Of a stretch of DNA of 64,000 nucleotides, positions 1 through 64,000 are shown in pieces. Each line of letters opens with the position of its first letter. Position 1 is the stretch's first letter. The notes under the pieces were generated by a model. It saw only the letters and a program-made list of their open reading frames with translations. It ran no database searches and was not told the origin of the DNA. Source of the stretch: Nitrosospira briensis C-128 (lineage in GTDB: Bacteria > Pseudomonadota > Gammaproteobacteria > Burkholderiales > Nitrosomonadaceae); assembly GCF_000619905.2 (NCBI RefSeq), contig NZ_CP012371.1, positions 434,001 to 498,000 on the forward strand. The letters run 5' to 3'. The position numbers and the translations under genes are program-made.

Positions 1-326
1 TCCGACACCAGTATATCCATCACCAGATTCAGCGGTCCTGCCGGTACGGGAGAGCAAAATGGAGGGTAAGAAGGATGATCGCCATCCGGCACCACGTAAG
101 CATTGAAGCCGATCGGGAACGCGCCGGTTTCGATGACGCATGTGCCGCCGGTGAAAGCTTCTTTCTGTTTTGCCTGATTATCAGGACGATAAAGGCTCGC
201 TGTACCGCCGGAGATAACCTCAGCCTGTTGCGCATGGGCGGCCGACCCGAATGACATCATTATGTCGAATGCCAAACCGAACGCTATCAATAAATTTCGT
301 TCAGGCAGATTCACCCTGTCTCTCAT
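1..326 (-). CDS. Exported protein of unknown function, 3' end cut by window edge
   Basis: Read on the minus strand, an open frame starts at ATG 326 (weak purine-rich RBS AAAGAGAC just upstream) and stays open to the window edge, giving at least 108 residues. The N-terminus has a signal-peptide shape: charged MRDRVNLPERN, a hydrophobic stretch LLIAFGLAF, then an AHA-Q cleavage-like site near residue 34. The mature part contains two Cys (in GGTCVIET and PPFCSP) and reads as an envelope protein. I do not recognise the family. The start and signal peptide are clear; the function is unknown. Confidence 0.6.
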   Translation of the reverse strand, partial: MRDRVNLPERNLLIAFGLAFDIMMSFGSAAHAQQAEVISGGTASLYRPDNQAKQKEAFTGGTCVIETGAFPIGFNAYVVPDGDHPSYPPFCSPVPAGPLNLVMDILVS

Positions 327-481
327 TGTCTCTTTTTGTCTTCGTTTATATCGTGAGGACGCAGCCGCCAATGGCGGCATCCCACATTTACTCTCAAAAA
401 CATAGCACAGAACCAGGTGCTAAGGAACCTCATGCTTGCTTTCGAATTCATTTGCCGGAGCCGCGCGATTTTTGGATCCCC

Positions 482-1135
482 TCAAACCGCCTTACGAAAA
501 GTCAGGTTTATCCGGCAGGCACCCGCAAGGGGATGATACCCATCCTTAAGCGGGAGCACGCCATGGTAGTGCAGTCTCGCTGGTCCGCCCCACACCATCA
601 CGTCACCATGTGCCAATTGTATGCGCACCGGCTTATCCCCGCGCCGCAAGCCACCCCATAAAAACACTGCCGAAATCCCTAGCGACACGGAAACGATAGG
701 TGCGCCGAAGTCTCGCTCATTCTTGTCCTGATGCAACGATAGCCGCGCTCCCGGCTCGTAGCGATTGACAAGGCATGCATCTGGCGCGTAATTCGGGAAA
801 CCGGCGCTTGCCGCGGCGTCTTGCGCCAGCTTCAGGAATACGCCCGGCATGGAAGGCCATGGCTTGCCGTTTTCCGGGTCTGCCCTATCATAGCGATAGC
901 CCGTGCGATCCGTTACCCAACCAAAAGAACCGCAATTGGTTATCGCGACGGACATTCGAAAACCGCCCGGCGTAACCATGTGGCGAAATGGCGCAGCGGT
1001 TGTGATATCACATAATTGTGCAAAAATGGCAGCTTCATCCCGCATCGCAAAGCCGCGCAGCACGGTCGCGCCGGCGCATAGCTCCTCCCGCTGTGCCTGG
1101 CATTGCGTCACGCCTTCAAATAGGCTGAGCGTCAT
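482..1135 (-). CDS. alkB: DNA oxidative demethylase AlkB
   Basis: AlkB is a 2-oxoglutarate/Fe(II) dioxygenase that removes methyl groups from 1-methyladenine and 3-methylcytosine in DNA. The sequence shows the iron ligands His-x-Asp in LSLHQDKNE (about residues 135 and 137), the distal His in HYHGVLPL (about 191), and the 2OG-binding RINLTFR near the C-terminus, matching the RxNxTFR signature of E. coli AlkB. The length of 217 aa is normal. The start chosen is the second Met (1135); an upstream ATG at 1156 would overlap the preceding gene. It is the last gene of an ada-oxygenase-alkB operon, so it probably belongs to the Ada adaptive response. Confidence 0.93.
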   Translation of the reverse strand: MTLSLFEGVTQCQAQREELCAGATVLRGFAMRDEAAIFAQLCDITTAAPFRHMVTPGGFRMSVAITNCGSFGWVTDRTGYRYDRADPENGKPWPSMPGVFLKLAQDAAASAGFPNYAPDACLVNRYEPGARLSLHQDKNERDFGAPIVSVSLGISAVFLWGGLRRGDKPVRIQLAHGDVMVWGGPARLHYHGVLPLKDGYHPLAGACRINLTFRKAV

Positions 1136-1152
1136 GTTTATCCCTTTGGCTC

Positions 1153-1902
1153 TCAAATTGCGTCGTGAAAAATGATGCCCACGGTTTGACGGCAGCCCGA
1201 CCGGATGCGGCTGACGCCGTGGCGCAAGTTGACCCGATATACGCCCCGTGTGCCTTGCACAGGCCGATGATGCACGGCAAACGCCACTGCGTCTCCTTGC
1301 CTGAGAGGCACGACCTCGGGGCGTGATTGCATGCGTGGCCGCTGCTCGGTCAGCACGAATTCACCACCTGTAAAATCGCGGCCCGGCTCGGATAGCAGTA
1401 TCGTGATCTGGATCGGAAATATATGCTCTCCATACAAGTCTTGATGCAGGCAATTATAATCACCCGGTTCATATTGCAACAACAAAGGGGTCGGGCGAAG
1501 CTGACCCGCTTCATGGCAGCGTTTGATGAAATCAGCAAGTTTCTCCGGATAGCGCACCGCTATGCCCATTGCTTCATTCCAGCGATTGGCGATCGGCACA
1601 AGCCGAGGATATATCGACGTGCGCAGTTCGGTGATGATGCCGGGTAACGGATAGCTGAAATACTTGTATTCCCCGCGCCCGAAACCGTAGCGCGCCATGA
1701 CGACCCGGCTTCTGAAAATGTCGTCCCGCACATATAATCGTGCCAACGCCTCGCATTCTTCAAGCGAAGCAAATCCTTTGATCACCGCGCAGCCCCGCGC
1801 GTCCAGATCATTCGATATCCGCGACCCATCAAACGCATTCACCCGGCGTGCTGTGTTCCGCACAGGAGCAATACTCCACGATTCGCTTGTCGGCGTATTC
1901 AT
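1153..1902 (-). CDS. 2OG-Fe(II) oxygenase (PKHD/COG3826-like) in the ada operon
   Basis: This 249-residue protein carries a double-stranded beta-helix dioxygenase core: HxD iron ligands in CLHQDLYGEH (H153, D155), a His near 211 in AVHHRPVQ, and basic residues in YRVNLRHGVSRIRSG that could bind 2-oxoglutarate. It resembles the COG3826-type oxygenases rather than AlkB. The substrate is unknown. The ATG overlaps the end of ada by 4 nt and its own stop lies about 17 nt from the alkB ATG, so the three genes should be co-transcribed. That context suggests a role in alkylation damage repair or tolerance, which is inference. Confidence 0.85.
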   Translation of the reverse strand: MNTPTSESWSIAPVRNTARRVNAFDGSRISNDLDARGCAVIKGFASLEECEALARLYVRDDIFRSRVVMARYGFGRGEYKYFSYPLPGIITELRTSIYPRLVPIANRWNEAMGIAVRYPEKLADFIKRCHEAGQLRPTPLLLQYEPGDYNCLHQDLYGEHIFPIQITILLSEPGRDFTGGEFVLTEQRPRMQSRPEVVPLRQGDAVAFAVHHRPVQGTRGVYRVNLRHGVSRIRSGCRQTVGIIFHDAI

Positions 1903-3002
1903 GCCTGTACTTTCAACTTCACCTTCGCCTCCGCCTCTTTCTCAAGAAGGCTACGCTTACGCTCCACGCCCCAGCGGTAACCTGCCAGCACTCCGTCGTT
2001 ACGCACCACCCGATGACACGGAATCGCGACTGCAACTTTGTTTGTCGCGCATGCCTGCGCCACAGCCCGTACCGACTTCGGCGCGCCGATGCGCTTGGCG
2101 ATATCAGTATAACTTGCGGTCTGTCCGACTGGAATTTCGCGCAGGGCCTGCCACACCCGTTGCTGAAACGCGGTCCCGCGCACATCCAGCGGCAGATCCA
2201 GGCCGATACCCGGCGCCTCGATAAAACCGACCACCTTTGCGACAAGTTCTTCGAAATCGGCATCACAGCCGATGAGGCAGGCGTGCGAAAAATCATCCTG
2301 CAGGTCATGTACCAGCTTATCGGGATCATCACCGAGGAGAATCGCGCAAATGCCACGACTGCTTTGAGCAACCAATATCGATCCGAGTGAGCATTCCCCA
2401 ACGGCAAAGCGAATTTCGCTATCCGTACCGCCAGCGCGATAACTGCTCGGCGTCATGCCCAGAACCTGGTTGGATTTTTCGTAGAAGCGGCTGCTGGAAT
2501 TATAGCCCGCATCAAAAATGGCATCCGTTACCGTACTGCCACGGCCAAGTTCATCGCGCACCTTTTTCTCGCGCTGCGCCGCCGCATATTGCCTTGGCGT
2601 CAGCCCGGCAACTTGTTTGAACGTGCGATGAAAGTGATAGGTGCTCATGCCAACCTGCATTGCCAGCTTTTCCAGGGTTGGGGCCGTTTCCGATTCTTCG
2701 ATAATGCGACAGGCTTGTGTGACCTTGGTCGCATATTGCTCAGCCCGAGGGGGCTTGTCCGGCTGGCAGCGTTTGCAGGCCCTGAAACCTGCCTTCTCCG
2801 CTTGTTCGCGTGTGGCGTAAAAAACGACATTCTCGGGCCTCGCCGGACGGGCTGCGCAGGAAGGACGGCAATACACGCCCGTGGTCCTGACTGCGTAATA
2901 AAACTTGCCGTCAGCTTCGGTATCACGCGCGATAACGGAGGCCCAACGGGGGTCACTAACCGTTTCAGCAGTGCGTTGTGCTTTTTTTGCTAAAGTGTTC
3001 AT
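1899..3002 (-). CDS. ada: Ada: methylphosphotriester/O6-methylguanine methyltransferase and transcriptional activator
   Basis: Domains in order: an N-terminal Ada zinc domain with four Cys (VYCRPSC and CKRCQPDKP), an AraC-type helix-turn-helix (about residues 75-175), and a C-terminal O6-alkylguanine transferase domain with the acceptor-Cys motif AIPCHRVV. Family knowledge: self-methylation of the N-terminal Cys turns Ada into an activator of its own operon, and the C-terminal Cys takes methyl groups from O6-methylguanine. I chose ATG 3002 because AGGAGC sits directly upstream; an in-frame upstream start at 3026 adds only 8 residues. First gene of the operon with a 2OG oxygenase and alkB. Confidence 0.95.
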   Translation of the reverse strand: MNTLAKKAQRTAETVSDPRWASVIARDTEADGKFYYAVRTTGVYCRPSCAARPARPENVVFYATREQAEKAGFRACKRCQPDKPPRAEQYATKVTQACRIIEESETAPTLEKLAMQVGMSTYHFHRTFKQVAGLTPRQYAAAQREKKVRDELGRGSTVTDAIFDAGYNSSSRFYEKSNQVLGMTPSSYRAGGTDSEIRFAVGECSLGSILVAQSSRGICAILLGDDPDKLVHDLQDDFSHACLIGCDADFEELVAKVVGFIEAPGIGLDLPLDVRGTAFQQRVWQALREIPVGQTASYTDIAKRIGAPKSVRAVAQACATNKVAVAIPCHRVVRNDGVLAGYRWGVERKRSLLEKEAEAKVKLKVQA

Positions 3003-3186
3003 GATGGGCTCCTTTAGAAGTTGCATGACATCGGTAACGTTATCAATTTATCAATGTCAGTACCCCCGTCGCACTCCGCGTCTTGCTTTCAAATTCGATC
3101 TTGTTTGAAGATTCAAAATTCGATCCTGATCCGGCCAAAAAACTTGAGGTGGTTTACTTCTCTTTAAGGTCCTTCAAATCCGCTTC

Positions 3187-3224
3187 GGTGGGGGTTATTC
3201 CCGTATACGGGAATAACCCCCACC
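3187..3224. promoter_or_regulatory. 38-bp perfect palindrome, probable operator
   Basis: A perfect palindrome with core TTCCCGTATACGGGAA, extended by matched GGTGGGGG/CCCCCACC arms. A second, shorter site with the same half-sites (TTCCCG-AACA-CGGGAA) lies at 3253-3268, 55 bp centre to centre. It lies about 185 bp upstream of ada and about 240 bp before a small + strand ORF. Two spaced symmetric sites suggest a dimeric helix-turn-helix regulator; XRE/HipB-type operators look like this, but no such regulator gene is in the window. Confidence 0.5.
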
Positions 3225-3252
3225 CTCGCCAAAAGGTGTTTTTTGTTTGCTG

Positions 3253-3268
3253 TTCCCGAACACGGGAA
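3253..3268. promoter_or_regulatory. Second TTCCCG-N4-CGGGAA site
   Basis: It shares both half-sites with the palindrome at 3187-3224 but lacks the GC-rich outer arms. See that entry for spacing and interpretation. Confidence 0.4.
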
Positions 3269-3401
3269 TCACATTTTCTATACCTCAAGCTCATCAGTTA
3301 AGAAGGAAATTACCCCTCTATTCTCGGGTTCAAATAATTCGTATTGAGGCAGAATTAATTGTGAAGCCATCCTTGACTAGATAGTGCTTCGTTTCTTTAC
3401 A

Positions 3402-3431
3402 GGCTCACGCCCCCTGCGTGGGCCTCTTTTT
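3402..3431 (+). terminator. Rho-independent terminator
   Basis: Stem GGCTCACGC / GCGTGGGCC (9 bp with one G-U), loop CCCCT, followed by a T run at 3427-3431. No obvious + strand gene precedes it, which suggests that an upstream gene was lost or that a short untranslated RNA covers 3100-3400. Confidence 0.55.
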
Positions 3432-3463
3432 CGTCCATAATCAACCTACAAGAAAAAAATACT

Positions 3464-3670
3464 ATGTCCTACCTGACAAGACTTGAGCATCGTATAGCTC
3501 ACATAGATAAACTGATGAATACTCCAGATAAGGTAGAGTGGGCGGAATGCGCCAGATTACTTGCAATGAATGTCGCCCATTACCCAATGGGTTACGGCGA
3601 ATTGCCATTGGACAAAACGTTAGCAGTGACTGATCCGGTGGCTCTCGTTCCAGCTTCCCGGCCGCTGTGA
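3464..3670 (+). pseudogene. Small conserved-looking ORF with a replaced C-terminus
   Basis: It encodes 68 residues beginning MSYLTRLEHRIAHIDKL; the first 50 or so look like a real soluble helical protein. From about nucleotide 3630 the composition changes, and the tail (TDPVALVPASRPL) appears to be read from the reverse complement of a different gene fragment at 3640-3776. I infer a truncation by recombination. The family is not recognised and no good RBS is seen. Confidence 0.35.
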
Positions 3671-3776
3671 TCCATAACGCATTGGGAGTGGGAGGCGCCT
3701 GATCGACCACCGTATGGCCCATCTGCGGCATGCCCGCCTCGCGAGGGATATCGACGATCATCGTGGAGAACTGCAC
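3640..3776 (-). pseudogene. Fragment of an unidentified gene
   Basis: Minus-strand reading gives a coding-like peptide containing TMIVDIPREAGMPQMGHTVVD and APPTPNALWITAAGK with G/C-rich third positions, but no RBS. It then runs into antisense of the small ORF at 3464. It reads like an internal piece of a larger lost gene. Product unknown. Confidence 0.25.
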
Positions 3777-3801
3777 GAACGCCCGATTGTTATTCGTTGA
3801 A

Positions 3802-5160
3802 TCAGAACGCCAGCCAACCGCTCAGGAACAACGTATCGTTGCCGGTCGCATTGCGACCCGAACCGTCGTAATTGCGAATACCTCCATTGAACTGAAAATA
3901 GTGAACGTACTGCGCTGCAAGTCGTACGTTCGCTAATGTACTTAAGGTTGAGGTAGTTTTGCCAAAAGGAACGTAGCTCAGCTCAGCAGTGAATGCTTGA
4001 TTATTCGGCTTGCCCGACCGGCTGCCGCTGATGGGGTCAGTAGAGAAATATATGACATTATCCGCTGTTCCCGAAGTTTGGCCATAATGCAAGCTAAGGC
4101 TATAGGTTTGCTGGTATGTATACGCGGCTCTGACGCGGACCGTATCAAGGCTGCTGTGCTTCTTTTCTGCCAGTCCTAACGCCATGCTGGCATTCATGTT
4201 CCGATTCTCCCGAATGTAAGTGGCAGTGAGTTCGAAGATATGCCTGAGATTTGCCAGATACTGATAGGTAGCATCAAACCCAAAATCAGTATACTGGTCG
4301 GTGCCGGCTCCTTGCATTCGCTGCGGATTTACATTTGCTCTCATGCCAAAAGAGCCGATTGCGCCGTAGTGTCCCTGATGATTGTGCTGTAGCGCAACAC
4401 GCCAGTAAGGCGCGCCGCCGTCGATTTTATTTTGCTCGGGGTCGAACGTATTCACCGTTTGCTGCACATTTTTGGGAAGACTGGCATAGCCACCACTTTC
4501 AACGTATAGAAGGTTATTCCACATCATATAGGCGGTTACGCCACCGACCTGACCGGCCAGCGACTCGATCAGTGTTCCTGCGGCCGGGGTCGGCGCCAGG
4601 GCCGACGACGTTGCCGGCAAACTCCATGCGGGCGTAGTGTTCCAGAGATCTGAAACAGTAGGGGAGTTATTCGCGGATATGCCATAAACAAATTGCTGAC
4701 TTCCTAGGCTTGCTTGATCTGCAAAACGAATGTCGGTGTTATCGAGAATCAGATTTTTTCTTTCCACACCATCAAAAGTCGTTTGCACAAAAGCGCCCAC
4801 CTTGGATGTAACACGACCGGCGTAAAAAATAGAAGCTTCGTCCATGGCGGCATTATTATTGGAACCGAAGTGATCAGCCGCACCGCCAGGCTGGCCTCTT
4901 TGGGTATGCGTGAACGACCCTTGGACCATGGCGGCGAGTGGAATCAGTTTCGTATTATTACCGGAAGACATTGTGTAGCCCGTCAGTTTGAAATTTCTGC
5001 CGAAAGGCGTAAGGTTGGGTCCAAAGGCCTGTAAATGACAGGTGATGCAGGGCATGCCAGTCTGACGGGCAAAGCTGGGCAAAGCCTTGACTTCAACGCT
5101 GGCAAGGAACATCACTAACAGGACTAGAACTTTGGGGATTACTGTCCTTGATGCAATCAT
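3802..5160 (-). CDS. Cyc2-like outer-membrane monohaem cytochrome fused to a beta-barrel
   Basis: The exported N-terminus (MIASRTVIPKVLVLLVMFLASVEVKA) is followed by LPSFARQTGMPCITCH, a single c-type haem motif (CxxCH) placed right after the cleavage site, then LTPFGRNFKLTGY. The remaining ~380 residues have the alternating aromatic pattern of an outer-membrane barrel and end in GWLAF with a terminal Phe, as outer-membrane proteins do. This layout of one N-terminal haem plus a porin is that of Cyc2-type cytochromes, which pass electrons from extracellular Fe(II) across the outer membrane. Whether this protein oxidises iron is inference. A GTG start at 5187 is possible; ATG 5160 gives the better signal peptide. 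The vit-type iron transporter gene lies about 400 bp upstream. Confidence 0.75.
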   Translation of the reverse strand: MIASRTVIPKVLVLLVMFLASVEVKALPSFARQTGMPCITCHLQAFGPNLTPFGRNFKLTGYTMSSGNNTKLIPLAAMVQGSFTHTQRGQPGGAADHFGSNNNAAMDEASIFYAGRVTSKVGAFVQTTFDGVERKNLILDNTDIRFADQASLGSQQFVYGISANNSPTVSDLWNTTPAWSLPATSSALAPTPAAGTLIESLAGQVGGVTAYMMWNNLLYVESGGYASLPKNVQQTVNTFDPEQNKIDGGAPYWRVALQHNHQGHYGAIGSFGMRANVNPQRMQGAGTDQYTDFGFDATYQYLANLRHIFELTATYIRENRNMNASMALGLAEKKHSSLDTVRVRAAYTYQQTYSLSLHYGQTSGTADNVIYFSTDPISGSRSGKPNNQAFTAELSYVPFGKTTSTLSTLANVRLAAQYVHYFQFNGGIRNYDGSGRNATGNDTLFLSGWLAF

Positions 5161-5349
5161 GGCTTTATCAAATTTGAAGTGCGACACCGATGTAATGGTA
5201 GCCGTATCGGGAAACGGTCGGGAAACGTCAAATGTCGCCCGACCATCGGCTCAATCACCACCCCTAAGCTAAGATGCGTGGAATCCCGTTTTATATCTAA
5301 ATCAATCTCTGGGGCACGGTCTTTACTTGGAGACTGAGTCCGTTACCCT

Positions 5350-5575
5350 TTAGGTCAGAGGCTGTATAGAGGCTGTTACGTGCAACTCCTGATCACTGAT
5401 AATCTCAAGGAAGCCGACAGTGAGAGGTATGGAAGAGCCAGGTACTCCGCCGTAAAGCAACTCAGCGATACGACAGCAATCGTCCATTGTTGCGGCACCT
5501 GCAAGCAAGATATCTTTCCATTCACGGAAGTTTGACGTCTGTGCGGTACCCCATATATGGAGTTCAATGAGAACA
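5350..5575 (-). pseudogene. Coding-like open frame without a normal start
   Basis: The frame ending at the TAA at 5350-5352 reads WGTAQTSNFREWKDILL...GSSIPLTVGFLEIISDQ..., with good codon bias for over 65 codons, but has no ATG, GTG or TTG before an upstream stop inside the iron-transporter gene. A GTG ORF in the neighbouring frame (from 5576) looks non-coding. I infer a frameshifted or truncated gene. Family not recognised. Confidence 0.35.
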
Positions 5576-5576
5576 C

Positions 5577-6266
5577 TTAGACAACAGTGCCGATAAGATG
5601 GCCAGCAAGTGCGCTACCACCCATTGCTGCCGCTCCCCAGAAGGTGACTCGCGCTGCCCCGCGGAGAACTGAGGCGCCGCCCAGGTGCGCAGCCAAGGCC
5701 CCGAGAATTGCCAGCAGGATCAAGCAGCTTCCGACAACCAATGAGTTTAGGTGAGCTATCGGAATAAACCAGACCAGAAGAACGGGTAGAACCGCCCCTG
5801 CTGAAAATGCCAGCGCAGAGGCCAGGGCGGCTTGAAGAGGCCGGGCTCGGGTCGTCTCCGAAATCCCGAGTTCATCCCGGGAGTGGGCGTTAAGCGCATC
5901 ATGAGCCATGAGCTGACCAGCGACCTGGTCGGCGAGATCGGAAGTCAGCCCGCGAGCTTCGTAGATGCCGGCCAATTCGGCGCGCTCGCGCTCCGGGTCA
6001 GAGGCCAGTTCGCGACGTTCGCGAGCAAGATCGGCGCATTCGGCGTCGGCCTGCGAACTAACTGAAACATACTCGCCGGCGGCCATGGAGAGAGCACCAG
6101 CGACCAACCCGGCCAAAGCAGCGAGGAGAACCGGCTCGCGACCAGCTTGGGCAGCCGCAACGCCCACCACGAGGCTGCTGGTCGAGATGAGACCATCATT
6201 GGCGCCGAGCACAGCGGCTCGAAGCCACCCGATACGCTCCGTATGATGGAATTCAGAGTGCATCAT
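5577..6266 (-). CDS. VIT/CCC1-family iron (or manganese) transporter
   Basis: 229 residues with the family layout: an N-terminal membrane pair containing LGANDGLISTSSLVVGV and GALSMAAGEYVSVSSQ, a charged cytosolic region rich in Glu/Arg (about 75-130), and three C-terminal membrane segments. VIT1/CCC1 proteins move Fe(II) or Mn(II) out of the cytoplasm. The composition is more GC-rich than the flanking DNA and both sides are gene debris, so it may have been acquired. It starts with two consecutive ATGs and no strong RBS. Close to the Cyc2-like cytochrome gene, which may or may not be functionally linked. Confidence 0.88.
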   Translation of the reverse strand: MMHSEFHHTERIGWLRAAVLGANDGLISTSSLVVGVAAAQAGREPVLLAALAGLVAGALSMAAGEYVSVSSQADAECADLARERRELASDPERERAELAGIYEARGLTSDLADQVAGQLMAHDALNAHSRDELGISETTRARPLQAALASALAFSAGAVLPVLLVWFIPIAHLNSLVVGSCLILLAILGALAAHLGGASVLRGAARVTFWGAAAMGGSALAGHLIGTVV

Positions 6267-6808
6267 GAAAGAATAAGATGAGGCCTGCCGCCACCTGACG
6301 AGGCTGTAGGAGAATCATTTCAAATGCATCTTGCCGTGATCACCGATTTACATCAGTACAGTATCAGTATCAGCATCAGCTATCGGCCTTACGATGACAG
6401 ATCTCATAACGCTAAAAACACACCCGATACTGTCCCGGTTTTCTTACAGCTCGCTTGCAACTGTTGATTTTGATGATATGCCAGCGCTATCCACTTCCAC
6501 CGGTCCAGATTAACGTGTGGGTGCAACAAATCCGGAGCACGCGTTTATCGTCTTAAGAACGGCAAGACCGCGGAAGCACTCGATCAGGGACAGGTATTGA
6601 CCAAACCGCAACACGGGCCTGGTCCCACAAAGTGACATTGGCAAAACGCCTCAACCATTCAAGATACAGGAAATACCATCTTTCCTTTCCCGTTCTCCTG
6701 TTTTCTTCTGTAACAAGACGTTACGGAAGGGTTATCCCGGCTATCGCAATACCTTTTGCTACTTTCTATTCGATATACCCCTGCAAATAGAGCTTCTCCC
6801 CGATTTTC
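6267..6808. other. Gene-free stretch with possible gene debris
   Basis: About 540 bp with no convincing gene. A + strand open stretch ending with TGA at 6633-6635 reads RVYRLKNGKTAEALDQGQVL and might be the tail of a decayed gene. No start, RBS or partner was found. A short direct repeat (CAGTAT-type units) occurs near 6357-6375. Confidence 0.3.
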
Positions 6809-7822
6809 TCAGTGAAAATCAGCATCCAGGACAATGCGATAGCGCGCCTTGCCAGCCGCAAGATGCTCGATCGCATCGTTCACTTTACTTAGCGGAAAGT
6901 GTTCGACTTGCGGCGCGATATCGTGCCGCGCGGCAAAATCCAGCATGGATGACATTATCGCGGGGGCGCCCGTCGGCGATCCGGAAACGCTTTTCTGGCC
7001 AAAGATCAGGTCAAATGCCGGAATGGGCATCGGTTCCAGTACAGCACCCACGACATGCATGCGGCCATTCGGCTTCAATGTCTTTAGCAGCGCGCTCCAA
7101 TCGAGCGGAATGTTGACGGTGACGAGCAGAAAATCAAGTGTATTGGCCGCCTTGAGAATATCGGCGCCGTCGCGGCTCGATACTATGCGATGCGTACCCA
7201 GTTTCCGTAGCTCGTCAGCCTTCGACGAATTCGAGGTAAACGCCGTGACCTCGCAACCCCAGGCATTGGCAAATCGTATGGCCATATGGCCGAGGCCGCC
7301 GATACCTACGACGCCCACTCGATCCGTTGGCTTGACGCCATAAATGACCAGTGGCGCAAACACCGTGACTCCCCCGCACAGCAGCGGACCGGCGGAAGAA
7401 ATATCGAGCGCATCAGGCAAAGGAATTGCCCAGGCCCAATGCGAACGTACTCTTTCTGCGAAGCCGCCATGGTGCCCTATGATGGTCGCGCCCGCTTCCG
7501 CACAAAGATTGTTGTTGCCGGTCATGCACTGGTGGCAATGCATGCAACTACTGCTATTCCAGCCCACGCCCACACGCTGGCCCATCCGTAAGCCTTTCGC
7601 ATGTTGGCCCAACGCCACGACCCGGCCTACCGCTTCATGGCCCGGTACGACCGGATATTGGGATAGTCCCCAATCATTATTCAAAATCGACAGATCAGAG
7701 TGGCAGAGGCCACAATACTCGACAGCGATCTCCACTTCTTCCGGACCCAAGGGACCGGGATTGTATGAAAATGGCTCCAGCTTCTGTTTTGCACCGTGCG
7801 CGGCCCATCCACGAATATCCAT
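6809..7822 (-). CDS. Zinc-dependent alcohol dehydrogenase, YahK/cinnamyl-alcohol type
   Basis: A medium-chain dehydrogenase that reduces aldehydes with NADPH or the reverse. Visible: catalytic zinc site CGLCHSD and GHEAVGRV, structural-zinc cysteines in SSSCMHCHQCMTGNNNLC, and the nucleotide-binding GIGGLGHMAIRFA. The length of 337 aa is typical. I chose ATG 7822 because GAGGAGAGC precedes it; the longer frame to 7852 adds 10 residues. It appears monocistronic. Confidence 0.92.
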   Translation of the reverse strand: MDIRGWAAHGAKQKLEPFSYNPGPLGPEEVEIAVEYCGLCHSDLSILNNDWGLSQYPVVPGHEAVGRVVALGQHAKGLRMGQRVGVGWNSSSCMHCHQCMTGNNNLCAEAGATIIGHHGGFAERVRSHWAWAIPLPDALDISSAGPLLCGGVTVFAPLVIYGVKPTDRVGVVGIGGLGHMAIRFANAWGCEVTAFTSNSSKADELRKLGTHRIVSSRDGADILKAANTLDFLLVTVNIPLDWSALLKTLKPNGRMHVVGAVLEPMPIPAFDLIFGQKSVSGSPTGAPAIMSSMLDFAARHDIAPQVEHFPLSKVNDAIEHLAAGKARYRIVLDADFH

Positions 7823-7852
7823 TGATTGCTCTCCTCGGTTGAATTCCTGCAT

Positions 7853-8283
7853 CAGCGGTTCTATTCATGCTGCCTGGCGATAATGCTTTTTAGCCGCTGC
7901 GTGTGCATCAGATACTATTGCTTTTCGTTTCCAGCAAGAATAAACCACCGATACCGTACTGTCCAATTGGATCGATCCATGTCGAGTCGAAATTCCCGCA
8001 TTTCGTCCCTTCAAAATCTTCGGCAATATAGTTCTCATACCGATAGCGCCGGCGATCATTCACACCGTAGTGCGCTCACTCAAAAAAAACTACCCCCGCC
8101 ATTAATGTGTGCAAGGTTACCCTGTTACAGTTCGTCCAACATCGACGGGCGTCGGGAACGACCAAACGACAATTCGAGGAAAACGCTATCATTCCAATTT
8201 CTCCTTATCCAGTACAGTGACTATCGCGCCGGGTTGCAGAGAGGCAACGATTCAGTTCAGAAATCAGGTAAAAGATCGAACAA
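7853..8283. other. Intergenic region, divergent promoters expected
   Basis: 430 bp between the divergent alcohol dehydrogenase and glycosylase genes. I see no gene, repeat or terminator in it. Confidence 0.4.
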
Positions 8284-8973
8284 ATGACAAACACAGCAAC
8301 GAAGGGCACAAGTTCTCCAGTTGATATATATTGGCTTGCCGCCAGCCATCTCTCTCTCATTGATGAGGACTGGTCACGACTGATAAAATCGGTGGGGCCA
8401 TGCATGCATCAGCCAGAACCAGCGCGTGAGCCTTACGAAGCACTGGTGAGAGCGGTGGCATACCAGCAGTTGCACGCTCGGGCGGCCGACGCCATTATCG
8501 GCAGATTTCTGGATTTGTACCCCGAAGATGCATTTCCCAGTCCGGCCCAAATATTGGCATCCCAATTTGAAGAACTTCGTTTGTGCGGTTTTTCGACCCG
8601 CAAGATCAGCACGATAAGAAGCGTTGCTGAAGGCGCATTGAGCGGCCTTGTACCAACTCGCGATATCGCGGGCGAAATGTCCAACGATGAGCTCATCGCC
8701 CGCCTTGTAGCGCTGCCGGGTATTGGCCGCTGGACGGTCGAGATGCTGCTCATCTACACGCTCGACCGTATCGATGTATTGCCGGCCGATGATTTTGGCG
8801 TGCGCGAGGGCTACCGGTTCCTGAAAACTCTTGATACTATTCCCACTCGCAAAGCGATGGAAACAGCCGGCATGCTCTGCAGCCCTTATCGAACGGTGGC
8901 ATCCTGGTATTTATGGCGTGTCCCCTCACTGCCTGGCTATACAAAAATTAAGAAGAGGATGAAGAAAGGGTAG
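8284..8973 (+). CDS. alkA: DNA-3-methyladenine glycosylase II (AlkA/MAG family)
   Basis: A helix-hairpin-helix GPD base-excision glycosylase that removes alkylated purines. The HhH motif LVALPGIGRWTVEMLLIY (about residues 140-157) is followed by the catalytic Asp region VLPADDFGVREG. The length of 229 aa fits the short AlkA forms that lack the N-terminal extension of the E. coli enzyme. It is not in the ada operon 5 kb away but would act in the same repair pathway. The symbol is assigned by family only. Confidence 0.88.
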   Translation: MTNTATKGTSSPVDIYWLAASHLSLIDEDWSRLIKSVGPCMHQPEPAREPYEALVRAVAYQQLHARAADAIIGRFLDLYPEDAFPSPAQILASQFEELRLCGFSTRKISTIRSVAEGALSGLVPTRDIAGEMSNDELIARLVALPGIGRWTVEMLLIYTLDRIDVLPADDFGVREGYRFLKTLDTIPTRKAMETAGMLCSPYRTVASWYLWRVPSLPGYTKIKKRMKKG

Positions 8974-9245
8974 CGAGTCTGGTATATCCGGGCAATTTGC
9001 CGGATTAAACCGGTTAATGCCGATATTTTGCTGCGCTTCAGGCAATTTTCGCGGTTCAAAGCAGCATTTTCATCGCGTCGCGCTCGGCTGGTTTAGAATG
9101 CGCCTTGCGAAAACTCCCACTGGACCTGAGGAACCGCTGAGTACGTCTCCGCGGAGTACAACGCGCTCGCCGATAGCTCATTAGATCCTCATTGAATTCA
9201 GAGCGCGAGCAAATTCGTTTTGCTCCCTTTTTACCGGAGAAACAG

Positions 9246-10718
9246 ATGTTGTTTGAGCGCGTCAAGTCCCTGGATCACATACTTGAGTCAGCACGCACGA
9301 GGGGACTCAAGCGCCAGCTCGGGGCCTTCGACCTTACCATGCTTGGTATCGGCGCTATTATCGGCACCGGCATTTTCGTGCTGACATCGGTTGCTGCAGA
9401 TAAAGCCGGGCCAGGCATGATGTTTTCGTTTGTCATTGCCGGTTTTGTCTGCGCACTGGCAGCGCTGGTGTATTCCGAGATCGCATCGATGGTGCCCGTT
9501 GCGGGATCCGCATATACCTATTCCTATGCGGTATTTGGAGAGTTGGCGGCATGGATGGTGGGTTGGGCGCTTATTCTGGAATATGCAGTCGCAGCCGCCG
9601 CGGTTGCCGTCGGGTGGTCCGGCTATATCAATGGCTTTCTCCATGAGATAGGGTATGGGTTGCCCATGGCTTTGACCGCGGGGCCTTATGATTTTATTGT
9701 TCTTGCAACTGAAACGGATACAGGCGCAATAGCGAACACAACCTCCGCAGGCGGTTTCAATCTGCTGGCATTCCTGATCTCGCTTTTCGTTACGATTCTC
9801 CTGATCATAGGCACTTCAAAGAGTGCCAGATTCACAGCTATTCTTGTCATCGTAAAAATAGTTGCGCTCATGGCCTTTATCATTCTCGCCCTGCCCGCCG
9901 TCAATGCCGCCAACTTTGAACCTATGCTGCCCAATGGCTGGGGTACACCGCTTTCCGGTGTGGGCGTACTCGGCGCCGCCGCGTCCATCTTTTTTGCCTA
10001 TATCGGGTTTGATGCCGTCTCGACGGCGGCGGAAGAAACCACCAATCCCAACCGTAACGTACCCATTGGGCTCATAGGTTCATTGACGATATGCACGGTT
10101 TTTTACCTGATCGTCGCATATGCCGCAGTGGGCGCTGTCGGCGCCCAGCCAGGTGCCGAGCTATCCTTATCCAAGGAACCCCTGGCTTTTGTGTTACGTG
10201 AGGTAGGTTACCCGGTAGTCGGCAATTGGGTGGCTTCTGCCGCCATCGTCGCCCTGCCCTCTGTGGTGCTGATGATGATTTATGGGCAAACCCGCGTTCT
10301 GTTTACCATGTCGCACGACGGGCTTATGCCGAAATTCTTTTCCCATGTGCATAAGCGTTTTCATACCCCGCATGTCGTCACCCTGGTCACAGGTATCGCC
10401 GTAGCGTTCTTCGCTGCGATGTTCCCGGTCGGAATGCTGGCGGATGTCTCGAACTCCGGCACCCTCTTCGCATTTTTCATGGTGGCGCTGGGCGTGATGA
10501 TCCTGCGCCGCCGCGAACCTGAGCGGCACAGACCGTTCAAAACACCGATGATCTGGATCGTCGGCCCGCTGGCCATGGCAGGATGCGCGCTGCTATTCGT
10601 CAGCCTGGGCTGGAATACGATAAGACTGTTTTTGTACTGGGCCTTGACCGGCCTCATCGTTTATTTCGCTTATGCCCGCAAACACAGCCATTTGGGAAAA
10701 CAGCAGGCGGGCGGTTGA
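9246..10718 (+). CDS. APC-superfamily amino acid permease (cationic amino acid transporter type)
   Basis: 490 residues with about 12 hydrophobic segments. The first segment contains LTMLGIGAIIGTGIFVLTS, the substrate-binding helix typical of APC permeases. FAYIGFDAVSTAAEETTNPNRN is the characteristic segment near TM6-7 of CAT/YhdG-like transporters. I chose ATG 9246 because GGAGAAACAG lies just upstream; the open frame extends to 9192. It likely imports amino acids across the inner membrane; the substrate cannot be told from sequence. Confidence 0.9.
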   Translation: MLFERVKSLDHILESARTRGLKRQLGAFDLTMLGIGAIIGTGIFVLTSVAADKAGPGMMFSFVIAGFVCALAALVYSEIASMVPVAGSAYTYSYAVFGELAAWMVGWALILEYAVAAAAVAVGWSGYINGFLHEIGYGLPMALTAGPYDFIVLATETDTGAIANTTSAGGFNLLAFLISLFVTILLIIGTSKSARFTAILVIVKIVALMAFIILALPAVNAANFEPMLPNGWGTPLSGVGVLGAAASIFFAYIGFDAVSTAAEETTNPNRNVPIGLIGSLTICTVFYLIVAYAAVGAVGAQPGAELSLSKEPLAFVLREVGYPVVGNWVASAAIVALPSVVLMMIYGQTRVLFTMSHDGLMPKFFSHVHKRFHTPHVVTLVTGIAVAFFAAMFPVGMLADVSNSGTLFAFFMVALGVMILRRREPERHRPFKTPMIWIVGPLAMAGCALLFVSLGWNTIRLFLYWALTGLIVYFAYARKHSHLGKQQAGG

Positions 10719-10821
10719 TGCGCGTATATCCGCATCGATCAGCTTGGCGTTCTGTTCGTCGCAACTGAATCTCACATTGCGCAACCCTGCTTATGCGTGC
10801 CTGAATCCGGGCCTTACCGTT

Positions 10822-11535
10822 TCAGCTTTGCAAATGCCGTCGTTTGAAGCCGCTTCCCCCATGTCCGACCACAAGCAAGGCAAGGGCGGCTGATTCAGAA
10901 TTCGCGTCGAATTGCGCAGACTCCGGGAGGTGGTACCGGAACTGATCCATCCCTTGCTCGGTACTGCTCAACGAAGTTATTCGTATGGAACCGACGCCAT
11001 TGGCGCTGCTGACGCCAAAGAACCGGTCTTCCGCCGTTTGACCCGCGAATAATCCATCTCCCATCGCGGATGGGCCGATCGCTCCCAGCAAATTATTTGA
11101 TGCATCGAAAGCTTCAAAAAGCACGCTTTTAAAACCGCCCCGAATGTTGGCAAGTCCCATGTCAGTCCATATCAAACCGGCATCGGTAGGTAGCTCGCCG
11201 AGTAATTCCTTACTGAACGAGAATGTCAGGATCGAGTCGCCGTCTGCATACCATGTATTACGCAAAGCGTGCGAATTATCTGTCGAGCCATCTTCTGCTT
11301 CGGCCGGCGCGGCCTGGCCGGCAGGCTGCAACACCATTCCATGCGGTGCCAGGGCGTTGAAAGTATCCAGGATACCGTTCTCGAAATCTTCAAGGTGAAA
11401 ATACGCGAATGAAGCGCGGGCAAAACGGCTGGCTGCGAAGGACTGATAATGAACAGGACCTATCAGCGTAGCATTTTCCCCCAGCGGTTCCGCTAACACC
11501 GCCACCACTGATAACGCCGCACTCAAGTTTTCCAT
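10822..11535 (-). CDS. Secreted protein with a degenerate PEP-CTERM anchor
   Basis: 237 residues. The C-terminus reads SESAALALLVVGHGGSGFKRRHLQS: a short hydrophobic helix followed by Arg-rich residues as in PEP-CTERM sorting signals, but with Ser-Glu-Ser where Pro-Glu-Pro is expected. The body (FHLEDFENGILD..., AFDASNNLLGAIG, EDRFFGVSS, GVGSIRITS) resembles the beta-sandwich of exported PEP-CTERM proteins. The N-terminus has only a weak signal peptide; an ATG in the next frame 6 nt upstream ends quickly, so a frameshift may have removed the real leader. Possibly no longer functional. Confidence 0.6.
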   Translation of the reverse strand: MENLSAALSVVAVLAEPLGENATLIGPVHYQSFAASRFARASFAYFHLEDFENGILDTFNALAPHGMVLQPAGQAAPAEAEDGSTDNSHALRNTWYADGDSILTFSFSKELLGELPTDAGLIWTDMGLANIRGGFKSVLFEAFDASNNLLGAIGPSAMGDGLFAGQTAEDRFFGVSSANGVGSIRITSLSSTEQGMDQFRYHLPESAQFDANSESAALALLVVGHGGSGFKRRHLQS

Positions 11536-11660
11536 ATGACGTTCATCTTATAAAATTGGTGCTTGCTATCTCGAAGCGAAAAGTAAAGTCATAATTTTTG
11601 GTTGGCGTAATAAAACATTATCTTACCCCGCATTAATCATTTGACCATCGGACCAAGGTA

Positions 11661-11905
11661 CTAGCATGATGGGATGATCTGGCTGCGAAAATCATCGTCA
11701 ATACACTGCTCTTGTTTCATGATAGCTTCAAAATGACGAGACGTTTGCGCGATAGCAATACTGAGGTTTGAATGCTTCTGTTTGCCTGAGAAATTCTTGA
11801 TCGCGAAATCGTGATTACCTGCGATTGCCACCTCTACCGGGCTCTCTAAACGCGGTGTACTGGATTGCCATAGTCCAGTAATCGTATCCGAGTCGTACCG
11901 CGCTT
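11661..11905 (-). pseudogene. Coding-like open frame lacking a start
   Basis: The minus-strand frame ending with TAG at 11661-11663 reads ...YDSDTITGLWQSS...LESPVEVAIAGNHDFAIK...SIAIAQTSRHFEAIMKQ.... Codon use looks genuine for over 75 codons, but no start codon precedes it before a TAG. I take it as a fragment of a gene. Family unknown. Confidence 0.35.
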
Positions 11906-11994
11906 TGCAGCACCCCTACCCCAATGCAAGAGCTATCGAGTTTCCGCAGAACTATCTGTCGCCATTGAACTCGGGCCGGTAATCAGCAGTCCTA

Positions 11995-12153
11995 TCATCC
12001 TTGATACGGTAAGACTCTGCTGAATGAGAGAATCTTGCTCATCATATTCGGCCGGTGTTCGAACTGCGCTGCCCCTTCTTTCCTGATCAAGGTTTCGGCG
12101 AGACCGGAGATCCCAAGTCTACCCGTATATCCTTCGCCCTTTATATATCCTGC
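11995..12153 (-). pseudogene. Second coding-like fragment of the same debris
   Basis: The minus-strand frame ending with TGA at 11995-11997 reads KGEGYTGRLGISGLAETLIR and then EGAAQFEHRPNMMSKILSFS. It may be the upstream part of the same broken gene as 11661-11905. No start seen. The rest of 11536-12244 shows nothing else. Confidence 0.3.
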
Positions 12154-12244
12154 TCCCTTCGAATAGATCAACCCAGGCTTTCAATCCCGAAAGGCAGTTA
12201 TCGCCAAAATCGTAAATAATTCTTATGGGAAACTTCCAACAGCT

Positions 12245-13912
12245 ATGACAGACAGTTCCACGAGTTCCATCTTCCCTGATGATTCAGATGGCGAATGGTG
12301 GAAAAAAACCACCGTTTACCAGATCTACCCACGCTCCTTCTTCGACACCAATGGCGACGGCATCGGAGATATACCGGGTGTTATCGAAAAACTTGATTAC
12401 CTTAAAGACCTCGGTTACGAAACAATCTGGATTTCTCCCTTTACGGAAAGTCCCCAAAGAGATTTCGGCTACGATATCAGCGACTATTTTTCCATTTCTC
12501 CACAGTATGGCGATATGGCGCTTTTTGAAAAGCTGGTGCAAGAGGTGCATCGTAGGAAAATGAAGCTCGTATTCGACCTGGTGCTGAACCACACCTCCAA
12601 TGAGCATTCCTGGTTCAAGGAATCGGCAAGCTCACGCGACAACCCCAAAGCGGATTGGTATATCTGGAAAGATGGGAAAGGCAGGAATGGCATGAAGCCG
12701 CCCAACAACTGGCGCGCCATGGCCGGCAACAGAGCCTGGACCTATTACCCCGAACGGAAACAGTTCAATTACACGGCTTTTCTCCCTTTTCAGCCCGACT
12801 TGAACTATCACAATCCCGAAGTCAAGCAAGCCATGTTCGATGTCGTCCGGTTCTGGCTGAAAAAAGGGGTAGACGGCTTTCGGCTGGATATCATAAGCGC
12901 TATCTATGAAGACGCCAAACTCTGCAACAATCCGCCCAGTTTTCGATTGACCCCGTCGGACGAATCATTGTCCATTTTTTTTCAAAATCTGAAAAACAAT
13001 TTTCTCCATGAAAAAAGCTTCGAATTTGCTACGGAGTTAAGAAGCGTAGTGGACGAGTTCGATAATCCCAGAAGAGTCTTGATAGGGGAATCGCATGGGG
13101 ACGAAGCGCTGATCAACCAGTTCTGCTATCACAACGGCAAGAATGGCTTGAACGCCATCTTCCTTTTCAAGGCTATTTCAACGCCGTTCAAGGCGGAAAA
13201 TTACCGTCAAATGCTGCTGACATTTGAAGAGCATTTTCCCGAGCCCCTGATACCCACGCTCGTCTTTGCCAATCATGACCGCACACGCACCATCAGCCGT
13301 TTGGGTGGAAGTGTAGCAAAGGCTAAATTGCTGGCGCTATTTCAATTCACATGCAGAGGCATTCCTTTCACCTATTTCGGGGATGAAATCGGCATCCCCA
13401 GAGTGAGAATTCCGCTAAAACAAGGAAAAGACGCTATTGCCATTCAGCATAACTGGGTTCCGCAGTTCCTGGTGGATAAGAGCGCTGAAATTCTCAATCG
13501 CGACGAATGCCGCACGCCGATGCTATGGAACGAAAAACCGAATGCCGGTTTCTGTGCCGATTCAGTAAAGCCGTGGCTGCCAATCGCCGGAAATTTCAAG
13601 GAAATAAATGTTGACAGGCAGATGGCGGATTCCGATTCACTCTTTAATTTTTATAAAAAAGTGATTCACCTTCGAAACGAAACGCCCGCGCTACATGCGG
13701 GAAGTCTCGAGATTGCGCACGATTTATGCAATAAAAAAATTCTCGCATACGATCGCATTTTCGGCGAAAAAAAATATAGGGTAGTACTGAATATGTCCCG
13801 GTACGCGCAAAAAAACCCGATAAACCATTCCAGAATACTGCTTTCGACACATCTTCAAAGCGACGCATACCAATTACAGCCTTTTGAAGGACGAGTGGTA
13901 TTGTTGGGCTAG
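12245..13912 (+). CDS. GH13 alpha-glucosidase / oligo-1,6-glucosidase family
   Basis: A glycoside hydrolase family 13 enzyme of 555 aa. Ordered motifs: WWKKTTVYQIYPRSF, NGDGIGDIPGVIEKLDYL (the calcium-site loop and strand 2 region), DLVLNHTSNEH (region I), GVDGFRLDIISA (region II, nucleophile Asp), VLIGESHGDE (region III, acid Glu) and VFANHDRTRT (region IV, Asp). It splits terminal alpha-glucosidic bonds of oligosaccharides in the cytoplasm; no signal peptide is visible. In an autotroph it probably works on stored or compatible-solute glucans, which is inference. It is followed 73 bp later by a small secreted protein. Confidence 0.92.
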   Translation: MTDSSTSSIFPDDSDGEWWKKTTVYQIYPRSFFDTNGDGIGDIPGVIEKLDYLKDLGYETIWISPFTESPQRDFGYDISDYFSISPQYGDMALFEKLVQEVHRRKMKLVFDLVLNHTSNEHSWFKESASSRDNPKADWYIWKDGKGRNGMKPPNNWRAMAGNRAWTYYPERKQFNYTAFLPFQPDLNYHNPEVKQAMFDVVRFWLKKGVDGFRLDIISAIYEDAKLCNNPPSFRLTPSDESLSIFFQNLKNNFLHEKSFEFATELRSVVDEFDNPRRVLIGESHGDEALINQFCYHNGKNGLNAIFLFKAISTPFKAENYRQMLLTFEEHFPEPLIPTLVFANHDRTRTISRLGGSVAKAKLLALFQFTCRGIPFTYFGDEIGIPRVRIPLKQGKDAIAIQHNWVPQFLVDKSAEILNRDECRTPMLWNEKPNAGFCADSVKPWLPIAGNFKEINVDRQMADSDSLFNFYKKVIHLRNETPALHAGSLEIAHDLCNKKILAYDRIFGEKKYRVVLNMSRYAQKNPINHSRILLSTHLQSDAYQLQPFEGRVVLLG

Positions 13913-13979
13913 CTTCCTTAGACTAGAATCGGCCACTAATTTCAACTTTCTCTTACAAATTAGAAATAAGGAGCCAGCA

Positions 13980-14483
13980 TTGATCATGCCGTCGTTCTCG
14001 TCCTTGAAGCGAACCATAACTTCTGTCATTGCCGTTGCAGGCTTGACACTACCGCTAATCGCCTTGGCAGGCCCGACAAACGTGCCCTTGAAGGCTAGCG
14101 TGGTAACGCAGGAAAAAATGGGGCTCAATCCAGACTGCCCCTCCGGATTCGGCGGCACGACGACCGGCACAGGTAAAAGTACGCAAATGGGCAAGATTTT
14201 GTTTGCAGCGAGCGATTGCATTACGCCGGTGGACAATCATTACGCGTTCATCGGCAAATTGACGATCACCGCGGCAAATGGCGATAAGCTTAGCGGTGAC
14301 TATAGCGGTTCTCTTGTTCCGACAGATACGGTACCCGTATATTCCTTTTCCAATGCAACGTTTCAGATCACAGGCGGAACGGGGCAGTATTCAAAAGCAA
14401 ACGGGAGCGTGGAATTACAGGGAAGCCAGGATATCAAGACCGGCAAGGGAAAACTGGAGGCAGACGGAACCATCTCCTATTGA
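13980..14483 (+). CDS. Small secreted protein of unknown function
   Basis: About 167 residues with a clean signal peptide (SLKRTITSVIAVAGLTLPLIALAG) and a Gly/Thr-rich mature domain containing TGTGKSTQMG, NGDKLSGDYSG and ITGGTGQYSKANGS. These fit an all-beta secreted domain of the allene-oxide-cyclase-like or lipocalin-like sort; this is a guess from pattern. I chose TTG 13980 because AAGGAG sits 6 nt upstream; an ATG two codons later (13986) is the alternative. Two Cys are present (PDCPSG and SDCITP). Confidence 0.65.
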   Translation: MIMPSFSSLKRTITSVIAVAGLTLPLIALAGPTNVPLKASVVTQEKMGLNPDCPSGFGGTTTGTGKSTQMGKILFAASDCITPVDNHYAFIGKLTITAANGDKLSGDYSGSLVPTDTVPVYSFSNATFQITGGTGQYSKANGSVELQGSQDIKTGKGKLEADGTISY

Positions 14484-14564
14484 TGCAAACGCCTGTTCAG
14501 CTTACTCCCACGCCACATCCACACCCGCACCTGAAATCGCAGCATGCTGGCACAGCGCAAGCAG

Positions 14565-15455
14565 TCAACTGCCAGATTTGGGTTTAAGGGTTTCCAAACG
14601 GCTGGGGTGCTGAAAGCGCCTGCGCAACATGCGTTTCTTACGGACAGGTTTGAGCAGCAATGATAAGCAGAACACCAAGGCGCTAAACAGGACAATGGCG
14701 GCGCCAGAGGCAATATTCAGGATATAACTCAGATACATTCCGGTAACGCCCGTAACAGCCCCTATCAGAACCGAATAAATCAGCATGCGGCTGAAGCTGT
14801 CCGTCATCATTCGGGCCGTCATTGCAGGCGCAATAAGCGTGGCGGCAATCATGGTAACGCCGACTACGTTCATGGACGCGATGATCGAAAGCGTGAGGAG
14901 AATCGAAAACGCCAATTGAACAGTACCTGTTTTGATACCGAATATTCGCGCCGCTTCGTTATCGAACGTGGAAAAGAGCAATGGCCTATACATGAAAAAC
15001 ATCGAGATCATGGCCGCAACGGTCACCAACCCGATAACCACTAAATCCTGGTCGGTTATGCCCAGAATATTACCGAACAGAGCCGCCTCGAAGCTCTGAT
15101 TAAAACTGCGCGACTTGCTGACGATAGCCACACCCAGGGCGAACATCGCGGTGGTGACAATCCCGATGGCGGCGTCCGGCTTGATCTTGTTATTTTTTGT
15201 GATCTGGTTGATGACTACCGCGGCCAGCAGGCCCATGGCCCCTGCACCGGCATAAAAATTAAGATTTAGCGTAAACCCTACCACTGCACCGCCAAATGCC
15301 GCATGCGACAATCCATGACCCACGTAACTCATGCCGCGCAGTATTACGTATACGCCTATCAAGCCGCATAAGGCGCCTACCATCAGTCCAGCCAGAAGGC
15401 CGTGCCGAAAAAATTCATACTCCAGCGGCTCTAGAAGGAATAGAAGAAATTCCAT
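14565..15455 (-). CDS. Metal ABC transporter permease (ZnuB/MntB family)
   Basis: 296 residues with about eight hydrophobic segments in the ABC-3 (zinc/manganese/iron) permease pattern, including GVYVILRGMSYVGHGLSHAAFGG near the N-terminus and the conserved VVGVTMIAATLIAPAMTARM region. It starts by a TAATG overlap with the ATPase gene upstream, so translation is coupled. Third gene of the SBP-ATPase-permease operon. A NikR-like operator in front of the operon suggests nickel, rather than zinc or manganese, as the possible substrate (inference). Confidence 0.92.
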   Translation of the reverse strand: MEFLLFLLEPLEYEFFRHGLLAGLMVGALCGLIGVYVILRGMSYVGHGLSHAAFGGAVVGFTLNLNFYAGAGAMGLLAAVVINQITKNNKIKPDAAIGIVTTAMFALGVAIVSKSRSFNQSFEAALFGNILGITDQDLVVIGLVTVAAMISMFFMYRPLLFSTFDNEAARIFGIKTGTVQLAFSILLTLSIIASMNVVGVTMIAATLIAPAMTARMMTDSFSRMLIYSVLIGAVTGVTGMYLSYILNIASGAAIVLFSALVFCLSLLLKPVRKKRMLRRRFQHPSRLETLKPKSGS

Positions 15456-16312
15456 TACCGGCCTTCACCCATGAGGTTTAGCGGCGTGCTGTTGGCGATG
15501 AGGAAGTACCCGTTGTGCTTCACTATGACGATATCGCCGCCATAGGTTTTCGTAAGGATTTCGTTGGTGAAAATATCGCGTGGCTGGCCTTGCGCCACCA
15601 CGCCGTTGTTGAAGCAGATTACCCAAGGCAGGTGTGAAGCCACCGCATTGAGGTCATGCGTTGTCAGCAAAATGGTGATGCCTTCGCTGTTGATATCGCT
15701 TAGCAGATGCAATATTTCATGCTGGGTTTTGATATCGACACCCGAGGTGGGCTCATCCAGCACCAGAAGCTTCGGGTTATTGACCAGCGCACGTCCGAGA
15801 AATGCGCGCTGGCGCTGGCCACCGGAAATATTCACGATATGGTGGTGCAGACAACCATAAATGCCGAGTCTGTGGGCCAGTTCATGAATGCGCTCACGCT
15901 CTTCCTTGCTGGACCAGGGCAAGATGCGCTTGCTGGTATAGAGGCCCATCATGATCACTTCTTCCACCGTGACGGGGAAGCTCCAATCCACGCTTCCCAA
16001 CTGTGGCACATAACCTATGGTGCCCGGCTTCACGTTCCCTATGCAATCCCCGTTCAATTGCACATTGCCTGAGTCGGCGGGATGCGTTCCCAGAATGGTT
16101 TTCAGCAGCGTTGTCTTGCCGCATCCGGTGGGACCCACAATGCCGGCAAACCGACCCGCAGGAATTTCCAGCGAAAGATTTGCAAACACCACATTGTGTT
16201 CATAGGCAGCGGTAACACCGCCCAGCCTGACCGCGAGATTTGGCCGCAGCCCAGGGGTTGACTCGGGGATCCCAGGGATTGGCTCAGGGATTGATATTGC
16301 TTGTGTCGACAT
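15455..16312 (-). CDS. Metal ABC transporter ATP-binding protein (ZnuC/MntA family)
   Basis: 285-residue ATPase: Walker A GPTGCGKTTLL, signature ISGGQRQRAFLGRAL, Walker B KLLVLDEPTSGVD, switch His in LTTHDLNAV. The N-terminus carries a Pro-rich extension of about 20 residues (SIPEPIPGIPESTPG) encoded in the 29-nt overlap with the SBP gene and just after it; it looks like an accident of the overlap rather than a domain. A C-terminal extension after GGDIVIVKHNG is as in MntB-type ATPases. It energises the permease encoded immediately downstream. Confidence 0.93.
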   Translation of the reverse strand: MSTQAISIPEPIPGIPESTPGLRPNLAVRLGGVTAAYEHNVVFANLSLEIPAGRFAGIVGPTGCGKTTLLKTILGTHPADSGNVQLNGDCIGNVKPGTIGYVPQLGSVDWSFPVTVEEVIMMGLYTSKRILPWSSKEERERIHELAHRLGIYGCLHHHIVNISGGQRQRAFLGRALVNNPKLLVLDEPTSGVDIKTQHEILHLLSDINSEGITILLTTHDLNAVASHLPWVICFNNGVVAQGQPRDIFTNEILTKTYGGDIVIVKHNGYFLIANSTPLNLMGEGR

Positions 16313-17252
16313 TTGCGATGCAAGCAGGATCGCCGCCTAGTGATTCGGCCATGAGGCCCATGTTATTCGCCATCATGCCTATAAAAGAGTTATTGGGCGG
16401 AGCAGGCAGTTCGTCGTCGGAAAGCTGATCAATGAACTTTACGCCGGTTTCACGCGCGATTTGCTCCATGACCTTGCTGGGAAAAACCTCGGAGCCAAAA
16501 ATGGCGGGCACCTTTTCCTTTTTTATCTGCTTGATGATACGAATGACTTCTTGCGGACCCGGCTCGGAAAAATCTGAAGGCTGAATGGCTGCAATAACTT
16601 TCATGCCGTAGCGAGGGGCGAAATAAGCAAACGAATCATGATAGGTGACCAGTTTGCGGTTCTTCTCCGGAATGGTCCCGACGCAATTAAAGATTGCATT
16701 GTCCAATTTCTGGAGCTTTGCCAGATAGACCGATGTGTTCGCAAGATAATCTCCCTTATGCGCCGGATCCAGCTCAATCAATTTGTCCCGGACGAGTTCC
16801 GCATAACGCATCGCCAATGCAATATTCGGCCACAGATGCGGATTGGGATGCCCATACTCGCGGGGAAAACTGAAATCATACCGCCACTCCTCCTTTCGCA
16901 ATGCGTGATTACCCAGCCGCAGGATAGGGGTTTTTGCTTTTTTCACCTTTTCCGCCAGCTTCACGGTGGGTAGTTCAAGGTCCAGACCATTTACGATGAT
17001 GATATCGGCCGACTGCAATATTTTCGCATCCGTGGGAACAGGCTCAAAGGTATGCGAATCGGTTCCATCGGGAACGATGCCAATTACTTCGGTATAAGCA
17101 CCGCCGACATTCTGGACAATATTTGTGATAGGAGCGACGGTAGTGACAACATTGATTTTTTTATTCGAGTTTGAGGAATGGACTGTGCTGGATGAAGCCA
17201 GAATTAGCAGAAACGATAAAAATTTGATGGCAAGACGGATCGATCCATTCAT
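16284..17252 (-). CDS. Metal ABC transporter substrate-binding protein (cluster A-I)
   Basis: 322 residues with a signal peptide (NGSIRLAIKFLSFLLILASSS). Metal ligands expected for the family are visible: His in GTDSHTFEPVPTD, His in GHPNPHLWPN, His in VTYHDSFAYFAPRYG and an acidic residue in the ETGVKFIDQLSDDE region. The His-rich loop usual in ZnuA is absent, so zinc is not favoured. I chose ATG 17252; a TTG at 17264 is in frame. First gene of the importer operon, divergent from the TonB receptor. A GATATGA-N15-TCATAC site lies 59-85 nt upstream. Confidence 0.9.
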   Translation of the reverse strand: MNGSIRLAIKFLSFLLILASSSTVHSSNSNKKINVVTTVAPITNIVQNVGGAYTEVIGIVPDGTDSHTFEPVPTDAKILQSADIIIVNGLDLELPTVKLAEKVKKAKTPILRLGNHALRKEEWRYDFSFPREYGHPNPHLWPNIALAMRYAELVRDKLIELDPAHKGDYLANTSVYLAKLQKLDNAIFNCVGTIPEKNRKLVTYHDSFAYFAPRYGMKVIAAIQPSDFSEPGPQEVIRIIKQIKKEKVPAIFGSEVFPSKVMEQIARETGVKFIDQLSDDELPAPPNNSFIGMMANNMGLMAESLGGDPACIANVDTSNINP

Positions 17253-17310
17253 GGAAATTCCCAATTTTTCAGGATATCGAGTGACTTGCTAGTTTAACTT
17301 TTCATGATGG

Positions 17311-17337
17311 ATATGAATAGTTATAAATATTTCATAC
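17311..17337 (-). promoter_or_regulatory. NikR-like operator in front of the ABC importer
   Basis: ATATGA-N15-TCATAC, one mismatch from the E. coli NikR consensus half-site GTATGA; spacing is 15 instead of the E. coli 16. Two other sites in this window (17393-17419, 36592-36618) have the same 15-nt spacing, which supports a genuine operator form in this organism. It lies 59-85 nt upstream of the SBP start, a position compatible with repression. Confidence 0.6.
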
Positions 17338-17362
17338 ACCGGGAAACAGGGAGTTACAATGC

Positions 17363-17392
17363 TTGACATAAAAATCGCTGCCATGATTTAAT
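17363..17392 (+). promoter_or_regulatory. Sigma-70 promoter of the TonB receptor operon
   Basis: TTGACA (17363-17368), 18-nt spacer, TTTAAT (17387-17392). The NikR-like operator starts at the next base, so a bound regulator would cover the transcription start. The leader to the ATG would be roughly 240 nt. Confidence 0.55.
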
Positions 17393-17419
17393 GTATGAAG
17401 ATTTACAAAATATTCATAC
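17393..17419 (+). promoter_or_regulatory. NikR-like operator in front of the TonB receptor-nikR operon
   Basis: Perfect half-sites GTATGA and TCATAC (7-bp arms GTATGAA/TTCATAC) separated by 15 nt. The E. coli nik operator has the same half-sites with 16 nt between. A nikR gene is in the operon it would control. Confidence 0.72.
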
Positions 17420-17480
17420 AACTTGCTCTAATTCAGCTTCAAGCATTTCCTGGCAGGGGATGCCACAAAAACAAGTAAAT

Positions 17481-17500
17481 ATTTGCGAGAGTTCGCAAAT
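17481..17500 (+). other. Leader hairpin
   Basis: ATTTGCGA-GAGT-TCGCAAAT, a perfect 8-bp stem with a 4-nt loop, inside the long 5' leader of the TonB receptor gene. No T run follows. Role unknown; no known riboswitch class was recognised around it. Confidence 0.35.
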
Positions 17501-17641
17501 GCCTGTCACGAAACCTGGTCAACGCACTCATCCGGGCATACATTGCGTTTCACATAGCGCGCACGCTCGGGAAACATCTGCTTTAGCTAACCTCATTTCC
17601 TGCAACTTGCGATCCTGCCAGCGACATTGCCTTGGTGCGGC

Positions 17642-19831
17642 ATGGGTATGTTGATCGCACGCTTATTCCTGTCGGTTTTACTTCTTTTTTTCAGTAGCGG
17701 CAGTGCTTACGCAGAGCAGGCCGCGGATGCCGCTACCGTCAAACCTGAAACCTCGTCGAAACACGAGGTATCTGTAGTCAAGCTGAAGGAGGTCGTAGTA
17801 CTGGGAAAAGAACGTGGCACCAATCTTATCAGCGAAACCCAGTCCGCATCGCAGGGGTTTATCGGTCAAGAGCAGATTAAAAATCGTGCGCTTTCACGGG
17901 CAGGTGAAATCGTCGAGTTCATTCCCGGCATGATTGCCACCCAGCATAGTGGCGATGGTAAAGCCAATCAGTATTTCCTGCGGGGATTCAATCTTGACCA
18001 TGGTACCGATTTCGCTACGTTTGTGGACGGTGTGCCGATTAATCTGCCTAGCCATGCCCACGGGCAGGGTTATATGGATCTGAACGGTCTTATTCCGGAA
18101 TTGGTAGACAATGTTCAATATGGAAAGGGTCCTTACTATGCGGATCAGGGCGATTTTTCCGCAGCCGGACATGCCAAGATGACAACCTTCAACGCCCTCC
18201 CTCAAGGTTTTGCCAAGTTCACGGGTGGATCATTCGGCTTTTACCGCGGGGTGGCAGCCAATTCAAACCGAATGGGGGATGGTCATCTGCTCTATGCAGT
18301 CGATGCGAATACTTATGATGGTCCCTGGGTATTGGCCGAACATGCTCTGAAGTTCAACGGTATGCTCAAATACAGTCTCGACAAAGGTAACTGGGGTATG
18401 AGTGTAGGCGTTAAGGCATACCATGCTGACTGGCGCGCAACCAATCAGATACCGCTGTTTGCGGTTAATGACGGCTCGATAAACCGCTTCGGCAACATAG
18501 ACCCCACCGATAACGGGAAAACCGGGCGTTATACGCTTCATGGTAACTGGTGGCAAAAAGAGAAGGACTACCGGCGGGATGCATCTTTTTATCTGGTTAA
18601 ATACGACCTTGATCTTACCTCCAATTTCAGCGGCTTTATCAACTCGGTCACCGACAATATCGTACTTCCGGGAGGAATAATCCCAAGTGACCAGATGAAT
18701 CAAAGGGAATCCCGCATCTATTTCGGCGGCAGGGCCGAGCAAAGCTGGTTCAACAAGGTGGCCGGTTTCGATATGATTAATACGCTAGGCGTGCAGGTAC
18801 GTAATGACATGAATCGCGTGCTGCTGAACAACTCGAACCGGGGAGTCGTTTATCATAATGTGAGCAGGGATCAGGTCACGGAAACCAGTATCGGCCTATA
18901 TCTGCAAAACCAAACTTACTGGTTGCCCAAACTCAGGACTATTGCAGGCCTGCGTGGAGATATATTCAATTTCGACGTACATGCCTTCACCGTCCCGCAA
19001 AATTCCGGTAACAAGACCGACGGGTTGTTCAGCCCCAAGCTGAGCGTTATTCTCGGCCCTTGGTACGACTCCGAAATTTACCTTAATGCCGGCGAAGGCT
19101 ACCATTCCAACGATGCCCGTGGCGTAACCGCAACTGTAAATACCAATCAAATAGGCAACAATAATTTTGCGCCTCAATTGGCCGCCAATGGGTTGGTGCG
19201 GGCAAGGGGCGCAGAAGTCGGTTTCCGTACCGAAGCCATCAAAGGATTGAAATCCACCCTGGCAATCTGGTATTTGCATTCGGCCTCGGAACTGGTATTT
19301 AGCGGCGATGCAGGCACCACGGAAATGAGCGGCGCAAGCACCCGCTACGGTATTGAGTGGGCCAATTTCTACAAACCCGTTAATTGGCTGACCCTGGATG
19401 CCGATTTTTCGCTTACTCATGCACGCTATGACCAGGCTCAGCTAAATCAGGCCAGCGATCCTGCAAACCAGGCATATGGATTTCATATTCCTAATGCGGT
19501 AGGGCGTACGATCAGCGCGGGTGCAACCCTGAATTTACCCTATAATTTCTTTACTACCCTTCGTGTGCGCCATTTTGGCAATGTGACGGTAGATACAAAC
19601 AATCCTGTTGCCCCCTATAGCACAACTATCGTCAATCTCTCGACAGGATATGAGATGCGTAGGAAATTTAAAATCCAGCTTGATGTATTAAATTTACTTA
19701 ACGCCAAAAACTACGATATCGCTTACTATTATGGCTACCAGACGAGTCCGGCGTCCACAGCGAAAGACGGTATTGTGTTCCACCCTATTGAATCGCGTAT
19801 GTTCCGTGTCAGCTTGATGTATCAATTTTAA
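17642..19831 (+). CDS. TonB-dependent outer-membrane receptor, probable nickel receptor
   Basis: About 729 residues: signal peptide (ARLFLSVLLLFFSSGSAYAE), TonB-box-like VKLKEVVVLGK near the mature N-terminus, plug domain (ALSRAGEIVEFIPGMIATQHSGDGKANQYFLRG, split over residues ~90-125, with FVDGVPINLPSHAHGQGY), then a 22-strand-type barrel ending LMYQF with a terminal Phe. TonB receptors import scarce ligands using proton-motive force. Nickel is inferred from the operator, the co-transcribed nikR and the urease need in this genome. TTG 17627 and ATG 17648 are alternative starts. Confidence 0.88.
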   Translation: MGMLIARLFLSVLLLFFSSGSAYAEQAADAATVKPETSSKHEVSVVKLKEVVVLGKERGTNLISETQSASQGFIGQEQIKNRALSRAGEIVEFIPGMIATQHSGDGKANQYFLRGFNLDHGTDFATFVDGVPINLPSHAHGQGYMDLNGLIPELVDNVQYGKGPYYADQGDFSAAGHAKMTTFNALPQGFAKFTGGSFGFYRGVAANSNRMGDGHLLYAVDANTYDGPWVLAEHALKFNGMLKYSLDKGNWGMSVGVKAYHADWRATNQIPLFAVNDGSINRFGNIDPTDNGKTGRYTLHGNWWQKEKDYRRDASFYLVKYDLDLTSNFSGFINSVTDNIVLPGGIIPSDQMNQRESRIYFGGRAEQSWFNKVAGFDMINTLGVQVRNDMNRVLLNNSNRGVVYHNVSRDQVTETSIGLYLQNQTYWLPKLRTIAGLRGDIFNFDVHAFTVPQNSGNKTDGLFSPKLSVILGPWYDSEIYLNAGEGYHSNDARGVTATVNTNQIGNNNFAPQLAANGLVRARGAEVGFRTEAIKGLKSTLAIWYLHSASELVFSGDAGTTEMSGASTRYGIEWANFYKPVNWLTLDADFSLTHARYDQAQLNQASDPANQAYGFHIPNAVGRTISAGATLNLPYNFFTTLRVRHFGNVTVDTNNPVAPYSTTIVNLSTGYEMRRKFKIQLDVLNLLNAKNYDIAYYYGYQTSPASTAKDGIVFHPIESRMFRVSLMYQF

Positions 19832-19860
19832 AGTTATCGTCTCCTTCTTGAGTAAGGAAT

Positions 19861-20322
19861 ATGGAACGACTCACCATATCGCTGGATAACCAGCTCTCCG
19901 AACAATTTGACGAATTCATACGCGCGCGCGGCTATACCAATCGCTCGGAGGCGATGCGCGACCTGATACGCGACCAACTGGAGACCGCTCGGCTGGAAAA
20001 AGGAGGTGGAGGCCATTGCGTCGCCACGCTCAGCTATATTTACGATCACCACGAAAGCGACCTTGCCAGCCGTGTTACCTCGATACAGCACGATCATCAT
20101 GACCTTACATTGTCCAGCATGCATGTGCACATGGATCATGATAACTGTCTCGAAGTGGTCATCCTGCGGGGCACGATCCAGAGCGTTAAAGATTTTGCCA
20201 ATCTTGTCATGGCTACGCGCGGTGTTCGGCATGGCAAGCTGCACATGGTGCCGGTCGAAATCAGGCAAGAGAGACATTCACACGCTTCCGCGCCGCATAC
20301 TCACAGCAATCCGCTGACCTGA
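19861..20322 (+). CDS. nikR: NikR nickel-responsive regulator, canonical copy
   Basis: 153 residues: N-terminal ribbon-helix-helix (MERLTISLDNQLSEQFDEF ... NRSEAMRDLIRD) and a C-terminal ACT-like nickel domain. All four high-affinity site residues of E. coli NikR (His76, His87, His89, Cys95) are present: QHDHHD gives H77 and SMHVHMDHDNC gives H88, H90, C96. The C-terminus adds a His-rich tail (ERHSHASAPHTHS). RBS AAGGAAT. It starts 29 bp after the TonB receptor stop, so it is in that operon and probably represses it when nickel is plentiful. Confidence 0.95.
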   Translation: MERLTISLDNQLSEQFDEFIRARGYTNRSEAMRDLIRDQLETARLEKGGGGHCVATLSYIYDHHESDLASRVTSIQHDHHDLTLSSMHVHMDHDNCLEVVILRGTIQSVKDFANLVMATRGVRHGKLHMVPVEIRQERHSHASAPHTHSNPLT

Positions 20323-20378
20323 TCATTCGATAAGATCAGTTCGCAGTACTGGAAATACACTTGTAATATATCGCCGTC

Positions 20379-21122
20379 ATGTGTGACGAAAAGAACGCCC
20401 ACCTTCATCGAAATTCGAGCAAACGCTTGTTTCTGAAACTGGTCGCAGCCTCTGCTCTCGGTGCAGGTATTGCCGGGGCAACTGGAAGAACGGCTTTCGC
20501 TGCAAAAGTCAAAATGCCGCCCTTGCCTGAAAACGTGATGACGCCCGATGCAGCGTTGGAACGATTAATGGCAGGTAATGCACGTTATGTAGCCGGGCAG
20601 TCCACGCCTTTGAATTTCAGCAATGATCGAGCAGCCCTGGTCAGTGGGCAGAATCCCTATGCCAGCATTTTAAGCTGCTCCGATTCGAGGGTTGGTCCGG
20701 AGTTCTGTTTTGATGAGCAACGCGGCGATCTGTTCGTGGCTCGGGTGGCCGGTAATTATTTAACCACGGATTTTGTGGCGACTCTCGAGTATGCGGCAGC
20801 TGTATTGCATACGCCACTGATCATGGTGCTCGACCACGAAAGCTGTGGCGCTGTCCGGGCAGCCATTGATTCCGTTGACAACAACACCCAGTTTCCCGGA
20901 CATATTCAATCCATGGCAAGTGCGCTGGCGCCAGCGGTCAGAGCGGCTGCAACCTTGCCAGGCGAGCGCTTTGAGAATGTGGTTAAAATGAACGTCATTC
21001 GCAATGTGGACAAACTGAGAAAACAACCGCCGATTTTGAGCCGCCTGGTCGCGAAAGGAAAAGTTCTTGTAGTGGGCGGCGTATATAGCCTGAAAACGGG
21101 AGAGGTTACACTGGTGGCCTGA
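20379..21122 (+). CDS. Exported beta-class carbonic anhydrase
   Basis: 247 residues. The N-terminus has SSKRLFLKLVAASALGAGIAG, a Lys-Arg pair plus hydrophobic stretch resembling a Tat or Sec leader, so the enzyme is probably periplasmic. Beta-carbonic anhydrase zinc and active-site motifs: SCSDSRV (Cys, Asp-Arg pair) and DHESCGA (His, Cys). It interconverts CO2 and bicarbonate. It lies 56 bp after nikR with no visible terminator, so it may belong to the nickel operon or just follow it. A periplasmic enzyme could supply inorganic carbon or buffer acid from ammonia oxidation (inference). Confidence 0.88.
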   Translation: MCDEKNAHLHRNSSKRLFLKLVAASALGAGIAGATGRTAFAAKVKMPPLPENVMTPDAALERLMAGNARYVAGQSTPLNFSNDRAALVSGQNPYASILSCSDSRVGPEFCFDEQRGDLFVARVAGNYLTTDFVATLEYAAAVLHTPLIMVLDHESCGAVRAAIDSVDNNTQFPGHIQSMASALAPAVRAAATLPGERFENVVKMNVIRNVDKLRKQPPILSRLVAKGKVLVVGGVYSLKTGEVTLVA

Positions 21123-21585
21123 ACGATTTGTATGCGTGAACCTACGGTAAAAAAATCGGAGTGCTTGAACCGGAAGACTTACCCGGGAATTGACTACAAA
21201 AACGTGGGCCGGCTAGCAAGTGGATCAATCGACTCTGCTTCTGTTGATTTTCGGAATTGCATGAAAGGATTAGCGATTACGCCGAGCTATTTTTGACCAA
21301 AAAACTGATGGCACACGCCATGCGAAAATTTACACTCAGAGGAAATTGAAACGGGGCTTACTCATGAACATGCATCCACTCGATGCATATATGCGGAGAA
21401 ATAGTCAAATGTTGTGTATGGCAGCTTAATCAAGCGGCAATTCGTTGATGATTTTCTGTCGTTATGACGCTGTTTTTGAACTGGATGCCAGCAATAACTT
21501 TGGCGATTAATTCAGATCCTCGCAGCCGATTGTTATGGGGCTATTTACGCCGGTCGCTTTCATTTCGTAATAAGGCATAGGACAC
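21123..21585. other. Gene-free stretch
   Basis: 460 bp between carbonic anhydrase and the truncated dioxygenase. No coding-like frame, repeat or terminator recognised. Confidence 0.4.
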
Positions 21586-22281
21586 GTGATCAGGATGCCT
21601 GTTTATTTTCTTTCGCATGGCGGCGGGCCATGGCCATATGTCGAAGGCATGAGGCAGCAGTTCGCCAAGACAGAGCGTGAGTTCAGGGCGCTGCCTGAAC
21701 GCCCGCCGGCCAAACCGAAAGCGGTGTTGATGGTTACCGGCCACTGGGAAGCCGACGAGTTCACAGTCTCATCGGCGGAATATCCTCCGATGGAGTACGA
21801 CTACTACGGATTCCCCGCTCATACCTATCACATTAAATACCCTGCGCCGGGTTCCCCCCAGCTTGCTTCAAGAGTGAAAACGTTACTGTCGAATGCCGGC
21901 TTTTCCGCAAAGGAAGACTCCGGCCGCGGCTTTGATCATGGGACGTTTGTTCCACTTGCATTGATGTACCCGAACGCAGATATGCCGGTTGTGATGCTAT
22001 CGCTGAAATCGGGATATGACCCGCAGGAACATATTCGCGCCGGTCAGGCGCTTCAGCCTTTGCGTGACGAGGGAGTACTGATTATCGGCAGCGGCCTGAC
22101 TTATCACAACATGAGAGGTTTTGGCAGAGATGAATCTACACCGATTGCCGAAGCATTCGAAAACTACCTGAACAATGCGATTGAACAAGGCGATACCAAG
22201 GTAAGAAAACGCGCAGGAATCAGAAGTGAGCCAATACCAAATCGCCGTTGTCGCCGGCAGCCTTCGCAAGGACTCATTTAA
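21586..22281 (+). pseudogene. DODA-type extradiol dioxygenase (LigB family), C-terminus lost
   Basis: The first ~200 residues are a good match to the LigB/4,5-DOPA dioxygenase fold: SHGGGPWPYVEG, VTGHWEADEF, GFDHGTFVPL and GSGLTYHNMRGFG carry the metal and active-site His residues. After about NAIEQGDTKVR the frame runs into the 5' region of another gene (FMN reductase fragment), replacing the family's C-terminal His/Glu segment. A deletion fused the two genes, so the enzyme is probably inactive. GTG 21586 has RBS AGGACAC; ATG 21595 is the alternative. Confidence 0.7.
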
Positions 22282-22282
22282 T
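22226..22282 (+). pseudogene. N-terminal scrap of an NADPH-dependent FMN reductase
   Basis: From GTG 22226 (RBS CAGGAA) the frame reads VSQYQIAVVAGSLRKDSFN, the N-terminal flavin-binding GSLRKDSFN motif of the NADPH-dependent FMN/chromate reductase family. Beyond that the sequence is the end of an IS5-type element, so only about 19 codons survive. Confidence 0.6.
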
Positions 22283-22850
22283 GAAACCAAGGTTCAAAAC
22301 CAGTTGCCGTGTTTCATTCCCCTCGTAGGCGCGATCCATCACCAGATGAACTGGCCAGCGGGGCTTGGCCAGGCTGCCGAGCAGCTTGCGTCCCTCCACC
22401 GGCAGTGAGCCTGTCCGGGGGACAGCGCAAACGTTATAGCCGTTCGAGCATTCGCGGCAACCATATGAATTTTGGTGGTCCACCCGCCTCTGGATCTGCC
22501 GATGGATTGGGGACCATTCTTTTTAATGCCCCGGTGCCGTCCGGATGAACCTTCACAATGGTGCTGTCCAGGGAAACGGCCTCGATCCTGATACGAATGA
22601 TCTGTGCTCGCTGCAACTGCTCAAACACCTGATCCAGCATACCGCTTTTGCTCCAGCGGTTCATGCGCGTGTAGATAGTATGCCAATTACCGAAGCGTTA
22701 GGGCAGACCGTGCCACTTGCAGCCATGCTCGGCCACATACAAAATGGCGTTCAATACGTTCAGATTACTGAGACTGACATTGCCCCGCTGAAGCGGCAGG
22801 CAGTGTACGATTCGCTCGTACTGGCTTGAGTGATTTCCATGCCCATAAGT
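22282..22850 (-). mobile_element. Decayed IS5-family insertion sequence
   Basis: The minus strand encodes pieces of an IS5/IS427-type transposase in several frames: NLNVLNAILYVAEHGCKWH..., then MNRWSKSGMLDQVFEQL, EAVSLDSTIVKVHPDGTGAL (DDE Asp region) and, shifted, LVMDRAYEGNETRQL (second catalytic Asp). A stop before RFGNWHTIYTRM and at least one frameshift make it inactive. It sits inside an FMN reductase gene. The left end is truncated and the right end is uncertain. Confidence 0.7.
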
Positions 22851-22968
22851 GTACCCGAATACATGCAATATGGTTATTAGAGTTAACAGGTCCTAGCTTC
22901 AGGTAGGATTACGTACGCCGCCCAGTGCAAACAATTCGCAGTTGCCTGACGTAGCGATTTTTCAACCG

Positions 22969-23000
22969 CTTTCTTGTTTCCATCCTTTCTTGTTTCCATC
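22969..23000. repeat. 16-bp perfect tandem duplication
   Basis: CTTTCTTGTTTCCATC occurs twice back to back in the gap between the IS scar and the aldehyde dehydrogenase 3' end. Confidence 0.8.
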
Positions 23001-23095
23001 ACCACCTATACTCATGTATCAATCGGGGGCTCGCACAAAGCAATCAATCCTGACCCCTTGATTGATCTTTCTTCCCCCGGTCAAGTTCGGCTTTT

Positions 23096-24595
23096 TTAGA
23101 ATGGATAAGCCGGCCGGGAATGCTGAACGGTTATCCAGTGATCCCGGGTGAACTCGTGAAGAATCCACTCGCCGCCAAACCGCCCGATACCGCTGTTTTT
23201 CTCGCCGCCGAACGGCCCGGTTGACGTGTCGTCCACGCTATGGTCGTTGACGTGGGTCATGCCCGCGTGCACGCCCAGCGCAAACCGGACGCCGCGCTCC
23301 TGGTCGCGAGTGAAGACGGCGCTTGAGAGTCCGTACTGGGTATCGTTGGCAACCCGTAATGCCTCAGCCTCTCCATCGACCTTGATAATGGGCGCAATCG
23401 GACCAAACATTTCATCCTGAGCGACCTGCATATCGTTTGTTACATCCACGAACACGTGCGGAGGCAGCACCTGCCCTTCCGGATCTCCGCCCACCACCTG
23501 GCGCGCTCCCGCGGCGCGGGCGCCCTCTATATGCGCCAGGTGCGCCGCAAGCTGCTTCTTGTTAATGACGGGTCCAATCGCGACGGCCGGATCGCTGGGG
23601 TTTCCATACTTCAGGCCTTTGACGTGCGCCGTAAAGCGATCCACGAATTCGTCATACACTTTGGCATCGACGATGATACGGTTTGTGCTCATGCAGATCT
23701 GGCCTTGATGGAGATATCGCCCGATAACAGTGGCACGCACCGCATGCTCCACGTCGGCGTCATCCAGGATAACGCAAGGCGCATTTCCACCAAGCTCAAG
23801 TGCGACGCGTTTCATTTGCGGACCGCTCATCGCGAGTTGTCCAATGTGCCGGCCGACCTTGGTGGAACCCGTAAAAGAAATCAGGCGCGGTATCGGATGC
23901 AAGGTGAATGCATCGCCTATCTCTTTCACGTCCCCGATAACGACATTCAGAAGACCGGGCGGCAACCCCGCTTCCTCATAAATCCTTGCGATCAGCAACC
24001 CGCCCGTAACAGGCGTGTCCTCCGCCGGCTTGACCACGACTCCATTGCCAAGCGCCAACGCGGGCCCGATCGAACGGTGGGATAAATACATCGGGAAATT
24101 CCATGGGCTGATGACCCCGATCACGCCGAGGGGCTGGCGGTAAGCCCGGCTCTCCTTGCCGGTTTCATCGATGGGGAGGATTCGGCCTTCGGCCCGGTGA
24201 GGAAACGATGCGGCCTCCAGCGTAATGGAATGGAGGAACTGCCATTCCAGTTCGGCCTTGAAGCGGGTGCTGCCCGATTCCCGGATGAGCCAGCCGATGA
24301 TTTCCTGGCGGCGCGCTTCCATGATAGCGGCGGAGCGGAGCATGACGGCTGCGCGCTCGGAGGGAAGAAGGGCCGCCCATCCGATCTGGGCTTTTGCGGC
24401 AGACCGGTAAGCCTCGTCGAGATCGTCCACATTCGCCAGAACAGTCTCTGCGAGCGTATCTCCCGAATACGGATCGGTATCCTCCCGTATTCCCCCTTGC
24501 TTGCCGGGACGCCATGCGCCGCTAATATATTGCCCATTGAAACCCGAGTATGGGCGGCCGCTTCCATTTGTTGCTGCGCCAGATTCGTTTGCCAT
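23096..24595 (-). CDS. NAD(P)+-dependent aldehyde dehydrogenase, benzaldehyde/vanillin type
   Basis: 499 residues of the ALDH superfamily: cofactor site [11 protein letters not shown] and [12 protein letters not shown], catalytic Glu in ALELGGNAP, catalytic Cys in [11 protein letters not shown], and the C-terminal [15 protein letters not shown]. The sequence resembles aromatic-aldehyde dehydrogenases, but the substrate cannot be settled. I chose ATG 24595 (RBS GGGAGC); the open frame extends upstream to 24643. The F420-type reductase gene lies about 110 bp upstream on the same strand. Confidence 0.92.
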
Positions 24596-24708
24596 CGCTG
24601 CTCCCGCTGTTGTTTGGTTAAAAATGAAATCGGAGAATCCCACAAAACCCCTGTTGTAACGCCATGAGCCGAAAAAAATGAGGGGGCAGGCGCTGCCCGC
24701 TCACCCGC

Positions 24709-25284
24709 CTAATGAATAAATTTGAATCCGACGTTGGTGCCATTGCCCAGAACATATCCAAGCTGGATATTAAAATATCCTAATGCCTCAAGCTGACGCG
24801 CGTTGGCGAGGGGGCCTGCATCGACCGCATCGAATCCGATTGCCCTGCCAAAATCCAACGCCATGCTACGGGCTTGCTGGTCATCGCTTGCGGCAAACAG
24901 GGTGAGCTGCTGCCCCAACACGCTGCCTGTATCCATATGTTGTGCAAAGACGGTATTGAAGGCTTTGACGACGCGCGCCTTCGGGGCTTTCCTTTGCAGC
25001 GCTTCAGCGCCACTGGTTGAAAAACCGAGTGCCAGCCGCATGTCTTGAGTCAATGCATTGGTTACATCCACAACCACTTTCCCGTCAATTGCATCTGCCA
25101 GCTCATGCAGCACAGCGTCGATTGCAGTGTAGGGAACCGCGATCATCACGACCTCGCCCCAGTTTGCGGTTTCCTTTACCGTTTCCTTGCGGCTGTTACG
25201 AACTTCATAGCCGGCCCGGGCGAGGCCCCGGTTAAGTGCGCCGCCAACATTTCCACTTCCTATAATCGCGATTTTCTGCACCAT
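24709..25284 (-). CDS. NADPH:F420-reductase-like NADP-binding oxidoreductase
   Basis: 191 residues with an N-terminal Rossmann motif (IAIIGSGNVGGALNRGLARAG), NSRKET at the NADP phosphate-binding turn, and VVDVTNALTQD and VVKAFNTVFAQHM typical of the NpdG/COG2085 family. Bacterial members are reductases of unknown substrate; F420 itself is not expected here. RBS AAGGAGGATGAT. Possible two-gene unit with the ALDH downstream. Confidence 0.85.
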   Translation of the reverse strand: MVQKIAIIGSGNVGGALNRGLARAGYEVRNSRKETVKETANWGEVVMIAVPYTAIDAVLHELADAIDGKVVVDVTNALTQDMRLALGFSTSGAEALQRKAPKARVVKAFNTVFAQHMDTGSVLGQQLTLFAASDDQQARSMALDFGRAIGFDAVDAGPLANARQLEALGYFNIQLGYVLGNGTNVGFKFIH

Positions 25285-25324
25285 ATCATCCTCCTTATTG
25301 TCCGAATACGATTTGACCAGCCGT

Positions 25325-25339
25325 CCTTGCGGCGCAAGG
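25325..25339. repeat. Short perfect inverted repeat
   Basis: CCTTGCG-G-CGCAAGG, 7-bp arms, about 40 bp upstream of the NpdG-like gene. It could be a regulator site or chance; the rest of 25285-25615 holds nothing recognised. Confidence 0.3.
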
Positions 25340-25615
25340 GAAAGAATAGCTCACTCAGGCCGCAATTGCGCGGTCTGACAGAGCTATGCCATTCACTGAT
25401 GTTGCGGCTTCATGCTTGACTATCAGCGTCCCTCGCATCATAAAATAATTAGGGCGGTATGTTTATAGTACACCTATGGCAAAAATCGTCAGTGACCACT
25501 GAGATACAGGGGTGTTGCGTTATTCAGCTATGCTATAAATAACTTTAATGTTGATCGTGCGTGGCCGATCTATCCATTCCGAAATAGCGTCGAACCTGAC
25601 CGAAAGGGGAACGAT

Positions 25616-26257
25616 ATGAAAATAGCACTATTGGGAGCAACGGGTTTCGTCGGTTCCACGCTGTTGAAAGAGGCGCTCGACAGAGGGCATTCAGTCACCG
25701 CGATCGTGCGCCACCCCGAGAAGCTCGAAAAACGGGATCGGCTCAACGCAAAAGCCGGGGATGTGTATGACACAGCACTTCTTGCGGCCTTGCTCAGCGG
25801 GCATGATGCGGTGATCAGCGCTTTCAATCCCGGCTGGAAGAATCCAGACCTCTACGACGACCAGGTGCGCGGCACAACATCGATCATCGCGGCTATAAAG
25901 AAGGCCGGTATCCGGCGTGTCCTTTGGGTGGGAGGGGCCGGCGGCCTGGAGGTCAAGCCAGGCGTGCGCGTAGTGGATGGCCCCGACTTTCCGGACTGGA
26001 TAAGACCGGGCTCATTGGCGACGATTGATGCGCTGGAACGATTGCGAAAGGAGCCGCAACTCGAATGGTCCTATCTGGCCCCTTCGGCAAATATGCAGCC
26101 GGGCCAGCGCACCGGCAAATTCCGCTTGGGAGACGATCGGCTCCTGCTCGATGCCAGCGGCCAGAGCAGCATTTCGGTTGAGGATTATGCGGTCGCGATG
26201 ATCGACGAACTGGAACACCCTGCGCACATTCGGCAGCGCTTCACTGCCGGGTACTGA
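25616..26257 (+). CDS. NAD(P)-binding epimerase-like oxidoreductase (YwnB type)
   Basis: 213 residues, short-chain atypical fold: LLGATGFVGSTLLKEALDRG nucleotide-binding loop, VRHPEKL and GHDAVISAFNPGW, then RVLWVGGAGGLEV. This is the NAD(P)H-binding family (COG2910) near NmrA-like proteins; the reaction is not established. RBS AAAGGGGAA. Stands alone on the + strand. Confidence 0.85.
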   Translation: MKIALLGATGFVGSTLLKEALDRGHSVTAIVRHPEKLEKRDRLNAKAGDVYDTALLAALLSGHDAVISAFNPGWKNPDLYDDQVRGTTSIIAAIKKAGIRRVLWVGGAGGLEVKPGVRVVDGPDFPDWIRPGSLATIDALERLRKEPQLEWSYLAPSANMQPGQRTGKFRLGDDRLLLDASGQSSISVEDYAVAMIDELEHPAHIRQRFTAGY

Positions 26258-26395
26258 TAGCAGAAGGAAGATTCGGCGATGGTCCTTGCAGACCGGGTTA
26301 GCGCAGTCTCATCCTGATTCATTTATTTGTTTGTTTATGAGCCAAAGCAATACCAAGTTGTAATCAGGAACCCTCAACACAACCAAGGAAAAATC

Positions 26396-26941
26396 ATGAA
26401 AAAACCCATTGCTGCAAAGAAGCAAAACCTCAATCTCCAAAAACGGTCCCTGGCCACTCCTACCGACCTCGAAGCGGCGGCGACCAAAGACATTATGGGG
26501 GCCATGAACGCCATCCTGGCGGATGTGTACGCGCTTTACCTGAAAACCAAGAATTTCCATTGGCACATGAGCGGGCCGCATTTCCGGGATTACCACTTGC
26601 TGCTGGATGAGCAGGGCGACCAGCTTTTCGCAATGACCGATCCCATCGCCGAGCGCATCCGCAAGGTGGGCGGGTCCACGCTCAGGTCGATCGGCCACAT
26701 CTCCCGTAGTCAGCGCATACTGGACAATGATGCCGACTACGTCGAACCGCTGGATATGCTTGCCGAATTGCGTGAGGACAACAAGACACTTGCTGCCCGC
26801 TTGCGCGAGGCCCACAACGTCTGCGAAGAACACCGCGATATTGCCACCACCAGCCTGATCGAAGTCTGGATCGACGAAACCGAGCGGCGCACCTGGTTCC
26901 TGTTCGAGGCCAGCCGCCGAGGGGATGCAATCGGACATTAG
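26396..26941 (+). CDS. dps: Dps-like ferritin (DNA-binding starvation protein)
   Basis: 181 residues. The ferroxidase residues of Dps are visible: KTKNFHWHMSGPHFRDYHLLLDEQ (His, His, Asp, Glu in one block, helices A-B). The N-terminus is Lys-rich (KKPIAAKKQNLNLQKR), as in Dps forms that bind DNA with their tails. Dodecamers store iron and detoxify peroxide. I chose ATG 26396 (RBS AAGGAAAAATC). The length slightly exceeds the E. coli protein because of the tail. Confidence 0.92.
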   Translation: MKKPIAAKKQNLNLQKRSLATPTDLEAAATKDIMGAMNAILADVYALYLKTKNFHWHMSGPHFRDYHLLLDEQGDQLFAMTDPIAERIRKVGGSTLRSIGHISRSQRILDNDADYVEPLDMLAELREDNKTLAARLREAHNVCEEHRDIATTSLIEVWIDETERRTWFLFEASRRGDAIGH

Positions 26942-26946
26942 CAGTA

Positions 26947-27114
26947 AAACAAGCGGTCAATAGCCGAATTCGGGGTAAGTATAAGTATTAATGATTCAAA
27001 GGATTTGGAAATGAGCGCACGTGTTGTCACTGCACACATTTCCAGATGAGCTTATTCACGTTTATTGAACAGCGATAATCCTTGAACCCAAATCCGGCAG
27101 TTGACCGCTCGTTT
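26947..27114. repeat. Imperfect palindromic element with internal hairpin (MITE/REP-like)
   Basis: The outer arms at 26947-26976 and 27085-27114 match as inverted repeats at 24 of 30 positions (shared core AGCGGTCAA...GCCG.ATT.GGG). An inner hairpin GGAAATG...CATTTCC lies at 27007-27043, near the same centre. There is no coding capacity. The structure fits a small non-autonomous element or a large structured RNA/DNA repeat. It sits just before the GC-rich M20/TRIC pair. Confidence 0.5.
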
Positions 27115-27305
27115 CTCACGATTAACCGTATGATTCAAAACGTGGGTCGCGCGACGGGAGCACCGTTCTCAGGCTTTCCAGGAATCATGCACCTTATCCC
27201 GTCCTGGTCTGCTTTCGTCGACTAAAAAATGAAGCATAATGTTATAGCGCTTGGTGCGGTTCGCACTGCAAGTCTCACGGCAATTTTTGACGAAGGAATT
27301 CGAGC

Positions 27306-28574
27306 ATGAACATGCAATCCACGAGCTCTTCTGAAAAGGCACTTGCCGGGCTGCAGAGCCTGCTGCCGGATCTGGAGGCGTTATATACCGACCTGCATGC
27401 CCATCCGGAGCTGTCGATGCAGGAATCGCGGACTGCGAGCTTGGTCGCGGACCGGCTTCGCGCGGCTGGGTATGACGTGACGACCAGGGTCGGGATGACC
27501 GGTGTCGTGGGACTGCTACGCAACGGCGACGGGCCGGCGGTCATGCTGCGCGCCGACATGGATGCGCTACCTATCGAGGAAATGACCGGACTTCCCTATG
27601 CCAGCAAGGCCAAGGCCACGAATCGCGAGGGCAAAACGGTTCCAGTCATGCACGCTTGCGGCCACGACATGCACGTTGCCTGGCTCGTCGGCGCGACCAC
27701 ACTGCTCGCGCAGGCACGCGACGCCTGGCGCGGCACGTTGATGGCGGTCTTCCAGCCGGCCGAAGAGACCGCGGAAGGCGCCCAGGCCATGATCGACGAC
27801 GGACTGTTCAACCGTTTTCCCAAGCCGGATGTCGTGCTCGGCCAACACGTCATGGTCGGACCGGCTGGCAACATCGGTGGCCGTGCCGGATCCATCACTT
27901 CCGCTGCCGACAGCCTGCAGATCCGCCTATTTGGGCGTGGCGCGCACGGATCGATGCCGCAGGCAAGCATCGATCCCGTGGTCATGGCTGCCGCGACGGT
28001 GATGCGCCTGCAGACCATCGTCTCGCGCGAGCTTGCTGCTGCCGAGGCCGCTGTCGTTACCATCGGCGCGCTGCAGGCGGGTACGAAGGAGAATGTGATA
28101 CCCGACGATGCCGTCATCAAGCTGAACGTACGTACCTTCGATGCGGGCGTGCGCACGCGAGTGCTTGCCGCCATCGAACGTATCGCCAACGCAGAGGCTG
28201 CAGCTTCGGGAGCTCCCAGGCTGCCGGAGATTACGACGCTGGACCACTACCCGCTGGGGGTCAACGATGCCGATGCGAGCGCGCGCGTCGCCGATGCTTT
28301 CCGCCAGCATTTCTCAGCCGACCGCGTGCGGCAAGTCGAGGCGGCGTCGGCGAGCGAGGATTTCGGGTTATTCGGAACCGAGTGGGGCGTCCCTTCCATG
28401 TTCTGGTTCGTCGGCGGCACCGATCCCGACGTTTACGCGAAAGCCAAGGCCGCAGGTGAAATCAACAAAATTCCAACCAACCACAGTCCGTACTTTGCAC
28501 CAGTGATGCATCCGACCTTGGAGACCGGCGTGGAAACGATGGTCGTTGGCACGCTGGCCTGGCTTTCAACATGA
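27306..28574 (+). CDS. M20D-family amidohydrolase / peptidase (hippurate hydrolase-like)
   Basis: 422 residues: metal ligands in LRADMDALPI, VMHACGHDMHVAWLVG and PAEETAEGAQAMIDDG, dimerisation-domain signature FGRGAHGSMPQASIDP, and the C-terminal ASASEDFGLF and NHSPYFAP. Family enzymes hydrolyse N-acyl or aminoacyl amide bonds. RBS AAGGAATTC. No clear signal peptide. The gene is visibly more GC-rich than its surroundings, as is its downstream neighbour. Confidence 0.92.
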   Translation: MNMQSTSSSEKALAGLQSLLPDLEALYTDLHAHPELSMQESRTASLVADRLRAAGYDVTTRVGMTGVVGLLRNGDGPAVMLRADMDALPIEEMTGLPYASKAKATNREGKTVPVMHACGHDMHVAWLVGATTLLAQARDAWRGTLMAVFQPAEETAEGAQAMIDDGLFNRFPKPDVVLGQHVMVGPAGNIGGRAGSITSAADSLQIRLFGRGAHGSMPQASIDPVVMAAATVMRLQTIVSRELAAAEAAVVTIGALQAGTKENVIPDDAVIKLNVRTFDAGVRTRVLAAIERIANAEAAASGAPRLPEITTLDHYPLGVNDADASARVADAFRQHFSADRVRQVEAASASEDFGLFGTEWGVPSMFWFVGGTDPDVYAKAKAAGEINKIPTNHSPYFAPVMHPTLETGVETMVVGTLAWLST

Positions 28575-28604
28575 GCCGCGGCGCCAGGGGACTGGGGCCG
28601 TAAG

Positions 28605-29300
28605 GTGTTTGCTTCCGCTGCTTTTGACGTGGATGCTGCGATGAAGATTTTCGTGCTGGCGCTCGATCTTGCCGGCACCTTCGTTTTCGCGCTGAGCGGA
28701 GCGGCGGCCGGTGTCAAGCGCCGGCTTGATCTTTTCGGAGTCCTGGTGCTGTCCTTTGCCGCAGGCAATTCCGGAGGAATCTTCCGCGATCTGCTGATCG
28801 GCGCAATCCCGCCCGCGGCAATCAGCGACTGGCGCTATCTGGCGGCCTCGCTTTTTGCCGGCATGCTCACATTTTTTTGGTATCCCGCCATTAATCGACT
28901 GCGCAATCCCGTACTTATATTCGATGGCGCGGGGCTAGCGCTGTTCTGCGTTTCCGGTGCGCAGAAGGCCATCGGCTTCGGTCTCGACCCGGTCATGGCG
29001 GCACTGCTGGGCATGCTGACTGGAGTCGGCGGCGGTATGGCGCGCGATGTACTTCTGTCTGACGTTCCTGTTGTCTTGCGATCCGATATTTATGCCGTCG
29101 CTGCCCTTGCTGGAGCGGCCGTGGTGGTGATTGGCGATGCGCTACAACTTCCATCCGCTGCAACGACATGCGCCGGCGCGGCTCTCTGCTTTGGCCTGCG
29201 CCTGGCGGCCATCCGACACGGCTGGCATCTGCCGATCGCCCACCCGCCCGAACATCCTGGCGCGAAAATAGACGCTGCGGAAAATCGGAAGGATCGTTAG
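28605..29300 (+). CDS. TRIC-type (UPF0126/YicG) membrane channel protein
   Basis: 231 residues with two repeats of three hydrophobic segments, typical of bacterial TRIC cation channels: DLAGTFVFALSGAAAGVKRRLDLFGV, AAGNSGGIFRDLLIG in repeat 1 and GAGLALFCVSGAQKA, TGVGGGMARDVLL in repeat 2. The Gly-Gly-x-x-RD motifs are the family mark. A GTG at 28605 or ATG at 28641 may be the start; the ATG would give the normal N-terminus. The gene is GC-rich and only 30 bp after the M20 gene. Confidence 0.88.
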   Translation: MFASAAFDVDAAMKIFVLALDLAGTFVFALSGAAAGVKRRLDLFGVLVLSFAAGNSGGIFRDLLIGAIPPAAISDWRYLAASLFAGMLTFFWYPAINRLRNPVLIFDGAGLALFCVSGAQKAIGFGLDPVMAALLGMLTGVGGGMARDVLLSDVPVVLRSDIYAVAALAGAAVVVIGDALQLPSAATTCAGAALCFGLRLAAIRHGWHLPIAHPPEHPGAKIDAAENRKDR

Positions 29301-29324
29301 TCGGCCGACGAAAGTGGCATCACC

Positions 29325-29559
29325 GAGCTGTCTCTGGAATGGATGCCCGACAAATGGCGCATTGATATTTGGGAAATGCCAGGCCGAGGGCTCATCGAAT
29401 TTTCATCGTAAATACTTCGAACAAGCTGTCTTTTCGGCAGTGATGGACGAGTTAAAGTCGGGCGACTTGTACGTGGAGCACAGTGGCGAGTACGACGACT
29501 ATCGCAATCATCTGGTGAGTTGGGAAGAGTATGAGGAAGAGGTTCAGGGATACGGGGAG
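29325..29559 (+). pseudogene. Tn3-family transposase relic
   Basis: Two frames show Tn3 transposase pieces: LSLEWMPDKWRIDIW and, shifted, FHRKYFEQAVFSAVMDEL then KSGDLYVEHSGEYDDYRNHL and VSWEEYEEEV. The WxPDKW and LKSGDLY...DYR..L.SWEEYE pattern is characteristic of Tn3-type transposases. There are no ends, start or intact domain, so this is a dead fragment between the TRIC gene and the urea transporter. Confidence 0.7.
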
Positions 29560-29588
29560 CCAACTCCGCCGTTCCCCCTCCCCCGTCG

Positions 29589-30548
29589 TTACTTGGCTGA
29601 AGGTGCTGACCAATATTTGGACATTCCGGCAGCAAACAGAAACATCCACATGACCAGGACAAACGGGAATGTGAGCGTCGGCAAACCTATCGGCGTGAGA
29701 AAACTGGCCAGCCCAGCTTGGCACACCACCGTTAGTATGCCCGCCAATAGCGCCAACGCGGCACTTCTACCGGTAGGTTTAAGGAAGACCCAGCCCACCG
29801 CCATCATCGTCAAAACTGGATTGAATGCATACAGCCCCATCTCAATCGCATTCTGGTTTGCCCCAAAAATCATGGGTACGATCAAACCCACCACCGCCCC
29901 ACCCACCGCCATCAGCGCTCCCCGCAATGAAACTATTGCGATACCCACCAAAAACAGGATACCGACAATAACGCTATCCGCAAACATGACCTCGCCTACG
30001 CCTTTTGCGAGCGCGATAAACCATATCTCGGCTGGAAGCGTCCCCACACCCGTCACGATGGTGGGAATACCGGGCAAGGGTAAAATCGGACCCCGAGTAA
30101 AGCTGTCAAACGCGTACACCGCGACCAGGAACATCCAGCAGGTCAGGACAAATGGTGAGGTCGAGGCTGGAACGTTATAAGGATGAAGAATTCTCATGAG
30201 CGCCGCCAGCACGATACTCGATAATATCGAGGCCAGAACGACGTACAGCCAGAGCTGCGGTGAATGCTCCAGGAATAAAAAAAGGCATGGACCTACCAGC
30301 GTACCGTTGAATCCGTATAGTCCCGCCTCGATATCATCCTCGGAGAAACCGAGAACGTAAGCCGCCACAGTGCTGCTTATCACGCCGACGGTAGCGGCAG
30401 CGCCCGCAGCCAAACCACCGATAAAAAGTGCAAGCAGAAAGATAAATCCCGTCACCGCGTTACAACAAAAAAATACTTGCCCGACACCTCTAAAAATTAT
30501 GCGCAGCGGCCGGGGCAGCGCCGCATCTATTTTTAATGACCAATTCAT
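29589..30548 (-). CDS. Urea transporter (UT/Yut family)
   Basis: 319 residues, about ten hydrophobic segments in two homologous halves, each with the UT signature L-P-x-x-T-x-P-F: VPASTSPFVLTCW in the first half and GLPTLTFPFVLVMW in the second; also GLYGFNGTLVG and GLYAFNPVLT. UT proteins are passive urea channels in the inner membrane. RBS GGAGGTGAATA. It follows ureG on the same strand with a MITE-like element between, and supplies urease with substrate. Confidence 0.93.
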   Translation of the reverse strand: MNWSLKIDAALPRPLRIIFRGVGQVFFCCNAVTGFIFLLALFIGGLAAGAAATVGVISSTVAAYVLGFSEDDIEAGLYGFNGTLVGPCLFLFLEHSPQLWLYVVLASILSSIVLAALMRILHPYNVPASTSPFVLTCWMFLVAVYAFDSFTRGPILPLPGIPTIVTGVGTLPAEIWFIALAKGVGEVMFADSVIVGILFLVGIAIVSLRGALMAVGGAVVGLIVPMIFGANQNAIEMGLYAFNPVLTMMAVGWVFLKPTGRSAALALLAGILTVVCQAGLASFLTPIGLPTLTFPFVLVMWMFLFAAGMSKYWSAPSAK

Positions 30549-30569
30549 TATTCACCTCCAGAATTTTTC

Positions 30570-30738
30570 TTATCCCGGATGTTTCATAAATTCGCGTGAT
30601 GATTGCGCAGGGTTTTGTTTTGTAGGGAAATTTTGTGAAAGAGTGGTGTAGTTATTCATACACCCGACTGAACGAAATTTTCATACGAAACAAAAGACCA
30701 GCGAGGGCGCGCGTCAATTTATGAAACATCCGGGTTAT
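30570..30738. mobile_element. MITE-like insertion with terminal inverted repeats and TTAT duplication
   Basis: A 161-bp core (30574-30734) is bounded by inverted ends CCCGGATGTTTCATAAATT / AATTTATGAAACATCCGGG, flanked on both sides by TTAT (30570-30573, 30735-30738) as a target duplication. There is no coding capacity. The ends and 4-bp duplication resemble those of IS1380-type elements (inference). It separates ureG from the urea transporter gene and contains two GTATGA direct repeats on the minus strand. Confidence 0.75.
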
Positions 30739-30840
30739 GTGATCGCTGTATTTCTTTGCGTTGCGGTTGCATGGAAAGCACGGCCATCTATTGATAATTC
30801 TGTGATGTATCGCGTAGGTAAAGCAAATAAGAGCAATTCG

Positions 30841-31494
30841 TCAGCTAGCTGCCGGTAAATCCAAATTTCGAGACTTCATTTCTTCCAGCAATCCCTGTTT
30901 TACGATGAAATCGATGATTTCCTGAACACCTTCCCCAGTTCGTAAATTGGTAAAGACAAACGGCCGGTCCCCACGCATCTTCTTCGCATCGCGGGCCATT
31001 ACACCAAGATCCGCACCGACGTAAGGTGCAAGGTCGATCTTGTTGATAACGAGCAAGGCGGAACGTGTAATACCAGGCCCACCCTTGCGCGGTATTTTTT
31101 CGCCGGCGGCAACGTCGATCACATAGATGGTCAGATCGGAAAGCTCCGGGCTGAAAGTCGAGGCAAGATTGTCGCCTCCGGACTCGACCAGGATAAGATC
31201 GAGGTCAGGAAAGTCGGCGGTCATGCGCGCTATGGCTTCCAGGTTGATCGATGCGTCCTCTCTTATCGCCGTGTGCGGGCAACCGCCGGTTTCGACACCC
31301 ATCAAACGCTCAGCCGGTAGCGCATCGGCACGCAGCAGAATCTCCATATCTTCTTTAGTATAGATATCGTTGGTGATGACGGCCATTTCATAGCGATCAC
31401 GCATTCCTTTGCTAAGCGCTTCGCATAAAGCGGTTTTTCCAGAACCGACGGGGCCGCCTATACCGACGCGCAGGGGATTTGATGATTTTGTCAT
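30841..31494 (-). CDS. ureG: Urease accessory GTPase UreG
   Basis: 217 residues. P-loop [26 protein letters not shown], the Ni-binding Cys-Pro-His in [18 protein letters not shown], and [11 protein letters not shown] as the guanine-specificity motif. UreG hydrolyses GTP to drive nickel insertion into the urease active site together with UreF, UreD/H and UreE. RBS CGGAAAC. Last accessory gene of the cluster. Confidence 0.97.
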
Positions 31495-31515
31495 TTTTGT
31501 TTCCGATTAGACAAT

Positions 31516-32199
31516 TCAGGACCGGTAGATCCGGCTGTATTGAACTTCATGCTGCATGGATAATAAGGACAGACCGGGCGCCCAATTGGATAACTCGTCG
31601 TCCGCCAGTCGCTGTGCGTGATTCGATGCGTTTTCCAGAACGGGGTGCAGGGAAAGCAGAAGACGCTGCCCTGAAACCTGCCCAAGCGGAACAGACTTCA
31701 CACAGGCCAGCACCTGATTCTCAATCATGGAAAACAACATTCCAAGCAAGGCGGCTTCATGCGGTACCGCCAGTGCCTCTGCGGCACAGGCAAACGCCGT
31801 AGGCAGAGGAATCTCGGGCTGGCTCGTCAATATCTTCAGAAGCTCGTCATCCGCGATTTTAAGATCTGCCACCAGCTTGGCGAGAGAATATCCCATCTGA
31901 ATTGTTTCGGCGCGGAACTCGGCGGTATCACGCGCCGCAATGAAGCATTCCGTCCAATATGTGGCTGCCGCCATGTCCCGAGCGGAAAAAGCCTTCAATA
32001 AACGCCAAAGTACCGGCGCTTCAAAGTCCGCGACGACAGCAAGCGATTCGGTGATCCAGGCATGGGCAGAGCTCTCGTCCTTGACCATGCCGGTCTCGAT
32101 GGCCGCTTCCAATCCCTGCGAATAGGTATAGGCGCCAATCGGTAGCGACGGGCTCGCCAATTGCAGCAATCGAAGCAATATCGGGCTTTCCATTGTCAT
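31516..32199 (-). CDS. ureF: Urease accessory protein UreF
   Basis: 227 residues, all-helical UreF: LLQLASPSLPIGAYTYSQGLE near the N-terminus is the family signature, and GQVSGQRLLLSLHPVLENA lies in the C-terminal conserved part. It bridges UreD and UreG in the nickel-loading complex. ATG follows the ureE stop directly (TGAATG). Confidence 0.95.
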   Translation of the reverse strand: MTMESPILLRLLQLASPSLPIGAYTYSQGLEAAIETGMVKDESSAHAWITESLAVVADFEAPVLWRLLKAFSARDMAAATYWTECFIAARDTAEFRAETIQMGYSLAKLVADLKIADDELLKILTSQPEIPLPTAFACAAEALAVPHEAALLGMLFSMIENQVLACVKSVPLGQVSGQRLLLSLHPVLENASNHAQRLADDELSNWAPGLSLLSMQHEVQYSRIYRS

Positions 32200-32739
32200 T
32201 CAGGGTATTTTCGAGTCCGTCGCACGGTGAATTTTCTGGTGCGCTGGAATCGGAGCCAATGGACCATGACTATGTGAATGACCGTGGCTCTCATCGTCAT
32301 GATGATGATGGCCTCCACCCGCGCTGTAGGCGCCCGACTCCGGCTCGAATTGTGCATTTTCTTCGACCACCGTAGCACCCAGCCCCAACAGCATCTCTCT
32401 CAGTACGCTGTCTTGATAGATACGTAAAAAATCCTCGCCCACCTGGGTCTGTGTATGACGGTTACCCAGATGAAAGGCACAGCGCAAAAGATTATGCGAA
32501 GTATTGCAGGTAACCCGGTAGGTCGGTTCTTGTGCCGCGACGATCTGCACCACCCGGCCATCGTCGCTCCTCAGCAAGTCGTTATTGCGAAGCACCGTGC
32601 CCCGCTCGGTAAAAATGGCAACTTCTTCGCCTGATGCAAGCTTCGTGCGCAAACGGCTGTTTTCGCGCAATTCGTAGGGTAGAACAAGCTGAGCGGAAAT
32701 CGAGTCCGCATGCTCCGTTCTGGCGTTCAATGTAAGCAT
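32200..32739 (-). CDS. ureE: Urease nickel chaperone UreE
   Basis: 179 residues. The N-terminal peptide-binding domain (residues 1-75) and C-terminal metal domain with CAFHLGNRHTQTQVG carrying the conserved His; the C-terminus is a His-rich tail GGGHHHHDDESHGHSHSHG that binds extra nickel. UreE delivers nickel to UreG. RBS TTTGAGG. About 220 bp separate it from ureC, more than in the rest of the operon. Confidence 0.95.
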   Translation of the reverse strand: MLTLNARTEHADSISAQLVLPYELRENSRLRTKLASGEEVAIFTERGTVLRNNDLLRSDDGRVVQIVAAQEPTYRVTCNTSHNLLRCAFHLGNRHTQTQVGEDFLRIYQDSVLREMLLGLGATVVEENAQFEPESGAYSAGGGHHHHDDESHGHSHSHGPLAPIPAHQKIHRATDSKIP

Positions 32740-32832
32740 TTACAGGCCTCAAAGGTCAGAATTTTGTATTGTTACTATGTTGTTGCGATCACGGTGCCAG
32801 TAAGAAGCAGCGGAAGCGAACCCTTGGACTTA

Positions 32833-32856
32833 CTCCTGAAACTTACCCTTCAGGAG
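32833..32856. other. Stem-loop between ureC and ureE
   Basis: CTCCTGAA-ACTTACCC-TTCAGGAG, a perfect 8-bp stem. No T run follows on either strand, so it is not an obvious terminator; it could stabilise processed mRNA ends. Confidence 0.4.
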
Positions 32857-32960
32857 GTAACAAAATCTACTGGCCCACCCCGGCGAACAATGCGCCGATC
32901 CCACGCCCGGCTCCATCCGGTCTACCCGGCAATTCCCGGTAAAAAATGGAAATCACCTCA

Positions 32961-34667
32961 TCAAAACAGAAAGTACCGCTGCGCCATCGGCAAAACATCT
33001 TCCGCTCCACACGTCAGCAGTTGCCCGTCGGCCCGCACCTCATAGGTTTCGGGATCGACTTCCATCTTGGGTGTTGCCCCATTATGGATCATGTCCTTCT
33101 TGCGTAAATTGCGTGTGTTCTTGACCGCAATCAGGTTCTTGTCCAGCCTCAAGGTATCGATCAGCCCCGCGTTAATGGCCGCTTGGGAGGTAAAGGTGAA
33201 ACACGATGTCTTGATACCCCCACCGTATCCGCCGAACATGTATCGGTAATGTACCGGCTGCGGGGTGGGAATCGAAGCATTCGGATCACCCATCAGGGAC
33301 GCCGCTATCATTCCGCCTTTCAGTATCACGGACGGTTTGACGCCAAAGAACGCGGGTCTCCATAAGACGAGGTCGGCATACTTGCCTACTTCTACCGAAC
33401 CAATCGCATGCGAAACACCCTGTGTAATGGCCGGGTTGATGGTGTATTTCGCAATATAGCGCTTGACGCGGAAATTATCGTTCCTGGAATTGTCTTCCTG
33501 TAGCGTGCCACGCTGTATCTTCATTTTGTGCGCGGTCTGCCACGTACGCAGGACCACCTCACCGATGCGGCCCATTGCCTGCGAATCCGATGACATCATC
33601 GAAATGGCACCCATGTCATGAAGAATATCTTCGGCCGCGATGGTCTCCTTACGGATGCGGGATTCCGCGAAGGCGAGATCTTCCGCGATGTTGGCATGCA
33701 GGTGATGACATACCATCAACATATCCAGATGTTCGTCCAGTGTATTGACCGTATAGGGACGTGTCGGATTGGTGGATGACGGCAGCACATTTTCCTGGCC
33801 GACGACCGCTATGATGTCGGGCGCATGGCCGCCCCCGGCACCCTCGGTATGGAAAGTGTGAATGGTCCGGTCTTTAAATGCGGCAACCGTGTTTTCCAGA
33901 TAACCGCCTTCATTGATGGTGTCCGTGTGGATAGCGACCTGCACATCGTATTTGTCCGCAACATTAAGGCAGTTGTCGATGGCCGCATAGGTCGTACCCC
34001 AGTCTTCGTGCAACTTGAGGCCACATGCTCCCGCCAAAATCTGCTCTTCATTGGGAGTCGGCAGGCTGACATTACCCTTTCCGTAAAAACCGGTGTTCAT
34101 CACCATGCCGTCGGATGCTCTCAGCATGGAATGGATGTGCCAGGGGCCGGGTGTACACGTGGTAGCAGCTGTGCCGACCGCCGGGCCGGTACCACCGCCC
34201 AGCATGGTGGTCGTGCCATTCATCATCGCGTCTTCCGCCTGCTGCGGACAGATGAAGTGGATATGGCTGTCGATAGCGCCCGCTGTCACAATCATATTCT
34301 CGCCTGCGATAATTTCCGTGGCGGCGCCAATGCACATCGTGATATTGGGCTGGATATCCGGGTTTCCTGCTGAGCCGATTGCGGCAATCTTGCCGCCTTT
34401 CAGCCCGATATCGGCCTTGACGATCCCCCAGTGGTCCACAATGACTGCGTTGGTGATGACCGTATCCATCACATCGGCGTGGTTGCGCTGAGATTGACCC
34501 ATCCCGTCACGGATCGTCTTGCCACCACCGAACTTCACTTCTTCACCATACGTGGTGAAATCTTTCTCGATTTCGATAAAAAGTTCCGTATCAGCCAAGC
34601 GGAGACGATCACCGGTAGTGGGGCCCATCATTTCAACATATGCCTGACGGGAAATTTTAAAAGTCAT
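32961..34667 (-). CDS. ureC: Urease alpha subunit UreC
   Basis: 568 residues, the catalytic subunit hydrolysing urea to ammonia and carbamate. Visible active-site parts: HIHFICPQQ (His pair), the carbamylated Lys in GLKLHEDWG, His in [12 protein letters not shown] and [13 protein letters not shown], and the flap motif [13 protein letters not shown] with the catalytic His. RBS GAGGAGC. Full length and intact; released ammonia would feed ammonia oxidation in the proposed host. Confidence 0.98.
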
Positions 34668-34703
34668 TTTTATGCTCCTCAGTAGATTATTGGCGGTGCG
34701 CTG

Positions 34704-35027
34704 TTATTTCAGCTTGCCCATCACTTTCTGGTTGAATCCGTAGACGATCCTGTCTCCCGCGAGTTCAACCAGCTCAACCGTACGCTCCTGGCCTGGCTCA
34801 AAACGCACGGCCGTGCCCGCCATGATATTCAGGCGCATGCCATAGGCAGCCTCCCGGTCAAACTTCATTGCGGAATTGACTTCATAAAAGTGAAAATGCG
34901 AGCCGATTTGTATCGGGCGGTCTCCCCCGTTCGAGGCTTTTAATGTTTTGGTTTTTCTACCGACATTCAGTTCGATATCGCCGGGTTGCACAAATACTTC
35001 ACCGGGTACCATTGGCGTTCTGGCCAT
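34704..35027 (-). CDS. ureB: Urease beta subunit UreB
   Basis: 107 residues: [25 protein letters not shown]-type turn here [21 protein letters not shown], and [17 protein letters not shown] are family hallmarks. It forms the (ABC)3 apoenzyme with UreA and UreC. RBS CAGGAG. Confidence 0.97.
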
Positions 35028-35044
35028 AATAATCTCCTGGTTTC

Positions 35045-35347
35045 TTAAGGAATCGGATTGTGAACAGTCACAAGCTTGGTGCCGTCAGGGAACGTGGCCT
35101 CGACCTGGATATCGGGGATCATCTCGGGAACTCCCTCCATCACATCGGCGCGGGTCAGTACGCGAGTGCCTGCGGCCATGAGCTCCGCGACGGTATTACC
35201 GTCGCGCGCTCCCTCCAGCACCGCACAGGTGATCAGCGCGACCGCTTCCGGATAGTTGAGCCGCAGGCCACGCGCCTTGCGCCGTTCCGCCAGCAGCCCC
35301 GCAGTAAATATCTGAAGCTTGTCTTTTTCTCTGGGTGTAAGGTCCAT
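35045..35347 (-). CDS. ureA: Urease gamma subunit UreA
   Basis: 100 residues: [20 protein letters not shown] start, [41 protein letters not shown]. All are diagnostic for urease gamma. RBS GAGGAGGAAGC. First structural gene, preceded by an apparent terminator that separates it from ureD. Confidence 0.97.
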
Positions 35348-35420
35348 TGCTTCCTCCTCGGTAAATTAAATGGTTGTCGCTAATTCTCTGAGCACTACAA
35401 TAAATCTGATTCGCGGGGCG

Positions 35421-35448
35421 AAAAAAAAGCCGCTTACAGGAAAACGGC
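35421..35448 (-). terminator. Intrinsic terminator or attenuator between ureD and ureA
   Basis: On the minus strand: GCCGTTT-TCCTGT-AAGCGGC followed by eight T residues. It begins 6 nt past the ureD stop and ends about 75 nt before the ureA start, so it could reduce readthrough from ureD into ureABCEFG. A promoter for ureA would then be expected in 35348-35420. Confidence 0.6.
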
Positions 35449-35453
35449 AATTG

Positions 35454-36395
35454 TCATGTATTCCACAACCGTGGCACTGCAAGCTGGCGGCCCAGCATCG
35501 CCGGGCGAAGCAATCCCCAGGCATGCAGCATTAATTGCCGCGCGGTTTCGCTGGAATCCCCAAGGTAGCGCGCAACCACTATCTGTTTTGATTGGCTGAT
35601 GCCAAAACAGCCTGCACCATTCGCGATGGCACTGGCACCTTCGCGCGCTTCGTGCAGCAGTGCGCCGGGCACCGCTTTGCCTACTGCAATCAATGTTGCA
35701 CAGACCGTGCTGTCAGCAAGAACCAGAGAAGCTTTCATGGCCGGGCTGCCGCCCAGTAACCGCAGTTGCTCGAACCAGACCAGTTTGCCATCGCGATGAA
35801 TGCGGGTGCGCTGCCTGATCTGGCCGCCGCTGAATGACTCGCCAAACGCGGTACGCCCAAAGCATAAGATCTCACAACTGATATAGCTCGCGTCCTTTTC
35901 CAGCAACACGTGATGGTCAAGCTCTACATGGGCATTATCGAAAAAGATCGTTTCCTGGGGCACCCATTCGAGCGAACCGCCGACGCCCACATCGAGTCTG
36001 ATATTCTGGTGCGAAACATGGCCGTTGGCTTTGTACCACTTGGCTGCGCCGGGTGTGGTGATTTGCGCATTCGCGGATGCGCCGACCTTGGCAACAATCT
36101 CCAGCTCGTCTCCTCCCACCACACCGCCCGGCGGATGAATGATTACTACCTGGCAGACCTCGCGACCTTCGGGATAAAGCGGCTTTTGCACCAGCAAGGG
36201 GCCGAAGTGCTCCCGACCCACCAACCGGGTAGTGCCCGCATCATCCGCAAACCCGAGAGACAACCGCGCTTGCAACGGCACATGAGATACGCCTGACGTC
36301 GGTTGAGTCAAAACCTTTTGTAGAGCCGGACGATTGGAGGAGAGGACGCGGTCTTGCTGAATACGAAGACCTTCCGCATGAGAAATCGAGTGCAT
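35454..36395 (-). CDS. ureD: Urease accessory protein UreD
   Basis: 313 residues: VIIHPPGGVVGGDELEI, TTPGAAKWYKANG, WVPQETIFFDNAHVELDH and CFGRTAFGESFSGG are the UreD/UreH family blocks. It is the scaffold that binds apo-urease and receives UreF-UreG. First gene of the urease cluster. No strong RBS; the N-terminus is about 35 residues longer than the conserved core, so an internal start is possible. Confidence 0.95.
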   Translation of the reverse strand: MHSISHAEGLRIQQDRVLSSNRPALQKVLTQPTSGVSHVPLQARLSLGFADDAGTTRLVGREHFGPLLVQKPLYPEGREVCQVVIIHPPGGVVGGDELEIVAKVGASANAQITTPGAAKWYKANGHVSHQNIRLDVGVGGSLEWVPQETIFFDNAHVELDHHVLLEKDASYISCEILCFGRTAFGESFSGGQIRQRTRIHRDGKLVWFEQLRLLGGSPAMKASLVLADSTVCATLIAVGKAVPGALLHEAREGASAIANGAGCFGISQSKQIVVARYLGDSSETARQLMLHAWGLLRPAMLGRQLAVPRLWNT

Positions 36396-36755
36396 TTTTT
36401 GGTTGTTATTGATTAATGTCCATCAAAAGGTTAAACCCACCCGCTTCATCCGGTCCAGCTGGTGAGATGAGGCGCGACACCATGTCTCAAAAACAGCTGA
36501 AAGGCTTTGCTTTATTCCCGATAGTGTCACAAACATATACCCGCTTGCGTGCAAAGTAAATAGTGGTGCGAAAAAATCTCCCAAAATAAGCGTATGAAAA
36601 TTAAGCATTTTTTAATACAATTTACGCTTTTGCCTGAACCGGGCATGGTAACGGAGCATAACAATGCGCCCTGCATGAATAACAAGTATTTGTATCAATC
36701 GACCGATACCAAATCACTATCGAACTCAGCCTTCGGTAAGACACGCTGTCGAGCT
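36396..36755. other. Upstream region of the urease operon
   Basis: 360 bp between the porin stop and ureD. It holds no gene; the only recognised signal is the NikR-like site at 36592-36618. Confidence 0.5.
36592..36618 (-). promoter_or_regulatory. NikR-like operator upstream of the urease operon
   Basis: GTATGA-N15-TAATAC, one mismatch from the perfect half-site pair and exactly the same spacing as the two sites at 17311 and 17393. It is about 197 nt upstream of the ureD start on the urease side of the gap. The DNA around it is A/T-rich. Confidence 0.5.
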
Positions 36756-38054
36756 TTACATTTGCAGCTGAAAGGATAATTTGAAAACATCAACCTTCTC
36801 ACCCACCACGTCGGGCGCGTAGTTAAGCCCCTTTGTGCGGAGATCGCCATGCTGGTAATAGGCCGAGATACGCGCATTGAAGCCATCGATGATGTAGTTC
36901 ACGCCGCCCTCGATTTCCTCGCGATTACTGCTATGGTTAGGCTGAACGCTGGTAAATCTGCCATAGGGTTGAAATTTTCCAATTCCCACATTGACCGGTA
37001 TCAGGTAAAGCCCGGTGACAGTCCAGGATTTTCCGTCGAACATGCAAAAGCAACCTGGATCTGCAAAAGCGGCAGGAGCGTAATTCGCATAAAACTGTTT
37101 GTATTCTCCGTTGACAGTGACTACACCCATATTTTTAGGCAGGACTTTTTCAAAAAGGATGTCGCCGACAAGACCCAGGAAATCGCTGCGATTGGCAAAC
37201 GATCCGGCCCCATTTCGCTGATATGAGGTGCCGAAAGCAAGCGCAAGAATATCTCCAGCTTTACCAAAGTAGGTGCTGCTGGTGTAATAACCGGGATTCT
37301 TTTCGGGGTTCAGAAAATTGTAGGTGAATCGTCCGGCCCATAGCACGTCATCTCCCTGGTTGGGGCCGATGGTAGAGGAAGACTGGAGGCCCCGGTAAAC
37401 GCCTACGGCGTAGCTCAACGTTCCTTTGATGAAGCCGGGCTCGACACTGCCCCAGAAGGTGCCGCCGTCATCACGGCCATAGCGTCCTGCCCCGCCGCTA
37501 CCAAATTTAGTGCTGAAGTCTTGCGAGAAAAACGGCGTCTTGAAAGCATCGTGGGTTGCCTGAAAGAACGGACCACTCAATTCGCCCCGTTCCGTGGGCA
37601 CCAGCATGCGTCCGCCCCACATATTGACATATCGGTTAACCTCGACTTTTCCTATCGCATCCAGAATATTGTATTGCATCTTCGGGCTATCACCCGAATG
37701 CGTGTTATTACAGAAAAAGCAGTCGGTGTTAAGTTCGAACTTGACATATTGATGAACCTGCCCGTTTACGTACACACGAGCATTGTCGATGCTGAAATCG
37801 TTCCTGTAATCACGATTTTCCGCCCATATCCCCGAACCGCGGAACCCCATGCCAACGGTCACCCATTTCGTCTCATCAATAGCCCACTTCGGCTTGCTCG
37901 GCATCAAATCTATGGCATTTGCCTCGGGAGATAAAGGCAGAAAACCAACCACCAGTACCGCGAGGAGTGCTACTTGAGCAAAGAAATTTTGCCGTTTCTT
38001 CCGAAGGTAGCCTTTCCGTAAAGCGCTCTCAGCTGATGGTTCATAGCTGGCCAT
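36756..38054 (-). CDS. Outer-membrane porin with cysteine motifs (phosphate-porin-like)
   Basis: 432 residues: a long N-terminal leader (RKKRQNFFAQVALLAVLVVGFLPL...ANA), then a barrel with alternating pattern and GRMLVPTERGELSGPFF, AVGVYRGLQSS, FGTSYQRNGAGSF blocks like OprO/OprP-type porins. Unusual for a porin are cysteine pairs in NTDCFFCNN (C112, C115) and DPGCFCMFD. These could form disulfides or hold a metal. Located between urease and the two-component pair. Substrate unknown. Confidence 0.75.
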   Translation of the reverse strand: MASYEPSAESALRKGYLRKKRQNFFAQVALLAVLVVGFLPLSPEANAIDLMPSKPKWAIDETKWVTVGMGFRGSGIWAENRDYRNDFSIDNARVYVNGQVHQYVKFELNTDCFFCNNTHSGDSPKMQYNILDAIGKVEVNRYVNMWGGRMLVPTERGELSGPFFQATHDAFKTPFFSQDFSTKFGSGGAGRYGRDDGGTFWGSVEPGFIKGTLSYAVGVYRGLQSSSTIGPNQGDDVLWAGRFTYNFLNPEKNPGYYTSSTYFGKAGDILALAFGTSYQRNGAGSFANRSDFLGLVGDILFEKVLPKNMGVVTVNGEYKQFYANYAPAAFADPGCFCMFDGKSWTVTGLYLIPVNVGIGKFQPYGRFTSVQPNHSSNREEIEGGVNYIIDGFNARISAYYQHGDLRTKGLNYAPDVVGEKVDVFKLSFQLQM

Positions 38055-38479
38055 TTTGTAACTCCGTTTTCTCAGAATTCTTCATTCTTGAAATTCCTTC
38101 ATGCCTATTAACCCGATCAGCATGATCATGCAGGACTTTTTGATGGGAGTCATTAAAAAATATCCACAAACTACAAATTTTGTGTAAGAAGATTTTCTTT
38201 TATACTTTACAGATCCCGGCTGAACAGTGCAGCTAAGCACGAATTATTTCAGGAAATTCCAGCCACTCCTCTAAATAAATGGGAAACATGGCTGGGCCTA
38301 TCAATTAGAACGGCAAAAACAAACGATCTAATCCAAGTCCCTGAGGGGAGGAAGCCACGTCAATAAAACAAAACCAATACCAATACAAGCAATGCCAGAT
38401 TTGCGGGCTAAGCCGAGCTTTGCTGCAAGCCCAGAAAGCAAAAAAACGAGTGTGATTTAACAAGACGAAAAGGAGAAGC
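38055..38479. other. Divergent promoter region of porin and sensor kinase
   Basis: 425 bp, A/T-rich, no gene or perfect repeat seen. Likely carries promoters for both flanking genes. Confidence 0.35.
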
Positions 38480-40456
38480 GTGCGAATCGGTGTTTTCATC
38501 AATTTCTGTCTTATCGTCACTGTATTGAGCCTAAGCCTGCTGATATTGCTTTCTTCACAGGCGCTGGGTACGCTGGATGAGATCACCGGAGCAGAGCATC
38601 AGAAAAACAGATCTCTACAGCTCGCAAACGAGTTATTCCGCAGTTCCGAAGATCTTACCAAGATGGCTCGGAGTTATGTCATCACCGGTGATCCGGTCTA
38701 CGAACAATCTTTTTTCGAAATCCTCGATATCCGTAATGGCAAACGGCAGCGCCCCCAGGAAAATCACCCGATCACCTACTGGAATGTGAGCAGACCCTCC
38801 TTACCCAGCACGCTCGGGAATGCCATTTCCCTGTTGGATTTGATGCGGCGTGAAGGTTTCAGTGAACGAGAGCTGGATCTGCTGCGGCAATCCCAGAAAA
38901 ATTCCGACAATCTGGTCAACCTGGAAAAACAGGCATTTGCCGCCATAAAAGGGTTATACGACGATGGATATGGAAACTTCACCATACCTCGCACGCCTGA
39001 CCGCAATTTCGCTATTGACCTGTTGTTCGGAGAACGTTACACGGCTGAGAAAACCAGAATAATGGCGCCGATCAGCCAATTCATGCTTGAGCTGGATCAT
39101 CGCACTCAAACTACACTGAGAAATTTACAGTCAAAATTCCATCAGCAAATCCTGCTGATACTGGGATTGCTTTGCACCGCATTGCTGGCCGTGGCGGTCG
39201 CCGCTGTCTACATGCGCCGCAATATCCTGCGTCCGCTCGATTATCTCAGCCGCCAGGCAAGCAGTATCGCAAAGGGCAGCTATTCCACCCGCTGCGATAT
39301 TGCAACGCATAACGAAATCGCCAAGCTCGGCTCTGATTTCAATACCATGGCAGAAGCCATCGAACATGAAATCACAAAACTAAAACGGGTTGAAGAATCC
39401 TTACGCGAGCGACTAAAGGAGATCAACTGTTTTTATGCGATCCGTCGCGGAATGGAATCAGGGTCGCTGGAGGAGGTTTGCAGGACTATTTTTGTGCAAT
39501 TGATTGCGGCGATGCAATTTCCTCACACTACCAGTATCAGAATCGAGCTTGACGGCAAGCGGTTTGTATCCGATCGGTATGACAGGAGCCATACATGTAT
39601 ACGACGAAAGCAGGTAATGGTCTACGGCGAGGCATATGGCTGGATAGATGTATTTTATGGTGAAGACCAGCCTTTTTTGCTGCCGGAAGAGCAGAATCTT
39701 ATTGACGTGGTTGGGGATGATCTGGGGAAATGGCTGGAACACAAGCAGGCGGAAGCACGTATTCTGGTAGAGCAGGGGCTTCGGGTGCGGGACGCCGCAA
39801 TAAGAGAATTTGCGGCCCACGTGGAGCAGATGCGGGAAGAAGATCGCAAATACATCGCCCGCGAAATTCACGATGAACTGGGTCAGCTTCTGGCGGCATT
39901 GCACCTCGAAATTTCGCTGCTAAATGGCATTGAAGATAACAGAAGCGGGAAAATGGAAACCATCAGGCGTAACATGGCCGAACTGGTGGATGAAGCGGAT
40001 CAGAGCGTGCGCAATGTAGCTGAACATTTGCGGCCGGCCTCGCTGGGGCTTGGGATCATATCAGCCATTAAGAAACTGACCGATGAATTCAGGAAACATA
40101 GCGGCATAAGCTGCATGTTGCATTTGATGGAGACATCGATCGATCTGGATGAAGATCAGACGGTGGCGATATTTCGAATCGTGCAGGAATCCTTGACCAA
40201 TGTGGCACGCCATGCCGAAGCAAGTCAGGTCGAAATTACCTTGTCGCAGAATGCAGATGATCTTATTGTTGAAGTACGCGACGACGGGAAAGGATTTGAT
40301 TCCGCGGACGTTGCCCGGAAAAAATCATTTGGCCTGCTTGGAATGCGGGAACGGGCGGCGGTACTGAGGGCGGATATCGATATTACCAGTATTCCGCAGC
40401 AGGGAACCGTGGTCACCGTGCGTTTGCCTATAAAGCGAAATGGAGGAATTTCATGA
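38480..40456 (+). CDS. Membrane sensor histidine kinase, NarL/HisKA_3 type
   Basis: 658 residues: TM1 (FINFCLIVTVLSLSLLILLSS), a periplasmic sensing domain of about 190 residues, TM2 (ILLILGLLCTALLAVAVAAVY), HAMP domain (RPLDYLSRQASSIAKGSYS), a GAF-like segment, HisKA_3 phosphoacceptor YIAREIHDELGQLLAAL and HATPase motifs VQESLTNVARHA, DDGKGFD and FGLLGMRERA. GTG start with AAGGAG. It pairs with the response regulator 70 bp downstream. Stimulus unknown. Confidence 0.93.
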   Translation: MRIGVFINFCLIVTVLSLSLLILLSSQALGTLDEITGAEHQKNRSLQLANELFRSSEDLTKMARSYVITGDPVYEQSFFEILDIRNGKRQRPQENHPITYWNVSRPSLPSTLGNAISLLDLMRREGFSERELDLLRQSQKNSDNLVNLEKQAFAAIKGLYDDGYGNFTIPRTPDRNFAIDLLFGERYTAEKTRIMAPISQFMLELDHRTQTTLRNLQSKFHQQILLILGLLCTALLAVAVAAVYMRRNILRPLDYLSRQASSIAKGSYSTRCDIATHNEIAKLGSDFNTMAEAIEHEITKLKRVEESLRERLKEINCFYAIRRGMESGSLEEVCRTIFVQLIAAMQFPHTTSIRIELDGKRFVSDRYDRSHTCIRRKQVMVYGEAYGWIDVFYGEDQPFLLPEEQNLIDVVGDDLGKWLEHKQAEARILVEQGLRVRDAAIREFAAHVEQMREEDRKYIAREIHDELGQLLAALHLEISLLNGIEDNRSGKMETIRRNMAELVDEADQSVRNVAEHLRPASLGLGIISAIKKLTDEFRKHSGISCMLHLMETSIDLDEDQTVAIFRIVQESLTNVARHAEASQVEITLSQNADDLIVEVRDDGKGFDSADVARKKSFGLLGMRERAAVLRADIDITSIPQQGTVVTVRLPIKRNGGIS

Positions 40457-40525
40457 TAGCTCTCTCGCTACCGTTGCTGAAATAGAGCTGACCTCCTTGG
40501 AACCGATAAGACCGATAGAATACAC

Positions 40526-41161
40526 ATGACAATCAAAGTCTTTCTTGCTGACGACCACCGGCTTTTCCGGGATGGGCTGAAACGGATTCTTGCCGAAACA
40601 ACAGACATCCGAGTCGTCGAGGAAGCGACAGATGGACTCGATGCCTTGGAGAAAATGCGCCGTGGCGAATGGGATGTGGCATTGCTGGATGTCAGCATGC
40701 CGGGCCTGAATGGACTGGAAGTACTAAAACGGATAATGGCCGATGATGCCAAGTATCAGGTGCTGATGTTAAGTACGTACCATGAGGATGAATATGCGAT
40801 CAGGACAATACGCGCGGGCGCATCCGCTTATCTCACAAAGAACAGTCCGACCGATCTGCTGATATCCGTGATCCGCCGTTTGGCAAATGGAGGGAAATAC
40901 ATAGATCCGGAACTGGCGGAGAAACTGCTGTTCGACCTGGGCCCGGCATCCAAAATACCGCTGCATTCCACGCTTTCCGATCGGGAATATGACGTTCTCA
41001 AACTTATCACCGCCGGCGTATCCTTGGCTGAAATCTCCCAAAGACTGGCATTAAGCGCAAAAACCGTAAGTACTTACCGCGCCCGTATTCTGGAAAAAAT
41101 GAATATGCAGAACAATGCCCAGCTAATCCGCTATGTAACCGAACATAAGTTGCTGGAATAA
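40526..41161 (+). CDS. NarL/FixJ-family response regulator
   Basis: 211 residues: receiver domain with acidic pocket ADDHRLFR, phospho-Asp in VALLDVSMPGLNG, Lys in YLTKNSP; C-terminal LuxR-type HTH LSDREYDVLKLI...ISQRLALSAKTVSTYRARI. Cognate to the kinase just upstream. Targets unknown; the divergent porin is a candidate by position. Confidence 0.94.
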   Translation: MTIKVFLADDHRLFRDGLKRILAETTDIRVVEEATDGLDALEKMRRGEWDVALLDVSMPGLNGLEVLKRIMADDAKYQVLMLSTYHEDEYAIRTIRAGASAYLTKNSPTDLLISVIRRLANGGKYIDPELAEKLLFDLGPASKIPLHSTLSDREYDVLKLITAGVSLAEISQRLALSAKTVSTYRARILEKMNMQNNAQLIRYVTEHKLLE

Positions 41162-41239
41162 CCGGCATGTTCATTCAATATTGAGCGCTTCCGGCCGCTT
41201 TGCTCACAGGGCGTTTGCTCATGCAGCCAATCTCATTCA

Positions 41240-41692
41240 TCACGCAAAAGCATTGCCATGAACATGCGGTACGGAATCAGAAGAATAGCTCTCCTGGGCG
41301 ATCTCAACCGGTAAAAGATGCAGTTTGCCATGCTGCACCCCTTGCATCGAAATAATATGATTGGCGAATTTTTTTACGTTCCTGATAGTTCCACTCAGGA
41401 TAGTTACTTCCAGGCAATTATCGTGATCGATATGTACATCCATGGTGGATACGATAAGGTCATGATGCCTGTGTTGTGTCGCAGTAATGCAACTGGCCAG
41501 TTCGGGAGCGTATATATAGCTGAGCGTGGCAACGCAATGATCTTCGACATGTTCTTCCACGCGGACGGTATCGAGCAGATCCCGTATCAGGTCACGCATG
41601 GCTTCCGAGCGATTGAAATAACCGCGCTTGTGCATTACAGAATCAAACTGCTTCGCGAGTTGATTATTAAGCGATATAGTGAGACGTTCCAT
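41240..41692 (-). CDS. NikR paralogue with altered nickel site
   Basis: 150 residues: ribbon-helix-helix MERLTISLNNQLAKQFDS...NRSEAMRDLIRD, nearly identical to the first NikR, so it may bind the same operators. In the metal domain, the residue equal to E. coli His87 is Asp (STMDVHIDHDNC, D85), while the other three ligands remain (H74, H87, C93). His-rich tail short (SVPHVHGN). RBS GCAGGTAAAC supports ATG 41692 over the TTG at 41707. A separated pair of perfect half-sites lies just upstream. Confidence 0.9.
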   Translation of the reverse strand: MERLTISLNNQLAKQFDSVMHKRGYFNRSEAMRDLIRDLLDTVRVEEHVEDHCVATLSYIYAPELASCITATQHRHHDLIVSTMDVHIDHDNCLEVTILSGTIRNVKKFANHIISMQGVQHGKLHLLPVEIAQESYSSDSVPHVHGNAFA

Positions 41693-41733
41693 GTTTACCT
41701 GCTCCAAGATATTGTTCGCTCTGGTGTTCCGAG

Positions 41734-41770
41734 GTATGACTGGCTTGCAATCGGATTAAAAATATCATAC
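41734..41770 (-). promoter_or_regulatory. GTATGA-N25-TCATAC inverted repeat upstream of the second nikR
   Basis: Perfect NikR half-sites, 25 nt apart: exactly one helical turn (10 nt) more than the 15-nt spacing of the other three sites in the window. They lie 42-78 nt upstream of the start. This may be an autoregulatory site contacted by two dimers or by a looser conformation; it could also be chance. Confidence 0.4.
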
Positions 41771-41995
41771 TGATGAGGGGACGTCTGTCGGGGAACGCTG
41801 AAATACGATGTAAGAATAAATGAATGCCTTGTCAGGGATTCCCTACACGATTAATGATAGGCTTTCAGGCGTTACGAAGATCAGTTGGCAAGTGTGTAGA
41901 ATTAGAGACACCAGCAAGCATGCCGAAGATGGCGCTTAACGCGACCGCCTGATAGTTCTGCTGATAAAGCTAATCACACAACGACTTATATCTAT

Positions 41996-42547
41996 ATGGC
42001 TCTTGGAGCAACCATTTTTAAGGCCGATCTGCAAATTGCGGACCTGGACCGGAATTATTATCACAACCATGCGCTCACCCTCGCCCGCCACCCATCGGAA
42101 ACCGATGAACGCATGATGGTGCGATTGCTGGCTTTTCTGCTGCACGCCCATGAATCACTATCTTTCGGCAATGGACTGAGCACGTGTGATGAACCCGATC
42201 TCTGGCAGAAGGATTTAACCGGCGCTATCGAGCTCTGGATAGATGTGGGTCTCCCGGATGAAAAACTCATTCGCAGAGCCTGTGGTCGTGCCAGTCAGGT
42301 ATGCGTTTATACATATGGTGGGCGAATTGCCGACACTTGGTGGAATCAATGCCGCGGTAAGCTCGAACAGATCAAGAACCTGACCGTGAGCAATTTACCA
42401 AGAGAAGCCAGCCAGGCCATCGCGAAGCAGGCGCAACGTAACATGCGTTTGAATTGCACGATTCAGGACAAACAAATTTGGCTGGCCGACGGAGTTGAGT
42501 CAACGCTGTTTGAGCTGGTAAATCTGAAGAGCTTGCCAGCAGCTTGA
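41996..42547 (+). CDS. yaeQ: YaeQ family protein
   Basis: 183 residues: MALGATIFKADLQIADLDRNYY start, LARHPSETDERMMVRLLAFLLHA, DLWQKDLTGAIELWIDVGLPDEK. These blocks define YaeQ, a PD-(D/E)XK-like fold protein; the Glu and Asp of ETDERM and ELWIDVG suggest the nuclease-type core. Cellular function remains unknown. Weak RBS. Confidence 0.92.
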   Translation: MALGATIFKADLQIADLDRNYYHNHALTLARHPSETDERMMVRLLAFLLHAHESLSFGNGLSTCDEPDLWQKDLTGAIELWIDVGLPDEKLIRRACGRASQVCVYTYGGRIADTWWNQCRGKLEQIKNLTVSNLPREASQAIAKQAQRNMRLNCTIQDKQIWLADGVESTLFELVNLKSLPAA

Positions 42548-42783
42548 AATCTTCAATCGAGCATTGTGGCAGGTAAACTTGAGAAGCGTAATTGGATGTC
42601 AATTCTGTGTCTCAGTCAGCCTCAACCCAGGCAGAAGAAAATCATCAACGAATCGCCGCCTGATTAAGCCGCCATACACAACATTGAGCATAACTCAGCG
42701 AGCACATTCCTAACAAACCCAGGAAATTCAGAGGATTTGGTTACTCCCTGTGTGGTAAAACCATTTAGTGATTGCCCTGGACG

Positions 42784-45700
42784 CTACCAGCGGTATTTAA
42801 TTCCTGCTTGTCCAGCGATGCTATTGCCATTATTCCTAACCAACGCATGGCTATAGTTGGCCGTAACAAATATGTAGGCGTTCTTGGCTATCTCGCCGGA
42901 AATACCTACGCCGGCTTGACCCACTGTGCCGCCCAGGGCCGTGTGCAAGGCTACTGGATTTTCACCGTTCAAATTGCTGAAAGTAGTGTTGGCTCGTGAA
43001 CCAAAAGTCTGCCATATATTGGCGCGTGCCCATGTGGTGATAAGTCGTCCGCTTCTGGATTGCCATTGCTTGGTCGAGCGAGCACCTAAGCGACCGGTCA
43101 CATTGGTTGTGTCGCCAAACTGAATTTTTCCAAAAGTATCTGCTGTGTCTCGAAGATCCATGTGTTGAAGCAACGCTTGCGCTTGCGGTTCGAGTGTCCA
43201 ATTACTGCCCAGGCTAAAAGCATGACCACCTTCTGTTGACGCTATAAATCCCCAACCATTGGTTTTGGACGACTCTCCCAAACGGGAACGCGTTGTGGCT
43301 TCTCCGTAATAGGTAAATTGGCCCACCGTATCGAGGTAACTGCCTGAGTTTACAATTCGCGTCCAGTACGCACCAACCGAATATCCGGCCATCGTTGCAC
43401 TTCCTGCTCGATGACCGCGAAAGTCACTAATACTGGCATTAATATACCCTACACCCAAATAAAGCCCAGCCTGGTCAGAGCTCTTGCCGTTATTGGATTG
43501 ACCACGGTAAGTATCGACACCTACCTGGAAGCCGCCATAATTAAATTTATAGGCGGGACCATATTTCTCGAACTGTTCAATATTGCCACCGCCAGGTCTT
43601 GCCGAACCATGCTCGCCGATAATGCGCCCCCAGGAGGCCTTGAGTCCGAGCCCTCCTGCATCAGCGCCGAACGATACGAGACTATCTTGTCCCTGCCGAT
43701 CATGATAGGTTCCCAACATTGATAGTCCTAGCCGGGTACCTAGAGCTGGAAGTGCCATATTGATTGGTACTTCAGGGCGATAATTGGGGATAGCGGGTGA
43801 CGATGTCGTCGTCGGATCTCTCTCGATAACGCTGCGCAAGTACCAGTTTCCGTCAGCGGCATCCAAGCCTGAACCTCCTTTTCGGAGTTCATACTCATAG
43901 GCGCCCGCTGAGACTCGCTGCCCCAATGCGAATACATTGTCCGCCGAGTGCGTTGCATCCCGTACTTCCACTAGCTGAATACCGTTTGTAACGGTCGGCG
44001 CGCCCAAACTGCCTGGGGCCTGAGAAACATAGACTTGAGTGGCGCCAGATCCAAGCTGTGTCCGGTCGACGATCAACATGTCGGCCTCCGATCCAGTTGT
44101 GCCGCCAGAAGCGGGGCCGGCGCCAAGCCTGGCGTTAAGCAGTAGCCGACCACCATCAGAGACGAACGTGCTTGTACCCACGCCTGAATTTGGATCGGAT
44201 ATATCGGTGATGACAAGGGTGTTACCAACCGCAGGACCACGCAAATCGATTACGCCAGCATGGTTGAATGTAGAGAGATTGACCAACTGGCTTTGAACAA
44301 CACCGTTACGATGTAAATCATAGAAAACCGGGTCCAGTATTTGCTCTGAAATACCTGTTTTTGGTTGATAGAAGCCGCTGTCATCCGTAAATGCTGCGTC
44401 CGTCACATCTGCAAAGCGTACAGCACCAGCAACGGTGTTGTTGAAAACAGAGTTTGGCCCGCCAAAATCGCTTATCGCCACTCGCTTCGTGTCACGTATG
44501 CCATCACCATCAGTATCTGCGAAGTGACGCATTACAAAAGAGTTGGGCGAATAATTATTGAAGGTATTGGAACCGGTGCCTGTTAAGGAAAGATAACCCG
44601 TTATGGTGCCATAGTTGTCGATTGTGACGTCGCCATCTACCGGAGCAAATATGCCGGATGCTGCAATTGCCCGGTCGGACAAGGCCCCGATATTTCCACG
44701 ATTAGTCAGGAACGTTGTCGTGCCACCCAGAACAACCCCTGCAGACGGCGTATCAAATCGTTGAGTGGACGCGCCATTGCTCAGTTCTTGCCACCCCCCG
44801 AAGACCGTAGCCCCCTGCGCAACAACTATATTCGTAGAACCACTTGTGCTTGAGGCCAGCATGCCTGCACCGAATCGACCTGTCGCAGTCACATCGGCAT
44901 TCACGTTCACTGTTGTGCTGTTCGCGGCAACCGCCACAAGACCGAGTGAGTTCGGACCGCTGGTGGTGACAGATCCTTTGATATTCACATTCGTCGTATC
45001 GAAGACCGTGGTGTCTGCGCCTTCATTGATGGCACCGACAACAATACCATGCGCGGCATCGCCTCTCGTGGTGATTTTACCGGATGTTACTGCGGCCGAA
45101 GTCGGCGCCCCTGCAATAATTGGAGACACCAGAATCCCAATTGCCTCTGCGCCCTGCGTTGATATGGTTATCGATTCCAACTGAAAATCGACACCCCCCG
45201 CCCTGGACTGTGATGCAATACCGTGACTCTGGACACCGTAAGTGTCAATGGTTGCGCCACCGATTCCATTAACTATAGTCAAGCCCATGCCTTGGTTAAC
45301 AAGTGATACGCCGAAGGAACCGGCGCCCTCAGTACTGATAGCGCCCGACTGAAGCATCACGGAGATCGGTGCGGTATTGTCGGTTTTCGTCATTACCGCA
45401 TTAATGCCGTTAGCGTTGGCGCCCTTTGTTGAGATGGTGGCAGAATTTTCCATGTCAATACTTCCTTCGCCATCATGCTTTGCGTACATGCCTTGGCTAT
45501 TGTCCCCGGTAGTTTCAATATTGCCACCGACGCCTTGCACGAGGCGAACGGAATTGGTGTTTTCGATGGTTAGAGCCTCGCCATAAATTCCGTGGCTGCC
45601 CGTTCCCGCGGTCTGGATATCACCTTGTGTGATGATCTCAACGACCGAAAGGGAGGTGTTCTTAGAACTTGCGAATATGCCTGCCGCGTCAGACCCTGAA

Positions 45701-46674
45701 GTGCGGATACGCGCCGTGCTTCCGACATCAACTGTAGCTCGTGAGGTATCCGCCCCATTATTGCTACGAACGCTGATGCCGCTAGAACCGACTCCACTGG
45801 TTATGATCGTCCCGGCTGCCGCAGCGCTGACATTGCCGGTACCGAGACTGATAGCATATAGACCGGAGGAAATTTCACCTTCCGTCGTAATAGTACCGCC
45901 CGTTTGAGTAATCGAAGCCGTGCCCGTGGACGCGTTGTTGAAAATTACTGAATCTGTCCCATCCGTGTTATAGCCCTTAGTGAGAATCGTTGAGGATGTG
46001 ACTATTTTGGCATCGCCTTGTCCATAGTGAACAGCATACACTCCGTAGGAAGTATCGCCAGTAGTCGTGATACTGCCGCCCATGGCATTGATCGAGATAT
46101 CTCCTGTAGCATCGGCAGTATCGATAGCACCGGTAATTCCGGTACTTACAGCATCGTCGGGGCTGGTGCCATGACTCGTCGAGATACTGACGCCGTTAGT
46201 TGTAATCGAGAGATTGCCAGATGTCCCCTGCTGAACCACGATTCCATCACCGCTGATACCATTGGTGGTAATGGTGGCTGCTTCAACATTGACGTCAATG
46301 TTTACTGCCGGATTGCCTGCGTCTGGTCCCCATACTGCTATTCCAAATGTATCCGTAGGGGGCGTAATCGCGACATCCAGCGCGACAATAAGGTTAAGGT
46401 CGGCTTGAGGGCGGTAATTTATAGTTTGCGAGTAAGTGGGACCATCACAGTGAATTGTCGCGGGCGCCGTGGGACTAGCTATAACGCCGCATTCGTTAAC
46501 TGCAAATGCAATGCGGGAGTACACCGAACCGAACATTGCCAGGATTGCCGCAATTAATAGAACAGGGTTCTTCAAGTCATTGTGATCCGCTGCCAACCTG
46601 GCGCCAGGTTGGCATTTATCAGCCGCTAAAAATTTCTTACCCATGGCAAGCTTGCCGCTCGGCGTTAGAAGCAT
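42784..46674 (-). CDS. Large autotransporter adhesin with beta-helix repeat passenger
   Basis: 1296 residues: an atypically long N-terminus before the signal sequence (PVLLIAAILAMFGSVYSRIAFA, about 47-70), a passenger of about 900 residues, and a C-terminal autotransporter barrel of about 280 residues ending AGIKYRW. The passenger has at least ten copies of a T-x-G-x-x-x-x-G-(I/V) unit (e.g. SITTTGDTSYGVYAV, TITTEGEISSGLYAI, NIETTGDNSQGMYAK), spaced 25-45 residues, as expected for a right-handed beta-helix. Type V secreted surface protein, probably for attachment or biofilm. An ATG at 46644 is an alternative start. Confidence 0.9.
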   Translation of the reverse strand: MLLTPSGKLAMGKKFLAADKCQPGARLAADHNDLKNPVLLIAAILAMFGSVYSRIAFAVNECGVIASPTAPATIHCDGPTYSQTINYRPQADLNLIVALDVAITPPTDTFGIAVWGPDAGNPAVNIDVNVEAATITTNGISGDGIVVQQGTSGNLSITTNGVSISTSHGTSPDDAVSTGITGAIDTADATGDISINAMGGSITTTGDTSYGVYAVHYGQGDAKIVTSSTILTKGYNTDGTDSVIFNNASTGTASITQTGGTITTEGEISSGLYAISLGTGNVSAAAAGTIITSGVGSSGISVRSNNGADTSRATVDVGSTARIRTSGSDAAGIFASSKNTSLSVVEIITQGDIQTAGTGSHGIYGEALTIENTNSVRLVQGVGGNIETTGDNSQGMYAKHDGEGSIDMENSATISTKGANANGINAVMTKTDNTAPISVMLQSGAISTEGAGSFGVSLVNQGMGLTIVNGIGGATIDTYGVQSHGIASQSRAGGVDFQLESITISTQGAEAIGILVSPIIAGAPTSAAVTSGKITTRGDAAHGIVVGAINEGADTTVFDTTNVNIKGSVTTSGPNSLGLVAVAANSTTVNVNADVTATGRFGAGMLASSTSGSTNIVVAQGATVFGGWQELSNGASTQRFDTPSAGVVLGGTTTFLTNRGNIGALSDRAIAASGIFAPVDGDVTIDNYGTITGYLSLTGTGSNTFNNYSPNSFVMRHFADTDGDGIRDTKRVAISDFGGPNSVFNNTVAGAVRFADVTDAAFTDDSGFYQPKTGISEQILDPVFYDLHRNGVVQSQLVNLSTFNHAGVIDLRGPAVGNTLVITDISDPNSGVGTSTFVSDGGRLLLNARLGAGPASGGTTGSEADMLIVDRTQLGSGATQVYVSQAPGSLGAPTVTNGIQLVEVRDATHSADNVFALGQRVSAGAYEYELRKGGSGLDAADGNWYLRSVIERDPTTTSSPAIPNYRPEVPINMALPALGTRLGLSMLGTYHDRQGQDSLVSFGADAGGLGLKASWGRIIGEHGSARPGGGNIEQFEKYGPAYKFNYGGFQVGVDTYRGQSNNGKSSDQAGLYLGVGYINASISDFRGHRAGSATMAGYSVGAYWTRIVNSGSYLDTVGQFTYYGEATTRSRLGESSKTNGWGFIASTEGGHAFSLGSNWTLEPQAQALLQHMDLRDTADTFGKIQFGDTTNVTGRLGARSTKQWQSRSGRLITTWARANIWQTFGSRANTTFSNLNGENPVALHTALGGTVGQAGVGISGEIAKNAYIFVTANYSHALVRNNGNSIAGQAGIKYRW

Positions 46675-46776
46675 CTCTGACGAAAACAGTACTCAGCTCT
46701 GTCAGATCGTTGAAGGCAAAATGTGGAGGCTGAACGGCAATAAGTTCTTAAAATTGCGGGGGATATCAATTTCTGC

Positions 46777-46803
46777 ATGAGTTGAATCCTATGAGTTGAA
46801 TCC
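46777..46803. repeat. Tandem 14-bp repeat
   Basis: ATGAGTTGAATCC occurs twice with one base between, in the gap upstream of the autotransporter gene. Confidence 0.7.
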
Positions 46804-47009
46804 TTCTAGTGGTTTCCTTCGGGGTGCAGTATCTTTTCTATGTAAATATTCCCCTACGGCTTAATTTGGAAAAAACTGAACCGCCCCGGATTTCATGGAG
46901 GCTGGTTGGTTTAAGTTAGGCCGCTACTATGGGAAGGAGCCCCAAGAATCGGAACAAGCCTATGAAAGGAAGATCTGCTACCGTTGACGCGCCCCGCGAG
47001 GGCTTTGAT

Positions 47010-47530
47010 ATGGAGCGGAGAATGGCAAAAAGAATGAGACGAACGCACTCAGCGGTGTTTAAAGCCAAAGTGGCACACTGGCAGCACTGGCTGGTGACAA
47101 GACGCTGGCCGAACTGGCACAGCGGGTTGAAGTTCACCTCAACCAGATTACCGGGTGGAAACGGCAGCTGAGCGAACGGGCTGTCGACCTATTTGGCGGA
47201 GGAGGCACTGCGGCGGAGCCACCCGTTGATTTGAGGGTATTGCACGCCAAGATTGGGCAACTGACGCTGGAGAATGATTTTTTAGAAGGCTCGCGAACCC
47301 TCGGTGGGATTGTTGAGCACAAAGCGATGATAGACGTCCTCCACGCACTTTCAATCAGCTGCCAGGCCCAGTTGGCCGGCATCATCCTGGGCAGCGTATA
47401 TTTCTCTGCCCAAACCAGTCAGTGCCGCAGATCTGGCGCTCATGCGCCGCATTGACGAGTTGCACCTGGAACATCCAGGCCACACATTCGAGTCTGGGTA
47501 AGAAAACACCTGACGAGGCTTATGACGTGA
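47010..47530 (+). mobile_element. IS3-family insertion sequence relic
   Basis: OrfA begins MERRMAKRMRRTHSAVFKAKVA, then a 2-nt insertion (GCACACTGG for GCACTGG) shifts the frame; it continues as ALAGDKTLAELAQRVEVH and QITGWKRQLSERAVDLFG to LHAKIGQLTLENDFLEG. OrfB starts with HKAMIDVLHALSIS, shifts again, and reads VSAADLALMRRIDELHLEHP before breaking off. Both ORFs are inactivated, and the element lacks its right part. Confidence 0.75.
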
Positions 47531-48224
47531 TGCCGCCGACGGTTGAACCGGCAGCGTGAGAATCAGCAGAGATTCCACTTAAAAAATGCAGGTTGCTGTT
47601 CAAACAATCAGGACCACTTCTTATCGCAACTGACAATTGCACTGATATTGATTCGCGTGCCTGCGACAAAGCACATGAAGCTCAGTGTAAATGGCCATCT
47701 TGTTTTCATGGATGCCTTGGAAAAAGACACTCTGCTAAAACACGTATACGGGCTGTTGGGGACATAAAACCGACTTCCTACGCCAGCGCATGTGCGTCCA
47801 ATTCAATGGGACTACGATATTTTTATTGAGTAGTCAATAAAAAGAAGACACATAAAACAGCCCCTTCTCCCATCTCAACTTTTTGTTTAATGCATTAGAG
47901 TGACCTGCGCCACCAGGAGGTATCTGGTTGGCTGCTTTTGGATCCGTTTTTACTGACAGGAGGTCTTCAATACTTATCCACTCCGGGCTTCCAGCCCAAC
48001 CTGGAGTTGACCAATCGCGCGATATTGTATCGGACACGGGCTTCAGACCGGAAATCCTCAGCTATATCGAGCGATTCCATAATCCAAAAAAACAAACTGC
48101 TGAATAACGGCCTTGCTAAGGGCTGCATAAAAACGGAAGAAGCTGTTTTTGCAATCCGGATTCCTTAATGAAGGGAACAGCGTCATTCCAGATCATCATT
48201 TATCAAATCGTATAAGGGATTCAA
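47531..48224. other. Mobile-element debris
   Basis: About 700 bp without an intact gene. Near 48030-48105 the + strand reads FRPEILSYIERFHNPKKQTA, similar to the C-terminal end of IS3-type OrfB, so the missing half of the neighbouring element may lie here. Elsewhere nothing is recognised. Confidence 0.4.
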
Positions 48225-49745
48225 ATGACTTCAATAAAAAAAATATTTCTAGCTCCACTGGTAGCTTCATGCATATTGACACTATCGGTCGGCGAAATCC
48301 ACGCAACAGATCATACCTCTCCCTTAAAAGAAGGCAATTCACCAAGCAATGACCTTTCGAGCACCAACGCCGGCAAGATGCGGACAAGGGTCGACAGTCT
48401 GCGTGAAAAAAATGGCAAAGCGTTTGCCGACGATGACGATTACGCGGATAAAGGACGTGACCACCGGCGCGGAAAAGATGGCCCGAAATCATTGTCGCTC
48501 AGTCAACATCCTGATGTTTATAACGATCAAATACAGCCCGTCGCCACCGCAATCGACTACCACAACGGGATGATCTATCTCTTCAACTACGAAAACGACA
48601 AGTTGATAATCATAGACCCGACCACGCTCCCCGGTTGGCCTGGAAACGTTCCCTTGCAGCACACAGTCGTGATGCCCGAAGGGAAGAGGATTTATATCAC
48701 TTCCGACAATACGAAGGACCATTCCTCCTATATCATCGCCTTGACCGTGAACGAGATCAATTGGGATACACGCTTGGCCTCGTTAACCGTGAATGCGGTT
48801 TTGGCAGCTGATTCCCCAAATAATCCCTCCGAGTTGCCATTTGTCACACCAGTCAACAAGGTCCAGGCCATTCCCAACTGGCTGATAGGCAGGGGAACCC
48901 AGATTCATGGTCCCACGCTGCTCCCCTACTCCGATTTCCTCTACTTTACGGAATTTACGTCGGACAGGATACGTGTGATCAATTACAAAACGAACGAGTT
49001 TGTGAGTTTTGATCCTATCGTCATACCTGGCTACACCGAGCAGACGCATGGGGTAAATTTCAACAGGTCTGGAACCATTGGTCTTGGGACAGGATACTTT
49101 TTTGACAATAGTATCATCGATATATACAGACCCAACAGGGAAACCGGTGAACTGCAGACGGTAGGTCAGATCATGCTGGGCAACGAGAAAAAGCATGCGG
49201 CTTTCACCCATTTCGTCTACTGGCTGGATGAGCGCTACGCTGTCACCGCGTCCATGCAACTGGACAAAACTTCCCTGACTCCTTCAACCACGAAAGATAT
49301 CATTCCGCCTAGCGTGTGGCTGCTTGATACCCAGGAGGGAACCGCAAAGGAAATAGTCAAGTACACCAATCATGCGAATGGCCACGGCGTGTTCCGTTCT
49401 GCATCCGATATTGCGGTGGTGAACGGAAAACTCTATATCGCAGAGGAGGATACTCTTGATTACACGTTCGGAAACGATGGTTACATTTCTGTATTCGATT
49501 TAACCGATCGAGAAAAACCACGGTTCATCAAGAGGCTTCGACCCGGCTTTGAACTACCGAAGGGATACGCTGTCGCCCACACGATCAGCCCGACGCCAGA
49601 CCATCGACATTTGCTGGTGGCAAGCTGGGTTTCGGGCTATGTGCTGAAGATTGATACAGAAACCGATACTGTCGCCAAGGTTTGGGGGCCGAGTGACGGT
49701 CTTGTGAAGCCACACGGCATATTTGCCGCGGGAGGCCTTCGCTAA
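48225..49745 (+). CDS. Secreted beta-propeller-like protein
   Basis: 506 residues: signal peptide (IKKIFLAPLVASCILTLSVGEIHA), a charged low-complexity linker (DDDDYADKGRDHRRGKDG, about 70-87), then repeated blade-like blocks such as GMIYLFNYENDKLIIIDP, FLYFTEFTSDRIRVINY, KLYIAEEDTLDY and HLLVASWVSGYVLKIDT. These fit a seven-blade-type propeller. Several His-containing loops (QTHGVNF, NGHGVF, KPHGIF) could bind metal. It is first in an operon with an SCO copper-chaperone-like protein, so a copper or redox role is possible but unproven. RBS AAGGGA. Confidence 0.75.
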   Translation: MTSIKKIFLAPLVASCILTLSVGEIHATDHTSPLKEGNSPSNDLSSTNAGKMRTRVDSLREKNGKAFADDDDYADKGRDHRRGKDGPKSLSLSQHPDVYNDQIQPVATAIDYHNGMIYLFNYENDKLIIIDPTTLPGWPGNVPLQHTVVMPEGKRIYITSDNTKDHSSYIIALTVNEINWDTRLASLTVNAVLAADSPNNPSELPFVTPVNKVQAIPNWLIGRGTQIHGPTLLPYSDFLYFTEFTSDRIRVINYKTNEFVSFDPIVIPGYTEQTHGVNFNRSGTIGLGTGYFFDNSIIDIYRPNRETGELQTVGQIMLGNEKKHAAFTHFVYWLDERYAVTASMQLDKTSLTPSTTKDIIPPSVWLLDTQEGTAKEIVKYTNHANGHGVFRSASDIAVVNGKLYIAEEDTLDYTFGNDGYISVFDLTDREKPRFIKRLRPGFELPKGYAVAHTISPTPDHRHLLVASWVSGYVLKIDTETDTVAKVWGPSDGLVKPHGIFAAGGLR

Positions 49746-49857
49746 TTTCCGGTTATCCCGCCTTATACTCGGCTCATCTGTTTTTCCCGGGATTTATCCT
49801 GGGCTGAACAAGATGGGCCCCCCTTCTGATACGCAACCAAGATGATCGCGAATTGAT

Positions 49858-50478
49858 ATGAAGTTGAAATATACAAAAGAAATCCAATCAGGGGCATTCC
49901 GGAAGCGTTATTTTCCGGCTGTGCTGACAGCATTTCTCCTGTTTGTCCACGCCGGCATCGAAGCCGCGACTGTCATCCCGACCTCTCCGATACCTTTGCG
50001 ACCGGAAATCATCGGTCAACTGAAACAAGCGCAGGCGGACAAGGATATGCGGTGGCAACTGGTTGTTTTCGGTTTTACGCATTGCAAGGATGTCTGCCCC
50101 ACGTCTCTCGCCAATCTATCCATGCTCGTCAATGCAGCCGCAACTGAGAAGATCAAGCTGAACGGAATCTTCGTCACGGTGGACCCAGACAGGGATACTA
50201 ACGCTATTCTTTCAAGCTACATCAAAGCCTTCGGGTCGGATCTTGCCTATTTGCGTTTTGAAGGTGAAGCGCTGGAGCGGTTCAAGGCCGCTTTCAGCGT
50301 CGAGACCGCTTTTTACACAAAAAATTCAGGAAATATGCAGAATTATCAGGTAGATCATAGTACTACCGCATTTCTAATCGACTCCAGAGGAAATATCAGG
50401 GTGATATTCGATGCGCTGAAGGATGCAGCTCAAATGGAGCAGATATTTCGTGAGAATAAGGCCCTGTTCGAGTCATGA
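49858..50478 (+). CDS. SCO1/SenC-family thioredoxin-fold protein
   Basis: 206 residues: N-terminal hydrophobic anchor (AVLTAFLLFVHAGIEAA), SCO copper motif CKDVCPTSLANL in FGFTHCKDVCP, VTVDPDRDT, and the distal His in YQVDHSTTAFLID. SCO proteins deliver copper to CuA sites or reduce cysteines in the periplasm. The length is typical. Stop overlaps the next start by ATGA. Confidence 0.92.
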   Translation: MKLKYTKEIQSGAFRKRYFPAVLTAFLLFVHAGIEAATVIPTSPIPLRPEIIGQLKQAQADKDMRWQLVVFGFTHCKDVCPTSLANLSMLVNAAATEKIKLNGIFVTVDPDRDTNAILSSYIKAFGSDLAYLRFEGEALERFKAAFSVETAFYTKNSGNMQNYQVDHSTTAFLIDSRGNIRVIFDALKDAAQMEQIFRENKALFES

Positions 50479-51101
50479 TTTGGCCTGTCGTACTCATTCC
50501 AATACTGATAATCGTCTCTCTCACCGCATCTGCGATGCAGATCGATGCCGATCCCCGTGTCATCGTATCGTTCATGGATAAGTCGCTTTCTCCGGAGCTC
50601 GACATTCTATCCGTGGCAACCGATATTTCCGCGGATAATCATCTCGTGTTTCAAGTCAAGACCAGGGGGGAACGGACAAAAGGGGAAGTTGGGGATCACC
50701 TCCTGCTGCGTATACTGAATGGGAAAACTTATGGTTTCCTCATTCCGATAAATCAAGAAGACGGCGATAAGGTTCTAATGTATGAAAGCGTGCTGCAGCA
50801 TGACAGCACTGTATTGCCCCAGGCATTGGAAATGTTGCGTGGAAATGCCGTGCCTGTAGATTTGAATGCCAAGCGTATAGTCAATGGAGCAGAGTTTGTT
50901 CTGCCTGTCGATTGGGTCAATTTTGGCGAAGATTTTGGTTTCGATGCTTATACGGTCAAGGCACACATGCAAGGGAATATTGTAGAGATCACTGAGATAT
51001 ACGATCAGGCAGGAAAAGGCCGCGATGGACGCAACATATTCTCCGCTGTTACCCTGCTCAACAAACTTTGCACGCCACAACGGCTGCGATCAAGTCAGTG
51101 A
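50475..51101 (+). CDS. Exported protein of unknown function, third gene of the SCO operon
   Basis: 208 residues: signal-peptide-like N-terminus (WPVVLIPILIIVSLTASAM), then an all-beta-looking body with no domain I recognise (TDISADNHLVFQVKTRG, GDKVLMYESVLQHD, IVEITEIYDQAGKGRDG). The single Cys near the end is in LNKLCTPQ. Translation is coupled to the SCO gene by the ATGA overlap, so it probably works with it. Confidence 0.75.
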   Translation: MIWPVVLIPILIIVSLTASAMQIDADPRVIVSFMDKSLSPELDILSVATDISADNHLVFQVKTRGERTKGEVGDHLLLRILNGKTYGFLIPINQEDGDKVLMYESVLQHDSTVLPQALEMLRGNAVPVDLNAKRIVNGAEFVLPVDWVNFGEDFGFDAYTVKAHMQGNIVEITEIYDQAGKGRDGRNIFSAVTLLNKLCTPQRLRSSQ

Positions 51102-51158
51102 TTTTCTCTTCTCTATTTCCCGGCATCTGCGGGTAAAAAAGGCAGGCCGCAAATCCTG

Positions 51159-51200
51159 GAACTGCAAACCTTAAAATAAAGATTTGCAGTTCTTTCTCTT
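51159..51200. terminator. Bidirectional terminator
   Basis: GAACTGCAAA ... TTTGCAGTTC, a perfect 10-bp stem with 14-nt loop, followed by TTTCTCTTT on the + strand. It sits between the convergent ends of the SCO operon and the ftsB-side genes. Confidence 0.7.
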
Positions 51201-51427
51201 TAGATCTCAGGGCTTGGCTTCACCTTGAGATTATCCGGCAACCAGCGCAAGCCGGTCAATTCCGAGTCGCGCTTGCCGCGCGAGGTCATCCTTCTTAAAT
51301 CCGCGAAGATTGGTATTACCAATAGAAACGCCTCTTCCACCACCTCAAGAGCCCGGTCTTTGGAAATCTGGACTGTATTTTTCCGGCGACGTTTACTGCT
51401 CAGGGTGTCCTTCCCCGGCCTTGCCAT
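51200..51427 (-). CDS. Small basic protein downstream of ftsB
   Basis: 75 residues from ATG 51427 ([19 protein letters not shown]...), overlapping the 3' end of ftsB by 35 nt. It is Lys/Arg-rich at the N-terminus, with a helical middle ([23 protein letters not shown]). Gene order pyrG-eno-ftsB is conserved in betaproteobacteria; I do not recognise this last ORF. It may be real or an overlapping open frame. Confidence 0.4.
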
Positions 51428-51719
51428 CGGCGTAAGTATTTTTGTTGTTATCTTCCAGTATGTGAAAAAAAGTCTCATCCTGCTTGATCATGCCCAGTTC
51501 GCTGCGGGCGCGCTCTTCAATGGCGTCGTACCCCTGCTTGAGGTCGCGCACTTCCGCATCCAGGGCAGCGTTGCGCATTTTCAGTTTCTGGTTGATTTCA
51601 TGTTGCGTGATGACCTGCTGATCCACTTCCCATACTTTGAGCCAGCTACCCTTGCCCAGCCATAACGGGTATTGCATCAGAGCAATCAGGGCAGCGAATA
51701 TTAAGCCCAGTACTTTCAC
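51393..51719 (-). CDS. ftsB: Cell division protein FtsB
   Basis: 108 residues: one N-terminal membrane helix ([25 protein letters not shown]), a coiled coil ([40 protein letters not shown], in pieces across residues 35-75) and the conserved [17 protein letters not shown]. FtsB acts with FtsL and FtsQ at the division septum. GTG 51719 has RBS AGGGG upstream and gives the usual N-terminus; ATG 51740 would add 7 residues. Follows eno, as in most betaproteobacteria. Confidence 0.9.
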
Positions 51720-51855
51720 CCGGATACCCCTAGAGACCATCCTTTATCGTAAAGGCGGCGATCCTTTTCTTGCATGGGCGCCGCCTTCAATTCCAGAATA
51801 AGCTAAATCAATGTCCGAGCCCGGCTGAATCGAGATATCGAAACCTGGATAGCCA

Positions 51856-53163
<1,308 letters not shown>

Positions 53164-53224
53164 TTATAAGTTATCGAAAACTGTTTTGCTAGGTATTCAG
53201 CTTGCCGAACGATGGTCTGAGGAA

Positions 53225-53253
53225 AAATAAGTCACCACTGACTTATTTGCTTG
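53225..53253 (-). terminator. Terminator downstream of pyrG
   Basis: AAATAAGTCA-GTGG-TGACTTATTT on the minus strand (perfect 10-bp stem, 4-nt loop) with a T-rich 3' side (TTATTTTTCC). It lies about 110 nt after the pyrG stop and before eno. Confidence 0.55.
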
Positions 53254-53357
53254 AATCCGAATATCGGACGGTTCCAATTTTTATGTTGATTTACATCACG
53301 TGGGTCTTCAGTTGGGGAGAAAAATTGTGCCCCGAATCAGGTTCGACAAGACCGAAT

Positions 53358-56522
<3,165 letters not shown>

Positions 56523-56528
56523 ATGAGT

Positions 56529-56891
56529 ATGCCTAAATCTACGAAACCCACAAAACCTGCGAAATCGGAGCAATCAGCACAACCGGCGCAACCCGTGCAA
56601 TCTGCTCAATCCGTGCAAAAAAAATTGAAGCCCCTCAAGGGTCAAGATCGGGTTCGTATGGCTCGATTATTTGAAAAAATTACCGGGAACGTGCAAGAGA
56701 TGAGCACGATAATGAATCGCTTGCACGGCACGCCCATGTCCTGGACAAAATTTCGGATATCGTCTTCAGGCGCGGCGGGCACTGATGGTCCTTTTGTGAT
56801 TACAGTGGTGTGCAACGAAGAAACCGGAGAATGTGGATGCTACGATCACGAGGGCGGAACGTGCGGTCCTTGCCCTGCAGTGGATATTTAG
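56529..56891 (+). CDS. Small Cys-rich-tail protein with PAQ/SAQ repeat linker
   Basis: 120 residues from ATG 56529 (AGGAG six nt upstream; an earlier ATG at 56523 touches the RBS). The N-terminal 30 residues are a low-complexity Lys/Pro/Gln/Ser linker (KPTKPAKSEQSAQPAQPVQS). The middle is helical, and the C-terminus carries five Cys in VVCNEETGECGCYDHEGG and TCGPCPAV, suggesting a zinc or redox site. Family not recognised. Only 23 bp separate it from the DUF5996 gene. Confidence 0.65.
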   Translation: MPKSTKPTKPAKSEQSAQPAQPVQSAQSVQKKLKPLKGQDRVRMARLFEKITGNVQEMSTIMNRLHGTPMSWTKFRISSSGAAGTDGPFVITVVCNEETGECGCYDHEGGTCGPCPAVDI

Positions 56892-56914
56892 CACCGGCAT
56901 CGACAGGAGACGAC

Positions 56915-57853
56915 ATGACTTCTAATTATATCGCTGACTCGAATAATTGGCCCAGGTTATCCGCCCTGGAGGACTGGCAGGACACTTACACTACGCTCCA
57001 CATGTGGACACAGGTTGTCGGCAAGATACGATTGGCGCTCTCTCCGGATATCAACCACGGCTGGGGTTCTACCCTCTATATCACGACGCGCGGCCTTACG
57101 ACCTCACCCATCCCTTACGGAAAGTTCACGTTTGCCATCGACTTCGACTTTATTGCCCACGTATTGCGCATCACCACCTCGGAAGGCGCGGATCGCGCGC
57201 TTATGCTGGAACCCATGCCGGTCGCGAGCTTCTACCGCAAGATAATGGAAGCACTTGCCGAGTTGGGTATCGAGGTCAAGATTTTCGCCCGGCCGGTTGA
57301 GGTGGAAGTAGCCATACCATTCGAGAAAGATACTCAACATACGAGCTATGATGCCGATGCCGTTTCCCGATTCTGGCATGCGCTCGTGCACGTGGATAGG
57401 GTTTTCAAGGATTTCCGCGCCCGCTTCATCGGCAAGGTGAGCCCGGTGCATTTATTTTGGGGCGGATTTGATCTCGCTGTGACCCGGTTTTCGGGGCGAA
57501 CCGCACCGAAGCATCCGGGCGGGGCACCCAATGTCGCTAAGCGGATAATGGAAGAGGCCTACTCTCATGAGGTGTCGAGCGCGGGCTTTTGGCCGGGGAC
57601 AGGTCTGGGCGAAGCTGCCTTTTACGCCTATGCTTATCCCACCCCTGCCGGTTTCAGTAAATATCCTGTTCAGCCAAAAGCTGCGTATTTCCACGACAAG
57701 CTTGGGGAATTCATTCTTCCCTACGAAGCTGTGCGAACAGCTGACAACCCGGCACAGGCGCTGCTCTCATTTCTTCAGACCACTTACGATGCCGCCGCCA
57801 CGCTGGCGCACTGGGACCGGTTGGCGCTGGAGCGCAACACGCCGTCCACGTGA
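56915..57853 (+). CDS. DUF5996 family protein
   Basis: 312 residues: WPRLSALEDWQDTYTTLHMWTQVVGKIR start, GWGSTLYITTRGLTTSPIPYG, FDFIAHVLRI, SPVHLFWGGFDLAVTRFSGR and HEVSSAGFWPGTG are hallmark blocks of DUF5996 (COG). No catalytic function is known. RBS AGGAGACGAC supports ATG 56915 over the longer frame. Probably co-transcribed with the Cys-rich protein. Confidence 0.88.
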   Translation: MTSNYIADSNNWPRLSALEDWQDTYTTLHMWTQVVGKIRLALSPDINHGWGSTLYITTRGLTTSPIPYGKFTFAIDFDFIAHVLRITTSEGADRALMLEPMPVASFYRKIMEALAELGIEVKIFARPVEVEVAIPFEKDTQHTSYDADAVSRFWHALVHVDRVFKDFRARFIGKVSPVHLFWGGFDLAVTRFSGRTAPKHPGGAPNVAKRIMEEAYSHEVSSAGFWPGTGLGEAAFYAYAYPTPAGFSKYPVQPKAAYFHDKLGEFILPYEAVRTADNPAQALLSFLQTTYDAAATLAHWDRLALERNTPST

Positions 57854-57915
57854 TACGGAACGCGATGGTGTGGACGCAGCTATGATAATCTTCTACACTC
57901 GAAACCAGCCAATCA

Positions 57916-57948
57916 ATTTTATTGGTTAACCGATGATTTTATTGGTTA
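57916..57948. repeat. Direct repeat ATTTTATTGGTTA, 20-bp period
   Basis: Two copies of the 13-mer at 57916-57928 and 57936-57948, between DUF5996 and the VOC gene. Possibly regulatory or a replication-slip scar. Confidence 0.6.
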
Positions 57949-58033
57949 TCTGACGAGTGGCGGTATGGGGATAACGTACCGGGATATTTATACCGCCACA
58001 ATTTGGAACCCTGGAAAAGAATGGAGTGCAAAT

Positions 58034-58513
58034 ATGACAACCAGACCCATACCCGATGGTTACCATACGTTAACGCCATACCTGATGATTGACGGCGCGG
58101 CCAAGGCCATCGAATTTTACACGCAAGCATTTAACGCAGCGGAATTATATAGATTGGGCGCGCCCGGCGGGAAAATCGGGCATGCCGAAATTCAAATCGG
58201 CGATTCCCGAATTATGCTGGCCGACGATTTCGGCTGTGAAAGCGCGTTCCGTACTTCGCAACCAGGGGCTGGCTCGCCGGTGGGCCTCCATTTATATGTC
58301 AAGGATGTGGACGCAATGTTTGCCCAAGCCACAAGTGCGGGCGCCAAGGTCATCAAGCCGGTCCAGGATCAGTTCTACGGTGATCGGACAGGCACGTTGG
58401 AAGATCCCTTCGGGCATATCTGGTTCCTTGCGACTCATAAGGAAGATCTCTCCCTGGATGAAATCAAGCAACGTGCCGCGGCGATGTTCAAGCAAGGCGG
58501 GGCCGATACCTAG
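58034..58513 (+). CDS. VOC-superfamily protein (PhnB/glyoxalase-like)
   Basis: 159 residues: IPDGYHTLTPYLMIDGAAKAIEFYTQAF, GKIGHAEIQIGDSRIMLADD, GTLEDPFGHIWFLATHKED. The PhnB-like fold pairs two beta-alpha-beta-beta-beta units around a metal. Enzyme class cannot be fixed. I chose ATG 58034 with a GGAG ahead; the frame opens 23 codons earlier. Confidence 0.9.
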   Translation: MTTRPIPDGYHTLTPYLMIDGAAKAIEFYTQAFNAAELYRLGAPGGKIGHAEIQIGDSRIMLADDFGCESAFRTSQPGAGSPVGLHLYVKDVDAMFAQATSAGAKVIKPVQDQFYGDRTGTLEDPFGHIWFLATHKEDLSLDEIKQRAAAMFKQGGADT

Positions 58514-58682
58514 CTGTAATAGCCTGCATTTGAAACCGCCTCAACCTGCATTCAGCGAGATTTTCGGCCCGAAATAACTGCAACTATCTACCCCGCAAAT
58601 CAGGATTAACTGCAAATGAACCTGCATTTAGCCGTACCGACCTATATTTGATCTTAGCGAACCAGGCATAAGTGCGACTGAC
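58514..58682. other. Gene-free stretch
   Basis: 170 bp between the VOC gene and the Tn3 relic; nothing recognised. Confidence 0.35.
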
Positions 58683-58835
58683 CTGGCTCGCTCTTCAGCA
58701 GTGGACGCCATCATTTTGTGGAGCACGGCCTATCTGCAGCGGGCTGTCGATCACCTGCGAAACTCGGGCCAGACCAGTTTCGGCCGCTTCGGACCCGTAT
58801 ACATGACTTCACCGCAGCGGCTTAGCGTGCTTTAA
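58683..58835 (+). pseudogene. C-terminal relic of a Tn3-family transposase
   Basis: The open frame reads AVDAIILWSTAYLQRAVDHL then RNSGQTSFGRF, like the Tn3 transposase tail pattern ...A-I-x-L-W-(N/S)-T-x-Y-L-x-R-A.... Only about 50 codons remain. With the piece at 29325-29559 this shows past Tn3 activity, not necessarily one element. Confidence 0.6.
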
Positions 58836-59084
58836 GCGCGAATCGTGTCTTCACCTCGATATGGGCGCAATACCGTAACGGTTCTCTCGGCCGGCACCAA
58901 GAAGTGGGTGCATTTAAACAAACGTCACAAAAGTTTCATAGGCTTTAATGCGATCGGTATTGTGAGTCGCACGGACTACTAACCAACATTACCATTTGGC
59001 CTCAGTGATGTGACAGCACTGCTCTAGCTGCACACCCTTCGACGTTTTGTTGCCATTTCAGTACTCCTTTTGGTTAACTCACTA

Positions 59085-59374
59085 CCTGGCCAGATGGCGC
59101 ACACGCAACACTTCACCATACGCCACGCTTCGCGACGACGGACATGATTGCGCTAAGAGATGCCGCTGTGGCCGGTGTCGGTGTAGTGCAGCTGCCGGTG
59201 GTCATGGCACGAGACCAACTGGCGGCTGGTTCATTGGTCAGGCTGGTGCCAGACTGGGCTTCGTGTCGGGAAATCATTCATGCGGTGTTTCCGTCCCGGC
59301 GCGGTCTTCTGCCATCTGTGCGGGCGTTAATTGATTTTCTCGCACGGCGTTTCGAGATGCTGCATGAGGACTAA
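59085..59374 (+). pseudogene. LysR-type regulator C-terminal relic
   Basis: The frame reads LHHTPRFATTDMIALRDAAV then AGVGVVQLPVVMARDQL and LVRLVPDWASCREIIHAVFP, matching the substrate-binding domain end of LysR-family regulators. The HTH and first half are missing. 59375-59545 holds no gene, only the upstream region of gshA. Confidence 0.65.
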
Positions 59375-59545
59375 GCTAACTTAAGAGCGCTACCTGAACT
59401 CGCGCAACGAGTCCATCTCTGCCACTGCGCCACTCATAGTTTCAAAAACAGGACTCTGATAACTGATTTTGCAGACTACACACCTATCCGTCTCCAGGTC
59501 TATACTCAGACCGCTTGCTTATTGCAACCAATTATCGGAGGATAA

Positions 59546-61204
59546 ATGTCAAGACAATTATCTTGTAGCAAGGGCACAACGCCCATCAACCAATCTCTTC
59601 AGCCATTATTAATTCATGGTTTGAAAGGCATCGAAAAAGAAAGCCTCCGAATTAACCGGGAGGGATCAATATCATTGTCACCTCATCCGGTTCAGCTTGG
59701 AGCCGCGTTGACTCATCCGAATATAACAACTGATTATTCTGAAGCGTTACTTGAGCTAATCACGCCAGCATTATCGGATGGAACGGAAGTGCTGGACTCC
59801 TTAACGGATTTGCATAAATACGTCTGCGCAAATATCAACGACGAATTATTGCTCGCGGCAAGTATGCCTGTCGGCGATTTGCGGGACCCGGCAATTCCCA
59901 TCGCTGAATATGGTTCATCCAATCTCGGGAGGATGAAGCACATCTACCGGCAGGGTTTAAGCTATCGCTACGGCCGCTGCATGCAGGTCATTGCCGGAAT
60001 CCATTTCAACTACTCGCTTCCTGAGCCATTCTGGCCAGAATACCAGCAGTTCATGAAACATACGGGTGATCTGCAATCGTTCACTACCAGCGCTTATATG
60101 GGAATGATCAGAAACCTGCAGCGTTATGGCTGGCTTATCCTATATTTATTCGGCTCGTCCCCGGCAGTGGGCAAAAGCTTCATCGATAGCCGCAATTCTA
60201 TTTATTCCGATACATTGCAGAAATTTGACGAGACTTCCTACTACAAGCCCTTTGCCACCTCTTTGAGGATGAGCGAGATAGGCTATTTGAATCCCGTTCA
60301 ATCGATGTTTCATATTTCCTTTAACAGCATCGAAGAATATATACGGGATTTGGGCAGAGCAACAACGATACCTTATCTCGGATATGAAAGGATCGGGGCC
60401 AAGGTGGGCGACCAGTACCGGCAGTTGAATACCCATTTCCTGCAAATCGAGAACGAGTATTACACGCCGGTACGGCCAAAACAGCCGACGAGGTCCGGCG
60501 AGAAGCCGCTGCATGCACTGGGAAACCGGGGGATTCAATATATTGAAATACGATCCGTGGATGTCGATGTGTTTGAACCTGCGGGCATCGCGATCGAAAC
60601 CACGCGCTTTCTTGAAGTGCTGAGCCTTTTCTGTCTATTCCAGCCCAACGCGAGGCATGACTTGAAGCAGCATGAGGAGATCAGCAATAACGCGTTGTCG
60701 GTGGCCAATCGCGGTAGGGATCCGAGACTGAAGCTGCTTAACAACGGGCATGAAATTCCGTTGCGGCAGTGGGCGCTGACGCTGTGTGAGCAGATGCGGG
60801 AAGTCTGTGAGATCCTGGATAACGGCAATGCCGATATCCCCTACACCCGCGCATTGCACCAGCAGATCGAAACAATTCGCCATCCCGAGTTGACGGCTTC
60901 AGCAAGGATGCTGTCGGCCATGAGCGCGCAAAAGATGTCGATTACCGAACTGGTATTGCAGAAGTCCCATGAATACACTCATTATTTCCAGAATGCCGCA
61001 TTGGACGCCGCGGTAAAGAGGAATTTTGATCTCCAGGTCAAGACATCGCTGGCGCAACAGAAACAGCTCGATGTCACGGATGAGATCCCTTTCGATAAAT
61101 ACCTGAGCAGCTATTTCTCGCGAGGCGCCTCAGCCAGCATCATTCATTCCCTGGACTTGCCTCAAGACCTGCCTGTCTCCATGGTCGAAATTGCTGCTCG
61201 ATAA
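59546..61204 (+). CDS. gshA: Glutamate-cysteine ligase (GshA, E. coli class)
   Basis: 552 residues: GLKGIEKESLRINREG near the N-terminus (ATP-grasp-like Glu), LTHPNITTDYSEALLELITP, HIYRQGLSYRYGRCMQVIAGIHFNYS and GIQYIEIRSVDVDVFEP are diagnostic. It makes gamma-glutamylcysteine, the first step of glutathione. RBS ATCGGAGG. A gshB relic follows 100 bp downstream. Confidence 0.97.
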   Translation: MSRQLSCSKGTTPINQSLQPLLIHGLKGIEKESLRINREGSISLSPHPVQLGAALTHPNITTDYSEALLELITPALSDGTEVLDSLTDLHKYVCANINDELLLAASMPVGDLRDPAIPIAEYGSSNLGRMKHIYRQGLSYRYGRCMQVIAGIHFNYSLPEPFWPEYQQFMKHTGDLQSFTTSAYMGMIRNLQRYGWLILYLFGSSPAVGKSFIDSRNSIYSDTLQKFDETSYYKPFATSLRMSEIGYLNPVQSMFHISFNSIEEYIRDLGRATTIPYLGYERIGAKVGDQYRQLNTHFLQIENEYYTPVRPKQPTRSGEKPLHALGNRGIQYIEIRSVDVDVFEPAGIAIETTRFLEVLSLFCLFQPNARHDLKQHEEISNNALSVANRGRDPRLKLLNNGHEIPLRQWALTLCEQMREVCEILDNGNADIPYTRALHQQIETIRHPELTASARMLSAMSAQKMSITELVLQKSHEYTHYFQNAALDAAVKRNFDLQVKTSLAQQKQLDVTDEIPFDKYLSSYFSRGASASIIHSLDLPQDLPVSMVEIAAR

Positions 61205-61301
61205 ATTGCGCATACTCATGAAGCGGCATGGAAGGATGCGCAAACCGTGAGATTTGCGCGTGGCCGGAATTGACCGACAAGGCGGATGACGATGAGCGAC
61301 C

Positions 61302-61469
61302 CGCTGGTACCGGACAAAGGAGCCGGAGGAAATCCCGCTGCGGGAATTCGATGCTGTTTTGACGCGTAAGGACCCGCCATTCAACATGGAACATGTCTAT
61401 ACCACTTATCTGTTGGAATTGGCAGAAACCCACGTCATTCCTCCGTTTGAAGCAGGGCTTTCCCCATGA
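61302..61469 (+). pseudogene. gshB: gshB (glutathione synthetase) fossil
   Basis: A 56-codon open frame reads RWYRTKEPEEIPLREFDAVL then TRKDPPFNMEHVYTTYLLEL. LREFDAVLxRKDPPF and YVYTTYLLELAE are the GshB N-terminal conserved blocks. Nothing of the ATP-grasp domain remains; the frame ends inside the ATG of the ABC gene. Traces of the preceding codons appear in shifted frames from about 61245. Confidence 0.75.
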
Positions 61470-62389
61470 CTCCGGCAATCGAAATCAGGCAGGTGCACAA
61501 GCGTTTCGGTGCATTGCATGCCTTGTACGGAATTGATCTCGAAATCGATACCGGCGAATTCTTCGCTTTGCTTGGCCCCAATGGAGCGGGAAAGACGACG
61601 CTGATCAATATTATCGCGGGTCTTACCCTTGCCAGCAGCGGCAGTGTCAGGGTAAAGGGGCATGATGTCGTCGCCGAGTACCGTGAAGCACGCCGCATGT
61701 TAGGCGTGGTGCCGCAGGAGTTGGTATTTGATCCGTTCTTTACCGTCCGGGAAACGCTTGTGTTTCAATCCGGCTATTACGGCATAAAGAAGAATAACGG
61801 CTGGATAGACGAGATAATGCACCATCTCGACCTTGCCGACAAGGCCGATACCAACATGCGTGCGTTGTCCGGCGGCATGAAGCGGCGCGTGCTGGTAGCG
61901 CAGGCATTGGTCCACAAACCCCCGGTAATCGTTTTGGATGAACCCACCGCAGGCGTAGATGTGCAATTGCGCCAGGCCCTTTGGCGTTTCATCAAGGAAT
62001 TAAACCGCAACGGTCATACCATTGTGCTCACTACGCATTATCTCGAAGAAGCAGAGGCTTTATGCAACCGCGTGGCAATGCTAAAAAATGGCAGTATAGT
62101 TGTGCTTGAAAGCGTCAGAAATCTCATCAGCAACATTTCCGGACACCGGATACGGCTGCGGTTATCCCCCGATACGCTGCCGGCGGCGTTACAGCTACTG
62201 GCAATCAGCCACGACCAAGGCTACCACGTTCTGGCGCTCGAGGAATGCTCCCAGCTTGAAAACGTGATGGCGGCATTACGCGCCGCCCAGACCCAAATCC
62301 TGGAACTGCAGATATTGCAACCTGATCTGGAAGAAGTGTTCGTAAAGATCATGCATAGTGCAGAGAATCTGGAACCTGTATCGGTATGA
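61466..62389 (+). CDS. ABC-2 type exporter ATP-binding protein (YadG-like)
   Basis: 307 residues: Walker A LGPNGAGKTTLINI, Q-loop VVPQELVFDPFFTV, signature ALSGGMKRRVLVAQAL, Walker B PPVIVLDEPTAGVD, His-switch VLTTHYLEEAE. The C-terminal 80 residues are the ABC-2 accessory domain. It partners with the permease whose ATG overlaps its stop. Substrate unknown. Confidence 0.94.
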   Translation: MTPAIEIRQVHKRFGALHALYGIDLEIDTGEFFALLGPNGAGKTTLINIIAGLTLASSGSVRVKGHDVVAEYREARRMLGVVPQELVFDPFFTVRETLVFQSGYYGIKKNNGWIDEIMHHLDLADKADTNMRALSGGMKRRVLVAQALVHKPPVIVLDEPTAGVDVQLRQALWRFIKELNRNGHTIVLTTHYLEEAEALCNRVAMLKNGSIVVLESVRNLISNISGHRIRLRLSPDTLPAALQLLAISHDQGYHVLALEECSQLENVMAALRAAQTQILELQILQPDLEEVFVKIMHSAENLEPVSV

Positions 62390-63141
62390 ATGGATTTCTC
62401 ACGCTGCTCTACAAGGAATTGCTACGATTCTGGAAAGTGGGGTTCCAGACCGTATTTGCACCCATGCTGTCTACCTTGCTCTATCTTTTGATTTTTTCTC
62501 ACATGCTGGAAGAACGGGTGCAGGCATATCCCGGTGTAACCTACACCGTTTTTCTGATTCCGGGACTGGTGATAATGGCTATGTTGCAGAACGCTTTCGC
62601 CAACTCCTCATCGAGCCTGATACAGTCGATAGTCTCGGGCAATCACATCTTTATGCTGTTATCGCCGCTTTCCTACCAGGAAATATTCACTGCCTATGTA
62701 CTGGCATCGGTAGTTCGTGGTCTGGCGGTAGGACTTGGTATCTACCTGATAACGCTGTGTTTTTTTGAACTTCCCCTGTACTCGTTCGCATGGGTATTCG
62801 TATTTGCCTTGATGGGCACCGCATTGCTGGGCGCCTTAGGCATCATTGCGGGAATCTGGGCGGAAAAATTTGAGCACCTTTCTGCGTTGCAAAACTTTAT
62901 CATCCTGCCACTGACGTTTTTATCGGGGGTTTTCTATACGATCTCCTCGTTACCTCCATTTTGGCGAGGATTATCGTATCTGAATCCGTTTTTCTACATG
63001 GTAGACGGATTTCGCTACGGCTTCTTTCGCATCTCCGATGTTTCGCCCTACCTTAGCCTCGGAGCTCTGGCGGCATGTTTCCTGACCGTATCATGGCTGA
63101 CATTGCGAATGCTGAAAACAGGGTACAAAATCCGAAGATGA
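62386..63141 (+). CDS. ABC-2 type exporter permease (YadH-like)
   Basis: 251 residues with six membrane segments; FLTLLYKELLRFWKVGFQTVFAPM start and LTFLSGVFYTISSLPPFWRGLSYLNPFFYMVDGFRY are the conserved ABC-2 permease blocks. ATGA overlap with the ATPase gene. Related to YadH and polysaccharide or lipid exporters. Confidence 0.93.
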   Translation: MNGFLTLLYKELLRFWKVGFQTVFAPMLSTLLYLLIFSHMLEERVQAYPGVTYTVFLIPGLVIMAMLQNAFANSSSSLIQSIVSGNHIFMLLSPLSYQEIFTAYVLASVVRGLAVGLGIYLITLCFFELPLYSFAWVFVFALMGTALLGALGIIAGIWAEKFEHLSALQNFIILPLTFLSGVFYTISSLPPFWRGLSYLNPFFYMVDGFRYGFFRISDVSPYLSLGALAACFLTVSWLTLRMLKTGYKIRR

Positions 63142-63294
63142 TCCGTAGTGGTTTATCCACAATCTCCCCCTTTTCAGTTTGCCCTCCTTTTTTCGGTGTC
63201 GCCCTGTGGTACAAGGGGCTGAGTTTTTATGCCTATTATCTCTTGCCCGTTGCCTGGATGCTGGATTGAGGCCTGCGCCGTCTTGGAGAGATAA

Positions 63295-63456
63295 TTGATT
63301 GGCGCCCTGCTTTTTTTGTGTCTCGCCCTCGCTCTTGGCATTTTCTGGAGCGATTCCCTCGAGCCTGGCTTCAAGGTGGAGAAGGTACTTTGCTTTCCTC
63401 GTTTTTATTCCTTATTTGGGCCTTCTACAGCCCTGATCCTTAAAAGTTGCGCCTGA
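63295..63456 (+). CDS. Possible 53-residue hydrophobic peptide
   Basis: From TTG 63295 (GGAGAG upstream) the frame reads IGALLFLCLALALGIFWSD and ends in ILKSCA, where its last codons form the left arm of a hairpin. It may be a small membrane peptide or noise. The rest of 63142-63444 shows nothing else. Confidence 0.2.
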   Translation: MIGALLFLCLALALGIFWSDSLEPGFKVEKVLCFPRFYSLFGPSTALILKSCA

Positions 63457-63473
63457 AATTCCCAGGCGCAACT
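63445..63473 (-). terminator. Terminator of the GST gene
   Basis: AGTTGCGCCTG-N7-CAGGCGCAACT, a perfect 11-bp stem; on the minus strand it is followed by TTTT (from AAAA at 63442-63445). It lies about 45 nt past the GST stop. Confidence 0.7.
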
Positions 63474-63519
63474 GGCGCGATATTAATGTTGCCAAATGAT
63501 CAGCCGCAGTATGTATGGA

Positions 63520-64000
63520 TCAGACTTCACGCCCGAATAGCCCTCCAAGGATTCTTCTGTCGATATGGTTATTAAGATAGGCTGCTCCAAACCCTCCGAA
63601 GAGTTCTTTTTTCGTAACATCCAGTTCCGATTCTTTAGCCGCCAGTATTTCACGCGTAGAAGGACGCTCGCACATTGCATCGTAAAACGTCTGTAATGCT
63701 GGATCATCTCGAAACAGATGCATCTCGGGTATTTCGAACAGTTCGGAAAACATTTGGCTAAGCTCGAGCGTATAGAACAACTGGAAATCTGGCAGAAAAG
63801 GCTCTTTGCCAAGCAGGAACGGCTCCATTCTTGATCCATTAACTAGTCGGGGCAGCCACATTTTGCTTAGCAAGACAGAACAAAGATTATAGATATGCGC
63901 TTCTTTTTCAATTTTGAGTTTCCATGCTTTTGGGAAATATGCGCTGACAACAAACCAGTTGAAGAATGGACCCGCAATGGAGAAAGTGATGAAGTCATTC
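63520..64000 (-). CDS. Glutathione S-transferase-like protein, N-terminus beyond the window
   Basis: The frame stays open to the window edge, giving at least 160 residues (GPFFNWFVVSAYFPKAWKLK, KMWLPRLVNGSRMEPFLLGK, EPFLPDFQLFYTLELSQMF, DPALQTFYDAMCERPSTREIL). The all-helical block with PFLLGKEPFLPDFQLF and ALQTFYDAMCERP resembles the GST C-terminal domain. The N-terminal thioredoxin domain with the catalytic Tyr/Ser/Cys lies outside. Adjacent to the glutathione genes by chance or function. Confidence 0.6.
   Translation of the reverse strand, partial: NDFITFSIAGPFFNWFVVSAYFPKAWKLKIEKEAHIYNLCSVLLSKMWLPRLVNGSRMEPFLLGKEPFLPDFQLFYTLELSQMFSELFEIPEMHLFRDDPALQTFYDAMCERPSTREILAAKESELDVTKKELFGGFGAAYLNNHIDRRILGGLFGREV

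Follow-up and report, generated by a model that had tools for sequence, protein, structure and literature searches.

Three 27-bp inverted repeats in the genome of Nitrosospira briensis C-128 are, on sequence comparison, very probably NikR operators. They lie within the window, the 64,000-nucleotide stretch analysed here (C1:434001-498000 of the single-contig, 3,210,113-base genome), near genes for a metal ABC importer, for a TonB-dependent receptor with nikR and for urease. The explanation that best fits the whole, and that we hold to be highly likely, is that the repeats would be operators of NikR1, placing nickel uptake and nikR itself under feedback and tying urease to nickel. This reading draws on conserved half-sites with a fixed 15-nt spacer, a recurring gene linkage and an intact nickel site in NikR1. 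Urease requires nickel, and it allows ammonia oxidizers to subsist on urea, that applied as fertiliser included. The features concerned are:

14565..15455, minus strand: ABC-3 permease of the importer (PF00950, E 9.5e-70)
15455..16312, minus strand: ABC ATPase of the importer (PF00005)
16284..17264, minus strand: ZnuA-family substrate-binding protein, predicted nickel importer subunit (PF01297, E 4.8e-69)
17311..17337, no strand: predicted NikR operator 1, ATATGA-N15-TCATAC, on the importer side of the divergent region (matrix score 27.2)
17363..17392, plus strand: sigma-70-like promoter TTGACA-N18-TTTAAT (11/12 match), abutting operator 2
17393..17419, no strand: predicted NikR operator 2, a perfect GTATGA-N15-TCATAC, on the TonB side (matrix score 29.3)
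17627..19831, plus strand: TonB-dependent outer-membrane receptor (PF00593 and PF07715)
19861..20322, plus strand: nikR1, nickel-responsive regulator retaining the full set of four nickel ligands (PF08753, PF01402, PRK02967)
20379..21122, plus strand: carbonic anhydrase, downstream of nikR1 (PF00484)
29589..30548, minus strand: urea transporter, Yut type (PF03253; TIGR03441, 349.6 bits, cut-off 274.6)
30841..35347, minus strand: ureA, ureB, ureC, ureE, ureF and ureG (named from their translations)
35454..36395, minus strand: ureD, at the head of the urease operon (named from its translation)
36592..36618, no strand: predicted NikR operator 3, GTATGA-N15-TAATAC, in the interval between the porin end and ureD (matrix score 27.1)
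41240..41707, minus strand: nikR2, a paralogue that has Asp in place of the nickel ligand His87 and lacks three residues (domain match and ligand alignment)

All three sequences are present where the initial annotation had placed them, and each is a GTATGA/TCATAC repeat of the 27-28 bp class, with one mismatch each in sites 1 and 3. The neighbours it had named are there as well: a ZnuA-family ABC importer (14565-17264, minus strand), the TonB receptor with nikR (17627-20322, plus strand) and ureDABCEFG, running from 36395 down to 30841 on the minus strand. Operators 1 and 2 share the 362-bp gap (17265-17626) that separates the TonB-nikR operon from the divergently oriented importer genes; operator 3 lies 197 bp upstream of the ureD start (36395), and the porin stop is at 36756. 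The promoter said to stand directly before site 2 does so, ending at 17392, one base ahead of it. A strict promoter scan, requiring A at position 2 of the −10 element, did not list 17363-17392. Promoter positions did not align across relatives, a point that we counted against the NikR1-operator reading. The only promoter-like match on the urease strand, at 36422-36394, does not rise above chance (the region gave 2 matches, with 0.8 expected).

First, the gene neighbourhood recurs. NikR was identified in 65 of the 125 family genomes, and we gathered 68 family stretches around nikR, which with the window make up 69 island loci (counts include near-identical relatives; one scan of relatives used the best 80 of at least 576 confirmed relatives). 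The recurring island consists of porin-ureDABCEFG-urea transporter-(carbonic anhydrase)-nikR-TonB receptor, with a divergent ZnuABC-type importer. Linkage was counted over the 64 loci with a NikR1 best match, including the window and several loci cut by contig ends: 51 of them have the importer no more than 8 kb from NikR, 53 have the TonB receptor no more than 4 kb away, and 53 have urease or urea-transporter genes at a distance of up to 10 kb. An operator-like site stands in 44 of the 51 importer upstream regions, a figure that is partly circular because the scoring matrix was trained on those regions; in the other seven no N15 site reaches a score of 15, which we weighed against the NikR1-operator reading. 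Within the family, the leg made up of importer, TonB receptor and nikR is conserved. The receptor slot itself (17627-19831 in the window) is filled by two types, ~79-88% identical in a few relatives and ~40% identical in most.

Second, the repeats stand clear of the background in which they lie. The 27-position matrix was derived from 43 distinct importer-side sites of relatives, with the window excluded, and the best position in the window after the three sites scores 11.9. None of 1,000 dinucleotide shuffles per intergenic region reaches the observed best (29.3 and 27.1), the maxima being 14.6 and 12.7, respectively. The intergenic DNA of the 69 loci contains 34 perfect GTATGA/TCATAC pairs with spacing 15, a single one with spacing 25 (in the window, upstream of nikR2) and none with any of the other 21 spacings in the range 8-30; pairs with one mismatch occur 20 times at spacing 15 and 0-1 times at every other spacing. 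Pairs with two mismatches show no enrichment (8 at spacing 15 against 1-15 elsewhere), a result counted against the NikR1-operator reading. That the repeats arose by chance in AT-rich intergenic DNA seems barely credible: the shuffles, the spacing histograms and the recurrence in place contradict it, as the initial annotation had expected, although the six places found genome-wide at up to one mismatch are close to what composition would give.

That genome-wide scan, which had been proposed as a check, does not discriminate. The six places at spacing 15, three of which are the window sites (spacing 16 gives two), compare with about 7 expected by hand calculation (uniform bases, 37 words of 4^12), so the motif count alone proves nothing. 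With up to two mismatches the genome holds 68 matches per strand at spacing 15 against 46 for a reversed control pattern, and 58 against 69 at spacing 16; the window holds 19 against 10.5 expected, and 3 of 100 shuffles are as high. The evidence lies in position, neighbours and spacer content, not in genome-wide counts.

Third, the nickel site of NikR1 is intact. Its ribbon-helix-helix and NikR_C domains (PF01402 and PF08753) both score above cut-off, and it reaches 201 bits against PRK02967 (cut-off 83) and 163.8 bits against TIGR02793, under the cut-off of 175.45. The nickel ligands of NikR, His76, His87, His89 and Cys95 (PMC7055735), are all kept in NikR1 (HHHC). NikR2 reads HDHC at these positions and lacks the full set of four, and its 3-residue deletion falls in the loop before the metal site; by this alignment, NikR2 of N. 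briensis C-128 has lost a nickel ligand. Across 229 distinct NikRs, 227 are HHHC, one is HDHC (the NikR2 of the window) and one is HHRC (L190). Elsewhere in the genus, six NikR2-like copies are HHHC with the loop intact, and four of these adjoin yaeQ. Upstream of nikR2, at 41734-41770, we observed a perfect GTATGA-N25-TCATAC, its spacer equal to the normal one plus ten bases, or about one helical turn; none of 1,000 shuffles holds any perfect pair at spacing 8-30, and five relatives scanned upstream of nikR2 gave no N15-type operator.

The importer has the make-up of a ZnuABC/TroA-type system, with a PF01297 binding protein, a PF00950 permease and an ABC ATPase. It scores below the zinc equivalog cut-offs (AztC 181.9/350, ZnuA 90.3/268, AztB 197.1/280 and AztA 163.8/220 bits), and none of the listed zinc and manganese equivalog models reaches its cut-off with the importer proteins. 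NicO, HupE/UreJ and CbiM have no match in the same genome. From the linkage to NikR operators and urease, we infer that the importer carries nickel. The genome paper for N. briensis C-128 describes a urease operon and a urea transporter and states that hydrogenase genes were not identified (PMC4964001), so urease is a likely main nickel user. As the sole PF01297 match in its genome, the importer could serve zinc. This, its membership of a zinc/manganese family (PF01297/PF00950) and the presence of a second NikR ~5 kb beyond ureD would suit sites bound by a different regulator, NikR2 or a zinc sensor for instance. We consider that very unlikely, given that the half-sites are the published NikR ones, that the same half-sites and spacing appear in 17 of 40 nikR-centred loci from other families of the order, and that NikR2 is without one nickel ligand in this genome.

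The 15-nt spacer of the putative NikR1 operators had been called unusual, a description that does not survive comparison. In the 17 loci from other families, all 19 sites with at most one mismatch have spacing 15. Spacings 15 and 16 both occur in the phylum-level sample, where L219-L238 overlap shorter loci from genomes already represented, so that some sites enter the raw totals twice. Restricted to distinct NikR loci and to within 5 kb of nikR, with 18 UreC-internal matches removed, the count over all NikR loci is 56 distinct perfect site sequences at spacing 15, 8 at 16, 1 at 25 and none elsewhere; for one-mismatch sites it is 42 at 15 and 7 at 16, with no other spacing giving more than 6 (range 0-6). 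Among the 229 distinct NikRs, 86 are labelled N15, 14 are labelled N16 and 129 have neither site in the DNA examined. Fifteen nucleotides is the usual spacing for this NikR branch. Moreover, NikR signals in enterobacteria and delta-proteobacteria were described in 2004 as 27-28 bp repeats with N13/14 between 7-mers (PMC545781), which corresponds to N15/N16 between 6-mers, so the 27-bp form was already published. The spacer is normal in this lineage, and the sites are for the most part a typical case of something already described.

In a tree built from the 103 NikRs with a spacing label (labels that predate the removal of the UreC-internal matches), a branch with support 82/61 sets nine N16 rows apart on one side, eight of them with support 99/88, and five further N16 rows are dispersed. 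The labels need 6 changes at the fewest, against 13.3 when shuffled, on a tree of few columns whose bootstrap had not settled. Within the genus, the one perfect spacing-16 site belongs to L062 and stands ~200 bp before the importer and ~3.2 kb before nikR; the NikR of L062 sits in the spacing-15 branch despite that site, which falls outside the 69-locus intergenic count through the gene filter. A separate observation concerns coding DNA: all 17 coding matches to N15 motifs (at most one mismatch) in the family loci are in UreC, for example at L057 182-208 and L083 14722-14748. They probably represent one homologous stretch; we took them as a coding coincidence that can mislead motif scans.

Residue 7 of E. 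coli NikR contacts DNA. Among the distinct sites compared, none of the 20 half-sites belonging to Thr7 NikRs has A as base 7, and 139 of the 206 belonging to Ser7 NikRs do; Ser7 goes mostly with A and sometimes T, Thr7 mostly with T and sometimes C, at both spacer lengths. As a lead from these alignments, NikR residue 7 appears to go with operator base 7, an association for which we claim no significance because the tree contains only about two independent switches. The Ser7/Thr7 difference as a strict determinant of spacing was rejected, as two Thr7 NikRs have N15 and six Ser7 NikRs have N16; of the six N16 sites of Ser7 NikRs, only those of L062 and L316 are perfect.

The third leg of the proposed nickel/urease regulon is less even. 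The importer and TonB-nikR operators recur family-wide with nikR alongside, and that part of the proposal stands; for urease, the operon is plausibly a NikR target, more weakly so than the other two. The urease link is patchy in the family, since only 5 of 47 loci (the window, L077, L095, L098 and L115) have a site scoring at least 15 in the 500 bp before ureD. Three close relatives that were aligned (L054, L055 and L058) have no ureD-upstream site of that score, and L055 shows only a degenerate match scoring 8.4. Such scarcity would be expected if operators 1 and 2 were genuine while the repeat upstream of ureD were a relic or a chance match and urease were not nickel-regulated. We judge this unlikely, though less so than either alternative above: the site scores 27.1 against a shuffle maximum of 12.7 for that region, and the other four matches, like that of the window, fall in the same porin-ureD interval.

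Under the favoured assignment of all three repeats to NikR1, Ni-NikR1 tetramers would bind half-sites about two helical turns apart when nickel is sufficient. Operator 2 would overlie the region where transcription from the TonB-nikR(-carbonic anhydrase) promoter starts, with operator 1 lying before the importer, and binding would shut off the TonB receptor, the ZnuABC-type importer and nikR itself. Such negative feedback by Ni-NikR1 on nickel uptake and nikR is the reading that the arrangement best supports. The operator upstream of ureD may tie urease expression to nickel, by activation or by repression. In Helicobacter, NikR activates urease.

The predicted system has parallels in known ones. 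As the initial annotation had noted, E. coli NikR uses the same half-sites with a 16-nt spacer, its operator at nikABCDE being GTATGA-N16-TCATAC (PMC7055735). N. briensis shares with it the half-sites, the regulator family and a metal importer as target, but differs in the spacer (15 rather than 16), in residue 7 of NikR (Ser rather than Thr) and in its targets, a ZnuABC-type importer and a TonB receptor, with a site also at urease. With the NikR signals of delta-proteobacteria and enterobacteria it shares the 27-bp geometry, one of two published lengths (PMC545781); the delta-proteobacterial half-sites are GTGTTAC, unlike GTATGA here, and the importer family differs. The NikR regulon of Helicobacter pylori includes nixA, urease, frpB4, fecA3 and others (PMC7055735). 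N. briensis would resemble H. pylori in that NikR governs nickel uptake, outer-membrane uptake factors and urease together. By E-value, NikR1 stands closer to E. coli NikR (8.4e-38) than to H. pylori NikR (2ca9, E 4.7e-20). The H. pylori NikR operator is also looser. In the literature searched, which covered few subscription papers, we found no report of a NikR regulon in Nitrosospira or Nitrosomonas and no paper concerned by title with a NikR-controlled ZnuA-type nickel importer beside urease; the NikR passages of PMC2667541 do not mention a ZnuABC-type importer.

The recurring NikR-controlled island predicts which genes supply urease with nickel and offers a candidate ZnuABC-type nickel importer, and the two operator spacing classes on the NikR tree form a compact system for the adaptation of a tetrameric repressor to operator geometry. 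A broader scheme, possible but somewhat doubtful, is that ammonia-oxidizing bacteria acquire urease nickel through a TonB receptor together with a branch of the ZnuABC zinc/manganese family dedicated to nickel, that the 27-bp operator geometry is inherited by clade with NikR, and that residue 7 (Ser/Thr) sets base 7 independently of spacing.

Each of the other three places in the genome that match at spacing 15 with up to one mismatch overlaps an ORF of at least 100 codons, and a regulon extending beyond the three sites was rejected on that ground. A search of a plasmid collection with the divergent region gave no match. The matrix was applied to seven of the listed genome-wide places; one of the ORF-overlapping places, 1572446, scores 20.8. 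A two-mismatch site in AT-rich DNA (G000:C1:641180-641206, L125), ~99 bp upstream of a 371-aa ORF, scores 24.5 and is a possible further NikR target. Within the window, beyond nikR2, a repetitive 1296-aa ORF on the minus strand (42784-46674) looks autotransporter-like from its translation alone.
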